The notes under the pieces were generated by a model, which had not been told where the DNA came from, did not search any database, and was given only the letters and a program-made list of their open reading frames with translations. Below, one piece after another: positions 1 through 64,000 of a stretch of DNA of 64,000 nucleotides. The stretch spans positions 10,022,378-10,086,377 of the forward strand of contig JALMQS010000030.1 in NCBI GenBank assembly GCA_024734495.1, read 5' to 3'. The stretch's first letter is position 1; each line of letters begins with the position of its first letter. The translations under genes and the position numbers were made by a program. The stretch comes from Forficula auricularia. Taxonomy: Eukaryota; Arthropoda; Insecta; Dermaptera; Forficulidae.

Positions 1-560
1 TTTTTTCATTTCTAGCCTTCTAGTGACCCATAGATTCTATATACAAAATTTGGTTAAGTTGGCTATTAAGGGTAAGAATTTTCATTTTTTAACCCCCCCC
101 CTTTGGGTGGTTAGTTTTTGCATTTCTAGCCTTCTAGTGACCCACAGATTTTGTATATAAAATTTGGTTGAGTTTGGTCCAAGAGCAAGAATTTTCATAT
201 TTTGACCCCCCCCCTTTTTGGGTGGTTTTTAGGGGAATTTTTTAAACAAAAGTTGTCAGAAATCGCATCCCCTACAACTTTGCTCATAATAAAATTTGCG
301 GTAGAGTTAATAGTTTAGGAGTTATTTGATAATTTTCATTCGTGCGCCCCCCAAACCCCCATCTGGGGTCAAAATATCAAATCGTTTTATTGTTAAAAAC
401 GTAAGTTAGAAGACATCTGATGTAAATATGAAATTTCATAATAATCCCTTCAGCCATTTTTACGTGAATCGTGAGCAACTTTTCGGAAACGACGGAAACA
501 TACAGACAGACAGACACGCAGACAGGAATTTTGTTGAGGGTGTTTTCGTTGATAACTTTG
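1..560 (+). repeat. Dispersed repeat family R1 (C-run / 'acaaaatttggtt' family), partial copy
   Basis: Two imperfect tandem units each contain a polyC run, 'gggtggttagtttttgcatt' and 'acaaaatttggttgagttt', followed by a 'cagacagacag' tail. The same family recurs at about 4955-5680 plus 6456-6690, 36046-36650, 53690-54010 and, inverted, 61630-62345. Short open frames inside it carry a translated CAGACAGA tail and look non-coding. The transposon class is unknown. Confidence 0.75.
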
Positions 561-1068
561 CTTGAAACGTGTGCAACCAAAATTTGGCGTGATTTGGATC
601 AATGTACAGACAAAACCTTAATTTTATATATATAGATATATGTAAATTTGTAGGTATTTGTAATTAAAAATATTTTGTATTGCAGTTTTCTAATTTATTA
701 ATATTGTTTTTTTTAATACCATATTATTTTTATCCATCGTCTAGTATTATTATTATTATTATTAAAGCGAAAGAAGTTTATTAGTAAAAAAAATTGTAAT
801 AAATATTTTTAAATCACAAAGAGAAATTACTCTCAATGCATTTCTTGTTGGAGCAATGTTCACTATTTGAGTCTACCGCTAGATGGGACTAGGATCGGCA
901 ATCTGGCAGATTCTAGCCTATTTGGAAGACTGAACTAGGGGATTTTTAATTTCAATCGCTGGCAACACTGAACACTAATAAGGTTACTTTACAATAGCTA
1001 AAAAATTACAACCAAACAAGATTAAAATATATATATTAATGATAATATGCTGTTAGATATTCACTAAA

Positions 1069-4000
1069 ATGAATTATCGTATCGTTATTATATTCATATT
1101 ATTTCAATTAAATTCCCCAGCTTTTGGGGAAGGTATATTTGATCAAATTAAAGATGTAATTTTAACTTCCGAGCAGATTTTATCAGACACCTTTTCAAAA
1201 TTATTAACCCAAGCTCAAAATATGGAAAATATCAAAGATATTCTTAATGCTGCAATTGAAGAAAACTGTACCTTTAAATGTTCTAACGGTCAGTTTCTTA
1301 AAATTATTCATTTATACATAAATTTATTAAATAATCCATATTTCAGGCAATAAACCTATTCCGAATAAATATCACAAACCAAAAAGCAATGGATGTGGGG
1401 TTGCTCAGTTTAAGGTATCAATATATTAAGGATATCAATTATAATTAAAATACAAGTGTTTTCTTGGAGATGGGCTGGTAAATATTAATGGGTTTTCAAA
1501 GAATTGATGAAAAAATTTTGCTTGCTTGATTTGTTGATTCCTCAAGAGAAATTAATGAGGTTGTTCTCTGCTTGAAGCAAATAAACATATACATTTGTTA
1601 TTATCATTTCCGTCCATAATCTGTATTAATTTCAAAGTTTGTAATAGGAAAGTCGGGACAAGTTTTTATGTGGGACTTTTTTATTTATCAGCCAATGTTT
1701 CGTCGACTTTGCCGACTTCTTCAGGGCTTCAAGTGGTCATGTCACACATTCGTCTAAATTTTCTTGTTAACTTTGTTATCATTCAAGGGCGGATCCAGGA
1801 ATTTTTTATGGGGGGGGGAGAATGTATATAAGGTGCCCGATGTATATAAGATCTACTTTTTATCTCGAAAGTGGGTCAGAGACGCCGCCCCCCCCCCTAC
1901 TCACACACATAGAACTTTATTTTCAATTTTAAAATTTTTTTAAAAAAATAAATGTTTTTTTTACAAATTTCATATCTCATATTTTAGGTTCATTAAAATA
2001 AAAAAATTGTTATAAATTCCCTGTCGATTTGGCCGCCGTTTTTTGGCCTCTGCGTGCGATGCACGTGTTGCACTTCTGCCAGGCACGGGCCTCTATGGAG
2101 GGGCGGTCGCCCCCTCCGCCCCCCCCCCCTGGATCCGCCCTTTGTTATCATTGAAGACCATCAGAAACACAAATTTCAAAAATATTTGGCACATTCACAT
2201 AAACAATTTTTCTTTCTTTTCTTTTTATATTAACAATTACATTAGATATAAAACAGAAATAACATAAATAGAATGAGGTAACACAGTTTTTAAAAACAGA
2301 ATAGAATCTTTTTTCTTTTGATCCTTTTATAAAGAAATCTCAAATTAAAAAAAAAACAATAACGAAGATAACAAGAAAATTTAGACGAATGTGTGGCATG
2401 ACTATTTGAAGCCCTGAAGAAGTCTGCAAAGTCGATGAAACGTTGGCTGATAAATAAAAAAGTCACACATAAAAACTTGTCCATATTTTCCTATTATAAA
2501 CTTTCAAAACATATACATTTGTTGAGGGACCAACTTACTATAATAACAAAACGAATTTGACCACATCCATTCGGATATTCGACCCTCATTAACCCACATG
2601 GGGTAATTTAACTCCGTTCACCGTCCGACCCATGATTTATTGATAAAATGAACACTCATTTTATTCGGTAGACATCCAAGAATAATGTATTGCCGAAAAT
2701 CAGCAAGAGCAAAAGCCGCTGCTAAGGTAGTTCTTTCGTGACAATCCACACAAAAAGTTTTAGCCCGTAATCACTCTATATATATGAACGGTGCTAAAAT
2801 TTTAGGTTATGTTTTTTTAACGTGACTGTACTTCTCACACTACTATATCTTCTTTATGAATGACTCGTTTCCAAGCCATTGATCTTATATCCCCACCACT
2901 AAAAATAATCGCCCAATATGTTTTTGTTTTTTTTTATTTTTTATCAAAACTACGAGGTAAATAATTTCAATTTTTTTTAAGTTACTCCGAATATATGGAT
3001 TCTAACAAATATTAGTTTTTCATCAAGATGGTGAAAGTCCTTCAATGAAAAAAAATAAAATAATGACCATATCCCCACCCTTTCCCTATCTACCCTATGT
3101 AAAAAATGTCATTTTTAATTGCAATTATTTCATGTTTGGTGTGGTAAATCGTCTTCAAATTTTAACAGTATGTGTATTATGCTTTTAATGACTTATATTC
3201 AAAGTTTCAAAGACTTCTTGAATTTTTGCATTTGTGAAACAAGTACATTAAATGAGAATTAACAGCATTTTTCTCCATAAGAATATGTTTGTTTATTTAG
3301 TTGACTAGGGCTTCAAGCAGTGGTTAATAGGTGTTAGGGGAGGGGGGCGGATTTACATTGAACTATTTATTCTATCTCGAATAAATGTCACCAATAAGAG
3401 AATAAAAAAACTGAAACGAAGGTTGTAGATGTGCGTTGAGCTAACCACTTGACCCCTCGGTACTGTTTCCAATTAGGACAGCAACCAATTCAGTAGGCCA
3501 AGACCCATGAAGGGTTGTCGAGCCAGAGATTTATTTATTTTTTTAATAAGAGAATAAGATTTAAAAAAAGACGTCAATATTGTTTTTCCCTCAACCATTC
3601 AAACATTACATACGCTGTCTGAGATCATGGTTGTCCTGCATAAAGAAAAGACCAAGTACAATTAGTAAATCTTTCTTTAAATGGTATAAATGCCTTTCAT
3701 CATTCCGCTCAGAAAAACACATTAGTTCTTGAACACCATACACTGCCAAACAAATTGCGCAACACAGGCCGTTGTGCAATTGTATGACAGTATATGGGAG
3801 TGTTTGACAAGTTTCAAAAATGTTTGAAATCTTTTACACAACGAGAGCGGTTGTGCAACGCGTTGTGTTGTGTATGGGCGAGTTGTGCAATATTTTCAAG
3901 GTTTTGATTATGAATGATGCGTTGTTCAATTTCTCTTGCAATGTATGGGTCCCGGCAAACGATGCGCAACTCAACGTTGCACAACGCTTTGTTACTCAAT

Positions 4001-7000
4001 TTGTTTGACAGTGTATGGGCTCCTTAAGACCCTCCACTTTTTTTCTCTCTCTTTCACTATTCTTTTTAAATTTTATTTATTCTCTACTTTATTCTAGGAT
4101 ATCTACTCAATAAAATGAGTGGTCAATTTTTAAAATAGACCTAAAACACCCAGAGATATTCCAATCAATGTTGTCCCTATCCCATTTTGAGCTGAGTCGA
4201 ATATAATAGACCGCTATGCATACAAATTTTCGGAAACTTCACTGGGATGGTTTCCCGTTGCCTTTATATTTGACATTCCAAAAATTCATTCCCCCCCCCC
4301 CCAGTATTTTATCATGTTTGTATTAGTATTATGCCAAATCATTCAAGTTTTCTATATAAATTGAGTTATAAATAATAACTAAAGGATTGTATATCCATAT
4401 GACAAAATTTATTTTTATTGTTTAATTTACAAAATTGAACTCAGAATCTGAAGAATTATATATAAAAGTAAATTTAATAATAAAAATGCAGTACAATACT
4501 TAGGTAAGTTTTATTTTTGAGCTTCTTAATTTTTTTCTTTGGAAAATAATAATAAAACAAATACACTATAACATTAATATTTATTAATTAAAAGAGGAAT
4601 AGCAGGGAATTGGTCAATAAACAAAAAAACAGAGTTTTTATTAAATGGGCAAGACGTTTCGTGGATTTATTTCGACTTCCTCAGTGGCCCATTTTATCAC
4701 TGTCAAAAGACAATTCCACTATGCGACGAAACATCCTTAATCTTTTTTATTATAACTACAATACATTCTTGGCTTCATTTATTCAACAATCCTGAAACTT
4801 TTATCTCCTTTCAACAATTAATTGTCTGTTTAAAAATAAAAACAACACAAAAGATTTTTATAATAATTTTGATTTTTTAATTGTTGAAAGGAGAAAAAAG
4901 GTTCAGGATTGTTGAATAATTGAGGCCAAGAATTGTATTGTAGTTATAATCAAATAAGCTGACGTGTTCTGATGTGGCCATCCATTTGACTTTACCATAC
5001 AACCTGGCCCCTCACTTATATTTAATATTTAATAAAATTATTTATAATCATGCAGGGGGGGGTTAGTTTTTCAATTTTTAGACTCCTGGGGGCCCACTAA
5101 TTATGTATACAAAATTTGATTGAGTTTGGTACAAGGGCCTAGATTTTAATTTTTTGACCCCCCCCTCCTCCTTTTGGGCGGTTAGTTTTTGCATTTTTAG
5201 ACTTCTGGGGTCCCACTGATTATGTATACAAAATTTGGTTGAGTTTGCTCAAATTGCCTAGATTTTAATTTATAACCCCCCTCCACCCAGCGCCGTAACT
5301 AGGCAGGTGCACCCGCACGGGGCCCAGAGATCTAGGGGGCCCTAAAACGAAATTTGTTAATTGAATTTTCTTTACAAATTTGTTTTACAAAAATTTTATT
5401 CGAGATTTTAAAACACAAATTTTTATATGATATCTATTTGAACTATAATTACTTTTTCCCAAAAAATATAGGGGCCCTAAAAAATTTTTTGCACAGGGCC
5501 CTAAAAAAGCTAGTTACGGCGCTGCCTCCACCCCCTTAATTTTGGGTCGATATGCACCAAAATCTAATCAGCTCTTAATCTCAATGGACCAAAACTACGT
5601 GTAAAATTTGGTTTCAATATTCACACTAGTTTTTGAGCTAGCTCGTTCACAAAAATTTGGTAACGCACAGACAACCAGACTTTTTTATGATAATGATGAG
5701 AGAAGGAGTTACACCAAAAAGGTGCAGCCCCTAAAGGCCTGGGTTGGCCCCTCCATCGTGAAAAGAAGAAGAGAGAATTTTATGGGTTGGGCAGGGGTCG
5801 AAGGTATCTGTGGATAAGGGTCTTAAATAGCTGAAGGTTGTAAGTCGCGGGAAAGATGGTGGCAGGGAGCGAGTTCCAGTCTCTGGAGGTCATAGGGATA
5901 AAAGATTTGGCGAAAGCGCTTGTTCGACTTTTATCAAATTTGACAGCGAAGGGGTGCTGAGCGTTTGAAAACCGCGTGTTTCTCGTAAAGAGGGCGTTAG
6001 GGGGATAATTGATTTCAGCTCGACTGAACAGACACCGTGATAGTATCTGTAGTACAGGGAAAGGGCAGAAACGGTTCTTCGGTGAGCCAGGGAGTCGAGT
6101 GAGTTGGTTAGAGCCGGGTCTCCTATTAGTTTAATTGCTCGGTTCTCAATTGCATCCAGTGTAGCAAGAGAATGCTTGGAGGCACCTCTCCACAGATGAG
6201 AGCCATATTCGAGACAGGGACGAATTTGAGCCTTATACAGTACAAGAAGTTGACTGGGAGTATAACAGCGTCTAGACCTAAAGGAGACCAAGCTTGCGCG
6301 CTTCAGCTTTAGCAGTGGTTGAGATATGGTCATTCCATGAAAGGTCAGACCGTAGAGTTACGCCTAGCTGCCTAGCATTGAAATTTTATCCCTGAATTCT
6401 AGTGAGTTTAAGTCGAATGATATGTTTGGGAGGTTTCTGTCGACGCGCCTAGAAATAAGGCAACACTAATAGACATTTTGACAAAACAATTATTATCTCG
6501 AAAAAATATAAATTTTTCGATGTTCACTTATTAGAGCTTTTTTGTAGAGCGAAATGCGATGGTTTCGCTCAATTTTTTTAATAAAAATAGTTTCCGCCGT
6601 TTTTGAGATATTTCGAAAAAAAGAAGGAAAAAAACACTTTTTTCATGCACGATTACAATACTTGACCATACCCTGTATGGTAAAGTAAAAGATTAAAGAT
6701 GTTTCGTCGCATAGTGGAATTGTCTTTTGACAAAATAGGCCACTGAAGAAGTCGAATTAAATCGACGAAACGTGTGGCCCATTTAATAAAAACTGTTTTT
6801 TATTTATTGTCCAATTCCCTGCTATTCCTGTTTTAATTAATACTTATTATGGATGCGAGTGATATACCATTAATATTTATTATGCATATTAGAACACCAA
6901 TTTATTATTCTTTTTTTCTTGTCCGTGGGTTTAGAGCTTGCCTATTTGTTGCGCTCCTGAGTTGATACAGCTCTGAAAAAAATCACAATTTAATTTAATC

Positions 7001-7446
7001 AAAATTATTAATAATTATTTTATTTCTTATTACGTTGTGTTTAGTTATTTACAGCACCCCAACAATATATTTTCAGATAAAAAATGAATACCTACCAGTA
7101 CCAGCAATGACTGGATGTTGTGATGTTCATGATATTTGTTATAGTACATGTGGATCTGAAAAAGAAAAATGTGATAAAGATTTTAAGGACTGTTTATATA
7201 AATATTGTAATCATTTAGATAATTCATTCGGTGATCTTGGAGTTTCAAGTAATTAATTAAACATATTTTCCTAATTAAAAGACAAGCCTATTTTATTTCA
7301 AATATTATTATTTTACAGAATGTAAATTAGGAGCAAAGGTTTTATATACAACTGTAATAGCTGCTGCTTGTAAATTTTATCAAAATGCCCAAAAACAAGC
7401 CTGTTATTGTCCTTCTATAAAAGAAAAATCCAAAACTGAATTATAA
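1069..7446 (+). CDS. PLA2G12: Group XII secreted phospholipase A2, four exons
   Basis: Exons are 1069-1288, 1347-1414, 7077-7248 and 7319-7446. All introns are GT-AG (donors gtcagt, gtatca, gtaatt) and the frame is continuous, giving 195 aa. Residues 1-20 are a hydrophobic signal peptide ending near AFG-EG. The calcium-loop region NGCG lies at 88-91. The catalytic signature CCDVHDICY lies at 110-118, with His114-Asp115 as the expected catalytic pair, and is followed by a cysteine-rich helix (STCG...C...F..CL...C) and a C-terminal CKLG...ACYC segment. Spacing and cysteines fit the group XII family rather than group I/II enzymes, so a secreted, calcium-dependent phospholipid-binding or hydrolysing protein is expected. 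Group XIIB members lack the catalytic His; this one keeps it. Intron 2 (1415-7076) holds two fold-back elements and several MITEs. A poly(A) signal follows 34 bases after the stop. Confidence 0.9.
1691..1728 (-). ncRNA. Hammerhead-ribozyme-like core, family A
   Basis: On the minus strand: agcc, then CTGAAGA, an extra A, stem GTCG/CGAC, GAAA, then CATT and ggc. Helix I can form from gcc/ggc flanking the core. Helix III is reduced to the A-C-A-T remnant of the self-complementary ACGT seen in sister copies. Self-cleavage is inferred, not shown. Confidence 0.45.
1784..2140. mobile_element. Non-autonomous DNA element (gggcggatcc termini) nested in A1
   Basis: Terminal inverted repeat gggcggatcc(agg) / (cct)ggatccgccc, with a 12-bp flanking direct repeat tttgttatcatt at 1772-1783 and 2141-2152. 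The ends are G/C-rich and the interior AT-rich, with no coding sequence. The superfamily is not assigned. Confidence 0.7.
2409..2450 (+). ncRNA. Hammerhead-ribozyme-like core, family A
   Basis: aagcc-CTGAAGA-A-GTC...GAT-GAAA-CGTT-ggct. The catalytic-core words CTGANGA and GAAA are intact, helix I can form (agcc/ggct) and helix III is the self-complementary ACGT. Stem II is partly eroded. It is the right arm of the 1600-2506 fold-back. Confidence 0.45.
2726..3250 (-). mobile_element. piggyBac-like MITE, eroded copy
   Basis: Begins ggtagttctttcgtgacaat, the reverse complement of the right ends at 19827 and 22337, and ends near gcatttgtgaaac, matching their left ends. The TTAA duplication has decayed here but is clear in the sister copies. 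Non-coding. Confidence 0.6.
3736..4018. mobile_element. MITE with ccatacactg termini
   Basis: Terminal inverted repeats ccatacactg(c/t)caaacaaattg at both ends, 283 bp, with an interior rich in repeated ttgtgcaac / gttgcacaac words. Open frames on both strands are by-products of the inverted structure. The superfamily is unassigned. Confidence 0.65.
4647..4690 (-). ncRNA. Hammerhead-ribozyme-like core, family A, with extended helix I
   Basis: Minus strand: gggcca-CTGAGGA-A-GTCG...CCAC-GAAA-CGTC-ttgccc. Helix I pairs gggcca with ttgccc (5 of 6), helix III is self-complementary ACGT, and the base before helix I is C, as needed at a hammerhead cleavage site. One mismatch lies in stem II. Confidence 0.5.
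5288..5524. mobile_element. hAT-like MITE
   Basis: Terminal inverted repeat cagcgccgtaactag / ctagttacggcgctg, 237 bp, flanked by an exact 8-bp duplication cctccacc (5280-5287 and 5525-5532), as expected of hAT elements. Inserted in repeat R1. Internal gggccc(taaaa) blocks are also inverted. Confidence 0.8.
5680..6455 (-). pseudogene. 5'-truncated LINE reverse-transcriptase 3' end
   Basis: On the minus strand an open frame (6333 to 5890, 147 codons) contains YKAQIRPCLEYGSHLW and LDAIENRAIKLIGD, typical of the region downstream of the reverse-transcriptase domain in Jockey/CR1-type non-LTR elements. A frameshift leads to the terminal MTSRDWNSLPAT motif near 5880-5850. The 3' end reads ggtgtaactccttctctcat plus a short A-rich tail at 5680. 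The element is 5'-truncated and inserted into an R1 repeat. Related 3' ends lie at 10.3, 30.1 and 56.6 kb. Confidence 0.8.
6738..6780 (+). ncRNA. Hammerhead-ribozyme-like core, family A
   Basis: ggcca-CTGAAGA-A-GTCGA...TCGAC-GAAA-CGTG-tggcc. Helices I and II are perfect, but the base at the cleavage position is G, which would block hammerhead cleavage. Right arm of the 4587-6867 fold-back. Confidence 0.45.
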
Positions 7447-7479
7447 TTGTATTCTTAATGTATTTAAATACATATATTC

Positions 7480-7485
7480 AATAAA
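7480..7485 (+). terminator. Polyadenylation signal AATAAA of the phospholipase gene
   Basis: Canonical aataaa 34 bases after the stop codon at 7446. The cleavage site probably lies before the LINE fragment starting at 7523. Confidence 0.65.
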
Positions 7486-7522
7486 ACATTATTTAAATTG
7501 ACTTATTTATTTATTTTTTCTT

Positions 7523-7818
7523 AAGGTCTGGCATGATGGTCTTCTTTTCAAATTAAAAAGAGACTTATCTCACCACCTCTACCTTATCATAAAATGTTAC
7601 TTAAAAGACAGACATTTTTACGTCAAATATGGGACGGAATTTTCTAAATTATTCCCTATTCACTCAGGAGTGCCCCAAGGAAGCGTGCTTGGGCCACTCC
7701 TATACCTTTTGTTTACAGTTGACTTACCAACAACAAACGATACTAGTACGGCGACTTTTGCAGACAATACGGCTATCCTTTTTTCTCAAAATCAACTTGT
7801 GATATATAATCAATTAAT
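7523..7818 (+). pseudogene. Jockey-type reverse transcriptase fragment with altered active site
   Basis: An open frame of about 98 codons reads ...SGVPQGSVLGPLLYLLFT..DLP.....TFADNTAIL, the fingers/palm blocks of a non-LTR reverse transcriptase. The catalytic FADD box is FADN (gac aat), so the second metal-binding Asp is lost. It starts without a Met just after the phospholipase poly(A) signal and is cut off by a fold-back element at 7819. A dead fragment. Confidence 0.85.
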
Positions 7819-8632
7819 TTTACGAACATGAATTTAGGTAATTTATCAAAGATTTTAATACAGTGGTACCTTGAGATACGAATGTCCTAACATACGAATG
7901 TTTTGAGATACAACATGAAATATTCTAAAATGTATACCTCGACATACAACGAAAAATTTGAGATACGAATTTGCGATTTGCCTTATTTGATGATTGGTGT
8001 CTCACATTCTTGCGTAACATTTTAAAAGAAGGCAGAAACAGACCTCTCTTGATCGTTACCTTATGAAGGTCTCACGCAGTGAAAGTCAGGAAAGTGAGGC
8101 CAAAATGGCCTGACGTTAAAGTGATGATTAATAAACATTGTGTGTTATTAATATATTAATAAACAAATTAATAAACATTATGTGTATTATTACTCGTTTA
8201 TCTATATACAAATTGTGTATATTATGTGTAATTTAACTGTGTTTTGGGTTAGTTTAATATCGCTAGAACGCATTAATATATATTACATTATTTTAAATGC
8301 GAAAAATTGCTTTAATGAGATACGATTTTTTTGACATACGACGATGATCACAGAACGAATTAAATTCGTATCTCAAGGTACCACTGTAGATATGCTTATA
8401 TTGCATGTAGAGAAGGTCCTGTCCCCTCGGGAGTCGGATCCAAGCACTAGTAAGCAACTTGGCTTTTGTTATATGTTGCATGTTTGGAGGGGATGGTGTC
8501 AAGGGTCTGACTAGTTCCCCGGAAAGCTTACTAGTTCTTGGGTTCGACTTCCGAGGGACAGGTACCTTTGTACATGCAATATAAACATATCTATTAAAAT
8601 CTTTGATAAATGACCTAAATTCATGTTCGTAA
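7819..8632. mobile_element. Fold-back element F with tRNA-like T-arm, hosting a Tigger-like MITE
   Basis: Outer inverted arms ttacgaacatgaatttaggt (7819 onward) and its complement (to 8632). Inner arms tagatatgcttatattgcat ... atgcaatataaacatatcta pair across 8387-8602. The centre contains gggttcgacttcc, a good RNA polymerase III B box, and the words ggaaagc and tagttc that recur in the fold-back at 50049-50225. Confidence 0.65.
7861..8386. mobile_element. Tigger/pogo-like non-autonomous element
   Basis: Terminal inverted repeat cagtggtaccttgagatacg / cgtatctcaaggtaccactg, 526 bp, flanked by TA on both sides (7859-7860 and 8387-8388). No transposase is encoded. It sits in the left arm of fold-back F, so it arrived later. 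Confidence 0.8.
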
Positions 8633-8738
8633 AAAGATTCTTTTATAAAATGACAATGGGGAGGGGATGATATCAATATGTATGAATTTATAAAATTGAT
8701 ATAGCACATGCGAACTATATTTTTAAATCTTATATCCT

Positions 8739-9015
8739 AAAGGGGTCCACTCTTGTTCCACCTCTGAGAAGAAATGACGAGAGGTGGAACACATCTTTAC
8801 AAGAGTGGACCCCTCGATATATAAAAAGACCTCCTGGAAGACCGCCAATCCGATGGGCTGACCCATTGGAATTCAGAACTCAGCTAGAATTCCGAATGGT
8901 AGAAGATGGGGGGTGCATTGGAGCACAATAGCGAAGGATAGAAGATTCTGGAGGAAAGTTGGGACCCGCGTGTGGCAGCCGCAACACAGAGGAACGGGTC
9001 GAATAAGCATAAGTA
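8739..9015 (+). pseudogene. LINE 3' coding remnant (GRPPIRWADPLE motif)
   Basis: A frame reads RPPGRPPIRWADPLE, then after stops and a frameshift, elements of a DR..W...G.RVA.A.. tail, the usual C-terminus of an RTE-like non-LTR polyprotein. The first part (8745-8810) is itself a short inverted repeat of ggggtccactcttgt. Degraded. Confidence 0.65.
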
Positions 9016-9684
9016 AGTATAACCTAAAATAACACCAAGAGTGAATTTTCTAAATAGAAATGGGTGGTGTGCTTGTGCAGCGATGAAAAGAACAAGACGA
9101 AGCCTAATTTATTATTTGTTGTTGTTAGTGTTGTAGGTACTTTAATAGCCGAGAGAACAGTAGAACTGTTGTACTGTGCCAAGAGTTTGGATGGATGAGG
9201 GAAGGTGCTGGGAGAGAAAGCCATAAACAAGGACTACAACAATCCAAGAGGCAACTGATCTGTAGTTTAAAAATACTGCCTAGCCAGAGTCTTCCTTTAA
9301 AAAAATCTGAAAAAAATGTTGCGTTCCATTCAGAAATGAAAATTGAACTGGCCGAATTTGATCTTTTTCTTAACGAGCATTTGAAAACGTACCTATAGTG
9401 AGCCAGTCAGGATGTGGAAAAACCAACTACCTATCTACCTTTGACAATTTATGTATAAAGATTGTTGCAATTAAAGAAGTTTATCTAATATAAAAATACA
9501 TATTCTATAAGTGGTTCGGCATTTTCCCAATATGGCTGATATATAGTATTTTGCCACCTAGTCTCACTAAATTTAAACATTATAGAATATCATTATTGTT
9601 ATTCAGTTCCATTATCAGAATTAAATGTGACAAATCAGAGGAAAAAAGGAACATTTAAACACCGTGTAAAAACATATGACCAAT

Positions 9685-9720
9685 TGCAACGTTTCGCCAA
9701 TTTATTGTGGATTCATCAGA
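9685..9720 (-). ncRNA. Hammerhead-ribozyme-like core
   Basis: Minus strand: CTGATGA-A-TCC...GGC-GAAA-CGTT-gca. CTGATGA and GAAA are intact, stem II has one mismatch, and helix III is ACGT. Paired with the inverted copy at 12458-12492. Confidence 0.45.
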
Positions 9721-9877
9721 CTCTATACAAAAAATAAATACAAATGAATCATTCAGAATCATCAAAATCAACCTAGACATAATATAATATAAATACCTTG
9801 ATCACATTTTTAAAACACTCGTCATTTAATTATTTTCTTACTAATCAGAATACATATATATATATATATATATATAT

Positions 9878-10863
9878 GGGTAGGCACTTATTGTGGGTAT
9901 TTTCTAATTTTTACGCTGGCAGAGGCTCATATGGTTCGAAATAAATAAAAAAATTTTAACATTTGCTGACTAGTTTCCCATCTAAATAACATGTGGATTT
10001 TTGGCATTGAACGATCAATTTTTTATTCCGGTCAAAGTAATATTTCAAAAAATTTGAATCTCTGTAAACTTTAGCCTTATAATAGTAGCTATCCTTCAGA
10101 GTTTTTTCAGATTTTTAGTTATTATAATTTTGGAGTTACAGCTATAACATACTGCCATATCTTAGTGTTAGTAAGTTGTAGACTTCAAAATTATAATAGC
10201 TACAAATCTGTAAAAATTCTGAAGGGTAGCTACTATTATAAGGATAAAATCTACAGAGTTTCAAATTTTTTAAACCATTGCTTTGGCCCGAATAAAAAAT
10301 TGATCGTTCAATGCCCTTTCCCTTTTCTATAGATACTATCACGGCAGGTGCTCTGATGAGATAAAATCAATAATTCCCCCCAAAGCATGCTTTGCACGTA
10401 GCACGCGTTTTGCCGACTCCCAACACTCTTTCGCGGTCAAATTAGAAAAGTGCCGGACCACTTCATTCGCCAATACGTATATCCCCATGACTTCAAGGAA
10501 CTGGAACTCTCTCCCAGCCTCCATCTTTCCCAGCACCATAATCTTCAAACCTTCAAACCGGAGTGCATAGACACCTATGTCTACACTCCTCTCACTTAAT
10601 CAACTTTCCCTTCTCTTCGGTAATGCAAGGGTCTTTCGAGATCCATAGGAGCTGCATCTTTACTGGTGCACCCCTTCTTGCATTCGATTGCATTAAAAAA
10701 AAAAAAATGCCAAAAACCCCATGTTATTTAGATGGGAATCTTACGTCGCTCTGAGGCACAGGTTAAAATTGAGATAGGGGCTTGAAACTTGGGGGATATT
10801 TTTTTTATTTATTTCGAATCTGCCAGCGTAAAAATTCGAAAATACCCAAAATAAGGGCCACCC
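9878..10863. mobile_element. GGGTGG(C)CC-family MITE split by a LINE
   Basis: Same termini and interior as the intact copy at 17624-18004: tacgctggcagaggctcata, ttgaacgatcaattttttat and their complements. A LINE 3' end interrupts it at 10316-10699 with a short atgcc duplication. A further copy lies at 52198-52834. Confidence 0.75.
10316..10699 (+). pseudogene. 5'-truncated LINE 3' end with A tail
   Basis: A plus-strand frame near 10480-10545 reads IPMTSRNWNSLPASIFP, the conserved C-terminal end of Jockey/CR1-type polyproteins. It is followed by a 3' UTR with ggtgcacccctt and an A-run at 10694-10706. Inserted in a MITE with an atgcc target duplication. A related broken fragment follows at 12668. 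Confidence 0.75.
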
Positions 10864-11168
10864 TAATATATATATACCAATATGAACACACTTTATTTCT
10901 ACAACACCATTGATTATTTAGAGTAACAATGGATTCAACCAGACCAACTGTACACCTTCGACTGATTCAAAAGGATTTAAAAAATACAAAAATAACTCTT
11001 ATCAATACATTATAATATTTAATCTAAACAAACTCATTTATATGGATTCAGCAGAATATATCAAATTCAAATAAACATTAATTAGGCTATTTTTAAAAAC
11101 ATTCTACTTCTATTTTCAAATTTTATATACCAAATTTGAATATTTCATTGTTTCTGTTTTACCTTTAA

Positions 11169-11509
11169 TTTGGTATATACTTGGGCCAAGCTTTGGAATT
11201 GATTGAAATCCTTGAAGAAAAGAATTTACCAACATCAGGAAACAAGAAGGATCTGATAAACAGATTACTAGAGGACGGATATGATATTAATAAAATGGAT
11301 GGATCTAACCGAGAAGATGGATGTAACTTAGAAATAGAAAATGGTGATAGCTCTCAAGTGAAAATCTTAAAAACTGAGGTATATTACCTAAAAATATTAA
11401 TCAGGGAACTAAATGGAAAATATCGATGCAGCAAATGTCATGTTTTCAAAAGAGAGGCCTATAAATACGGTAAGCTAAATTTGAAGCAGATAAGGGAAAA
11501 CATTCACTA
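11169..11509 (+). pseudogene. SAP-motif-like open reading frame inside the large inverted repeat
   Basis: The frame is open from a stop at 11166-11168 to the stop at 11507-11509 and lacks an ATG near its 5' end. The first 35 residues (LELIEILEEKNLPTSGNKKD followed by LINRLLE) fit a SAP motif, a short helix-extended-helix DNA-binding unit. The middle is acidic and the end has CSKCHVFKRE, a single CxxC. It may be a spliced exon or a remnant of the inverted element's own accessory protein. An hAT element starts 4 bases after its stop. Confidence 0.45.
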
Positions 11510-11512
11510 GAG

Positions 11513-12166
11513 CAGTGGTTCCCAACCTTTGTGGCCCATCTCCCCTTTCTGGAGCTTGACTAACACATATCGTCCCCTTTTAATTTTCATTGTATGCCTA
11601 ATTTTAATTTGAATTAAAGTATAAAGTTTTATTATTTTAAACAATTTTATTACAGTATATAAAAAAACCAAAGCAGTTTTATCCGGTCACTCTTCAATAA
11701 AATAGAAGAAAAATTAAAATGTACATTTTTTACCGATTATTTTTGAACAAAAGTGAAATAATTAACTAAGATCATTGACGTACATTTGAAAAACAGAAGT
11801 ACTTGTTTTCATTTTTGGAATCTGAAAAATTAAGAAAGTTGACAGTTAAAAATTAGAAAAATAAATGAAAGTTTGAAAACTTTGTTATTATTTTATTTTA
11901 CCTTTTCAATGGCTGCCTTGTGCTCGGTGGATTTCAGTTAACAGCTTGAATATCCGGCTTTATATTTGTCAAGTTCAGGCTAAACTCGCCGGCTGAGAAT
12001 ATCCAGTGACTCGTGCTACCCGGCAAATTCTACTGTACAGTACTATTTTAATTTTCTCCCCCTTTGAATACTCATCGCCCCCATAACGCCCTCCACTTAT
12101 TTATTGCCCCCCTGATAACCCAAATCGCCCACTTGGGGGCGATCGCCCACAGGTTTGGAACCACTT
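11513..12166. mobile_element. hAT-like non-autonomous element
   Basis: Starts cagtggttcccaaccttt and ends with the near-complement ggtttggaaccactt. Flanked by cactagag / cactagac (11505-11512 and 12167-12174), a 7-of-8 match to an 8-bp duplication. 654 bp, no transposase frame. Confidence 0.8.
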
Positions 12167-12457
12167 CACTAGACCTATGAAGAATAAACCAGGAATAATA
12201 ATTAAATCACGAAACAATAGTTTTTATGTTGTAGAAAACAGGTCTTATAGGTGTTCTTTTAAAACATCCAGAAATAGCTTCTGACAAGCCCTTTATATAT
12301 GGGAATTTAAAATACCTTAAATTTTCTTCATTCTCAACTTATTTAGTTTTATGCATTCCATTAAATCTTTAAATGAACTTGGAGATGAAGCTTGAAGGGT
12401 AATTATTTATCTTCAATAGATTCTTTAGATTCTCTTTTTTAATTTTTTGTATAAAGC

Positions 12458-12492
12458 TTGATGAAGCCACAATAAATTGGCGAAACGTTGCA
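12458..12492 (+). ncRNA. Hammerhead-like core, one core substitution
   Basis: TTGATGA-A-GCC...GGC-GAAA-CGTT-gca. The first core base is T instead of C; stem II (GCC/GGC) is intact. Right arm of the 9505-12667 inverted repeat. Confidence 0.35.
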
Positions 12493-12667
12493 AATGATCG
12501 CATGTTTTAACACGGTGTTTAATTGTACCTTTTTTCCTCTGATTTGTCACATTTAATTCTGATAATGGAACTGAATAACAATAATGATATTCTATAATGT
12601 TTAAATTTAGTGAGACTAGGCGGCAAAATATATCAGCCATATATTGGGAAAGTGCCGAACCACTTAT

Positions 12668-12870
12668 TCGCTAATACATTTATCCCTGACTTCTAGAGAC
12701 TGTAACTCCCACCCGAGGTAGGCCTCCTTAATTTAATCCTTCAAATCCAGGATACACAGATATCTTTATCTCTGACTTTTTAGCATAATCACTCTCTTCG
12801 ATAATGCAAGGGTTTGTCAAGACCTATATAGGTGCTGCATCTTCGCAGTGCTCCGTTCCAGGGACAGCGG
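12668..12870 (+). pseudogene. LINE 3' fragment, degraded
   Basis: gtgccgaaccactt, a TSR-type region and gataatgcaagggt...ggtgctgcatctt match the 10.3-10.7 kb LINE 3' end with many changes and a frameshift. No frame survives. Confidence 0.55.
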
Positions 12871-12902
12871 AACCGGGGGCGTGTACTATACTTATATATA
12901 GT

Positions 12903-12950
12903 TTTTAACTTGAAGAAAAGTTACCGAGCATCGCTCGGTGGCCAGGTACT
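12903..12950 (+). mobile_element. Helitron/HINE-like 3' end
   Basis: ttaccgagcatcgctcggtg forms a CCGAGC-atc-GCTCGG hairpin, followed by ggccaggta and CTAA, matching the hairpin plus CTRR terminus of Helitron-type elements. Sister ends: 15885, 16720, 24560, 26410, 39850 and 58800. Confidence 0.6.
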
Positions 12951-12986
12951 AAAAATTATAATAAGACAAAAGATTAAAGATAATGG

Positions 12987-14236
12987 GTGAAGTAAAAAGT
13001 TCTGAGCCTTTTTCATTAGATGGATTTAATCAGCAATATCTCACGATATATACGTCGTATCTGGTCATTCTTTTTTGCAATTCAAAGGCGACATAACGCT
13101 TTAAAAAAAGTGCTTTGACAGTTTTGTGTTTGGTGAAGCCATTTGTAGTCCAAAATGAAGGTAAAAAAAGAGAAAATTCGATACATTCTCCGGTACCCCT
13201 ATGACCTATGACCAAGGGGAAAAAGCGGAGCAGGCGGCCAAAATTTTTTCTTCTGTTTATGGACCCAATACAATATCGAATGCAACAGCAAAGTGGTGGT
13301 TCCAACGATTCCGTTCTGGTAATATGGACGTCGAAGATGGGACACACTCTGGTAGGCCAATCGTCGAAAATGTCGACAAAATCATGGAAATTGTCGAGTC
13401 GGACCAGCATGCGAGCACTTATTCCATTGCGCAGGAACTGGAGATTAACCAGAAAACCTTTTGGAACCATTTGCATAAGGCTGGTCTCAAGAAGTAGCTC
13501 GATATATAGATGCCACACAAATTGACGCAAAAGAAACTTTTGGACCGAATTGTTGCCTGCGATTTTTTCCTGAATCGATGGTGATGGGGATGGGGATGGT
13601 GACTGGCGTTGAAAAATGGGTCACATACGAGAACAACAGGCAAATAAGATCGTGGTCCATGCGCGGTGAGCCGGCCCAAACGATTGCCAAGCCTGAATTA
13701 ACGGTCAAGATGGTTTTATTGTGTGTTTGGTGGGATTTGAAGGAATCATCCAGTATATGAATGAGGTGCTCCCATCACTCCTTTCGGACCTATACTGTCA
13801 ACAACTGACCAGATTGCATCAGGCGATCGACGAGAAGCCACCAGAATTGGCCAATTGAAAGGGTGTTGTGTTCCATCAAGTGGACGCCAGGCCGCACACA
13901 TCGTTAACGACGCGCCAGAAGCTCCGAGAGCTTGGATGGGAGGTTATATCGCACCCACAGTATAGCCCAGACCTGGCTCAAAGCGATTATCAGATTTTCA
14001 AGCATTTGCAAAATTTCCTTGATGGTACCAAACTGGCCTCAAGAGAGGCTTGTGAAAATGAGCTGGTCGAGTTTTTTCTCAATAGGGACAAGGACTTCTT
14101 CAATCGCGGAATTATAAGAGTGCCTTCAAAAAGGACAAAAGTTATCGAGCAAAACGGCGCATATTTGATCTAAATCGGATAATTCTAACTTGGTTAATTT
14201 TATCGTCTAAATAAAGAGAAAAACTTTTTACTTCAC
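12987..14236 (+). pseudogene. Inactivated mariner transposon
   Basis: Terminal inverted repeats gtgaagtaaaaagtt at 12987-13001 and 14222-14236 bound 1.25 kb, the usual mariner size. Frame pieces at 13201-13497 (helix-turn-helix with KWWFQRFRSGNMDVEDG), about 13578-13760 (EKWVTYENNRQIRSWS, MRGEPAQTIAKPELTV) and 13868-14173 (DARPHTS, HPQYSPDLAQSDYQIF, then NGAYLI) reconstruct the order of a D,D34D transposase. There are frameshifts and stops between pieces. The first catalytic Asp (expected in TGDEKW) is Val: the sequence reads TGVEKW. Not functional. Confidence 0.9.
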
Positions 14237-14805
14237 TTATTATTTTAAATAAAACGCCTTTTACTTTACACTAAAGCCAACATGATAATTTTTCAAATTC
14301 ATGTTATGATTTATAATTTAAATGAATAATCTCTAGTTATTTTCCAAAAAATAAATTAAAATTGAATAATCAATATAATCACTAATGTGTTTTACCCTAA
14401 ATATTCCATAGTAATTGATTTCTTTATCAGACCAACTAACTGCTTTGTTGAAAGTTGACTTAAGTCTTAAGACATAGATTAAAGATATATAGATAATAAT
14501 TTTGAATTTATCTTGTATTTAATCTAAACAATTATAACGAAATATTATTTCCTATTTATTAAACAGTGTTTGTTATTTCAATCAAAAATTCATTTATTAA
14601 ATAATTAATATTAAATTGATTAATTTTGAAGTGGAATTGTTTGACAGTTTTCAACCTATTCAAGATTAAAAATTAAATCCTAATCAAGTAATTTATGGTT
14701 GTGCTTGTTTGTATAGGTAATAAATTGAAACTTATGTAACTAGAGATAAATCCATCTTGTTCTATTTAATAAGTTAATAAATTGAGAAATTAACAATTTT
14801 CCAAA

Positions 14806-17800
14806 ATGACTCCTGCATTAGCAATATTTTTGGTATTTTTCGGTTGTGGAAGTAATGTCATATTTCTGGAATTTCAAGTCAAGGAAGTAGAAATATAATA
14901 TACTACAACAAATATTATTTATTTTATTTTGATTATTTATGTCCATCGATTAAATTAATAAGTTGTTGTAGGAAATAAAGACAATAGCTTATGCAAGTAT
15001 TTTTTATTTTATGCCAACGTTTCGTCAACTTTGTTGACTTCCTCAGGGCTCAAATAAATTAATTTCTTGCATATTTGTCAATTTTTAAATATTTATTCTT
15101 AGCAAACACATATAGGCACAGATTGAAAATATTTTAAATCTTTTTAAATAGGAAATATTTTCAATCTGTGCCAATATGTGTTTGCTAAGAATGAATATTT
15201 ATAAAATGACAAATATGCAAAGAAATTAATTTGTTTGAGCCCTGAGGAAGTCAACAAATTTGTCGAAACGTTGGCATAAAATAAAAAATTCTTGCCTAAC
15301 CCAGGTAACCACAATATCCTAAGAATATTCTAAGGATATTCTAAGGACATTTAAATCTTCTTAGAATATTCTGAGGATATTGTGTGTTACCTGGGAAGCT
15401 ATTGTCCTTATTTCCCTACAACAACTTATTAATTATATATTTTTTTATTATTATTTTAAAAATTGTTTTCAAGGAAGATCCTGGAGTTGGAAATCTGATC
15501 ACTTTCTCTCAATTCGTATTTATCGCAATTCATGGCTTTATATTTACATCCAATTTTGGCCGAAATAAATTAAAAATAGGTTTAAAGTAAGATTTTTAAA
15601 ATTTATTACGCTTTTCTTATATTCACTCTATTAATATATATATTTTTTCTATTTTAGGCATTATCTTTTTTTAGTTGTGATGTTTTTTGTTACTAATCTT
15701 TGTAATAATTGGGCTTTTGACTTCAATATTCCAATGCCTCTACATATAATATTTCGAGCTGTATGTATTTCATTTAAAAGTCAATTGATAGCTTTTTAAT
15801 AAGAGGCTGCGAATTATTGAAGTTTTGCAGGAGGGGAGAAACTCAAAGACCAAAGCTTTACTTAAAAATTTAAAGGGTAGTGCCTGGAACACCTAGCGAT
15901 GCTCGGTAACTTTTTGCCTCTAAATGGCTTAAGTTTCAAATTTCAAGGCTCTGCGACTTACCAAAGAAGATATATGAATGATTAAAATATTTATTTTACG
16001 ACACTCCTAATTTACACCCCCTTCCATTCTTTCAATCGGATTAAAATCTATACACGACTAATTGAGGCGACTGTGGGTCAGTGGCTAGAGTGTCGGGCTA
16101 TACGGGGAAATACGCTGGTTTGAGACCGAGTCTCAGCAGATATTTGCAGTCGCCTCCTCTTGGAAAGCACTGGCAACCTACCAAGAGTATAATTGCCTAG
16201 TCAACCTCTCCAAACTAGCCGTTCGGAACCGGCGTTAAAAAGTAGATCCCGTCTATCTGTGTAAAAACAGCTAAACACACTCAGCACAGGTATATGTGGA
16301 GAGGAGCCGAAACGTCAGGGAGACTTGATATGGCACTTAAAGAAGAAGAGACACGACTAATAACTCATGAGACTTGATATGTACACCAATTTTTAGCGAA
16401 ATCGTTAGAACCGTTTTCGAGAAACCGATTTTATATCTTATCTTATCTTATTATAATAAACGAGCAATTCTTGTATATATATATATATATATATGTAATC
16501 GGTTTCTCGAAAACGGCTCTAACGATTTCTCTAAAAATTGGTTAACTTATCAAGTCTAATGAGTTATTAGTCGTGTATAAATTTTAATCCGATTGAAATA
16601 AAGGAAGGGGTGTAAATTATTCATTTCGTAAAATAAATATTTTAGTCGTTCATATCTCGTCTTCGGTAAGTCGCAGATCCTTGAAATTTGAAACTTGAGC
16701 CGTTTAGAGACAAAAAGTTGCCGAGCATTGCTCGGTGCTCCAGGCATATATATATATATATATATACAAGAATTGCTTGTTTAATATAATAAGATAAGAT
16801 AAATAAGCATGATTATCCCCCCTATGGATATGTTTTTGCTTTGACCAGAAGGGGAAAAGATTTTTCAGTAGTTATAGAATATACAGCTTGTCACCTAATG
16901 AAATGACTTAATAGAGTCACCCATCAAGAACGAGTGCTCTGCTAACGGTCACTTTATGATGTGCCAATATGATGAATTAGAAGACAACCTGTCTATTCTA
17001 ATCCTGTACGGGGAGGGGGGGGGGCTGTCCACCCCCACCCTCTGTAATTCGCACACTTGTGAGCAGGATAATTTGGAGTACAGATTTTTACGGAAGTTTC
17101 TCTTGGTAGCATTTTCTGATGATAGTTTCCTTATTATAGTGATAGGGAAGATTTTTTCAGATATTAGTGAGCTCGGGGGAAACTTTTTTAAGCTATTATC
17201 CCATAATATATTTGGCTACGCCAATATTGATTCTAAAGAGAGAAAATGGAAGATACTTTAATTTCAAAATAGTTTATTTAAATCAATTTATTCCTAGAAT
17301 ACAATCATAAGTTGAAAAGTTTTTATTTTGCCTAGAGTAGCAGAGAAACAAAGAGGTTGTCTGTCCTCTGCTTGATGCAAATAAACATACACACATATAA
17401 TATATATATATGTATATATATTATTTATTTGTTTGAGAATATAGTTTCGAAGGCTTGGCCCTCATTATCAGTCTTTTTAATTATAAATATTATTTTCATG
17501 GGATCAGTTATCAGTTTGGATATTGATCCCATGAAAAATAATATTTATAATTAAAAAGACTGATGATGAGGACCAAGCTTTCGAAACTATATTCTCAAAC
17601 AAATAAATAATATATATACATTAGGGTGGGCCTTATTTTGGGTATTTTCGAATTTTTACGCTCGCAGAGGCTCATATGGTTCGAAATAAATAAAAAAAAT
17701 ATCTTCCAAGTTTCAAGTCTCTATCTCAATGTTAACCTGTGCCTCAGAGCGATGTAAGTTTCCCATCTAAATAACATGGGGTTTTTGGCATTGAACGATC

Positions 17801-20800
17801 AATTTTTGACGCCCGAATAAAAAATTGATCGTTCAATGCCAAAAACCCCATGTTATTTAGATGGGAAACTTACATCGCTCTGAGGCACAGGTTAAAATTT
17901 AGATAGGGGCTTGAAACTCGAAGGATATTTTTATTTATTTATTTCGAACCATATGAGCCTCTGCGAGCGTAAAAATTCGAAAATACCCACAATAAGGGCC
18001 ACCCTAATATACATATATACAAGGTGTTTCAGGAGGAATAGTAAATGTTTTGGGTGATGGTAGTATAGACGAATTGCAATAAAAAATGCCATATAACATG
18101 TGTACAATTTTTATTGAGTACAGAGATACAGCTGTTAGCATGTAACCCAAACAAACTTAAAACAAAGGCAAATGAGGACGTTCAAAGTTGAAAAAAAAGT
18201 AAAAATAAAAATAAAAATTGGACACATGTTATATGGCATTTTTTATTGCAATTCGTCTATACTACCACCTCCTAAAATATTTACTATTCCTCCTGAAACA
18301 CCCTATATATTTTATATATATGTGTGTATGTTTATTTGCATCAAGTAGAGGACAACCTCTTTGTTTCTCTCTAACAAACATAAGTTATAATTAAATCTTA
18401 TATTCTCCCACTACTTCAGCCTCTACTTTTGAAGCAGTATCACTTATACCATCATTTTTTTTTTTTTTTGTTTCGAAATTCATGATTTGATAACTTTGAA
18501 AGTAAAAGCCGAACAGCATGAATAGAAAATTTCAATTCTTTTTGTTTTTTAATTTATCCTTAGACTTAGATTGTCAAATTTGACCACCGAAGCTTAAACA
18601 AAAATAAAAGAATCCAGAGTGTCCCCATACATATTCAACATTATGCTGCTCACAAATATTGCCTTATTATAAAAATATCAATTAACTTTCAAATTATTGC
18701 CCTCATGCAAATGTGAAAGAATAGATCAAACCATGTTAAGAATGTTTCAATTTATTTATTAATAACTATCTTTAGTCTATCGTTGATTTTTTTTATTAAA
18801 TGGTCACTCTATGCATATATAAGATAGTTCAATAGTGACATGAATTTTAAATTGATTATCATTTCTAAATTATTAATATTTTATTATTGCCACCAAGACA
18901 TGGGAAATTAAATGAACACGATTGCAAAACGTAGATATACATAAACGTGCAATTTATTAAATTACTAAACTATCGTATTAATAAATTAATTTAAATTGAA
19001 AATAAATGTCAACTTATTTCACATAGCATTATTGCATGTGCATTTCTAATATTTTAATTATTTTCATAATCAAATTGATTTATATGCGTTTTACATTCGA
19101 ATAGCTGATTTCTGCCTAGATGTAAAATATTGCCTGCTTTTACAATTTCGACACCCTATAGAAAAATATTATATCTTTGATTCAGGTTTCTGTATTCTCG
19201 AAAAACAAGTTTAATTTGTATATAAGAGATATGAGATGTTTATTGATTGAATCATCATAATCTTATAAACAATTAATATTAAGGTAGTTCTTTCACAAAT
19301 GCAAAAATTCAAGAAGTTTTTGAAACTTGGAATATAAGTCATTAAAAGCATAATACACATACTGTTAGAATTTGAAGACGATTTACCACACCAAACATGA
19401 AATAATTGCAATTAAAAGTGACATTTTTAACATAGGGTAGATAGGGAAAGGGTGGGGATTAAAGGGTGGGAAAATGATCATTATTTTATTTTTTTTCTTT
19501 GAAGGACTTTCACCATCTTGATGAAAAACTAACATTTGTTAGAATAATATATTCCAAGTAAATTAAAAAAAAATTGAAATTATTTATCACGTAGTTTTGA
19601 TAAAAAACAAAAAAAAAACCTATTTGGGCGATTATTTTTAGTGGAGGGGATATAAGCACAATGGCTTGGATACTATCCGGCTAGTATGTGTGTATCCATA
19701 TAGAGATTTGGTAGTGTGAGTGGGCAGTCATGTTAAAAAAAATACCCTAAAATTTTAGTTCCGTTCATATTTATAGAGTGGTTACGAGGCTAAAACTTTT
19801 CGTGTGGATTGTCGTGATAGAATATCCTTAATATGTATATTAGGGTGATTCATTTCTGCAAAAAAATTTTTTTAGGTGCTCAAGCAAAATATCAATCTGC
19901 ATATAGAAAAAAAATTCTCACAAAAAATGACCTCTTAATTCCAATATTAAGTTCTTAGTATTTTAATTTGATTTTTTTCCATTTAAAATGCATGTTAAAA
20001 GATTTTTTTTTTCAAATTTCTAATGCTCAGCTACATTTCGCGATATTGAAAAACGAATTGTTGTATCTTGTAGGGGATTCCATGCTCGTCAAAATTGCTT
20101 TTGAGTTTTTTTTATGTAGATCGTGCTGGTTCACCAGTAAGAGCTTTCGAAGTACATTTTTTTGAGGAAAATTGTGATTTTCTTATTTTTTAGAACGAAC
20201 CGCTAAGTATAGGAAAGAAAATTGACATGTATTTAAATGAAATTTTATCCTCTTCAAAAAAGGTCCTTAGACGCAAGTTGCTCCGACCAATAGTTTATGA
20301 GTTACTGCAATTTTTATAACTGAAAATTGAAGAAATTGATAAAAAATGCCAAATAATGGTATTTAAATTTAACTTTTCGATTGATCATCATCACATTTTT
20401 GTACATTATGAACTTTTCTATATTTATTCTGATATCTGACTTGTTATAAAAGTAAAAGTAAGTAATAATTATTTGCCATTTTTTATCAATTTCTTCAATT
20501 TTCACTTATAAAAATTGCTGTAACTCATAAACTATTGGTCGGATCAACTTGGGCCTAGGGATCCTTTTTGAAGAGGATAAAATTTCCTTTAAATACTTGT
20601 CAATTTTTTTTCCTAAACTTGGCGGTTCGTTCTAAAAAATAAAAAAATCCCAATTTTCCTCAAAAAATGTACTTCGATAGGGTGAACCAGCACGAGCTAC
20701 ATAAAAAAACTCAAAAGCAATTTTGAAGAGCATGGAATCCCCTACAAGATACAACGAATCGTTTTTCAATATCGCGAAATGTGGCTGAGCATTGGAAATT

Positions 20801-23800
20801 TGAAAACAAAAAAATTTACATATATTTTAAATGGAAAAGAAATCAAATTAAAATACTAAGTACTTAATATTGGAATTAAGAGCTCATCTTTGGTGAGAAT
20901 TTTTTTTTCTATATGCAGATTGATATTTTGATTGAGCACCTAAAAAAAAACTTTTGCAGAAATGAATCACCCTAAAATATTATTACTTGATATTTATAAT
21001 ATTCAAATTTGAGGAAAAAACTTGTTCAAGACTTGGTATTCTCTCTAAAAATTTTAAATGATAATAAAAGAAAAAGACTGTAAATAAAAAACGAAACTCC
21101 TCGAATAGGACTGATCTATTCCTTCCTATTAAGAAAAATCCAATGCAACATACACCCAAATTTGTATTTAATCATTTTAATAATATTAATCAATATTTCG
21201 AGCTGGATCTCTTATTGCAAATCTTATCATGGGAATAATTATATTAAAAAAGAAATATCCAATTTCAAAGTATCTTTCTGTATTTATGATAACCTTGGGT
21301 ATAATTCTCTGTACAATTGAATCATCAAAAGATTTGGTAAGTTTTATTTTTAATCTTTGTAAAATATTATATTAAATAATAATTAACTTTTTTTAAGTAA
21401 ATTCTCTCTAGGAATATATATTTTTACTTATTATCTATCAAAAATTGTATCAATAATGAAATAATCAAATATTTTAATAGAAAATAATAAAATATTATCT
21501 GCCTACCATATAAATGATGTCACAAGCATTTTATTGTCATTAAAAATTCAAATTCTTAATATTCCCAATATCGTTTTAGGCGATACCGATCGACTGAAAA
21601 TGTTCTGGCTTATGTAAATCATATCTGGAATTAAAAGCTTGATACCGGTAAAGAAATTTGCTATAGCTTTCGAATAAACCAAATTCTATTTTTCTGGAAG
21701 CTCTAAATAAAATTTTCTAGGTCTATACTAAATTTGACACTGACTAGCTCACTTTGTAATACATGTTAGATCCAATTTTTCTAATTTAATCCAGTTGTCC
21801 TGTTAAGGTAGTTCTTTCACAAATGCAAAAATTCAAGAAGTTTTTGAAACTTGGAATATTAGTCATTAAAAGCATAATACACATACTGTTAAAATTTGAA
21901 GACGATTACCATACCAAATATTAAATAATTTCAATTAAAAATGACATTTTTTTACATAGGCTAGATTGGGAAAGGGTGGGGATATGATCATTATTTTATT
22001 TTTTTTCTTTGAAGGACTTTCACCATCTTAATGAAAAACTAACATTTGTTAGAATAATATATTCCAAGTAATTTAAAAAAAAATTGAAATTATTTACCTC
22101 TTAGTTTTGATAAAAAACAAAAAAAAACATATTTGGGCGATTATTTTTAGTGGAGGGGATATAATCACAATGGCTTGGAAACGATCCGGCAAGTATGTGT
22201 GTATCCATATAGAGATTTCGTAGTGTGAGTGGACAGTCACGTTAAAAAAACAGAACCTAAAATTTTAGTTCCGTGCATATTTATAGAGTGGTTACGAGGC
22301 TAAAACTTTTTGTATGGATTGTCGCGAAAGAACCTCCTTAACTAAATTAAATTATTCTAACCTTAGATTTATTTCATAATAGCTCGCGCTTAGATATTAA
22401 ATTATCAATCTCAGTTACCAAAATTATATATCAAATAATAAATAACATTTCCAAATTTCAATTGCAGCAATCACCAACAAGAGAGGGGTATAAACCTCAA
22501 ACGGACATGGAAGTTTATTTCTGGTGGACACTTGGTATAATGATCAAATCTTTTTTTATGTTATTTATTGTTATATTCTAATGGTTGGAATTTATTTATA
22601 GGTATTACCTTATTAACTGTTGCCCTTTTTATATCTGCACGAATGGGTATTTATCAAGAAGAGCTTTATTCAAAGTTTGGAAAACATCCACAAGAAGCCT
22701 TATATTTAACGGTAATACCATATTTATATAATTTTAAAAATTCTCATAAACCCTTGTCTCTTATTGCAGAACACCATGCCAACTTGTTTGTTGGCTTATT
22801 ATTATTATTTTATTCAATCCTTATCCTATTTGGGTTTTGGATTCATACAATTCTTTTTACATTACTCAAATAGTTAATATACAAAATACACAAAATATTT
22901 TTTTTTCTTCTATTTTTCTTCTTCCTTCTTTTTTTTTCTCTTTCGGAAATCTTCCATCTTGGGCTCTCTCTCTTGAAGCCGTCTTCTTCTGTCCGTCGTC
23001 ACCTTTATTTGTCGGTCCCTTGACCATCGTCTCCAGACTGTCTCTGTCCACTGGTCCTGTCACTTTCTTCTCCCAATCTTGTAAATCAAATCCAGTGTCT
23101 GTTCTCATTTCTGTACATATTTTAGCGTGGTCAAACGTCTCTTTGTCCTCTCCACACCATCTGTACAATATGTTTTTCGTCCCTCTCCACACACTGCCAC
23201 ATCTTACTATTGTCCATTTCTTCTTGTCTCTTTCCTCGGTCCTGTCGTCCTTAGGGTCTCTTTTAATATTCTTGTAATATGGGCAGTATGAGGATGTGTC
23301 TACACCCTTCCAGTCTGCTTGAATCGTCTGTTCCTGGTCTGTTATTAGAAGTCTTGTCATCATTGATTCCAGTCTTGTTGGATCGTTTTCATCCATCAGG
23401 AGTGATTCCACATTCTGTCCCAGTTCATTCATTCTTTTTTTCATATTTTGAACCCAGAGAGTTTCTTGATTATTGGACATATTTCTCATCAGCTCTCTCC
23501 AGCAAATCATGGTCAAACGATCTTCATTTCATTGTTTGTTGACTTTTTAGTATAGTTTTAAATATTTAGTAGTGGTAAGTGGGTAAAACAATTCAAGATT
23601 TTTATTTTTACTGGAAACTTAATTCTACTCATTTGAATCTGAGGCTGGCTATCCCATTTCTATAATTGTACACTTATTCTAGAAATCTCAAAAATCTCTA
23701 TTGTCCCAATCCTTTTTCATGACGATATGTCTTGGGAAAGATTTTTTTACTTTATTCGTTGATTAAAAGGATATTGGATAATGTTTCAAAAATAAAATAT

Positions 23801-26064
23801 TTTTAGAGTATCAATTCGTTATATATTATAATAGTAATGAAGCTGTTGAAGCTTTTATTTTTGTGATTAATTTGATTAAAATTTGAATTTTTATTTAAAT
23901 CACACATAATTAATTATAATTATTTATTGAAACAAATAATACAATATAACTACAACGTTTCGATCGACTTATTCTGCGATCGTTCTCAAGTATGAGCACC
24001 TACTCCGATTATAGGTTGAACCTATAATCTGAGTTAGCACATCGTCAGGAGTCAAAAAACTGAATATAAATTAGAAAAATGTTTACAAATAATAATTTTT
24101 TGGAGTCAGGTATTGTGAGGAAAAATGAGGGGACGGGAAAATGTACTGAGAATTCATATTTCTAGAAAGATGGAAAAAGTGAGATTTTTTTGACAGGTGG
24201 TGGGAAATATATATGTATACCTGGGTTTATAGAAGAACAGAATGGTACATGGAAAATGCTGTTATCTTAATATTAAAATGAAATGTCGCTAACAACCCGA
24301 AATATATCGAAATCTAAACTCACTTTTGTTTTATTTTAATTTTATGTGAAACCCACCTAGCAATTTTACCTAATTTTAATTATTAAAAAATGTTTCACCT
24401 TGAACCAACACCTATCTCCTTAAAAGTTATCAATTCTAATCCTTGACAACACTATCAAACAACAACCGTAAAATTTTTATCACATTTACAACGATCGCAG
24501 AATAAGTCGATCGAAACATTGTAGCTGTATTGTATTATTTGTTTAAATAAATAATTACTGCCTGGAGCACCGAGCAATGCTCGGTATCTTTTTGCCTCTA
24601 AATAGCTTAAGTTTCAAATTTCAAGGCTCTGCGACTTACCGAAGACGATATATGAATGATTAAAATATTTAATTTACGACACTCCTAATTTACACCCCCT
24701 TCCTTTATTTCAATCGGATTAAAATCTATACACGGCTAATAACTCATGAGACTTGATAAGTATACCAATTAAAAAAAAAATCGTTAGTTCCGTTTTTGAG
24801 AAAATAAAAAAAAAAAACGAAAAATCTGTCATGTAAATGTCAACTTACGGTTCTCCAATTTCAATGACTGATTTATTTCGCCACGCAGAGGGGGGCAGCC
24901 CTTTACAGAAAGAATACAGATTTGTTTATAAATTAGGTTAAAACCCTCATCAGCCGTCCAAAAATTACGCCAGATGTAATATGGCTATTTGTGAAAAATA
25001 CATGTAGGACTCCAGAACTGTAGGCCAGAGTGCTGGGAGCGCCAAAAGCGCCCCACAACTGCAATGCGAGAAAGAAAAAAAAAACATAAATAAAAATTAA
25101 CATCAAAATGCTAAAAAAAAAATAATAATAATAATAATAAAACGTTTAAAATAGGCTGGCCACCGCAGAAAGGTCATTTGTCGATGAAGGCCAGCCCAGC
25201 AATGCACATAAATCTAAACTCACTATTTAATTAATTAAGGCCGGGCCCCGTCCGGAAAGTCCGCCTCATGAAACTAGAAAAGTTAAAAAGGGAACCTAGC
25301 ATCGCCCTGAGTGTCATTTTGTTCAATGTAGTTTTACGGACACCCAGGGCGCGCAGGTCCCTGAAGGACCGGGGACACCACACCCCCTTCCACGATATTG
25401 TCGCCGCCAAAACGGTGACAGCACCGGCGGCGACTCCGAACCTCTCCGCGATATTCCCGACTAGACTGGAGTTGCCACTATAACAATTAATTTTGTTCTT
25501 GTTGGCAACTTCCAGTCCGGCGACCGCTGAGACCACCTGGACATCAATGACCGTCACCCGATCTTCCGGCCCTGCCGTTAGGGGGTTTTGGGGTTGACAA
25601 TTCGATCTGTCACGGTCTCATCTTCGACAAAATTGTTTTTGATGGGTTTTTTTTCGTAATCAAATTAATTATTCTCAAGTAGACAAATGGCAATCTTATC
25701 TTAGGGATTTAAAAAGGGTTCCTCTTTTCTTTTGTACCCTGGCAGACAATGGGCTGGTTTAAATCTTTGTTCTCAAAGGCCTTGAAGAACTTTGTGATTG
25801 TGGTGTGTTGTCCCTAAACGTTAGAATTATTATATTGTTTTTATAAAGAACCTTATTTATTTAATAGAATAAAAATAATCAAGAATTTATTTAAAAATAT
25901 CTTTTGCATAACCAGGTCTCAATTTTCTAAAAAAATAACACATTTTGATAGGTTTTATTTATTAACAATTGGATGAATAAAAATGAATCATTCGGTTGAA
26001 TCAAAACAAAATAATTGGCTGTTCAAACAAGCAATAACTAAACCCGAACGAAGCTCGGTCTTCC

Positions 26065-26102
<38 letters not shown>

Positions 26103-29100
26103 TTTTTTTTTTTTTTATTTTAAAAACGGCTCTAACGATTTTGATGAAACAAACTCTATTAACAAGTTTTGAGGATGAGAAAGCGATCTTGATGCGGAGC
26201 GGGGGTGGATGTGGTGGATGTGGGGGTGCAGAAGTTGAGGGATCCGGGGGTAGGGCGAGGTTTCGGGGGTGGAGGCTACAGTGGTCGAATACATTATATC
26301 TGTTTGTATTTTTTTTAATTTGAAAAGGGTTCTCAAATAAAAATTTACATTTTTATCAGAATTTAAAATTAAAAATAATATTAAAATAAAACTTTTAACT
26401 GAAGGAAGAAGTTACCGAGCATCGCTCGGTGCCTCCAGGTACTAGATGTTAAGAGGCCAGGGGGAACCTATTGAGGTTGCGCGGATGGAATTGCGCAGCA
26501 CCAAAGGCGATGGAGTGAGAGCCAACGCCAAGAAAATATTAAGGCCCCGAAAAACACTTCCTAAGACCGAAGACCCATTAAAACAAAACATACCACCCCA
26601 TAGAAAAAGCTTGCTGTACCCCTTCTTGCCTATATCGAGGTTAAGTTTCAAATTTCAAGGCTCTGAGACTTACCGAAGAGGAGATTAAAATATTTATTTT
26701 ACGACATGACTAATTTACACCCCCTTCCTTTATTTCAATCGGATTAAAAATTTGACACAGCTAATAACTCATGAGACTTGATAAGTACACTAATTTTTAG
26801 CGAAATCGTTAAAGCCGTTGTTCGAGAAACCGATTCTATATTTATATATAGAATCGGTTTCTCGAAATATATATATATATATATATATACAAGAATTGCT
26901 CCTTTAATAAGATAACATAAGATAATTAATTATGTGTGATTTAAATAAAAATTCAAATTTTAATTCGTTCTATTTTATCCTATATGATTATATTTTATTA
27001 TTGTGATTTCGACTTCTAACATGTTGAAACCCTTGCTAGCCTTTCATAAATTACCTTTATAATACTATCTTAGACAAGTATTTTTCCCGTTATTTTATAA
27101 GATGGAAAGAGCGATATCTAGCTTTCACTTAGTAATTTTTTCTTTTTTTTCTTGTGTAAAACGGACTGAGCTATCTCGACCCACTTCACCTTCTCTAGTT
27201 ATTCTGTTTTGAGGTAAATGAGTCCATGAATGAATACAGAATTTAAAAATTTAGGCTCCCATCGCTACAAGGAAGGAATGTGGCGAGAGAGAACCTAAGA
27301 AGATTTGAATAAAAACATTCCTAAATCCTGTTTAAAATGAGTGAAACAGTTAACTCCTGTTCTCTAATTCTCAAATCTAGCTTTTTTTATATACTTTTCT
27401 TCCATATCTAACACTTCTTCACAGGAAAGCCTGAAATATTTTTTCCCATCATACAAATACATTTCAGGGAAGAGAAAATGGAGAACATGTAATCTGAGAT
27501 GTTATATATTCAATCCCCCAGTCCAGCGCGCTCAATCTGTTAACACTTGTGTTAGGTGTTTGCTATTAATTAATCATAAGTTTCCAATATTTGATTCAAT
27601 CGCGAATCGAATGCAGGTGATTTTTGTCAGATATTAAGTGAAAATAATATCCGAATTTATATATTTCTGTATTGAAATAATGAACATCTCAGATTACAAA
27701 TCCATTTGGTAATCCATATCAGTGTTTGGTATAAAGGCGTCATGCGGACTAATCGCGAAATGATGCTGGATCATAGCTAAATGGATCACATCTTTTTAAT
27801 TCTCTCTTGGTCCAGACTTAAGATTTCAGCATACTCCAATAGCCTCAACCAGCAGTAGTCTCGCGATATATATATCTTGTTTAAAAGCCCTATCAAAAAC
27901 AATTCTCTATAATGTGCTAATTATTCTTTAATATATTAATTAGAAAATTATTTAAATTCATTATTTCAACACAGAAATATATAAATTCGGATATTATTTT
28001 CACTTAATATCTGACAAAAATCACCTCCATTCGATTCGCGATTGAATCAAATATCGGAAACTTATAATCGAAATATATGAGTTTTTTTAAACTTTGTTTA
28101 TTCTTTACAGTGAAACACCACAAAAATCCTTCAACTTTTTTTCCTTTATTTAAGTAGAGACTGTTAAGAGTTGCAATAACACACTTTTTTTTTTAAACAG
28201 ATAAAAATTTAACCACAATCTACACTAGCAAGTAAAATATTTTACGGTTGTTGTTTGATAGTGTTGTCAAGATTAGAATTGATAACTTTTAAGAAGATAG
28301 GTGTTGGTTCAAGGTGAAACATTTTTTAATGATAAAAATTAGGTAAAATTGCTGGTTGGGTTTCACATAAAATGAAATAAAACAAAAGTAAGTTTAGATT
28401 TCGATATATTTCGGGTTGTTAGCCCATCGTCAGGAGTCAGAAAACGGAATATAAATTAGAAAAAAGTTTACAAATAAACTTGATCTTTTGGAATCTACGG
28501 AAATTATATTAGCCCTTTCGAATAATTTCAATATTTTAAATAATCAACTAGAAGTCAATAAAAATACAATCATTGATTATATCTTATAATAAATAACTAA
28601 ACATTCCTTCTATTGTTCCGACATTTCATTTTAATATTAACGTAGATGTTTCGCAAAAATACTAGCAAAAAGTTAATGCTAGAGTATATAGAACAGACAA
28701 TAAGAATTCATAATTCATAAGCCCAAAACTTTTTATTATTATAATAGCAGATATAGCTTCCTTTCAGCCAGTTCAAATCTCAATAGAAAATATTAATTCT
28801 TAGAACAACTTCTCCTCTTCCCCCTACTTTCCCCTCACCACATACATTTAAAATAAATTTAAAAATTGTTACTTGTAAAACAATTTTTCCAATATATAAT
28901 CAGTTTTCTTAGACTCCTGATGATGGGCTAACCCCCGAAATATATCGAATTCAAAACTCAATTTTGTTTTATTTCTTTTTTGTGAAACCTACCTCGTATC
29001 TTACTCAAGTTTTATTATTATATTAAAATGTTTCACCTAGAACCAACACCGAACTCCTTAAAAGTTACCAAAACTTTTTGCTGTTTATGTACCACTAGTA

Positions 29101-30847
29101 GCCAATCCCGTGCTCGTTTGGCAAATCTGACAACACTGTCCGAGCTTGTATATATTTTATCATAGAAATTTCAGATAAAGTACATTATAAAGGGAGATTT
29201 ATAAAACAAAAAGTTCTTAATAAGCGATTAAAAGCTGTTGCGATAATGGCTGAAGCAAAAAACGTCAAAAAAATTACTAAAGTTAACCCACTTTTTAGGT
29301 TAAATACATGCGTTGTTGCCAGCTTGTTTTTAGTGTAAATTTTTCATTATACATTTTTCATTATTTATTCATTATTATCTCAGAAACTGTGTTGTAATCA
29401 TGAATTAAAATTTTCTTAAAAATTGTATTAGTTACTGTTTAATGTTTGTTTAGTTTTTTATAACAATGGTAAGAAGAGTTTTTAATTATAATTAAATGTG
29501 TATCTAAACTTTCCGATATTCTATATAGTGCAATGTATAAGAGTCTGAAAAACTCTATCTTTGGAATTTAATATCTCCGGAACTATATTGTTCATATATT
29601 TCGTTTTGCCACCAATCGATGCAGAAGTATTTAAATAATAATCTATCTAAATTTCAAAAAAATCCTAAGAAAACCCATATGGTCAAATAACTACCTTAAC
29701 ATAACATTTTCCATATACCATTGTGTTCTTTTATAAACCCAGGTACCTATATATATTTCCCACCAACTGTCAAAAAAACCTCACTTGTTCCATCTTTCTA
29801 GAAATATTAATTCTCAGTACAACTTCCTCCTCCCCTCATTTTCCCTCACCATACCTGTCTCCAAAAAATTATTATTTGTAAACATTTTTCTAATTTATAT
29901 TCAGTTTTCTGACTCCTGACGATGGGTTAACAACCCGAAATATATCGAAATCTAAACTCACTTTTGCTTTATTTAATTTTTATGTGAAACCCACCTTGCA
30001 ATTTTACCTAATTTTTATTATTAGAATTTCTAACCAGTTTGAAATACCTACCTGAAATTTCAAACGATACAACATATATTAAGTGGGAGATAAATTTAAC
30101 CTAATTTATCGCACGGAGAATTTACCACTGCTCGAAGCCCTTAAAATACTTAGTAAATTGTATTGTATTGAACTTTCTGAGATTTGGCTTGTGATCCCGG
30201 CTTCTTTCCTTCTACTCTGTTATTTTCACAATGGAGGGGCCATCCCATACAGGCCTTTAGGTATGCACCTTCTGGTGTATCTCCTTCTCACATCAATATC
30301 ATTAAAAAAAATAAACAGAAAAGGTCCATGGCCCTGTTGCCCTTGGTCCCTTACCATTAATTTTATTATTATTTTCACATTTTAAATTACTCCAATATCT
30401 TGTGTTGCAGCATTTGATCTCCTTACCAGGATTCCTTATGTTTCATAACAATATATATGAACATTTTGTATTTACATTCAATAGTCCAGCGTTATTTTTA
30501 GGAATACCAAAATTGTTCATATATTTAATGGGCAACGTTTTAACTCAGTAAGTATTTGAATTTATTTCAATCCAATTTTTTAACTTCATTAATCTTTTTC
30601 TATTTTTTCTAGATTCATATGTATAAGTTCCGTTTATGTATTATCAAGTGAATGTTCTTCATTAACAGTAACACTTGTTGTAACATTAAGAAAATTTTTT
30701 AGTTTAATTGTATCTATAATTTATTTTCAAAATAATTTTACAATTTTACATTGGATTGGAACATTTCTAGTATTTGCTGGGACTGTAATATTTACAGAAG
30801 TAGTTCCTAGGATTCGACAATCGATGGAGAAAAAAAAATCTGATTAA
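14806..30847 (+). CDS. SLC35B4: SLC35B4-type nucleotide-sugar transporter, eight exons
   Basis: Exons are 14806-14886, 15474-15586, 15658-15760, 21205-21336 (by homology), 22468-22534, 22602-22711, 30411-30547 and 30613-30847, giving about 325 aa, close to the family length. Recognisable blocks are the N-terminus MTPALAIFLVFFGCGSNVIF, PGVGNLITFSQF, FNIPMPLHIIFRA-GSLIAN, SARMGIYQEELYSKFGKHPQ, LISLPGF, LTVTLVVTLRKFFSLI and TEVVPR. The protein should be a ten-helix Golgi/ER antiporter carrying UDP-xylose and UDP-GlcNAc, as in the SLC35B4 family; the substrate is inferred from the family. Introns 2 and 4-7 are clean GT-AG. Intron 1 (donor gtagaa, acceptor tcaag) costs one extra Glu. Intron 3 has a good donor (gtatgt at 15761), but the homology-defined exon 4 start follows gagct, not AG; using the nearby AG at 21201-21202 adds 2 nt and breaks the frame. 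The 3' end is lysine-rich (EKKKSD). The gene may be intact with an unusual splice, or disrupted. Confidence 0.88.
15013..15050 (-). ncRNA. Hammerhead-ribozyme-like core, family A, intact stems
   Basis: Minus strand: agcc-CTGAGGA-A-GTCAA-caaag-TTGAC-GAAA-CGTT-ggc. Stem II is five perfect pairs, helix I is gcc/ggc, and helix III is self-complementary ACGT with T at the cleavage position. Because the gene is on the plus strand, this arm is antisense in the SLC35B4 pre-mRNA. Confidence 0.5.
15238..15275 (+). ncRNA. Hammerhead-ribozyme-like core, sense in SLC35B4 intron 1
   Basis: agcc-CTGAGGA-A-GTCaacaaatttgtC-GAAA-CGTT-ggc. The core words are intact; stem II is weaker than in the opposite arm (changes in gac/ttg). 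Transcribed in the sense direction with the host gene. Confidence 0.45.
15300..15395. mobile_element. Small MITE with cccaggtaac termini
   Basis: cccaggtaaccacaatatcc at the left and its near-complement at the right enclose short repeats of aatattctaagga. 96 bp, inserted in the right arm of the intron 1 fold-back. Confidence 0.6.
15885..16745. mobile_element. Inverted pair of Helitron/HINE-like elements around a (TA)n core
   Basis: The minus-strand end gcctggaacacctagcgatg...ctcggtaac at 15885 and the plus-strand end gttgccgagcattgctcggt at 16720 face outward. Between them lie inverted copies of a body containing ttcaaggctctgcgacttac, ttcaatcggattaaaat and gttttcgagaaaccgat, meeting at a (TA)n run near 16470. 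A SINE sits in the left half. Confidence 0.6.
16063..16350 (+). mobile_element. tRNA-derived SINE with 11-bp target duplication
   Basis: The head tgggtcagtggctagagtgt resembles an A box and ctggtttgagacc a B box of a tRNA promoter, followed by an unrelated body ending ggcacttaaagaagaagag. The duplication acacgactaat flanks it exactly at 16052-16062 and 16351-16361. Confidence 0.8.
17558..17596 (+). ncRNA. Hammerhead-like core, family C
   Basis: ga-CTGATGA-T-GAgGaCcaaGcttTC-GAAA-CTATATTC. Derived relative to the clean family C copy at 60581-60624. The opposite arm (17435-17473, minus) has CTGATAA, a core change. Confidence 0.4.
17624..18004. mobile_element. GGGTGG-family MITE, intact
   Basis: gggtgggccttattttgggt at the left and complementary sequence ending ggccaccc at the right, TA on both sides, 381 bp, nearly palindromic. 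Best reference copy for the family at 9878-10863 and 52198-52834; a terminal scrap lies near 43790. Confidence 0.8.
18021..18304. mobile_element. MITE with ggtgtttcaggaggaatagt termini
   Basis: ggtgtttcaggaggaatagt at the left and its complement ending cctgaaacaccc at the right; inner arms attgcaataaaaaatgccat match on both sides. TA-rich flanks. Non-coding, about 284 bp. Confidence 0.75.
18370..19282. other. AT-rich intronic DNA, no recognisable feature
   Basis: Part of SLC35B4 intron 3. Contains T-runs and no open frame or repeat that I could match elsewhere in the window. Confidence 0.6.
19283..19827 (+). mobile_element. piggyBac-like MITE, TTAA-flanked
   Basis: Starts ggtagttctttcacaaatgc, ends gtcgtgatagaatatcc, with TTAA at 19279-19282 and 19828-19831. 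545 bp. Sister of 21807-22337 (same strand) and 2726-3250 (inverted). Confidence 0.8.
19843..20972. mobile_element. Long near-perfect palindromic MITE, 1.13 kb
   Basis: Begins gggtgattcatttctgcaaa and ends with its complement ending tcaccc, with TA on both sides. The two halves are inverted copies along almost their whole length, meeting near 20400. Lies in SLC35B4 intron 3. Confidence 0.85.
21807..22337 (+). mobile_element. piggyBac-like MITE, TTAA-flanked
   Basis: Starts ggtagttctttcacaaatgc, ends gtcgcgaaagaacctcc, with TTAA at 21803-21806 and 22338-22341. 531 bp, in SLC35B4 intron 4. Confidence 0.85.
22890..23516 (-). pseudogene. LINE polyprotein C-terminal fragment in SLC35B4 intron 6
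   Basis: A long minus-strand open frame (216 codons, 23516 to 22866) contains the KWTIVRCGSVWRGTK region and a C-x...E..DH....C arrangement (WCGEDKETFDHAKIC), as in the region after the reverse transcriptase in non-LTR elements. The 3' part is lysine/glutamate-rich and runs into C/T-rich DNA. No palm domain is present. The frame is unusually intact for a fragment. Confidence 0.55.
23849..24560. mobile_element. Fold-back element E with hammerhead-like core, interrupted by element B
   Basis: The left arm (taattaattataattattta, acaacgtttcgatcgactta) and the right arm (gatcgcagaataagtcgatc, 24490-24550) are inverted. Core at 23951-23991 (minus): TTGAGAA-CGATCG-loop-CGATC-GAAA-CGTT, with two substitutions in CTGANGA. 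A family B copy interrupts it at about 24025-24440. A second E copy lies at 51120-51385. Confidence 0.6.
24555..24780 (-). mobile_element. Helitron/HINE-like element, partial
   Basis: Minus-strand terminus gcctggagcaccgagcaatg...ctcggtatc, followed by the shared body (ttcaaggctctgcgacttac, ttcaatcggattaaaat). Confidence 0.6.
25231..25600 (-). pseudogene. R2/R4-like LINE 3' end (restriction-like endonuclease region)
   Basis: Minus-strand frame: VTVIDVQVVS, LEVANKNKINCYSGN, TISWKGVWCPRSFRDLRALG and LGSLFNFSSFMRRTFR. The VxVxDxQV...K..KY order fits the C-terminal endonuclease of early-branching non-LTR elements, where the PD..D-type motif lies just upstream. The upstream half is missing. Higher GC than the surroundings. 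gtctcatcttcgac just beyond it is repeated inverted near 59355. Confidence 0.6.
26040..26445 (+). mobile_element. Helitron/HINE-like end with G-rich segment
   Basis: A (TA)n run follows gctcggtcttccaggta (26053-26070). A strongly G-rich stretch (26194-26275, many GGGGG runs) lies between it and a perfect hairpin end at 26411-26431 followed by gcctccaggta and CTAG. The same G-rich-then-hairpin order is seen at 39690-39880. Confidence 0.6.
26640..26950 (+). mobile_element. HINE body and (TA)n junction
   Basis: Shared body (ttcaaggctctgagacttac, ttcaatcggattaaaa, tcgagaaaccgattctatat), then a (TA)n run and acaagaattgctcctttaat, the presumed 5' terminal sequence also found at 16765 and 59466. Confidence 0.5.
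27567..28068. repeat. Fold-back repeat, about 115-bp arms
   Basis: ataagtttccaatatttgat...tatatttctgtattgaaata (27567-27685) is repeated in inverse at 27956-28068. The loop carries no core motif and no open frame. SLC35B4 intron 6. Confidence 0.75.
28200..28445 (-). mobile_element. Family B hammerhead-like element
   Basis: Contains ggtgttggttcaaggtgaaa and gtttcacataaaatgaaata, then a core at 28401-28439 (minus): CTGACGA-T-GGG...CCC-GAAA-TATATC. Stem II is GGG(c)/(a)CCC and helix III is the self-complementary ATATAT followed by C. Confidence 0.5.
28735..29067 (+). mobile_element. Solo 333-bp family B element with clean 12-bp target duplication
   Basis: ccaaaacttttt at 28723-28734 and 29068-29079 brackets exactly 333 bp. 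It contains one hammerhead-like core and the tgtgaaacctacct / aatgtttcacctagaaccaa segments. There is no inverted partner and no open frame. Its insertion within a known MITE makes the boundaries firm. Confidence 0.75.
28912..28950 (+). ncRNA. Hammerhead-ribozyme-like core, family B
   Basis: gactc-CTGATGA-T-GGG-ctaac-CCCC-GAAA-TATATC-ga. CTGATGA and GAAA are intact, stem II is GGG/CCC, helix III is ATATAT, and C is at the cleavage position. The base after CTGATGA is an unpaired T. Confidence 0.5.
29700..30050 (+). mobile_element. Family B element
   Basis: Matches the reverse complement of about 24040-24240 (tttataaacccaggtac..., ccatctttctagaaata) and carries the core at 29911-29950: CTGACGA-T-GGGttaacaaCCC-GAAA-TATATC. 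Confidence 0.65.
29911..29950 (+). ncRNA. Hammerhead-ribozyme-like core, family B
   Basis: gactc-CTGACGA-T-GGG-ttaacaa-CCC-GAAA-TATATC-ga. All core words conform to CTGANGA/GAAA. Transcribed in the sense direction in SLC35B4 intron 6. Confidence 0.5.
30107..30325 (+). pseudogene. Degraded LINE 3' end
   Basis: aggcctttaggtatgcacct...ctggtgtatctccttctc matches the 3' UTR of the LINEs at 5680-5760 and 56755-56800, followed by an A-rich tail. No coding sense remains. Confidence 0.55.
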
Positions 30848-31281
30848 TTTTTTTAATCAACTAGAATTTCCTACTTGTTTTTCCTATTTTTTTATTTTTT
30901 TTTTATTTCTGAATTGAAAAATAGCAGCTTGATTTAATCTAAATCTATCCAAGATAAATTTTAAAATATTTTTTTTATTTATTTTTATAATTCTTTTAAT
31001 TTAAAAAAAAAAAAAAAAAAAAGTAAAACCTAATAATCAGCTCTTGTCTATAGAAACTTTTAAACGAGGGGTGAACCACGATTGGAATTAGGTGTACACC
31101 GTCTTTGGAATTATGTGGAATTATTTTGGAATTCATTAGATAATACCCCTTCATCTATTGTCTTCTACTTGGAAATAAAAGTGGAAGTGGAAGTAGATGT
31201 ACACGATATTAGGACTCGGTTCACCCCTCGCTTTTAAATTTATCTAAGGTATAAACATTTTTAACCATTTTTACTACTTAA

Positions 31282-31773
31282 GGTAGTTGTTTCGCGACAA
31301 TACTAGCAAAAAGTTAATGCTAGAGTAAATAGAACAGACAATAAGGATTCATAATTCATAAGCCCAAAGCTTTTTGCTGTTTATGTACCAATTCTAGCCA
31401 ATCCCGTGCTCGTTTGACAAATTTGGCACCGTTGTAAGAGATTGAATATTTTTATATTAAAATGACAGATAAAATACAATTTAAATTTCTATAAAAATTG
31501 TTTTGTTATTTTTTAACAAATGTAATCAACGCCTACGTTACACCTTATGAAAATTATAATTTTGAAAAAATCTATCGCATGCATCTTTCGCTGGTTAAAT
31601 AAATGCGCTGTTGCCAAATTGTTTTTAGTGTTAATTTTTTTTTTATACATTTTTCATTATTTATTCCTTATTATCTCAGAAACTGTGTTGTAACTATGAA
31701 TCAAAATTGTCTTAAAATATGTATTGATTATTGTTTAATGTTGGTTGAAAACGCATTTGGCGGAACAACTACC
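31282..31773 (+). mobile_element. piggyBac-like MITE (ggtagttgtttcgc family)
   Basis: Left end ggtagttgtttcgcgacaat, right end ggcggaacaactacc, TTAA at 31278-31281 and 31774-31777. 492 bp, non-coding. About 430 bp downstream of the SLC35B4 stop. Confidence 0.85.
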
Positions 31774-31975
31774 TTAAGGAAAATATTATTTCCTTTCATC
31801 TATCTTTTTAAAGCATTTCCTTTTATTAATTTTAAATCCAATTGCAAATTTTTATTCCCTGTTTTATATCATTAAAGATATATATTTTAAAAAATTTTAT
31901 TTCACTGAATCGTTTGAGATCAATCCATTTATTTATTAATTTTATTATTATATATATTATTGTCATTCACTACAT

Positions 31976-32006
<31 letters not shown>

Positions 32007-32189
32007 CAGAAACTTTATATTCTCTTCGTTTCAATAAAAATATTATATAAAAGGTAATTTGTTAAATTATCATAATTTCATTATCACCTGACTCATTATC
32101 TTGATATTTTATCTTTAATAGAAATAGTTTTTAAGGAATTTGGTGTTGGTACTTGGTGAGACATTTTTTAAATTATTGGATAAGGACCC

Positions 32190-32470
32190 CCCCCTCAACT
32201 ATCCAAAATGTGAGTGGGGGCAAAAATTAAAACTCCCTCCGATCTTGATCAAATTTTGTAGAGTTATTCTTTATTACTTTAAGAAACTATTCCTGTAAAA
32301 ATCAAACTATCAAAATTGACTGTATGGGGGCGAAAGGGTGGGGGGCAAAATATAGATTTTTTTTTAGCTTTTTTTGTACATTTACTCTTTATAAAACTGA
32401 GAGTTATTTATTTACAAATATCTAGAAAATAATTTCAACCTCCCAAAATGTGAGTGGGGGCAAAAAAATT
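32190..32470 (+). repeat. Dispersed repeat R2 (aaaatgtgagtgggggcaaa)
   Basis: aaaatgtgagtgggggcaaaaattaaaactc...gatcaaattttgtagag occurs here twice and again at 42195-42350. It is related in style to R1 (alternating C-runs and 'caaattttgta' words). Confidence 0.6.
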
Positions 32471-32498
32471 AATACTCTCTCCGATATAAATCAAATTT

Positions 32499-33231
32499 TT
32501 AACCGACTTCAAAAAAGGAGGAGGTTCTCTATTCGATTGAATTTTTTTTTTTTTTTTTTTGTGCCTATGTTACCTCATATCTCCGCCAATTGTCAACCGA
32601 TTTTGAAATTTTTTTTTGCATTGGGTCCAGTCTAGCTTCCGATTGGTCCCATTTTTTTTTTCGATTTTTTTTCATAGGTATTAGACCTTTTTTTATTAGG
32701 TTTGTTTAGGTTTGTTTAGACCTAACCTCTTTGTTTATGAACCGATTTCGATGGTTCTTTTTTTATCCGAAAGGGGGTGTCTTAGGGATGGTGTCATATT
32801 AATTTGGTCAAGTTCTGATGATATAATCACTATTAATAACATCACTAAAAAGAGAAAAATAAAAATTTTTAAGAAAAAATAAAAACCGACTTCAAAAAAT
32901 TAAGTGCAACAAATATAAAAATACACTAAAAGGTATAAAATAATTATTATCTTATTTAGTTACAACTAAACGACGAAATATTAACACGAAATTACTTTTT
33001 TGAAGTTGGTGCCCAACATATACCTTTTATGAATCGCACTCGACGGATCTTACTTAGTACGTTTGGCGGGTACGCTCGCTTATAGGTATAGTTTGTTTGG
33101 CACCGACTTTAAAAAGTAATTTCGTGTTAATATTTCGTCGTTTAGTTGTAACTAAATAAGATAATAATTATTTTATACCTTTTAGTGTATTTTTATATTT
33201 GTTGCACTTAATTTTTGAAGTCGGTTTTTAT
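32499..33231. mobile_element. accgacttcaaaaa-family element ending in a 350-bp hairpin
   Basis: ttaaccgacttcaaaaaagg starts the element at 32499. At 32881-33231, aaaccgacttcaaaaaatta...aaataattattatcttattt is inverted on the other side of a loop containing catataccttttatgaat. Other copies: 34160-34842, 37477-37520 and 40140-40865. Confidence 0.75.
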
Positions 33232-33364
33232 TTTTTCTTAAAAATTTTTTGTAATGTTAGTTTTTAAGACTATATAAAATGTATGCTGTAAAAATCAATA
33301 GCCAAAATGAGTGCGTGGGGGCGAAAGAGTGGGCAAAATATTACAAATATATATTACAGACCTA

Positions 33365-33450
33365 ATAATCACATGCCAAGACGCCGCCCGCCAGGGCCAC
33401 CTGCCTAGAGGGCCGAGCTGTAGAGCAGCTCGTACAATATAACTATCTAC
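33365..33450. repeat. GC-rich repeat block (gccgcccgccagggc / ggccgagct)
   Basis: The same block is found at about 41650-41710 and 63090-63150, where it adjoins caaatgtata...aaaatttttattcctctt. A short fragment only. Confidence 0.5.
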
Positions 33451-33944
33451 TGGATTGACACGAGAAAAAAACTTTTTTAAACTCAAGAATTTTAACTATG
33501 TAGTAGAAAATAATCTCTTAAATCTGAGAATAACGAAGTTTTAATATCATTATAAACACTTATTTTCATTGTTGTGACTTTTCGATTTAATAATTATTTA
33601 TTTATTAATTAAATATATGATCATTATTATTTGTAATTAAGTTGATTAATTGTTAAAAATAATTATTAAGAATTTTTTTGAGATCTAAATGATTCAGGTA
33701 TTTTGTTTAATTGATGTCGTATAAAAAAATAGTTCTAATAAAAGTTCTTCAGTTTTTTAAGTAGAATAAGTAGACGTAAACAAAAATATATGGTTCTATT
33801 TAAAAAACAGAACTTGACCTTAAAATACCCTTGAAACCTTGTTCTACGTCAACAAACAATAATATAGTTTAGTTTCCCCCTTGATATAAATAAACTTTTA
33901 TTTGAAACTTATTTTTCATGTTCATGCACTGTTTTTGAATTATA

Positions 33945-34100
33945 AGACTGTCTCAAGAAAAAAACTCGCCCGGTATATTTCGGGTGGCTAACCAATCTTC
34001 AGGAGCAAACTTAGCTCTCTCAAATAAAACGAATATACTAAATAATCAATTAGAAGTTAAGAAAAGTACAATCATTGATTACATTCTTTAAATATTTGCA
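33945..34100 (-). mobile_element. Family B element, partial, with hammerhead-like core at 33970-34006
   Basis: Minus strand: gctc-CTGAAGA-TTGG...CC-GAAA-TATACC. The core words are intact and stem II is short. Confidence 0.45.
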
Positions 34101-34438
34101 ATCTTGTGTTCATTAATTCTTCCTCCCCCCTCCCTACACCTACCTGAATGTAGATCCTCATTTCTCAGAAGGCCATTCAAAATTAAACTAAATTTTTTTT
34201 GCATTGGGTCCAGTCTACCATCCGATTGGTCCCTTTTTTTCATAGGTATTAGACCTTTTTTGTTAGGTTTGTTCAGGACTAACTTCTTTGTTTATGAACC
34301 GATTTCGATGATTCTTTTTTTATTGGAAAGGGGGTATCTTAGGGATAGTGCAATATTAATTTGGTCAAGTTCTTGATGATAGGATCACTATTAATAACAT
34401 CACTAAAAAGAGAAAAATAAAAAATTTTAAGAAAAAAT

Positions 34439-34842
34439 AAAACCGACTTCAACAAAATTAAATGCAACAAATAAAATACACTAAAAGGTATAAAATAAAT
34501 AAAATACACTAAAAGGTATAAAATAAATAAAATACACTAAAAGGTATAAAATAATTATAATATTATTTAGTTACAACTAAACGACGAAATATTAACATGA
34601 AATTACTTTTTGAAGTCGGTGCCAAACATATACCTTTTATGAATCGCACTCGACGGATCTTACTTAGTACGTTTTGTGGGTACGCTCGCTTATAGGTATA
34701 GTTTGTTTGGCACCGACTTCAAAAAGTAATTTCATGTTAATATTTCGTCGTTTAGTTGTAACTAAATAAGATAATAATTATTTTATACCTTTTAGTGTAT
34801 TTTATTTGTTGCATTTAATTTTTATTTTGAATTCGGTTTTAT
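34439..34842. repeat. accgacttc hairpin, second copy, with 29-bp tandem triplication
   Basis: Inverted arms as at 32881-33231. In the left arm the unit aaaataaataaaatacactaaaaggtat is repeated three times (34490-34550), making this arm longer than its partner. Confidence 0.75.
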
Positions 34843-34937
34843 TTTTTTCTTAAAAATTATTTTTTTATTTTTATAGCTTAATGTGAAACCTACCAAGTAT
34901 TTTTTAATCCAAAAATTTATTAGAAATACATCTATAT

Positions 34938-35870
34938 TCAGTGGCGTAGAAAGAACTTAGTTCTGGTGGGTGGTTCTACGAGTTTTTTTTTTTTTTTTGA
35001 ACAAAATGTTTTTATTTTCAAATTAAAATTTACATATTTATTTTTCATTTTACAATTATTTGAGCATCGAACAGTAAATACTACCTACCCATGTCCATAT
35101 TTACAACAATATTCTTTTTTTTTTTAATCATTTTTTTTTTAAATTTTAGTGTTGAAATTTTGAAAAACCCACGAATTGAATACTAGCAACCATAGTTAAA
35201 AGGATATATAGCCCAGTATATAGGGGGGTTTCAGCTAACATTAATTGCGGGAAAAGATTTTTTCTAGCATTGTTTGGTATGGTGTAGATAATAATTCCAA
35301 ATCTAAGTTGGCGACCTCAAAAGTGTGGGGGGACAACTTTTGGTGCCCGAAAAACCTCGAAATTTTCGGACTTTTTCCAGTTTTTCGCTTATAACTCGAA
35401 AATGGTCCATATTTTGTAAATAACCGTCCTACAGTAAATTAAAGAGGACAAAATTTCTACTCGATTAATTGGTCCAGTAGTTCGATTTTTTATGGGGATC
35501 CAAAAAAACCCCTGGATCACTTTTGAATATCCCAAAAACTCGCACTCGATTTTTTCCCATTTTGACCATGAAGGAACACGTTTTCGACAAAGACCATTCT
35601 ATACATTTTTAAACTAGATTAAATTTGCTACAAGTCAAACAAAGTTTCATCTTAATTGGATAATGTTAACCTCTGGCGCAATGAGGTTGAAGTTTTGAAA
35701 AATTGCAATTTTTTTCAAAAAATCGCAGTTTTTCTTTCATAAAATGAAAACCACTCATCCTAGAAACTTGATTCCTATCTCACGCTGTTTACTTATCTTT
35801 AGATAAGACAGATAGACATGGTCTGCCTCTGGGGAGAGTTGACCCCCTCTCCCCATGTATACGCCACTGA
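34938..35870. mobile_element. Non-autonomous DNA element with tcagtggcgta termini
   Basis: tcagtggcgta at the left and tacgccactga at the right, with tatat on both sides (34933-34937 and 35871-35875). 933 bp with no significant frame. The interior contains '...cgaaatttcggactttttcc'-type text. Confidence 0.7.
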
Positions 35871-36045
35871 TATATTCATTTAAATGAGTTTTTAAATTGA
35901 TTCTACAACTATTTATTCTTAAGTTAAAACTACACTTTTCGATTTCACATAGGCGTATTCTATGTCTTCATTTGATGACCTTTTGGTTGTAAATGGTTCA
36001 TTTATAAAAATATTATTGAATTCAGATTATTTTAATAAATAAGCT

Positions 36046-36650
36046 GACGTGTTCTGATGTGGCCATCCACTTGACTTTACAATACAACCTAGCCCCTCAC
36101 TTATATTTAATATTTAATAAAATTATTTATATTCATGTAGGGTGGGAAGTTAGTTTTTGCATTTTTAGACTTCTGAGGGTCCACTGATTATGTATACAAA
36201 ATTTGGTTGAGTTTGCTCAAATGGCCTAGATTTTTAATTTTTAACCCCCCCCCCTCCACCCCCCTTAATTTTGGGTCGATATGCACCAAAATCTAATCAG
36301 CTCTTAATCTCAATGGACCAAAACTACGTGTGAAATTTGGTTTTGATATTCAAACTAGTTTTTGAGATAGCTCGTCCACAAAAATTTGATAACGCACAGA
36401 CTAACGGACAACCAGACAACCAGACGGACATTTTGACAAAACAATTATTATCTCGAAAAAATATAATTTTTTCGATGTTCACTTATAAGAGCTTTTTTGT
36501 AGAGCAAAATGCCATGGTTTCGCACAATTTTTTTAATCAAAATAGTTTCAGCCATTTTTGAGATATTTCGAAAAAAAAGAAGGAAAAAAACACTTTTTTC
36601 ATGCACGATTACAATACTTGACCATACCCTGTATGGTACAGTAAAATTAA
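36046..36650 (+). repeat. R1 repeat, near full-length copy
   Basis: Starts gctgacgtgttctgatgtgg, passes through polyC, 'accaaaactacgtgtgaaat', the cagac tract, 'ttttgacaaaacaattatta' and ends 'taccctgtatggtacagtaa'. An inverted copy is at 61630-62345. Its short frames conserve no protein pattern, so I treat it as non-coding. Confidence 0.75.
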
Positions 36651-38228
36651 GAATTTCCAGACACTATTTTAAGCGATTGAGAAATTCCGACGAATTCGAA
36701 TGTGTTTGAGATTTTTTCAATTTAATATATTCTCTAATTTTTTCGCTTTATTGAAAGAATTCTGATTCTTCTAGAAATCTTCAGACAAAGATTTTTCTTC
36801 TTATTCACCAATGTCTATGAATAAGCGAATCCATTATTATTTATTTTCAATCAAGTTTCGACATGAATAATATTTGAATATATATTACTTCATTAAATAA
36901 TCTATTTAGTTAAAGAATTGAAAAAGAAAAGCCTCTTTCAAAAGAGCTATTAACTAACACTCATCATTGATATGTTAATTTACCTATAAATTCTATATTA
37001 TTGTCATCACCTTGGAGGTTAAAAGAAATCTTGAGAATCATTTTTATATAATAACTTATTATGTGTTGTTAAATTGGAATCGTGAACTGGCATAATCAAT
37101 GTGTGCTAGACATTATTATTCTTTTGAACCTCTCTCAACTTTTGCGAGAAAAGCATTTAAATATTTTATTATTATATATATTATTCAATTGACTAGACAT
37201 CTATTCCAACAAAAGAGCAATTTAATTACATTTTGAAACCCTTTTTTGTTTTTGTTCTTTCTTCTTTCCTTATTTCTTCCTGTTATTCTTTCTAAGATTG
37301 TGCCATGTCTTGAATTTATTTCTTATACTCTCAGCAAAAAATATTCTAAATTTTAAATCTCATAATAAACTTGCACAATTAATTTGAATCCAATTTTCCA
37401 TTCTCTGGCCCTTATATTTATATACCTTCATGGTCAAATTTTACAAGTTCCGAATCACATCATTCGCTATAATTTTAACCGACTTCAAAAAAGGAGGAGG
37501 TTCTCAATTCGACTGTTTTTACTTTATCCAATGCGAAGCATGGGAGAAAGTATTGTAATCGGTCGCGTGGCAAGCGCTACTTCAAAGGGTCCTCAGGTAA
37601 AGACTACGGAACCCATGGACTCAATTAAGGTCACAAATTGAAGTATTCAATGAGATTGAATTTTAGCACGTGACGGTTTTGCCAAAAATTACCTGGAATC
37701 TCGTCGAGAGGCCAAAAAGTGCCATTTTTTTTGAAAGTGCGTGCGAATGGATGGATGTTATCGTTTTTTTCGTCCACGATTTTTTCCACACCGTTGCACT
37801 GATTGAATTGAAATTAAAAACCTACTATTAGTTTAACAAAATGAAGCGCTGATTAGTTTTTGGTACATATCGGCCGACAAACATTAGTATTATACAACAT
37901 TATTTATTTCAGTACTTTTTTAGTTTTTTCTAAATATCTTTAAAATAACTTAACCAATTTAGATGAAATTTAATATCCTAATTAAGTACCTTGGGGACGA
38001 CAAAAAAGGTTAAATAAAGTTTTTAGTAAAATTATATTTTAAAGTACTTTACTCTAAAGTAAGATTTTCAAATTCTTTAAAATATATTCATTTTATCTGT
38101 TTAATATAGGACTCATTTAACCTAACTAAGTAAGAGTGGATAGGCTTTTCTCTGTGAAATGCTAAAAATTTTGAGGAAAGTTTATAAGTAACCATATACC
38201 AACTGCGTTCTTTTCTTGTCCGTTACCT

Positions 38229-39180
38229 TTGCTGAAGACATAGAGGAATCGACTTAAAACCAAAAATAGCGATTGATTCTCATCTAGTACTTGAGGAATA
38301 ACCATTCTATATTGGATTTTTGACGTTTCGGTTTTTATTGGTAACCATTGCTGAAGAGATAGAGGAATCGACTTAAAATCAAAAATAGCGATTGATTCTC
38401 ATCTAGTACTTGAGGAATAACCATTCTATATTGGATTTTTGACATTTCGGTTATTATTAGTAACCATTGCTGTAGACATGGAGGAATCGACTTAAAATCA
38501 AAAATAGCCATCGTTTCTCATATAATACTCGTGGAATAACAATTTTACATTAGATTTTTGACGTTTCTGTTTTTATTGGTAAATATTGCTGAAGACATAT
38601 AGGAATCGACATAAAATCAAAAATAGCGATTGATTCTCATCTAGTACTTGAGGAATAACCATTCTATATTGGATTTTTGACATTTCGGTTATTATTAGTA
38701 ACCATTGCTGTAGACATGGAGGAATCGACTTAAAATCAAAAATAGCCATCGTTTCTCATATAATACTCGTGGAATAACAATTTTACATTAGATTTTTGAC
38801 GTTTCTGTTTTTATTGGTAAATATTGCTGAAGACATATAGGAATCGACATAAAATCAAAAATAGCGATTGATTCTCATCTAGTACTTGAGGAATAACCAT
38901 TCTATATTGGATTTTTGACATTTCGGTTATTATTAGTAACCATTGCTGTAGACATGGAGGAATCGACTTAAAATCAAAAATAGCCATCGTTTCTCATATA
39001 ATACTCGTGGAATAACAATTTTACATTAGATTTTTGACGCTTCGATTATTATTGGTAACCATTGCTGAAGTCCACTTGGAAGAATCGGCTTAAAATCAAA
39101 AATAACGATCGATTCTTATCTAATACTAGAGGAATAACCTTATCGCATTCCATTTTTAATGTTTTGACTATTAATGGCAA
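38229..39180. repeat. Tandem (satellite-like) array, 119-bp unit with 238-bp higher-order period
   Basis: ttgctg(a/t)agacat starts units at 38229, 38348, 38467, 38586, 38705, 38824, 38943 and 39062, each exactly 119 bases apart, with a diverged ninth at about 39181. Units alternate between an A type (attgattctcatctagtact) and a B type (catcgtttctcatataatac) from the second onward, giving a 238-bp dimer. An inverted single unit lies at 39888-39965. Confidence 0.9.
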
Positions 39181-39689
39181 CCTCTACTGGAAACATGGGA
39201 GAATCGACTTGGAAAATCAAAAAGACTAAATTCTTTTTTGGTAAACAACTCAAGTTAAAATTAAAATTAAATATTCAATTCTCTTTTCTCCGGGCAATTA
39301 TCCTTGCAATTGTCTTCCTAAAAAAATACTTGGTTGTTGAAAGTTATCACTTCTGTAGCACGTCCCGAGACGCACACATTTTTTTTAATTTTATGTTTTT
39401 ATTTCAGATCCTATATTAACATATTGAAGCTAGTCGTTAATAAAAATACAACAAACAAGCCCCCATTTTTAATATGTTAATCAAACGGCTGTCTATTAAA
39501 TAAATTAGAATATCAAATATGCAATATGGGTCATAATCTGCCTAAATAATAATTAGTATTATAAATATATCATATATGTGATTATTTTTTTTATTATTAT
39601 TTTCTTATGTATTTTTTATAATGTTTATCAATATGAACGAATGTGGGCAAATTGGTGTACGAGTAAACAAATCATACACATAAATGTGG

Positions 39690-39880
39690 ACCATTAGAAA
39701 GATAGAAATGCAAAAACTGGGTCGGGGGTGGGGGTGCAGTTGTGGGGGGGTCCGAGGGTGGGAGGGGCGGTTGGGGTGGGGCGGAGTGGGGGTGCAGTGT
39801 TGGGGGCGAGGTGTATGGTTTCGGGAGGGGGGGGGGGGGTCAGGGGTTACCGAGCATCGCTCGGTGCCTCCAGGTACTAA
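39690..39880 (+). mobile_element. HINE-like 3' end with long G-rich tract
   Basis: 39720-39840 is more than half G with many G3-G13 runs on the plus strand, then ttaccgagcatcgctcggtg (hairpin) and cctccaggta-CTAA. Same order as at 26190-26445. Confidence 0.65.
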
Positions 39881-40486
39881 TAAGCCGAAACGTCAAAAAT
39901 CCAATGTAGAATGGTTATTCCTCGACTATTAAATGAGAATCGATCATTATTTTTGAATTAAAGTCAACATGAACTTCAAATTGCAAGTGATATCTGATTA
40001 ATAATAAAGGAATAAATATATTACTTTTTTATTGTTAAAGGATAAATAATTAATATATCCAGTACACACCAAGCCAGCAAAACATATTAATATTTCAAAT
40101 GAATTTGGATAAAGTTTAGCAACGATCCGTTGCAGTTTATTTTGTATGCCTATGTTACCACATATCTTCCTCAATTGTGAACCGATTTTGATTATTTTTT
40201 TCCATTGGGTTCAGTCTAGTTTCCGATTGCGTCCCGTTTTTTTTTATTGGTATTGGACCTTTTTCGAAATTATAATAAATAAAATCTTTTATAAAAAAAA
40301 TCTTAAAAACATTTATTTAAAACCCGCAAACGTTTCGAGAGAATTTCTCTATCTATGAATTTAATTTTATTATCATTTTCTGATTCATTCGCCCGACTCT
40401 TTGTCTTATGAGATACATACAAGGTATTATATTAAGTCACTATTAATAACATCATTAAAAAAAAAAAATTATAAAAAAATAAATAG

Positions 40487-40865
40487 AACCGACTTAATTA
40501 AATGCAACATATAAAATAATAAAATTCAAAAATCAAATAAAATACACTAAAAGGTATAATATAATTATCTTATTTAGTTATAAGTAAACGACGAAATATA
40601 CATGAAATTACTTTTTTTGAAGTCGGTGCCAAACATATACATTTTATGAATTGCACTCAACCGATCTTACTTAGTAGGTTTGGCGAGTACGCTTTCTTAA
40701 TAGTTTGTTTGGCACCGACTTCAAAAAGTAATTTCATGTTATAATAATATTTCGTCGTTTACTTATCACTAAATAAGATAATTATTTTATACCTTTTAGT
40801 GTATTTTATTTTTAAGTTATTATTATTTTATTTGTTGCATTCAATTTTTTTGAAGTCGGTTTTAT
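40487..40865. repeat. accgacttc hairpin, third copy
   Basis: Inverted arms gaaccgactt...aaataaaatacactaaaagg and complement, loop catatacattttatgaatt. More diverged than the other two. Confidence 0.7.
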
Positions 40866-40929
40866 TTTTTTTTATAAAAATTATTTTCAATAACTTTTAA
40901 GGAGTTAAGTGTTGGTTCTAGGTGAAACA

Positions 40930-41720
40930 TACTATATATATTTGTCTAGATTAATTTGTAACAACGCTTAGAGAAATTTCTCTAAAAAATTTACCGTCTT
41001 GCCTAGAATCGAACCGACGAACTCTTGAACTAAGGGCATTAGCTCTAGGCATTACGCCATTGAAACATTAATAATTATATTTTGATTTCTGTTACTAAAA
41101 CTATATATTTTTGATTTAGACTGTGTCGAGATAATATTGTATTCATTTGAACTCGAATGAAAATGAAAAAACACCAATAGATTTTAAATTAAGAAACATT
41201 AAATCTATATTAATTAACGAGGCAAATTTGAAATATAATTGTCAGCTCGGATTTTAAACTGATGGCTCCAATCGATTTTCATTAACCAGGCAAATTTGAA
41301 ATATAATTGTAATTTTGAAATGAAAGACTCCAATTCATTTTAAATTAAGAAACATTAAATATATTTTTTGTAATTAATTAAATTAATTGAACCGCGTAAA
41401 TTTGAATAATTTCCATGATTCAGCCTGCGAATTTTTTGCAGTTCATAAATCATTTCATTATTTTTTGTTTTGAAAAGGAAAAATGAAATTTAAATTTAAA
41501 TTTTAAATTTAAATATATTGATAATTATTCCTCCTCCCCCCCTCCACTCAAAAATTAAAGAGGCGAAACTTTTAAGAGACGATGTATTTTCGGTAGTTTA
41601 CGTGTATACATTTGGAGTGTGGTTTTTAAGAGGAATAAAATTTTTGGACCGAGACGCAGCCCGGAGGGCCGAGCTTGGAGGGCGTGCCGAAGACACGCAC
41701 GAAAAGCTCGTTTTAATATA
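40930..41720 (-). mobile_element. Composite repeat with tRNA-like segment, inverted copy at 63 kb
   Basis: The tRNA-like segment 40995-41065 (minus) contains B box ggttcgattc. It is followed by caatatt...tttgaactcgaatgaaa and repeated 'gcaaatttgaaatataattg' units, then 'aaaattaaagaggcgaaact' and a GC-rich end (41650-41710). The whole order is repeated in inverse at 63060-63735. Confidence 0.7.
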
Positions 41721-41999
41721 ATAATAAAACTTGAGCAAGATACGAGGTATATATTATATAAAATTCTTTGCCCGATACACTCACTCATCATCAAAACAGC
41801 CAGAACCACTGGACATAGAAACATGAAATTTGGAGAGGATATTACATCTATGACATAGGGGCTCACTAAGAAAGGATTTTTCGAAATTCGACCCCTAAGG
41901 GGGTTAAAGGGGGCAAGGTGTGTTTTCACTGATTATGTGATATCTCTTAAGGACGATAAAATATCTACTTGATTTTTACTTATAAAATACTAAATTAAA

Positions 42000-42370
42000 A
42001 TATCTAAGAAGCAATTCCAGGATTTTTGAAATTCGACCCCTAAAGGGGTCAAAAGGGCAAAATATCTTTGCAATGTGTTTACACTAATTATGCATTTTCA
42101 AGTAAGAACGATAAGATATCTACTTGATTTTTACTTAATAACATTCTAAATACAAATATCTAAAATGAAATTTCAGGATTTTTTTGAAATTCGACTCCCA
42201 ACTATCCAAAATGTGAGTGGGGGCAAAAATTAAAACTCTCTCCTATCTTGATCAAATTTTGTAGAGTTATTCTTTATTACTTTAAGAAACTATTCCTGTA
42301 AAAATCAACTATCAAAATTTACTGTATGGGAGCGAAGGGGGAGGGGGGGGTAAATTATATATATATATAC
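42000..42370 (+). repeat. R2 repeat and related 'attcgacccctaa' repeats
   Basis: aaattcgacccctaa...ggggtcaaa units (41885, 42020) and aaaatgtgagtgggggcaaa (42199), matching 32190-32470. No gene. Confidence 0.55.
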
Positions 42371-42384
42371 CTATATATATAGAG

Positions 42385-42617
42385 AAAGAAAAATACAAAT
42401 CTTTTATAAAAAACAATCCAAAACACGTTTACAATTGTCTATTTATAAAAATATTTAATATCTTAGTGTTGGTTTCTAAATTCTAGAGAAAGCAACTTTT
42501 TTTTCCTTTTTGATTAAATTGACCATTGAAAAAGGTAGAAATTCTACCGAAACGTTTGGCTTTTGAATAAACCTCTTTTGGATTGTTTTTTATAAAAGAT
42601 TTGTATTCTTTTCTATA
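42385..42617. mobile_element. Fold-back element D with degenerate hammerhead-like core
   Basis: aaatcttttataaaaaacaatcc and its complement are the arms. The core at 42523-42560 (plus) is TTGAAAA-A-GGTAGA-aat-TCTACC-GAAA-CGTT: stem II is six perfect pairs but two core bases are altered. Confidence 0.55.
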
Positions 42618-45100
42618 TATATATATATATTATATATACTTATTGTTGAACTTTGAATATTTTCGAGTTTACTGTTTGTATAGTAGGCGGCGCCACCTTC
42701 GCACTTTTGTATCCTTTGTTACCTTGTTTTTGCTTTATTCGTTTTTATTCAAGAAAAACATTTTGAAGGTCTTGACAGTTCTAGGGATTTAAATTAAGTG
42801 ACAAAAATATGACCTTTTATAACAAGAAAAATAAGTCTTACCTAAAGCAGCTATCTTCAACCCAAAATCGTTCCTGGTTCACAATACAAGAAATAAATTT
42901 AAATTCAATAATGGGCCCACCGGAAACTTGGAAGGAATTTTAGATTTATTAAAATTATTAGGAAAAATATTTTTAAAATAGGTACAATATACTAAATATC
43001 CTTATTATTTTATGCAATATAAAATTTCATACATATTTATTATTTTATTATAGTAATCTAATTTTTAACTATAATGGAATTTCTATCTGTATGAAATTTA
43101 ATGTTAGATTTGTTTTTCAATTGTATCCGCAATTTTTTTAATATTAACTTCTAATTTAGAGGAGTCACAACGAAGTTGATTTGTTAAATTTTGATCTGTA
43201 AGTTTCCTACGATTTTTACCCTTCACAATTTTTCAGTTTTGAAAAACAAGATTCGCACATATACCTACGTGGTTCCCATAGCAGCTATAATACTTAGTTG
43301 GGTTAAATTAAGGAACTTATCTACTTGGATATTTTTTTAATAAAATTCAATTTTATTATTTGTCTCAAACATATATGTACCTATAGTATTTCAAATTAAA
43401 ATACTCGATTGGAAATCTATCAATTCCAATTATAAGTTTTATGGGACAGACTCCACTTCAATCATAAAAAATATTGAAAAGCATTTCATATTTTTCTAGA
43501 TAAGCGAATCTGTGTGTAAAAGTGTTGAGCAATTTTTTTATTTCGCTTGAATATTTCGAAAATTCTTTTTGGGTACTTTTAAAATTATTTAAAAGAGGAA
43601 AGTGCGTCGAATTTTTTTACCTCATCTGATACATTAACTCTTCAAGTACACTACGGTGCAAAAAATCGACCCACTAATAAAAACTTTATTAAATAGCAAA
43701 TTATTTTTAAAATTTTTTCAAATATTCATATAATTTGTTCCATTAACTCTTAAACTAACATATTCAATAAACATATATCGAAAATATCGAAAATAAGGAC
43801 CACCCTATTATACACTTTTAGTGGCTTCTTTATTTGTGAAACCGAATAATAATAATGACACAATTATAATCGTAATTTGTTTAATGAGAAAATATATAAT
43901 ATGAACAGAGAAAAGAATCGTTAATAATAACAAGCGAAAAACAAAGAATATAAAACTGTAAACAAGCAAAGAGAATAAATGGAAATTTAATTAACATATA
44001 AAGTGTCTCGTCTTCAGGCAACCACACACTCTATGTTTTATATACTATTATTTTCACTAGTTTCGCAAAATCTATAAGGGCTGCACCAAAGGACCAAATG
44101 GATCCTCATGTGGCCCTCGGGTTGGACATATCTGACCTAAAGAGTAGTAGTTTTTTTTTTATAGAATATATTTTTATAATCATAGCAGATGGTATATTTT
44201 ATAGTCTATACAATTTTTTTATTTCATTATTGAGTTATCATTTTCATCATACAAATGCACGCGCGTGTACACGTCACGAAAATGAGTTTATCGTATATTA
44301 ATAACGTCATCTGAGATGAAACATTATTATTTATCTGGCTCGTGTATTTTTTCATTACGAAACGAAATCAGATCACATTATATTAAACAGTTTTGAATAT
44401 AAAAATTTCTATTAATAATTAAGATTGATCGATTTTTTTAATCAATTATTAATTTCATCTATTTTATTGTTATCTATTTTTTTTTTGTTTACTATGCTTT
44501 AATCATAGTTCTGTGCAACCTATGTTGTCGAGGATTATTAGAAAATAAATAGCTCTCTCATTCGCCCTTTCTAATTATAATAATAAAATATCTATCCATA
44601 GAGAAGCTAAAATCAACTAGATTGCATATTTTTAATGAGAAAATCTCATAGACTGTCTATCAACAACTTCTCCCACATCACTTGAAAACGACTCGAGAAA
44701 TAGGTGTTAAAACGTCGTGCATTCGGATGAGATTTTTTTCATTGAAAATGTGCAATCGAAGTGGTTTGAACTGAAACATTTCTTTTGATAAACAACTCAA
44801 CCGTCAATGCATGAAATCTACTTTAATAAAATATCGTTATTAAATTAAAAATAATAATTTAAGCATTGTGTTTAAATAGTTATTTGTATTAAAGACAAAA
44901 AAATCAAATTCTTAATTGGCAACATTGCCAATTTTGTTGAAGCCTCGAACTCTTCAGTGATTGCTTTGTTTGTAAAAGTTCTTTGTTTACAAGTTGAAAA
45001 GTTTTGGCTGAACCAGCCAGGCTAGATTAGATATTGGATAGGAATAGCTCATTAAAAATACGTTATCTAGGTGATTTCACCGAAAACTTTTCCATTTTTT
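42618..45100. other. AT-rich intergenic DNA, no supported feature
   Basis: Contains a scrap of the GGGTGG MITE end at about 43788-43805 and simple AT tracts. Short frames lack any family pattern. Confidence 0.6.
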
Positions 45101-45635
45101 TTTAAATACTATTTTTCTTTAATTAGAAAGCAAATTCATAAATATGAACAATGGGTTTAAACGAGACAGTTTTTGGTTAAAAATGCCCATTGCCTAAAAG
45201 AAATAAAAGGGTCAAGATGTCATTCAAGCTGAACCCCCTGAGGAGGGGAGTAAAAAAGTTGCGTCAGTAGGGTTGGGGAAGGAAATGATTTTCAGGTTGG
45301 GGGGGAGAACGGAGGGAGAACGGAGGGAGGGAAACGTTCGCTGATTGGTCGGTTTTATCAGGGCATGCGCAGCTGCGTTTTGTAAACAAAGAGCTCGATG
45401 CCCTGCTTCACAAAGCCAAAACCTCACGAAACTTTGAAGGATAAACATCTATCCCAAACATTTTCTTCATTTTTATTTTTCCCACAACTTTAACTATCAT
45501 TTCGGCATACTTTATATGATATATTTCAAGTTTATCCTTCCGTTAAGTTGAAACGACCATTTTTTAACTGTGATTTGTGATAGGATATGTGATATTGATT
45601 CCTTTTAAAGTCAGCCATTTTAACCAACGCATAAA
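45101..45635 (+). promoter_or_regulatory. Probable promoter and 5' UTR of the BTG gene
   Basis: The region upstream of the BTG start is less AT-rich than the rest of the locus and carries a purine tract (ggagaacggaggga twice, 45303-45335) and gcatgcgcagctgcg (45363-45377). No TATA box is obvious and no transcription start can be assigned. Confidence 0.35.
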
Positions 45636-46142
45636 ATGATTGTGGAAATAAATTCAGCTGCCAATTTTTTGGCACATCTTCTGAAAATAAACCCAAATGG
45701 TTTGCAAGAGCCACAATTACAATTATTCAAGAGCTCTCTTGAAGAAGTATTACGACTTCGCTACCAAGAACACTGGTTTCCTGATAGGCCAACACGAGGC
45801 TCAGGATATCGTTGCCTTCGCATCAATGGGAATATGGATCCCGTGATTGCTCAAGCTGGCACGGCGATTGGACTTCCACCGCCCTATCTGCACAGCCTGT
45901 TTCCAACCGAGCTCACGCTCTGGATCGATCCTGCCGAGGTCTCCTATCGAATTGGTGAGAATGGATCTATTTGTGTTCTTTATGAACACCATACTATCCC
46001 TAGTCCAGGTCCAGATCTCCTTCATCTCGAGAAAAAAGAAGATCAACATCCAGCCAATGCTAAACGCTGTAAAGATTCTCTCCGAGAAATGTATATAACT
46101 TCCCAGAATGCACGGCAAATGGCACAATATGTGTCCAGTTAA
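45636..46142 (+). CDS. BTG: BTG/Tob family anti-proliferative protein, single exon
   Basis: 168 codons from an ATG in the context cataaaATGa to taa at 46140-46142, no intron. The N-terminal helix MIVEINSAANFLAHLL is followed by box A at residues 43-63 (YQEHWFPDRPTRGSGYRCLR) and box B at 95-117 (LWIDPAEVSYRIGENGSICV and LYE), the two signatures of the APRO family. The length is near that of vertebrate BTG1/BTG2 and lacks the long Tob C-terminus. Family members bind the CAF1/CCR4-NOT deadenylase through this domain, speed mRNA deadenylation and restrain cell division; the same role is inferred here. The C-terminal 45 residues (after residue 120) are charged and not conserved. This is the only region between 31 and 64 kb with clear host coding character. 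Confidence 0.93.
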   Translation: MIVEINSAANFLAHLLKINPNGLQEPQLQLFKSSLEEVLRLRYQEHWFPDRPTRGSGYRCLRINGNMDPVIAQAGTAIGLPPPYLHSLFPTELTLWIDPAEVSYRIGENGSICVLYEHHTIPSPGPDLLHLEKKEDQHPANAKRCKDSLREMYITSQNARQMAQYVSS

Positions 46143-47373
46143 GTCTCCGGACCATCCAGCATTCACTTTCTTTATTTTTATTGTATGACTAGCTATATAT
46201 ATGTATATGTATATATATATTATACATATTCATATATATGTATATATTTTTTTTGATCTCACATCATTATTACACCAAATCATTATACAAAACTTGTAAA
46301 TTAACTAAATTTCAAATCAAGAATCATTTCATTCAGTCGGATAATGAAAATATGATTTGGGACCACTCAACTCACTCACTCGAAACGTATGCCATATTTA
46401 AGCAAACACTCTAAATTCATTCAAAGGATAGGTCAGTCTTTTTCACTGTGATTCTCCAAACATGGTTAGATTCTTGTCAGGGTACTTCTCTTGTACTTAG
46501 AACCCACGACTGTAATTTGTATTTCCTTTTTCTTACAAATTTTTATAAATATGTGATTGTCTGGACCACAAAGAATTTTTATTCTCTATATATGATTCTA
46601 TATATAAATAGTGATCAAGCGAAAGTTTTAAAATTTAATTTTCTTTTACTTTCCTCTTATTTCTTTCTCTTTTATAATATTCAAATTATTTTACATTAAA
46701 ATTTTTTCTATATAAATATTATTTTTGGTTATTTTAATCAATAATTTGGCCTATTTAATTAAAGATATCTTTTCATCTTTAATTAAAAAAAAATATAACA
46801 AAAAAACAAAAAACCCCGCAAATTTGTACAAATTTATTTCTTCGATAGATATATTTTTTAAACTTTTTTCAAAATAAATGTGATTAATTTAAGTTAAACA
46901 ATAAAACTTTTAAATTGGATTGAAAAGAATGTTTAAATTTCATTTATATAATAGATATTTCTCTTTTTATAATATACACTTATAATAATATTTCTGGCTA
47001 AATGTTCATAACAATATTAATTAGATTTTAAACATATTTCCTTGAAGATATATTTATATATATATTTATATATTCACATTATTTTGGAAAAATATATTTT
47101 ATTATTTTTTTTTATTTATTTTTTTTTCATGAGTTCAGAACTAACTAACTTTGGACTGAACTCATTAATGACAATCTTATTGTGATAAACAATAGCCAGC
47201 AATAGTTGCGCATTGAACGTCCATTATTAAGTCACTTGGATAAATTTAAATTACCCGAGTCTTTCTATCAGATTTGTTATTATTGAAAATAAAATAAATC
47301 ATTTCTGATTTTTATCTATAAAGTACAAGGGATATCTAATTATTAAGGTTTATTAGTAGTTTATTTTACCCTT
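46143..47373 (+). other. Very AT-rich tract, probable 3' UTR of BTG and flank
   Basis: Long AT-rich stretch with several ATTTA words and tgtatata, both common in unstable mRNAs, plus aattaaa/aataaa-type signals. BTG mRNAs are often short-lived with long 3' UTRs. Where the transcript ends cannot be told. Confidence 0.35.
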
Positions 47374-47636
47374 AGAGTAATATAGAGTGGAAGGGTAAAA
47401 AGCGCTCTCTAGCGACTGCAGGGGGAAAACTCTTAGTTCTTAAGAGCTATCCAAAGACCATAGAACATTCAAAGCCTTTGTCATAGATAAAAGATACATA
47501 CTCTTTATGTTATATATATATATAAGTGTATTTTTTACTCTTGATAATGTCACCAAAATTTGCCCCTGTCTCGCCAGAGAGCTCTGAACGCTAAAATACA
47601 TTGGCTCCTTATGGAGCCTTCCACTCTATATTACTC
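47374..47636. mobile_element. MITE with gagtaatatagagtggaag termini
   Basis: gagtaatatagagtggaag at the left, cttccactctatattactc at the right, TA on both sides, 263 bp. Interior carries agcgctctctagcgactgca. Confidence 0.8.
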
Positions 47637-49930
47637 TATGATTTTACCCACTCCATCATCTTCCTGCTAGTGTTGAAATGGGGATAAAAGAAGAAGAATT
47701 AACATTAAAACATTCAATAAGTTATTTAAAAACAGCTTCAACACTACCACTGATTTTTTAAATTATCTACTTCTGTTTATTTTATTTTTTTTAATTGAAA
47801 ATCACGTTCAAGTTGAGAATAATAGACTGATTTTGTTTATTCCTATTGAACATCTTATAATATGCTATGTATATTTTAATGTTAATTCATTGTCGAAATT
47901 ATAAATCGGCCTGATGCACACTCATTTGGTTTTGAATGTTAATTTGTGATTATATGACTGTTAATAGGTAAGACAAAGCATTGTATTTAAATTTATTTTC
48001 TAAAAGCAAATTTTTTCTATTCGAGTGCTCTTCAATTATTTGTACATATAAATAATCTATGTTATATTTATTACATTTTATGATTCTATAAATCAAGACG
48101 ATCAATTTCTATATATATATATAAAGACCAATCTATATTTATTCATATATCTATATATATATATATTTATATATAATTTTCTATATATCTATATATATAT
48201 AAATGTATATAATAATTTGTGCAATTCAGAAACAAAAAAGTTTCAAAAAATGCCCTTAACTATCCAAGTGTACACCAGGCCAAGAACAAAACCCTCTTTT
48301 GACCTGCTTGTTGCCATCCAAAAAAATTACAACGTGGAGGGGTTAATTATTTTAATTTGTGATGTAAATTTATGATATTATTATTGATTTAAGCTCAAAA
48401 TAATTTGCATGTCAACAATCTAATTATATATAGACATATAAGTAATTTAGAAAAATAGTTGAAAATACGAAAACCAAACAAAAAGTAGAGTAACTTTCAT
48501 TTATATAATAAATATACATACAACATATAATGTATATTTATTAATTTATTACACCTCACTTTAATGTTAGCTGATTAAAGAAAAATGATATCTTTAAGAA
48601 ATTGAATCTCTTTAAATTTAAAAGAAGAATTTTATTTTTCAATACATACCTATATATATGTATAGATACAAATTGTTTGTGACAGTTTTGTAAACTTAAT
48701 TTTATCCATGTCTATTTTTTTTAATAATAATAAGAAATAAATTTAATTTAGTTTTGTTATTATTGAATTTAATGGCATATATTTGTTTTAAAACTCCAAT
48801 TAATAAATATAGGGAAATATTTGAGAAAGAAAAATATTGACACAATAGATATTATATGTATTTTTTATAGAAGTTCATTAATGAATAAGTGATATAGAAA
48901 CATATTAGAATAATGTGTATCTCTAAATGTAGGAAATCGATTTAAATATTAAATAGGATTATGTGAATCATTTTTATTTTTCCATTGTCTTTTTATGTAT
49001 AGTTTTAGCAAGGATATCTTTTATATTTAACTCTGTTATCAATTAAGTGCATTTATAAAAAGCATTGTCAATAATTATATATATATATATATATCTATAT
49101 ATATAAATACAAAACGATATATATATATATATATATTACTCCGAGCTTATCTCAATAATAATATCATAACCAAGTACAACTCAAAAGAAATTATCAATAA
49201 ACAAATTGATTATACATTGAGAACTTTAGAATGAAAATTTATTTAGCACAATAAAATATTTTAATGTAGCTATTTAAAACCGAGTTATCAATCAAAAAGC
49301 CAATACCATTTGCTTTCAAGGTGAAAATCAATTTGTGATTTTTCGATGTACATTTCAGACATTTGTCTTCTAATTATGTGATAGCATATAAATAAGTAAA
49401 AATATATTCCCATGGAAATGGGACTTTTAAGTGTATTAGATTCTAAAATATCAATACATATTAAACAGAGTAAGATAACATAATTAGTCACAGAAAGGAA
49501 AGAATGTATGAAATTTTTTGAACCTCCAAGAAAAATAATAAATTTGCTATCTAATGTGCAAATTAAAATACACAAAAATACGAATAAAATTTTTATATTG
49601 TATTTCTTATGAGTGGTGCTGATTATTCTAATAATGATTCGTGTGTAAAAATGTGTAAACTTAAAAATTCATATTATAAATAATATATCTATGTATTTAA
49701 TGGTTGTATAAAGAGAGTTTCTATTTTGGTATAACAAAATGGTGATCGTAAGTTAGCCTTAGTTCTCTCATTTTGTATTTTGCTAAAAAATTTCTATAAA
49801 TTTTAAATATATCTTTAAATGATAAATTTTTATTTTTTTTTATTTTACATTCACGACAATGCTTTCCTTTCCTTATATCCAAAAAAAATGTTTTGAAATA
49901 GAAATATAATCTTACATTAAAATAAAGTAA
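47637..49930. other. AT-rich intergenic DNA with TA microsatellites
   Basis: Several (TA)n runs (48110-48200, 49075-49135) and no coding pattern on either strand. A 95-codon minus-strand frame at 49575-49288 has no recognisable motif and skewed AT composition. Confidence 0.6.
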
Positions 49931-49939
49931 AAAAGATTT

Positions 49940-50225
49940 ATTTGATAGTCAATGAGAGATCGTAAGATGTTGATGGTTCAAATCCCATGTCAGTCAATTT
50001 TTTTTTTTTTTCATTTATAAAAATAATAGAGAAAGAATTTAATTTTCAGGACAAATTCTAAGATTTTACTAGAAATATTATTAAATTGCGATATCAGAGG
50101 GTATTCATCCTATCAGAAGTCGAACCTGTGAGCCGACTGCCCGGAAAGCATGTTAGTTCTCAGGTTCCACTCTGATATCGCAATTTAATAATATTTCTAC
50201 TAAAATCTTAGAATTTGTTCTAAAA
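49940..50225. repeat. tRNA-like tail followed by a fold-back repeat
   Basis: gatggttcaaatcccatgtc (49971 on) resembles a tRNA T-arm/B box and is followed by a T-run. The fold-back 50049-50225 has arms aggacaaattctaagatttt / aaaatcttagaatttgttct and a centre (gcccggaaagcatgttagttctc-aggttcc) related to that of fold-back F at 8530. Confidence 0.55.
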
Positions 50226-51119
50226 ATTAAATTCTTTCTCTTTTAATAAACATTGGTTAATTGTTTTTTTTTGAAAAACATTCCAACTATTTTCAAAAAA
50301 ATAGATGCTTATTTTGGATGGAACCTCATTTTCAATAGGGCATTGGCACTCAAAAGCTTCTTTTGAAAACTAAAAGGCACGTCCAGATGGATTCATATTC
50401 AATAATATATTATTCAAATTGGTGAAGGCTATAAGTTAGTACTGAAAGGGCACTCTTCCCAAATTAGGACATCCTATTTAGATAGATGAAAGGAAAGGGA
50501 AAAAATACAAAGGGAACATCATAAGAGGAGAAACTAGGGTGGGTTAGAAAAGAGGGCTTACAAAAATTAGGGCTGAGAGGAGATTTTAAACAGCTGATGT
50601 ATTGCTTGCATTCTATTGGTGAACCTAGTGAGGTAGAAATGGGTCTAGCCAGCTAGGACCTGAATCCTTAACAAAAATGCAACAGTTCTACTCCATCAGA
50701 CAATGTCTGTTCAGGCAGAAGCACCATATTTATTCTAATGGGTTTCATTTCTTTTAAAACCACAGTGACTAGCTGTGAACTAGACTACAGTTCATCTCGT
50801 AGAACAAGCCGATGTGAGATGGCTGCTCCAGGTCACCGAGGCTGCCTGTGCGGATGTTGTGGTCAATTCTTATGAATCCAACTGAATAGGGATGTTCTGT
50901 TAAAGGACAAAGCGAGTGAGAGGAATCATCAAAGTAATCTTCATTTCCTAGTTGAATGTTGAGGATTCATCAAGTGGTGGGAAGATTTCGGCCATTAAAA
51001 CAGATTTTAAAGTAGGAGCCGAACCATCAAGTACTTAATTCAAAATTTTAATTAATTTTCTATATGAATACTCCATAGTCGATCTAACAAAAAAAAACTT
51101 AAGTAAATAAATCTGTTTC
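50226..51119. other. Intergenic DNA, no recognised feature
   Basis: Slightly higher GC than its surroundings (50500-50990), yet no long frame or family motif on either strand. It could be an old element or a non-coding exon. Confidence 0.5.
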
Positions 51120-51385
51120 AATTAAAATTTGAATTTTTATTTAAATCACACATTAATTATAATTATTTATTGAACATGAACAATATAACTACGACGTTTC
51201 GATCGACTTATTCTCGTCAGTTCACTATAATCGGAGTGGGTGCTCATACTTGAGAACGAATGCAGAATAAGTAGTTTTATTGTATTATTTGTTTCAATAA
51301 TTCATTATGTGTAATTTAAATAAAAATTCAAATTTTAATCCAATTAATCACAAAAATAAAAGCTTCAACAGCTTCATTACTAATA
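51120..51385. mobile_element. Fold-back element E, second copy
   Basis: attaaaatttgaatttttat...tacgacgtttcgatcgactt and its inverted right arm; same family as 23849-24560 without the family B insertion. The CTGANGA side of the core is rearranged. Confidence 0.65.
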
Positions 51386-51618
51386 AATCTGTTTCAATTT
51401 TGGTTTGGTGATAATGTTTATTTATTTATTTCATACAATAAACGGACAGAAAAGTATTTAAGCAAAATGTGTGATTGATGGCTTGTTGAGGCTTTGGTGG
51501 TCAAGTCATGGATTGGAGAACTCCTTCGGATTGGACCATCGATTAATGATCAATTAAATAATTATAAGTAGGTTATAATGAAAGGCTGTCCATAAATTAT
51601 TTAAATTTTGTTCAAATT

Positions 51619-51658
51619 CCGACGTTTCGGAGACTTTTTTCTCTCCTTCTTCAGGGTA
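51619..51658 (-). ncRNA. Hammerhead-ribozyme-like core
   Basis: Minus strand: tacc-CTGAAGA-A-GGAGA-gaaaaaag-TCTCC-GAAA-CGTC-gg. Five-pair stem II, helix III ACGT, C at the cleavage position, minimal helix I (cc/gg). Confidence 0.5.
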
Positions 51659-51866
51659 TTGAATAGTTATTGATGGATGAGTATAACTCGATTCCCATTT
51701 GTCTCTCATTTCAGTGATAGCAACACTATTACAATATTTTCCAACATTATATCATAAGTGTACTTAGTAATCTCAGTTAACTATGTACACTCATGATATA
51801 ATGTTGAAACTGAAAGGAGAGACAAATGGGAACCGAGTTATGCTCATCCATCAATAACTATTCAAT

Positions 51867-51906
51867 ACCCTGAAGAAGGAGAGAAAAAAGTCTCCGAAAC
51901 GTCGGA
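51867..51906 (+). ncRNA. Hammerhead-ribozyme-like core
   Basis: tacc-CTGAAGA-A-GGAGA-gaaaaaag-TCTCC-GAAA-CGTC-gg, identical to the opposite arm in all core and stem positions. Confidence 0.5.
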
Positions 51907-52140
51907 ATTTGAATAAAATTTAAATAATTTATGGACTGCCTTTCATTATAACCTACTTATTTCGCTTACCAGCCCGTCTTTCTAAGAAAATAAATAAAAT
52001 TAAATAAATAATTATAATTTGTTAAATTGTTCACAACGTTTCACCTTATTGATCAGAAGCCGTTTTCAAATGATAATAATATATGTATTACGAGTCACGT
52101 TGGATTGTTGAAATGGATTTGGATGAAATAACCTTCATAA

Positions 52141-52960
52141 AGAGAAACAAAGAGGTTGTCCTCTGCTTGATGCAAATAAACATACACACATATATTAGAG
52201 TGGTCCTTATCTTCTAATTTTTACGCTGGCAGGGGCTCATATGGTTCGAAATAAATAAAAAAAAAATCTTCTAAGTTTCAACCCCCTATCTCAATTTTAA
52301 CCTGTGCCTCAGAGCGATGCAAGTTTCCCATCTAAATAACATGGGTTTTTTAGCATTGAACGATCAATTTTTTATTCCGGCCAAAGTAATATTTCAAAAA
52401 ATTTGAATCTCTGTAAACTTTACCCTTATAATAGTAGCTGCTATCCTTCAGAGTTTTTTCAGATTTTTACTTTTTATAATTTTGGAGTCAATAACTTACT
52501 AACACTAAGATATGGCAGTATTTTATCTAGCTGTAACTCCAAAATTATTATAGCTAAAAATCTGAAAAAACTCTGAAGGATAGCTACTATTATAAGGGTA
52601 AAGTTTACAGAGATTCAATTTTTTTGAAATATTACTTTGGCCGGAATAAAAAATTGATCGTTCAATGCCAAAAACCCCATGTTATTTAGATGGGAAACTT
52701 GCATCGCTCTGAGGCACAGGTTAAAATTGAGATAGAGACTTGAAACTTGGAAGATATTTTTTTTTTATTTATTTCGAACCATATGAGCCCCTGCCAGCGT
52801 GAAAATTCGAAAATACCCAAAATAAGGGCCTCCCTAACATATATATCAAAATATATTTCTGTATATATATTATTTTTAACCTCTTTGTTTCTCTTAATAA
52901 ATCAACAATTCTGCTACTCTCGGCAAAATAAAAACTTTTCAATGAAATAACCTTCATTTC
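52141..52960. mobile_element. Nested repeat: outer 'gaggttgtcctctgcttgat' arms around a GGGTGG MITE
   Basis: The outer arms at 52141-52195 and about 52870-52960 belong to the family seen at 17.3-18.4 kb. The MITE occupies 52198-52834 and is a longer variant of 17624-18004, containing ttgaatctctgtaaact inverted repeats. Confidence 0.7.
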
Positions 52961-53156
52961 ACTATTGATGTATTGATATCCCAGTTTTATGAAATAGGTA
53001 GTTTGATGTTTTGAAAAGTTTTCATGAAACAAAGAATCTATATTTCAAATAGATAATTAATTTTTTAAGAAGATAAATAGTTAATCGAAAATTGTAATTA
53101 TCTATTTTATACGTGGGTGTTCTGGTCCCACAAAAACCTTTCAAATTATCCCATGA

Positions 53157-53199
<43 letters not shown>

Positions 53200-53237
53200 C
53201 CTATGTTCATTGAGGTTTCCGCGGATGGGTTTTTTAT

Positions 53238-53478
53238 GTTCTATGTCATTAGAGATTTTTCGGGTTTCTCTGCATGGGTATGAGAGTTTTTCTCGACGTT
53301 TCGGCTCTCCTTTTGGTGATACTTCTTCTGAAGGTACTCCCCAAAACGGTTCGTTCCCTGGACAACGAGGCTAAGACCACCCGCTCCCTCTCTTGTAAAT
53401 GGCTCCAAAAGGAGAGCCGAAACGTCGAGAAAAACTCAAGCCCACGCGGAGAAACCCGAAAAATCTCTAATGACATAT
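53238..53478. mobile_element. Fold-back element with GAAACGTC motif, degenerate core
   Basis: tctatgtcattagagatttt...ctcgacgtttcggctctcct and its complement ...gaaacgtcgagaaaaactc...taatgacata. GAAACGTC is present in both arms but CTGANGA is not recognisable in either. Confidence 0.6.
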
Positions 53479-53538
53479 AGGTATATAATAAAAAAATACA
53501 AATCTTTATAAAATAATCTTGTAACGATTTATTTAGAA

Positions 53539-53573
53539 GCCAGACGTTTCGGGAGAAATTCCCCCTTTATCAA
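53539..53573 (-). ncRNA. Hammerhead-like core, family D, variant
   Basis: Minus strand: TTGATAA-A-GGGGGaatttCTCCC-GAAA-CGTC-tggc. Two core substitutions; stem II mostly paired. Similar to 42523, 56061 and 56155. Confidence 0.3.
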
Positions 53574-53689
53574 TAGAAATTTTTTGAAAAAAATATGAAA
53601 AAAGAAAAAAAAAGGTACTGGAATAAAATACTAATTAAATTGAAAGTTTCTTTTTGCCGAGAGTAGCAGACTTTTTATAAAAAGAAATA

Positions 53690-54010
53690 CAAAAACTAAC
53701 CATCCAAAATGGGGGGAGGGTCAAAAATTAAAATTCTAGCCCTTTTGACCAAACTCAACCAAATTTTGTATACATATTCTGTGGACCCCCAGAAGGCTAG
53801 AAATGCAAAAACTAACCAAATTGTGTTTACATAGTTTAGTCGAAAGGGCTTGAATTTTCATTTTTGACCCCCCTCCCATTTCGTGTGGTTAGTTTTTGCA
53901 TTTCTAGCATTCTGGGGGTCCACAGAATATGTGTACAAAATTTGGTTAAGTTTGATCGAAAGGGCTAGAATTTTAATTTTTGACCCCCCCCCCCTTTTTT
54001 TTTTCTTCTG
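53690..54010. repeat. R1 repeat, partial inverted pair
   Basis: aaactaaccatccaaaatgg... and, from about 53870, the opposite strand (tggttagtttttgcatttct), both flanking C- or G-runs. Confidence 0.65.
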
Positions 54011-55932
54011 ATATAATGTAGAAAACACATTTTAAAAATTTTATTTTTTGTTCTTTTAATAATATTTTTTTTTCTAGTTAAATTTTTTCATTTTTTTAAT
54101 AACACTTCAAAATGTGGTAGATTTTTATGCCCCACCCTGTATAATATATATATTAGCCTACTTCATTTCATGACTTTTCTGTTTTAATTTTGAAAAAACT
54201 ATAAAAGTAGTTCCTCTATAAATATATAATCGCCCTCGCCTCTTGCTTACTTTTCTAGTAAAAATCTTTAAATTCAAGATTTCATAATTATTGGTTCAAC
54301 GGTCTAGTCAGAGAATTGGAATTTCCTTTTTTTTTTGATCAAAGGGATCTTAAAATAAAGATCTAAAAAATTTAAACTTTGAATTTTTTGATCAACTCTC
54401 CGTATGCTCCTCCAAATGTCCTTCAAATATTGAAAAGGTTTTTCTCTTCACCTTCGTTGGAGAGGATTTGTGATATTTTCATTTCTGACTAGTTTTTGGA
54501 ATGAATGAATATTCATCTTGAAATTTGTGTACTGTTGGCTTATTAAACCTGCTCCAGATTCTCGCAAGATGATCGGCCATACATTTGATCAAAGTGAGTC
54601 CAATTACCAGCATCTCTCTCCCATTCGCAAATCATCCAGTCGTTAAATTAAGCTTAAAGATGGCGGTTGCCAAACTGGCTGCTGCATTGGTTTTGAATAC
54701 TTTAAGCAATTATCATTTCCAACAGGGGCGGAGCGAACCATCTGCATTTGAGGGGAGGATACAGCACGAAATAGCCAACTACTTTTCTAAAAAATGCCAA
54801 CATAATTTAAATCCATTTTAGCTTAAAAACTTTTTTTTTAAGAAGAAATCAATGAGAGTGTCCTTTGCTTAATATAAATAAACATAAACCTATATATATA
54901 TATGTTGGCGGTTGGTGACTTTTCAATCAGGGGATGCTGTCCAAAAAAGTAGGTAACCTTCATTTTTTGAAATTTTATTTTAATCGTCGCTTTTTTTGCG
55001 AGTTTTCTTCGAATACGGCATCATTTTCGAATTTAACATTAGATTTTTTAAAAATATATTTTGGGACCTTCGCCCCAAACGGATACTTCTTTGTGTGAGT
55101 GAGAGTAGGAGTCAGAAATTAAATCTTGTGGCTTAAACTCCACAATCCCTGAGACGGAAATCGACCATCTTCCACGATGAATCAGCCTGTCCCAAAGAAA
55201 ATCTAAATTTTTCTTAATTCTATTGCTATAAGCAAGCTATGACTTCCACTCTTAGTTATTTCCGATCTTATATATTGAGAGTTCTTAGAAATGGATTAGT
55301 CCAAAGATTCTCAAATCATCTTTATTTATTCCTTTTTTGTATTATTACTATTTTAATAGTTCCTCAGCGAGAACAATTTTTATTCGACTAAAACTCGTCT
55401 GGACTTGTCTTTGACATGCTTGAACTGGAAGATATAACAGGCAGGGACTTCAAACCTTCTGACCGCACCCTTTTCAGAAAAATCATTCATTTAAATTGCC
55501 CCTTGAAACTATGCAACAATTTTATTTCATTTCAAGAACCAATATACTTTTCAAAACAAAAAATGTTTTTTATAAAGATATTTGAAATAACGGATAATAA
55601 TTTGAAAATTTCTGAATTTATGAAAATACTCTAAATGTTTGAAATTTTAGGGATGCGCCACCTCCACAGCATCTATGGACCGCACGCCACTGATATATAT
55701 AGGGTCAATGAAAGGAGGGACAAATGTGCAGCTGCCTGAGCCTCACAATTTGACCATAGGGCCTCATAATAACTGAATTGTTTAATGTTGAAGCGAGCAA
55801 AGTTTTTGTGAAAAAAATAAATGTTATAATCTAATAAATACAAAATAAAATTGTTTTTTTCTTGTTCAGATTTTTATTTTGAATTTTTAAGGCCCTCAAA
55901 AATATTAGTTTCCCCGGGACTCGTATTATTTT
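54011..55932. other. Intergenic DNA, no supported gene
   Basis: Includes aagatgatcggccatacattt...gatcaaagtgagt (54567-54600), which looks like a start codon followed by a splice donor, and a small frame from atggcggttgccaaactggc (54659). Neither matches a family I know. A fragment ending cgcacgccactga (55680-55692) resembles the end of the 34938-35870 element. Confidence 0.4.
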
Positions 55933-56032
55933 NNNNNNNNNNNNNNNNNNNNNNNNNNNNNNNNNNNNNNNNNNNNNNNNNNNNNNNNNNNNNNNNNNNN
56001 NNNNNNNNNNNNNNNNNNNNNNNNNNNNNNNN
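55933..56032. other. Assembly gap (100 N)
   Basis: Exactly 100 N, a conventional placeholder. It abuts the fold-back element at 56033-56235, whose left arm is missing. Confidence 0.99.
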
Positions 56033-56235
56033 AAATTATTGATTGTTTTATATTATAAGACCCAAACGTTTCCGGAGAATTTCTTCCTTTATCAATTTAA
56101 TTATATTAATTATGTAAAGCAACTTTTTTTTCTTTTTTCAATATTTGAAATTCCATTGATAAAGGGAAAAATTGTCCCGAAACGTTTGGGTTTCATTAAA
56201 CGTTTGACGTTTGTTTTTTAAAAGATTTGTATATA
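56033..56235. mobile_element. Fold-back element D, left end lost in the gap
   Basis: Inverted cores at 56061-56095 (minus, TTGATAA-A-GGAAGaaattCTCC-GGAAA) and 56155-56190 (plus, TTGATAA-A-GGGaaaaattgtCCC-GAAA-CGTT). Both deviate from CTGANGA at two positions. Ends ttttaaaagatttgtat as at 42585-42605. Confidence 0.6.
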
Positions 56236-56599
56236 ATATATTTGAAACAGTCTATAAGTTTCGAAGGCTTCGACCTTCATTTTCCATCTATCTTATAAAT
56301 ATTATGTGCATTGAGCATTTCGTTTATTTGTATCAAGCAGAGGTCACCCTCAATGATTTCTTCTTAAAAATCAACAACTCTGCTCCTCTCGGCAAACAAA
56401 TCTTTTCAAATTAAAAACTTTTATTTACGTAATATGGGGATGTATTGTTTTCATAAAAATATTATTGGTCTTTTTGCTTAGTTTTTCTTAATTTCCCAAA
56501 AAGACTCAAAACGTTTCTGATAAAATAATAATAATAATAAATAGGTGAAATCACAAAAAAGTCTTATTAAACAACATAAAATAAATATTTTTTCAAAAC

Positions 56600-56830
56600 G
56601 TCTCTCAGATGATGACCTCCAGAGACAGGAACTTGCTCCCAGCCACCGTCTTCCCACTACTTATAGCCTTCGGCTGTTTAAGACCCGTATCCACAGATAA
56701 CTTCAACCCCTACCCAGCCCATAAAAACCCTTCTTCTTCTGAGGGACCAACCCAGGCCTTTAGGGGATGCACCTTGGTGCAACTCCTTCTCTCATCATTT
56801 TCATTAAAAAAAAAAAAAGATAAATTTATC
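56600..56830 (+). pseudogene. 5'-truncated LINE 3' end
   Basis: MMTSRDRNLLPATVFP (from 56609) is the C-terminal block of the LINE at 5680-6455. The 3' UTR (caggcctttaggggatgcac, ctccttctctcatcattttc) and an A-run at 56807-56818 follow. Only about 200 bp survive. Confidence 0.75.
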
Positions 56831-58044
56831 ATCAAATTTTGCGTATCGCGATATTTCTGTTATTTTTCACAGGATTTCAATAATTTAAACATCAACATTT
56901 TCGACTAATCGAGATTTTTAATTTAGCATAAAAATAATTTGACATAATTTATAAAATTTTGTCTTAAAAAATATCACATAAATCCAATTTGGCAATTGTA
57001 AACTTTAAAGAATTTTTTGGAACGAAGTCCCTTTACGGGGCTTACGGTAGGAGCTAACTGGCAGAAATCGTCACGTAACGGAAATGTCCACTCCAGAGGA
57101 CTCTTGACTCAATGGAGGGGATATAAGAGAGAGAGAGAGAGGAAAATGTGTTAGGCTGTATTAAATAAACATTTAGAAAAAAATAAAGACATTAACTAAA
57201 AGAAAATTGCCATTTTAATCATAAAGTAGGTAGTTATTGATTTATTTTGATTAGATAATCTAAAATTTTTAAATAATATTAATTTCATATAGCGCTATTT
57301 AAATAATTCTCAACTTTAAAAACTAAAGATAGTAATTTTATACACATTTGATTTTCAATATTTAATATATTCAAGAAAATAATAGAGTTATACAATTATT
57401 AATAATAGCCAGTATTTATGGAGTATGATTTTTTAAGGGGGATAAAATTTTTGCCCGTATTTTATAAACTCTAATCTTTCTATATTTCTTTATTTATTTA
57501 TATTTAAATGTATTTTTCATACATATTATATTACAATATTAGAAATTTTATTACTAAAGTTATATTTCTCAAAAGAAATTTTTAACTGTCCCTCTTAAGA
57601 TATTACTCATTTGGTTCTTAAACTTGATGCATTTCACTTCAGCTGGTAAAGAATTAAATTCCTCAAGTCCTCTAAAATATAATGAATTTCTTGTGCCCTG
57701 TTTCCTCAACCTCTCAATAAATATGTATATCGTCTCTAATTCTGAGTCTCATGGTCATGGATCTCGTTGACCAATGTGAAATCCAGATAGGCTGGCAGCT
57801 GCTTATGATATAATTTAAATACAAAAAACATTGTCTGTAAAAATAAGAATTGCTTCACATTCATAATGTTTATTCCAGCATACTACTTATTGATGTATAT
57901 CTGTCACATTTTAAAATAATTCTCATGCATAAATTTTTGTAAGAGCTGCAGCTTATCAATATTCTCCTGAGTACCAAAATATAATATTGTAGGACAGTAA
58001 GAGAAACTAGGACTAATTATAGTTTTATACACCTTAATTCTAGT

Positions 58045-58213
58045 CACAAGGAGAAACAAAGAGGTTGTCCTCTGCTTGATGCAAATAAACATACACACAT
58101 ATATATCGAGATGATATGTGTGTATGTTTATTTGCATCAAGCTGAGGACAACCTCTTTGTTTCTCTTTGTGAATCAACAACTCTGCTACTCTCGGCAAAA
58201 CAAAAACTTTTCA
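58045..58213. mobile_element. 169-bp fold-back insertion with 12-bp target duplication
   Basis: cttaattctagt at 58033-58044 and 58214-58225 brackets an inverted pair of aacaaagaggttgtcctctg...gcaaataaacatacacacat, then ctctgctactctcggcaaaa. It belongs to the family forming the outer arms at 17.3-18.4 and 52.1-53.0 kb, and gives that family's boundaries. Confidence 0.8.
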
Positions 58214-58312
58214 CTTAATTCTAGTGTTTATCTTCAAATTATTACTAGCTCAACCAAAGTATTGCACTTTTCTGTTTACATTCTTCAAGAGCTCACTATA
58301 TGATGACTCTTA

Positions 58313-58510
58313 GAGCCAGTTGTATATCGTTTGATAAAATCTTTGTAAAAAGTTGACAAACCTTAGAATTCACCTTGTGCCCGGCGGGATGGCCAATGAG
58401 ATGAAAGTGCGTGTCATCTGATTGGCCATCCTGCCGGGCACAAGGTGAATTCTAAGGTTTTACCCTTTGTCAACTTTTACAGACTTTACCAACCGACATA
58501 CAACTGGCCC
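58313..58510. mobile_element. PIF/Harbinger-like MITE
   Basis: gagccagttgtata... and ...tacaactggccc ends with TTA on both sides (58310-58312 and 58511-58513); 198 bp, palindromic, centre gcccggcgggatggccaat. Sister at 63746-63946. Confidence 0.85.
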
Positions 58511-58796
58511 TTAAAGTTCAACTTCGAGTCAACTACTACTCCAAGGTATTTAAATGAATCCACATACATATTCCAAATTTACACCATTCTGATAGATTGG
58601 ACTTCGTTCCTGACGGGGAGGGTCCCCTACCGCACACGTTTGATTTTTTAATTAAATATTTTTATCAAATATTTTCATAATTTTAAATCTAGCTATTTCT
58701 AATCGTTACTAGGTACAAAAATCACCATAAACATACATTAAAAGCCAATTGGAATAATGAATCGGAATTTCATATTAGCTGATTTTATTTATAGTA

Positions 58797-58850
58797 CCAG
58801 GAACACCGAGCGATGCTTGATAATTTTTTGATTCAGTTAAAAGCGATATA
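58797..58850 (-). mobile_element. Helitron/HINE-like end, eroded
   Basis: agtaccaggaacaccgagcg-atgcttgat: the hairpin has one changed arm. Minus-strand orientation. Confidence 0.45.
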
Positions 58851-58904
58851 TTAATATTATTTTTAATTTTAAATTCAGGTAAAAAGGTCGATTTTTAATC
58901 GCAG

Positions 58905-59130
58905 CCAAAATAAAATAAAATTGAAATAAAACTTCATTTATATTTTTACCAACGTTTTGACCCGCTATGGCCATCATCAAGATGTATCACTAGACACAAA
59001 ATTTTGAATGTAATTGCAATTAAAAATAATACTAAAATTCACCGAGGTTCTTTCATTGACCCTTTTAAATCCTGAAGAAGGAGGTACGATCCTTCGAATT
59101 GTCGGATTTTTTAAGAGAATGAAATTGATA
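58905..59130. mobile_element. Inverted hammerhead-like cores, family A/D mixture
   Basis: 58949-58984 (minus): TTGATGA-T-GGCC...GGGTC-AAAACGTTGG. 59070-59106 (plus): CTGAAGA-A-GGA...TCC-TTCGAATTGTCGG, with CTGAAGA intact but GAAA changed to GAAT. Both look decayed. Confidence 0.4.
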
Positions 59131-59499
59131 TTCTAATAAATTATTTTATAGAAAAATACCTTTAATTAATTAAATTGGCAAATTCTAATATATAATAATA
59201 TTTGTATTGATCTTTTTGTGGAATTTAAAATAAAAAAACCAATTAATTATTAAAAGGAAATTGAATCAAAATGTAATTATACATTTTTATTCCAACAACC
59301 ACCTGTGAATAATTATTTCAATTAACAAAAAACCCATCAAAAATAACTTAACCGAAGATGAGACCGTGACAGATCGAAATGTCAACCCAAAAAATCCCTA
59401 ACCCGTGAATTTCATCCAAATCGTTAGAGCCATTTCGGAGAAACCCATTCTATATATTATATATACAAGAATTGCTCGTTTAATATAATAAGATAGGGA

Positions 59500-59945
59500 G
59501 TTTATTAAAAATCGGATCCCACATACTTGCTATATACTTTGCATATATTCTGAATTAATATCTATCTTTGAAAATATAATTTTTACTATGTTCATTTTGT
59601 TGTTTTTTGAGGGCATAGGAAAAATATGTAGATGAACAAGGCACATCCGTTCAATGGCCGGTAAAATTTAAAGGGCACGGAGACACCAGCTGGAAAACTC
59701 CAGGAGGCCGAGCACAAGCTTGCTCGTTCACAAAGGACACAGCTGGAGGCAGAAAACAACAAACAACAAACATCCAGCTCCAGCTCCAGCAGGGGATCGC
59801 CGCCATATCTCGGTTATTTTCCAACCATTTTAATAATTTAATTAATTTTATTGTAAAATTTATATTTTCAAAGATAGATATTAATTCAGAGTATATGCAA
59901 TATGCAAAGTATGTGGGATCCAATTTCAAATAAACCCATCTATAT
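59500..59945. repeat. Fold-back repeat with GC-richer loop
   Basis: Arms ggatcccacatacttgc(tata) and gcaaagtatgtgggatcc, plus ttaatatctatctttgaaaa / ttttcaaagatagatattaa. The loop (59640-59815) holds ccagctccagctccagcagg and no clear frame. A (TA)n-acaagaattgctcgtttaat HINE start lies just to the left (59455-59490). Confidence 0.65.
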
Positions 59946-59999
59946 AAAATAACTAAATATGAAATTCTGATTCATTATTCCTTTTTGGTGATTTGTATA

Positions 60000-60260
60000 C
60001 CTAGTGACGATTAGAAATAGCTAGGCTTATAGTTTTTTTGTTTGTTTTTTTTGTTAAGGGAGAATGGTGTAGGTTCTTGGTGAAACATATTAAACAAAGT
60101 AAAGAAAAATTTTGGAACTTTTTTTAAAGAATTTTTTTAATATAAAATAGTAGGTAGGTTTCACATAAATAAAAGATCAAATGCTTGTTTAGCACGATTC
60201 AATATATATTTCGGGGTGTAAGCCCATCTTCAGGAGTTCACAAAGGACACTCAATTTTCT
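60000..60260 (-). mobile_element. Family B element with hammerhead-like core at 60198-60239
   Basis: Contains ggtgtaggttcttggtgaaa and gtaggtttcacataaataaa, shared with 28.2 and 24.4 kb. Minus-strand core: gaactc-CTGAAGA-T-GGG-cttaca-CCCC-GAAA-TATATAT-tg. Confidence 0.6.
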
Positions 60261-60580
60261 TTACTTCATTAGATTTATAGTATTTATTGAAAGGTTTTCT
60301 TTCTATAGATTTGGAACCGACCTTTCAGAAGATCTTCCCTCCTCCAGGAAAAACTATAGAAAGAAAACATTCCAATATTATTGTAAAGAATCGTTTTATT
60401 TATTCCTCTACTGTCTTCGATTAAATCCTCAGTTATAAATCTACCAGCCCGTATCCGAAGAAAATCTTTTAATAATTAATAAAATTTTCTTATAAAAACA
60501 TATGAAGTTTTAATATTTTAGGTTAAAAATAAAATGAGAGAGTCTTCTGTTTTTTAAATAAAATAATTTTTAATTATTTC

Positions 60581-60624
60581 TAGAGACTATAGTTTCGAAG
60601 GCATTGCCTTCATCATCAGTCTAT
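60581..60624 (-). ncRNA. Hammerhead-ribozyme-like core, family C, best structure in the window
   Basis: Minus strand: TAGA-CTGATGA-T-GAAGGC-aat-GCCTTC-GAAA-CTATAGTC-TCTA. Helix I pairs TAGA with TCTA; stem II has six perfect pairs with a 3-base loop; helix III ACT/AGT closes on two bases or pairs between two copies (ACTATAGT is self-complementary); the cleavage triplet is GTC. The only deviation from the classical core is one extra T after CTGATGA. I infer a type I arrangement. Confidence 0.6.
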
Positions 60625-60829
60625 CACAAATATTTCAAATTAGTTACAAATTAAGATTTATACATTGAAAATTTTGAAAAATATATAATGTCTTTTTCTT
60701 CATGTTTCCTCTTGGGAGATTAGAATATAACGTTTTATATAAGTTTTAATATTTGTAATTGAAAGTAATGGAATGCAGCCCCGGGGTAGCGAGGAAAGAA
60801 AAAATTAACACATATCCAAATAAGGTGTA

Positions 60830-61090
60830 ATTTATTGGATTCTATCCTCCTTTCATTTCAAACCGAAGTTTCGGAGTATTCTTCCCTACTTCTTCAAGGT
60901 TTCAAGGGGTCAATGAAGGAAACAAATAAAATGCTTCCTTCCTCTCTCCATAGCAGTGTTTAAAACTTTTTTCCTCTTCCTTTGCAGAAGCATAGAAAAA
61001 CAATTTTTTTTCCCTCTTTTTCCTTCCATTACTTTCATTTAAAAATTTCTACCAGTCCGTCTCTCTCCAGAGAAAATTTCGTGGAAATAA
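60830..61090. mobile_element. Element with variant hammerhead-like core (60862-60898, minus)
   Basis: Minus strand: TTGAAGA-A-GTAGGGaagaataCTCC-GAAA-CTTC-ggtt. One core substitution. Also contains aatttctaccagtccgtctc, shared with fold-back A4's flank (accagcccgtctttct at 51969). Confidence 0.4.
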
Positions 61091-61629
61091 ATTTATTTAT
61101 TATATTTTAACAGAAATCCATTTGGCAGAGTATAAAAGATTTTTTTAATTAAATATTTTTATCAAAAGATTTCTCTGTCCTTTTTAAGAGAAAGTTGAGC
61201 AAATTAAAAATCGATAAACTCCAATATTTTAGTCAAAACCTGTAAATAAAATATGTTTTAAATATTAATCAAACAGTTTAATTAGAAATCATTAGCCCTG
61301 ATACAGACAGAGACATTTAAAAAATAAGCCGGCCAAGTGCCAGTCGTGCCGAAAACCGAGGGTTCTGTAGCTTATAACTTCCTAAATACTTGAGATATTA
61401 AAGTCGTTCTTATATGTCGTTAATGAGAAAGTATGTGAAATGTTTTTGTAATTTTAAGTCTAGCTATTTATAAACGTCAATAGGTACAAAAAAATGGCCA
61501 CTTTGGGGCTCTCTCACATTGTCATTTTAAAGCGAAATAAATGAAAAAAAATTAAATCTAACTATACTCTTATAGATAACTTTAAAGAAATACCTCACAC
61601 ACTACATGATAAATTTTATTTTTACTTGA

Positions 61630-62345
61630 ACATACATTGTAATCGTGCATGAAAAAAGTGTTTTTTTCCATCTTTTTTTCAAAATATCTAAAAAACGGCT
61701 GAAACAATTTTGATTAAAAAAATTGAGCGAAACCATGGCATTTCGCTCTACAAAAAAGCTCTAATAAGTAAACATCGAAAAAATTATATTTTTTGAGATA
61801 ATAATTGTTTTGTCAAAATGTCTGTTAGACTGTCTGGTTGTCTGTCTGGTTGTCTGTCTGGTTGTCCGTTAGTCTGTGCGTTACCAAATTTTTGTGGACG
61901 AGCTAGCTCAAAAACTAGTGTGAATATCGAAACCAAATTCCATACGTAGTTTTGGTCCATTGAGATTAAGAGCTGATTAGATTTTGGTGCATATCGACCC
62001 AAAATTAAGGAGGGGGGTTAAAAATTAAAAATCAAGGCCATTTGAGCAAACTCAACCAAATTTTATATACATTATCAGTGGGACCCCAGAAGTCTAAAAA
62101 TTCAAAAACTAACCGCCCAAAATGAGGAGGGGAGGGGGGGTGTATGGTCAAAAAATGAAAATATAAGCTCTTGTACCAAACTCAACCAAATTTTGTATAC
62201 ATAATCAGTGGGCCCCCATAAATCTAAAAATGGAAAAACTAACCCCCTCCCCTACATGATTATAAATAATTTTATTAAATAGGTATTAAATATAAGTGAG
62301 GGTTATATGGTAAAGTCAAGTGGATGGCCACATCAGAACACGTCA
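61630..62345 (-). repeat. R1 repeat, inverted full-length copy
   Basis: Reverse complement of the 36046-36650 type: begins with ...gtgtttttttcc and ends ccacatcagaacacgtcagc. The ctgtctggttgt repeats are the complement of the cagacaacc tract. Confidence 0.75.
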
Positions 62346-62960
62346 GCTTATTTTTATTTTAGATCCCACATAAAATCCAACCCTCCCTAAAATAATATGT
62401 AATTCGAATAGAATTTTAATATAATTTTCGATTTCGGGGAAAAGGAATACACATAAATTCTTAATTTCAAGTTTGTTTCTTATTTCGTTAAAGAGTTACA
62501 ATGCTCTGACAGACAGATGCACAGGCAGACATTGTAGCGACACTAATAAGGAAGGCCCCATTGTACTTTTTAAACGAAACTCTCTACTACTCTATTTTTT
62601 CAATAGTTTGATTAATAAGTATATTACGTTATTGAATTTTAGTAATGTATTGAATTTTGTCACGGAAGGAAATTTCTAAATGATGAAATCTTGTTTTTGT
62701 TGTCGTCTTTATCAAGGGATTTTCCTATGACTAAGCACATTGTCTTTATTGAGATAATGATTGATAAGAAAAAGTAGCTACTAATTAATAAAATAACCGA
62801 AAAATAAAAAAAATTCACAATTTGAAATGTATTTAATGCTTAACTTTCAGATTGATACTGTAATTTTCTCTCTAATCCTTTCTTTTGTAAATTCGATAAT
62901 CTTCGATATCTTTAACTTAAATTAGAGAACAAAGAAAGATTATTTTTTATTATAGATAAA
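62346..62960. other. AT-rich DNA, no supported gene
   Basis: A 68-codon plus-strand frame at 62473-62679 includes a translated cagacagatgcacaggcaga tract and has no protein pattern. Confidence 0.5.
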
Positions 62961-62962
62961 AG

Positions 62963-63051
62963 GATGACCTGGAGTCCGAACCCGGGATCTTCGCATGTCT
63001 GGGCCGATGCTTTTTACAATCCTCTTGACCGCTGATACCAGAACTCAAGCA
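62963..63051 (-). mobile_element. tRNA-derived SINE fragment
   Basis: Minus strand: gcggtcaagaggattg (A-box-like) ... gatcccgggttcggactccaggtcatcc (B box gggttcggactcc). It does not fold as a complete tRNA because the acceptor arms do not pair. Confidence 0.6.
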
Positions 63052-63059
63052 AATACCTC

Positions 63060-63735
63060 ATGACTATATGTGAACGAGATTTTCGTGCGTGCCTTCGGCA
63101 CGCCCTCGAAGCTCGGCCCTCCGGGCTGGAGCCCTGGCGGGCAGCGTCTCGGTCCAAAATTTTTATTCCTCTTAAAAAACCACACTCCAAATGTATACCC
63201 GTAAACTACCAAAAATACATCGTCTCTTAAAAGTTTCGCCTCTTTAATTTTTGAGTGGCGGGGGGGGGGGAGAGGAATAATTATGAATATATTTAATGTT
63301 TCTTAATTTAAAATGAATTGGAGTCTTTCATTTCAAAATTACAATTATATTTCAAATTTGGCTGGTTAATGAAAATCGATTGGAGCCATCAGTTTAAAAT
63401 CCGAGCTGACAATTATATTTCAAATTTGCCTCGTTAATTAATATATATTTAATGTTTCTTAATTTAAAATCTATTTGTGTTTTTTCATTTTCATTCGAGC
63501 TCAAATGAATACAATATTATCTCGACACAGTCTAAATCAAAAATATATAGTTTTAGTAACAGAAATCAAGATATAATTATTAATCTTTCAATGGTGTAAT
63601 GGCTAGAGCTAATGCCCTTAGTTAAAGAGTTCGTCGGTTCGATTCTAGGCAAGACGGTAATTTTTTTAGAGAAATTTCTCTAAGCGTTGTTACAAATTAA
63701 TCTAGACAAATATATGTATATAGTATTTGGAATTT
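63060..63735 (+). mobile_element. Composite repeat with tRNA-like segment, inverted partner of 40930-41720
   Basis: The same blocks as at 41 kb in inverse order: the GC-rich end (gcacgccctcgaagctcggc), cacactccaaatgtatac, two aattggagtctttcatttca-type units, then the tRNA-like segment 63588-63655 with aatggtgtaatggctagagc and the B box ggttcgattc at 63636-63645. Confidence 0.7.
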
Positions 63736-63745
63736 CATTTATTTA

Positions 63746-63946
63746 GGGCCAGTTGTATGTCGGTTGGTAAACTCTTTTTAAACGTTGACAAAGGGTAAAT
63801 CCTTAGAATTCACCTTGTGCCCGGCGGGTTGGCCAATCAGACGACACGCACTTTCATCTGATTCCGCCGAACACAAGGTGAATTCTAAGGATTTTACGCT
63901 TTGTCAACGTTTAAAAAGAGTTTACCAACCGACATACAATTGGCCC
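63746..63946. mobile_element. PIF/Harbinger-like MITE
   Basis: gggccagttgtatgtcggtt and ...aaccgacatacaattggccc, TTA on both sides (63743-63745 and 63947-63949), 201 bp. The centre is about 85% like that of 58313-58510, by eye. Confidence 0.88.
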
Positions 63947-64000
63947 TTAATCTTTAATCTCCTCTTTATTTTCGTGGCTCTTTAATGGTCTGATTTTATT

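Follow-up and report, generated by a model that had tools for sequence, protein, structure and literature searches.

Hammerhead-like motifs of the Forficula auricularia genome as probable small type I variants in the pLTRs of Penelope-like insertions, mostly head to head

Small hammerhead variants of Penelope-like elements (PLEs) have reportedly been the subject of work by Cervera and de la Pena in 2014 and by Lunse, Weinberg and Breaker in 2017. As far as the consulted extracts go, the pLTRs of PLEs carry type I cores of minimal size, in which stem III is nearly absent, in thousands of copies per metazoan genome (PMC7761336, PMC6155905), and the first of these sources, a review, calls the function of hammerheads in these elements unknown.

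The motifs analysed here, in a 64-kb window (the whole stretch of 64,000 nt) of the Forficula auricularia genome, resemble the small PLE variants as described in the review extracts, i.e. a minimal type I core, a nearly absent stem III and a location in pLTRs; they differ from that description by one additional base, inserted between A9 and stem II, which is constant in our strict set. With Adineta vaga Penelope, as portrayed in the extracts of PMC3846280, they share head-to-head inverted pLTRs, target-site duplications, a pLTR that includes the ORF start and a tail on one of the two inverted pLTRs, but here the copy number is much higher, several families lie side by side and small elements consist almost entirely of two pLTRs. 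Poseidon PAc of Anolis, which the consulted passages of a 2024 paper (PMC11167929) introduce as the first active PLE to be analysed in vitro, also has a hammerhead near the ORF start and AT-rich targets; its ribozyme overlaps the start codon, whereas here the ATG follows C3 at a distance of about 100-113 nt (in E1, E4, E15, region 260159 and family E). Non-LTR retrozymes, in the consulted extracts of PMC7229834, similarly have a type I hammerhead within non-coding repeats, but direct tandem arrays of cores are not found here.

The motifs are most likely PLE end pieces, usually in mirror pairs, rather than free-standing ribozymes or retrozymes, a correction to the view that such motifs are ribozymes standing on their own. 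Since small hammerheads, inverted pLTRs and tails have already been published for PLEs, the present copies are a further case; what they add, through many well-preserved insertions of several families, is base-level evidence on the start of reverse transcription and the use of two strands.

Core motifs and their hammerhead architecture

The word CTGANGA occurs 39 times in the window, against 17.1 expected, and CTGANGA-N(6-26)-GAAA gives 20 rows, i.e. 18 distinct places, against 3.1 ± 1.9. All 16 sites for which the initial annotation had claimed both core words are among these 18. Of the two others, 51214- resembles a hammerhead but lacks the extra base, while 23486- is devoid of a stem and probably a chance match. 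The announced total of about 28 cores was not reached, since we counted the 18 places plus five degenerate or partial copies (12458+, 17465-, 24042-, 24290+ and 59072+); the division into five families was roughly right, seven or eight being seen by eye. The shortness of the core words speaks for fortuitous matches in AT-rich DNA. However, a strict descriptor (exact core, stem II of at least three consecutive pairs next to GAA, stem III palindrome) returned 10 sites against 0.05 expected from 40 first-order Markov simulations, and one 24-mer, the family E core, has 1,294 exact copies in the genome against 0 for its reversed control; the probability left for chance is negligible.

The single extra base after CTGANGA, already pointed out in the initial annotation, is real. 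It was present in 34 of 34 strict sites over 264 kb, in a search permitting 0 or 1 extra base. In 53 sites chosen blind to stem II (among them L001-L008, picked for one exact motif), a stem II of at least three pairs formed in 44 with exactly one extra base and in none with 0, 2 or 3. This insertion between A9 and stem II is a departure from the type I hammerhead, 51214- being the exception. At least three consecutive pairs adjoin GAAA in 12 of the 16 listed sites (they are missing at 4678-, 9713-, 15242+ and 33996-), and the covariation of stem II was reached by 0 of 10,000 permutations. Stem I, which the initial annotation had left unused, pairs best at register 0, the exact hammerhead register with C3/H17 closing (19 sites, 7 families): the score over 8 positions was reached by 0 of 5,040 family permutations when Watson-Crick and GU pairs were counted, and by 2 of 5,040 with Watson-Crick pairs only. 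The proposal of a hammerhead-type architecture selected for RNA structure is thus borne out, both stem I and stem II showing covariation in the register of a hammerhead.

Stem III is a short palindrome without loop, as in the PLE variants, and not a real hairpin, so that a dimer would be needed. Nucleotide 17 is not G in 18 of 19 sites; the exception is 6743+, a core which would be expected to be inactive. The Rfam hammerhead models, a check suggested at the outset, gave no match in the window or in two single sites. The minimum-energy folds of four motif-bearing stretches did not contain the hammerhead fold; in that of 51855-51925 the CUGA word is itself paired.

Arrangement of the cores in inverted pairs

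The features of the window are listed in Table 1. A core belongs to an outward-facing inverted pair at 13 of the 16 listed sites, 3 of these 13 being in one composite cluster; this layout had previously been missed. Neighbours at no more than 700 nt were 13 head-to-head, 4 same-strand and 2 tail-to-tail; the figures over 264 kb were 10 head-to-head, 1 tail-to-tail and 4 same-strand pairs. Among the 100 listed exact family E copies, opposite-strand neighbours closer than 3 kb were head-to-head in 10 of 10 cases, in addition to one same-strand pair.

Table 1. Positions of cores, pLTR arms, tails and duplications in the window
Feature	Position	Strand	Remarks
E1 target-site duplication	left 1583..1599, right 2507..2523	.	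AAACATATACATTTGTT; 17/17 identical
E1 tail, left arm	1600..1629	-	contains ATGGACGGAAATGATAAT (M D G N D N)
E1 left pLTR arm	1630..1779	-	91% to 2359-2508 inverted
E1 left hammerhead core (C3 to H17)	1694..1724	-	outward
E1 right pLTR arm	2359..2508	+	without tail
E1 right hammerhead core	2414..2444	+	outward
E4 target-site duplication	left 4567..4586, right 6863..6882	.	19/20 identical
E4 left hammerhead core	4653..4684	-	stem I paired at 8/9 positions
E4 right hammerhead core	6743..6774	+	H17 = G
E4 tail	6843..6862	+	ATGGATGCGAGTGA (M D A S, then runs into duplication)
E9 left hammerhead core	9688..9719	-	element 9507-12667
E9 right core, decayed	12458..12489	+	TTGATGA
E15 candidate target-site duplication	14914..14938 with 15432-15456	.	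21/25 identical; low complexity
E15 left hammerhead core	15016..15046	-	
E15 right hammerhead core	15242..15272	+	arm holds later palindromic insertion, ~100 nt
E17 left core, decayed	17437..17471	-	CTGATAA
E17 right core	17560..17594	+	
Family E copy, 5' part inverted	24033..24441	.	breakpoint in hammerhead loop II
Family E hammerhead core	28403..28433	-	tailed arm with ATGTTTCACCTTGAACCAACACC
Family E core	28917..28946	+	exact 24-mer found 1,294 times in genome
Family E core	29916..29946	+	arm without tail
Single core	33972..34002	-	stem I 9/9 positions pair, GU counted
Core without extra base	51193..51220	-	stem II weak, 2 bp
E51 target-site duplication	left 51549..51567, right 51999..52017	.	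17/19 identical
E51 left hammerhead core	51621..51654	-	arm 51564-51715
E51 right hammerhead core	51870..51903	+	arm 51809-51960
E51 right-arm tail	51961-51998	+	no ATG in tail
Decayed core	59072..59105	+	CTGAAGA, stem II 5 bp, GAAT
Single family E core	60203..60233	-	
Single core, ACTATAGT family	60585..60619	-	

These orientations bear on retrozymes and hammerhead satellites, both named in the initial annotation, which would spread via small circular RNA. Many type I hammerheads of animal genomes do belong to retrozymes (PMC7229834), but metazoan retrozymes are described, in the extracts of the same source, as small tandem repeats, whereas no Tandem Repeats Finder array of the window overlaps a core-plus-GAAA site (the 119-bp array at 38225 has CTGAAGA without GAAA). 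A transcript through a head-to-head pair would contain one core and its complement, and would therefore form no cis-dimer. A dispersed population of this type is thus very unlikely, the cores being mostly head-to-head, outside tandem arrays and in PLE-like insertions.

For family E we examined 52 loci from the first 100 listed of the exact cores. A head-to-head partner was found at 34 and was absent from the stretch examined at 18. A direct repeat scoring at least 11 flanks 28 of the 34 pairs, versus 2.3% of 1,122 controls. In mixed-family elements, duplications score at least 12 in 9 of 15, versus 0.5% of 210 controls; for E1, none of up to 300 random window pairs scored above 11, the highest value reached. 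The repeats vary from 11 to 25 bp; one set of 11-14 bp is no higher than a wide-window control (mean 9, maximum 28), and E9, E17, the 28427/28917 pair and PLE-2 yielded no duplication.

The two arms of a family E pair are unequal: the short one stops at a fixed end and the other runs about 45 nt further, as a tail to the ORF start, in all 29 pairs classifiable at both ends, whereas in the extracts on A. vaga (PMC3846280) a 31-bp tail on one inverted pLTR is optional. The inner breakpoints vary widely. This anatomy is hard to reconcile with MITE-like DNA transposons, in which the hairpin would be a DNA binding site for transposase or host proteins and not a ribozyme. Short elements with terminal inverted repeats, such as E15 and E51, have that appearance, and the window contains 282 inverted-repeat pairs, many unrelated to cores. 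MITEs would however be expected to show duplications of fixed length and symmetric termini, and neither the variable inner breakpoints, nor a stem I that is best only at the hammerhead register, nor the PLE coding pieces upstream of the same type of motif (see below) fit them; we regard this origin as highly improbable.

Coding evidence for a PLE source

The tails encode recurrent peptides: MDGNDN (E1), MDAS (E4), MDTNNE (region 260159) and MDFN (L005), and, in the ATATAT lineage, MFHLEPTP, MFHYKPTP, MFHQVPTP and MFLLKPTP. Two decayed copies near the window have coding pieces upstream of a motif: L017, upstream of 250444+, with RVT_1 (E 9.7e-8) and GIY-YIG (E 0.0028), and L021, upstream of 78330-, with GIY-YIG (E 0.0062), both GIY-YIG matches falling below Pfam's curated cut-off. 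In L017 the RT and GIY-YIG pieces do not share a frame, the motif follows about 1 kb downstream and its pLTR is interrupted. In P0001, a homologue with 95% identity across 84% of the query, YVDD and the GIY-YIG segment occur together in a single reading. Within the window itself PLE coding sequence was not recognised, the ACGT-type families included; as L017 and L021 carry only the ATATAT-type ribozyme, the link of the ACGT-type families to PLEs rests on anatomy.

Direct and inverted pLTRs, target-site duplication and tail were all observed, across different elements. PLE-2 has a tail on both outer arms, but because it is without clear duplication no single element combines all PLE hallmarks. 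Of the sources named in the initial annotation, the Penelope-like one is supported and the retrozyme or satellite is not.

Proposed insertion scheme and place of the ribozyme

We hold with considerable confidence that the motifs are small type I hammerhead variants in the pLTRs of PLE insertions, mostly head-to-head, and this includes a scheme of cutting, priming and joining. Each core lies near the 3' end of an element copy that is truncated on its 5' side, and most insertions are two such copies, often within a target-site duplication of 11-25 bp, joined head to head so that both ribozymes read outward. The element protein would cut AT-rich DNA in a staggered way, each of the two 3' ends would prime reverse transcription on the element RNA from two fixed internal start points, and the two cDNAs would be joined via their 5' ends. 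For PAc, the available passages of PMC11167929 describe reverse transcription from an internal RNA site, which yields the tail, and the cutting and extension of both DNA strands.

The head-to-head form might instead arise by self-priming or fold-back on the antisense template, as proposed by Arkhipova and co-workers in 2013; the extracts of their paper mention palindromes at the inverted junctions in A. vaga Penelope (PMC3846280). In L032 and L037 the two arms, which overlap by 22 and 40 nt, begin at the same base, and a common start base is also seen in L008. However, among 13 compact pairs, whose arms overlap or are separated by no more than 40 nt, 9 have arm starts over 15 nt apart (e.g. 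-13/+69 and -235/+46), which a simple one-strand fold-back would not give, and extension of both target strands by a purified PLE protein has been obtained in vitro, according to the PMC11167929 passages. Fold-back is thus possible but, in our opinion, rather doubtful as an alternative to two-strand priming.

Acting as a dimer or helped by protein, the ribozyme probably serves to trim transcripts that are multimeric or result from read-through, its cleavage being predicted. The same insertions indicate whether RNA cleaved by it serves as template: in most copies examined, the template was not cleaved at the ribozyme. None of 68 family E arm starts coincides with the first base that follows the predicted cleavage site; 12 of the 68 cluster at -12 to -15, before the core, in an arm set of which half was chosen for an intact core, so that starts before the core are favoured.

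We offer only tentatively a joint reading in which insertion is obligately asymmetric with two starts, transcripts start before the ribozyme and self-cleavage is a switch. One arm would start at a short RNA site, the other some 45 nt beyond it, the two using opposite strands of a single staggered cut. Transcripts of family E would begin about 15 nt before the core, at the initiator-like sequence TCAGTT, where the arm starts at -12 to -15 cluster, and the ribozyme would make up the first ~45 nt of the RNA, so that its predicted self-cleavage would strip cap and leader. If true, this might amount to a message/template switch by ribozyme self-cleavage.

Outside the window, at L024:6627-6826, both arms begin with the first base beyond the predicted cleavage site; with the caveat of a GAATTC palindrome there, this is the pattern that a cleaved template would give. 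At the 24033..24441 copy, GCTAAC is repeated at the joint.

Number and fold of the hammerhead-like cores

The initial annotation had counted about 28 dispersed hammerhead-like cores (CTGANGA...GAAA) in the window, 16 of them with both core words. All 16 are present, and the total that we reached was 18 places and, in addition, five copies that are degenerate or partial. CTGANGA occurs 39 times (versus 17 expected) and CTGANGA-N(6-26)-GAAA at 18 distinct places (versus 3.1 expected). With two further requirements, 3 or more pairs in stem II and a palindrome in stem III, 10 sites were left versus 0.05 expected; allowing one mismatch in the core brought in many chance sites. Given this excess, the dispersed cores are real. 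The 24-mer carried by the core at 28917+ has 1,294 exact matches in the 1.06-Gb genome, and its reversed control has 0; the corresponding core family is called family E.

In a true hammerhead, the bases directly 5' of CTGANGA are expected to pair with those directly 3' of nucleotide H17. The evidence initially put forward consisted of the core words, stem II and the palindrome; the register of stem I was tested here in addition, on 19 window sites from seven families. Mean pairing over 8 positions, G-U pairs included, was 5.28 versus 3.49 in permuted families, and only 3.66 in the second-best register. The score was matched by 0 of 5,040 permutations (2 of 5,040 with Watson-Crick pairs only); even the identity permutation scores lower than the real sites because the unpermuted matrix takes in within-family cross-copy pairings. 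H17 is other than G in 18 of the 19 sites. For stem II, 53 sites were picked with no criterion other than core words and palindrome, in the 264 kb comprising the window and its surroundings and in L001-L008, outside stretches that are not independent of the motif because they were selected for one exact motif. At least 3 pairs form at 44 of the 53 sites when CTGANGA is followed by exactly one extra base, versus none when it is followed by 0, 2 or 3. The claim of compensated stems is borne out: covariation in stem II, scored on 32 distinct inserts, was reached by 0 of 10,000 permutations. The check proposed with it, a search with the Rfam hammerhead models, gave no match for the whole window or for two single sites at permissive E-values, and minimum-energy folding of four motif-bearing stretches produced the hammerhead fold in none. 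Both negatives could be the look of a predicted ribozyme of variant type, without stem III and in need of a dimer or a protein.

Paired arms and target-site duplications

Outward-reading inverted pairs, which we regard as the arms of insertions resembling Penelope-like elements (PLEs), and one cluster of three hold 13 of the 16 listed cores (see table). Neighbours within 3 kb, among 100 listed of the 1,294 24-mer copies, are head-to-head in 10 cases, same-strand in 1 and tail-to-tail in 0; the figures for the 264 kb around the window are 10, 4 and 1. Target-site duplications were sought and not found at E9, E17 and the 28427/28917 pair. The latter was rejected as a single insertion because its arms are 81% identical, 28427- being nearer to 29916+ (90%), and because no duplication turned up.

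Window features. Core positions are followed by the strand.
Position	Feature	Observation
1718-/2414+	E1, inverted pair	flanking duplication, 17/17 identical bases
4678-/6743+	E4, inverted pair	flanking duplication, 19/20 identical
5893-6357	non-LTR retrotransposon fragment, by eye	no Pfam match; between E4 arms
7502-7828	non-LTR retrotransposon fragment	RVT_1 match
9713-/12458+	E9, inverted pair	
11169-11507	open frame between inverted arms of E9	SAP domain (E 1.5e-7); could be captured sequence
13165-13494	mariner-like transposase fragment	HTH_48 of Mos1 type
13859-14170	mariner-like transposase fragment	called by eye
15040-/15242+	E15, inverted pair	flanking duplication, 21/25 identical, low-complexity sequence
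15299-15396	inserted palindrome, about 100 nt	in right arm of E15
17465-/17560+	E17, inverted pair	
28427-/28917+/29916+	cluster of three cores	
33996-, 60227-, 60613-	single cores	
38225-39139	119/238-bp tandem repeat array	CTGAAGA in several units, no GAAA at right distance
45624-46139	BTG/Tob family exon	E 3.3e-39; host gene
51214	hammerhead-like site without extra base	related repeat adjoins 24033
51648-/51870+	E51, inverted pair	flanking duplication, 17/19 identical
15099-15188, 17692-17935, 20158-20667, 58058-58162	long near-perfect hairpins	

Direct repeats abutting the arm end scored at least 12 in 9 of 15 elements from several families, versus 0.5% of 210 swapped controls. These values were obtained with a stricter arm-end rule, the first automatic one having overrun the ends in several elements; under that looser rule 4 of 15 elements scored at least 12, and the control share at 11 or more was 2.4%. 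The L002 element fails under the stricter rule, yet has a 13-bp repeat in the wide-window search and in the family E analysis; lone repeats from the wide-window search prove nothing, since the control maximum was 28.

For family E, 52 loci were drawn from the first 100 listed copies (8 search-returned, 4 listed pairs and 40 listed singles). A head-to-head partner lies within the stretch read at 34 of them, and 28 of these 34 have a repeat scoring at least 11, versus 2.3% of 1,122 controls. All 29 pairs classifiable at both ends consist of one short arm, ending at about +101 to +119 from position C3, and another running past +140. In five further pairs the ends could not be classified, and at 18 loci no partner was found. 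One of the 52 loci has a same-strand copy upstream, and one has an inward-facing copy downstream.

Tails, 5' ends and insertion

The tails extend to the start of an ORF. Their ATG opens recurring first residues in E1 (MDGNDN), E4 (MDAS), E15 (MD), at position 260159 of the 264-kb region (MDTNNE) and in L005 (MDFN), whereas the lineage with an ATATAT palindrome in stem III reads MFHLEPTP, MFHYKPTP, MFHQVPTP and MFLLKPTP. The C3-to-ATG distance is about 100-113 nt in E1, E4, E15, the 260159 copy and family E; the tails of E51 and of its relative at 255585 of the region have no ATG. The tail ends at CTCCTTAAA(A/T)GTTA in three of the four listed family E pairs, and a few bases off in the fourth.

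At the opposite end, full-length family E copies read TCAGTTTTC between -12 and -15 from C3, upstream of the core, and 12 of 68 arm starts fall there, in a set where 34 anchor arms had been picked for an intact core, which biases toward starts before the core. This 5'-end cluster of head-to-head arms was seen across L001-L008 and L029-L072. Since TCAGTTTTC resembles the arthropod initiator, the clustered ends may have arisen by run-off where transcription starts; if so, the ribozyme would sit at the extreme 5' end of its RNA. Arm starts do not peak at the predicted cleavage site (0 of the 68, anchor arms being picked for an intact core), so most of these family E insertions derive from RNA uncleaved at the predicted ribozyme. 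This agrees with the in vitro finding, in the text of PMC11167929 available to us, that cleavage is not needed for PLE insertion. At L024:6627-6826, which has a 14-bp duplication with one short and one tailed arm, both arms begin at the base directly after the predicted cleavage site, with the caveat that a GAATTC palindrome lies at the arm starts.

The position of the joint differs between family E insertions, and each pair therefore most likely arose separately, not by amplification of a ready-made unit. The family E copy at 24033-24441 has an inverted 5' part, a break in ribozyme loop II and a 6-nt GCTAAC repeated at the joint, and it resembles the twin-priming form of LINEs. According to the accessible part of PMC11167929, the purified protein of a PLE prefers AT-rich DNA, cuts both strands of the target and extends them, and reverse transcription begins inside the RNA, which accounts for the PLE tail. 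The arm anatomy fits this published two-strand cutting and extension: the target would receive a staggered cut, two cDNAs would be begun at two fixed points, and both would be joined via their 5' ends. The alternative set out in the available text of PMC3846280 is that the head-to-head form arises by self-priming on an antisense template. The starting points differ in 9 of 13 compact pairs, so that we favour two primings, although the data do not separate them from self-priming. Minimal hammerheads in PLE pseudo-LTRs (pLTRs), inverted pLTRs and tails are already published, the same part of PMC3846280 reporting two inverted pLTRs of which one carries a tail. The searched literature, as far as its text was accessible, holds no earlier description of the strict one-short, one-tailed rule or of the 5'-end cluster.

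Coding neighbours and other sequences

No PLE coding sequence was recognised within the window, and PLE-like motif patterns gave nothing in its six frames. Two decayed PLE copies lie close by on the same contig. The L017 copy contains a 288-aa stretch with an RVT_1 match (E 9.7e-8) and, after it in a different frame, a GIY-YIG piece (E 0.0028, under the curated cut-off); motif 250444+ of the 264-kb region follows about 1 kb downstream of these pieces, and the pLTR between is interrupted. In the L021 copy (PLE-2), motif 78330- has a GIY-YIG piece (E 0.0062) 410 nt upstream of it on the same strand. Besides two direct pLTRs (441 bp, 98%), PLE-2 carries an inverted one (225 bp, 99.6%), as does Adineta vaga Penelope according to the text of PMC3846280 that we could consult. 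Both of its outer arms carry tails, and no convincing duplication was found around it. The database relative P0001 shows 95% identity across 84% of the query, with YVDD and a GIY-YIG segment in one 498-aa reading; of its 833 relatives 120 were listed, and the matches among these that bear an organism name are insects, so that an insect host is probable.

The palindromic insertion in the right arm of E15 probably belongs to a MITE family, since its end sequence also precedes an arm in L004. The four long hairpins are probably transposon-derived; three of them score as miRNA precursors, below the Rfam cut-offs.
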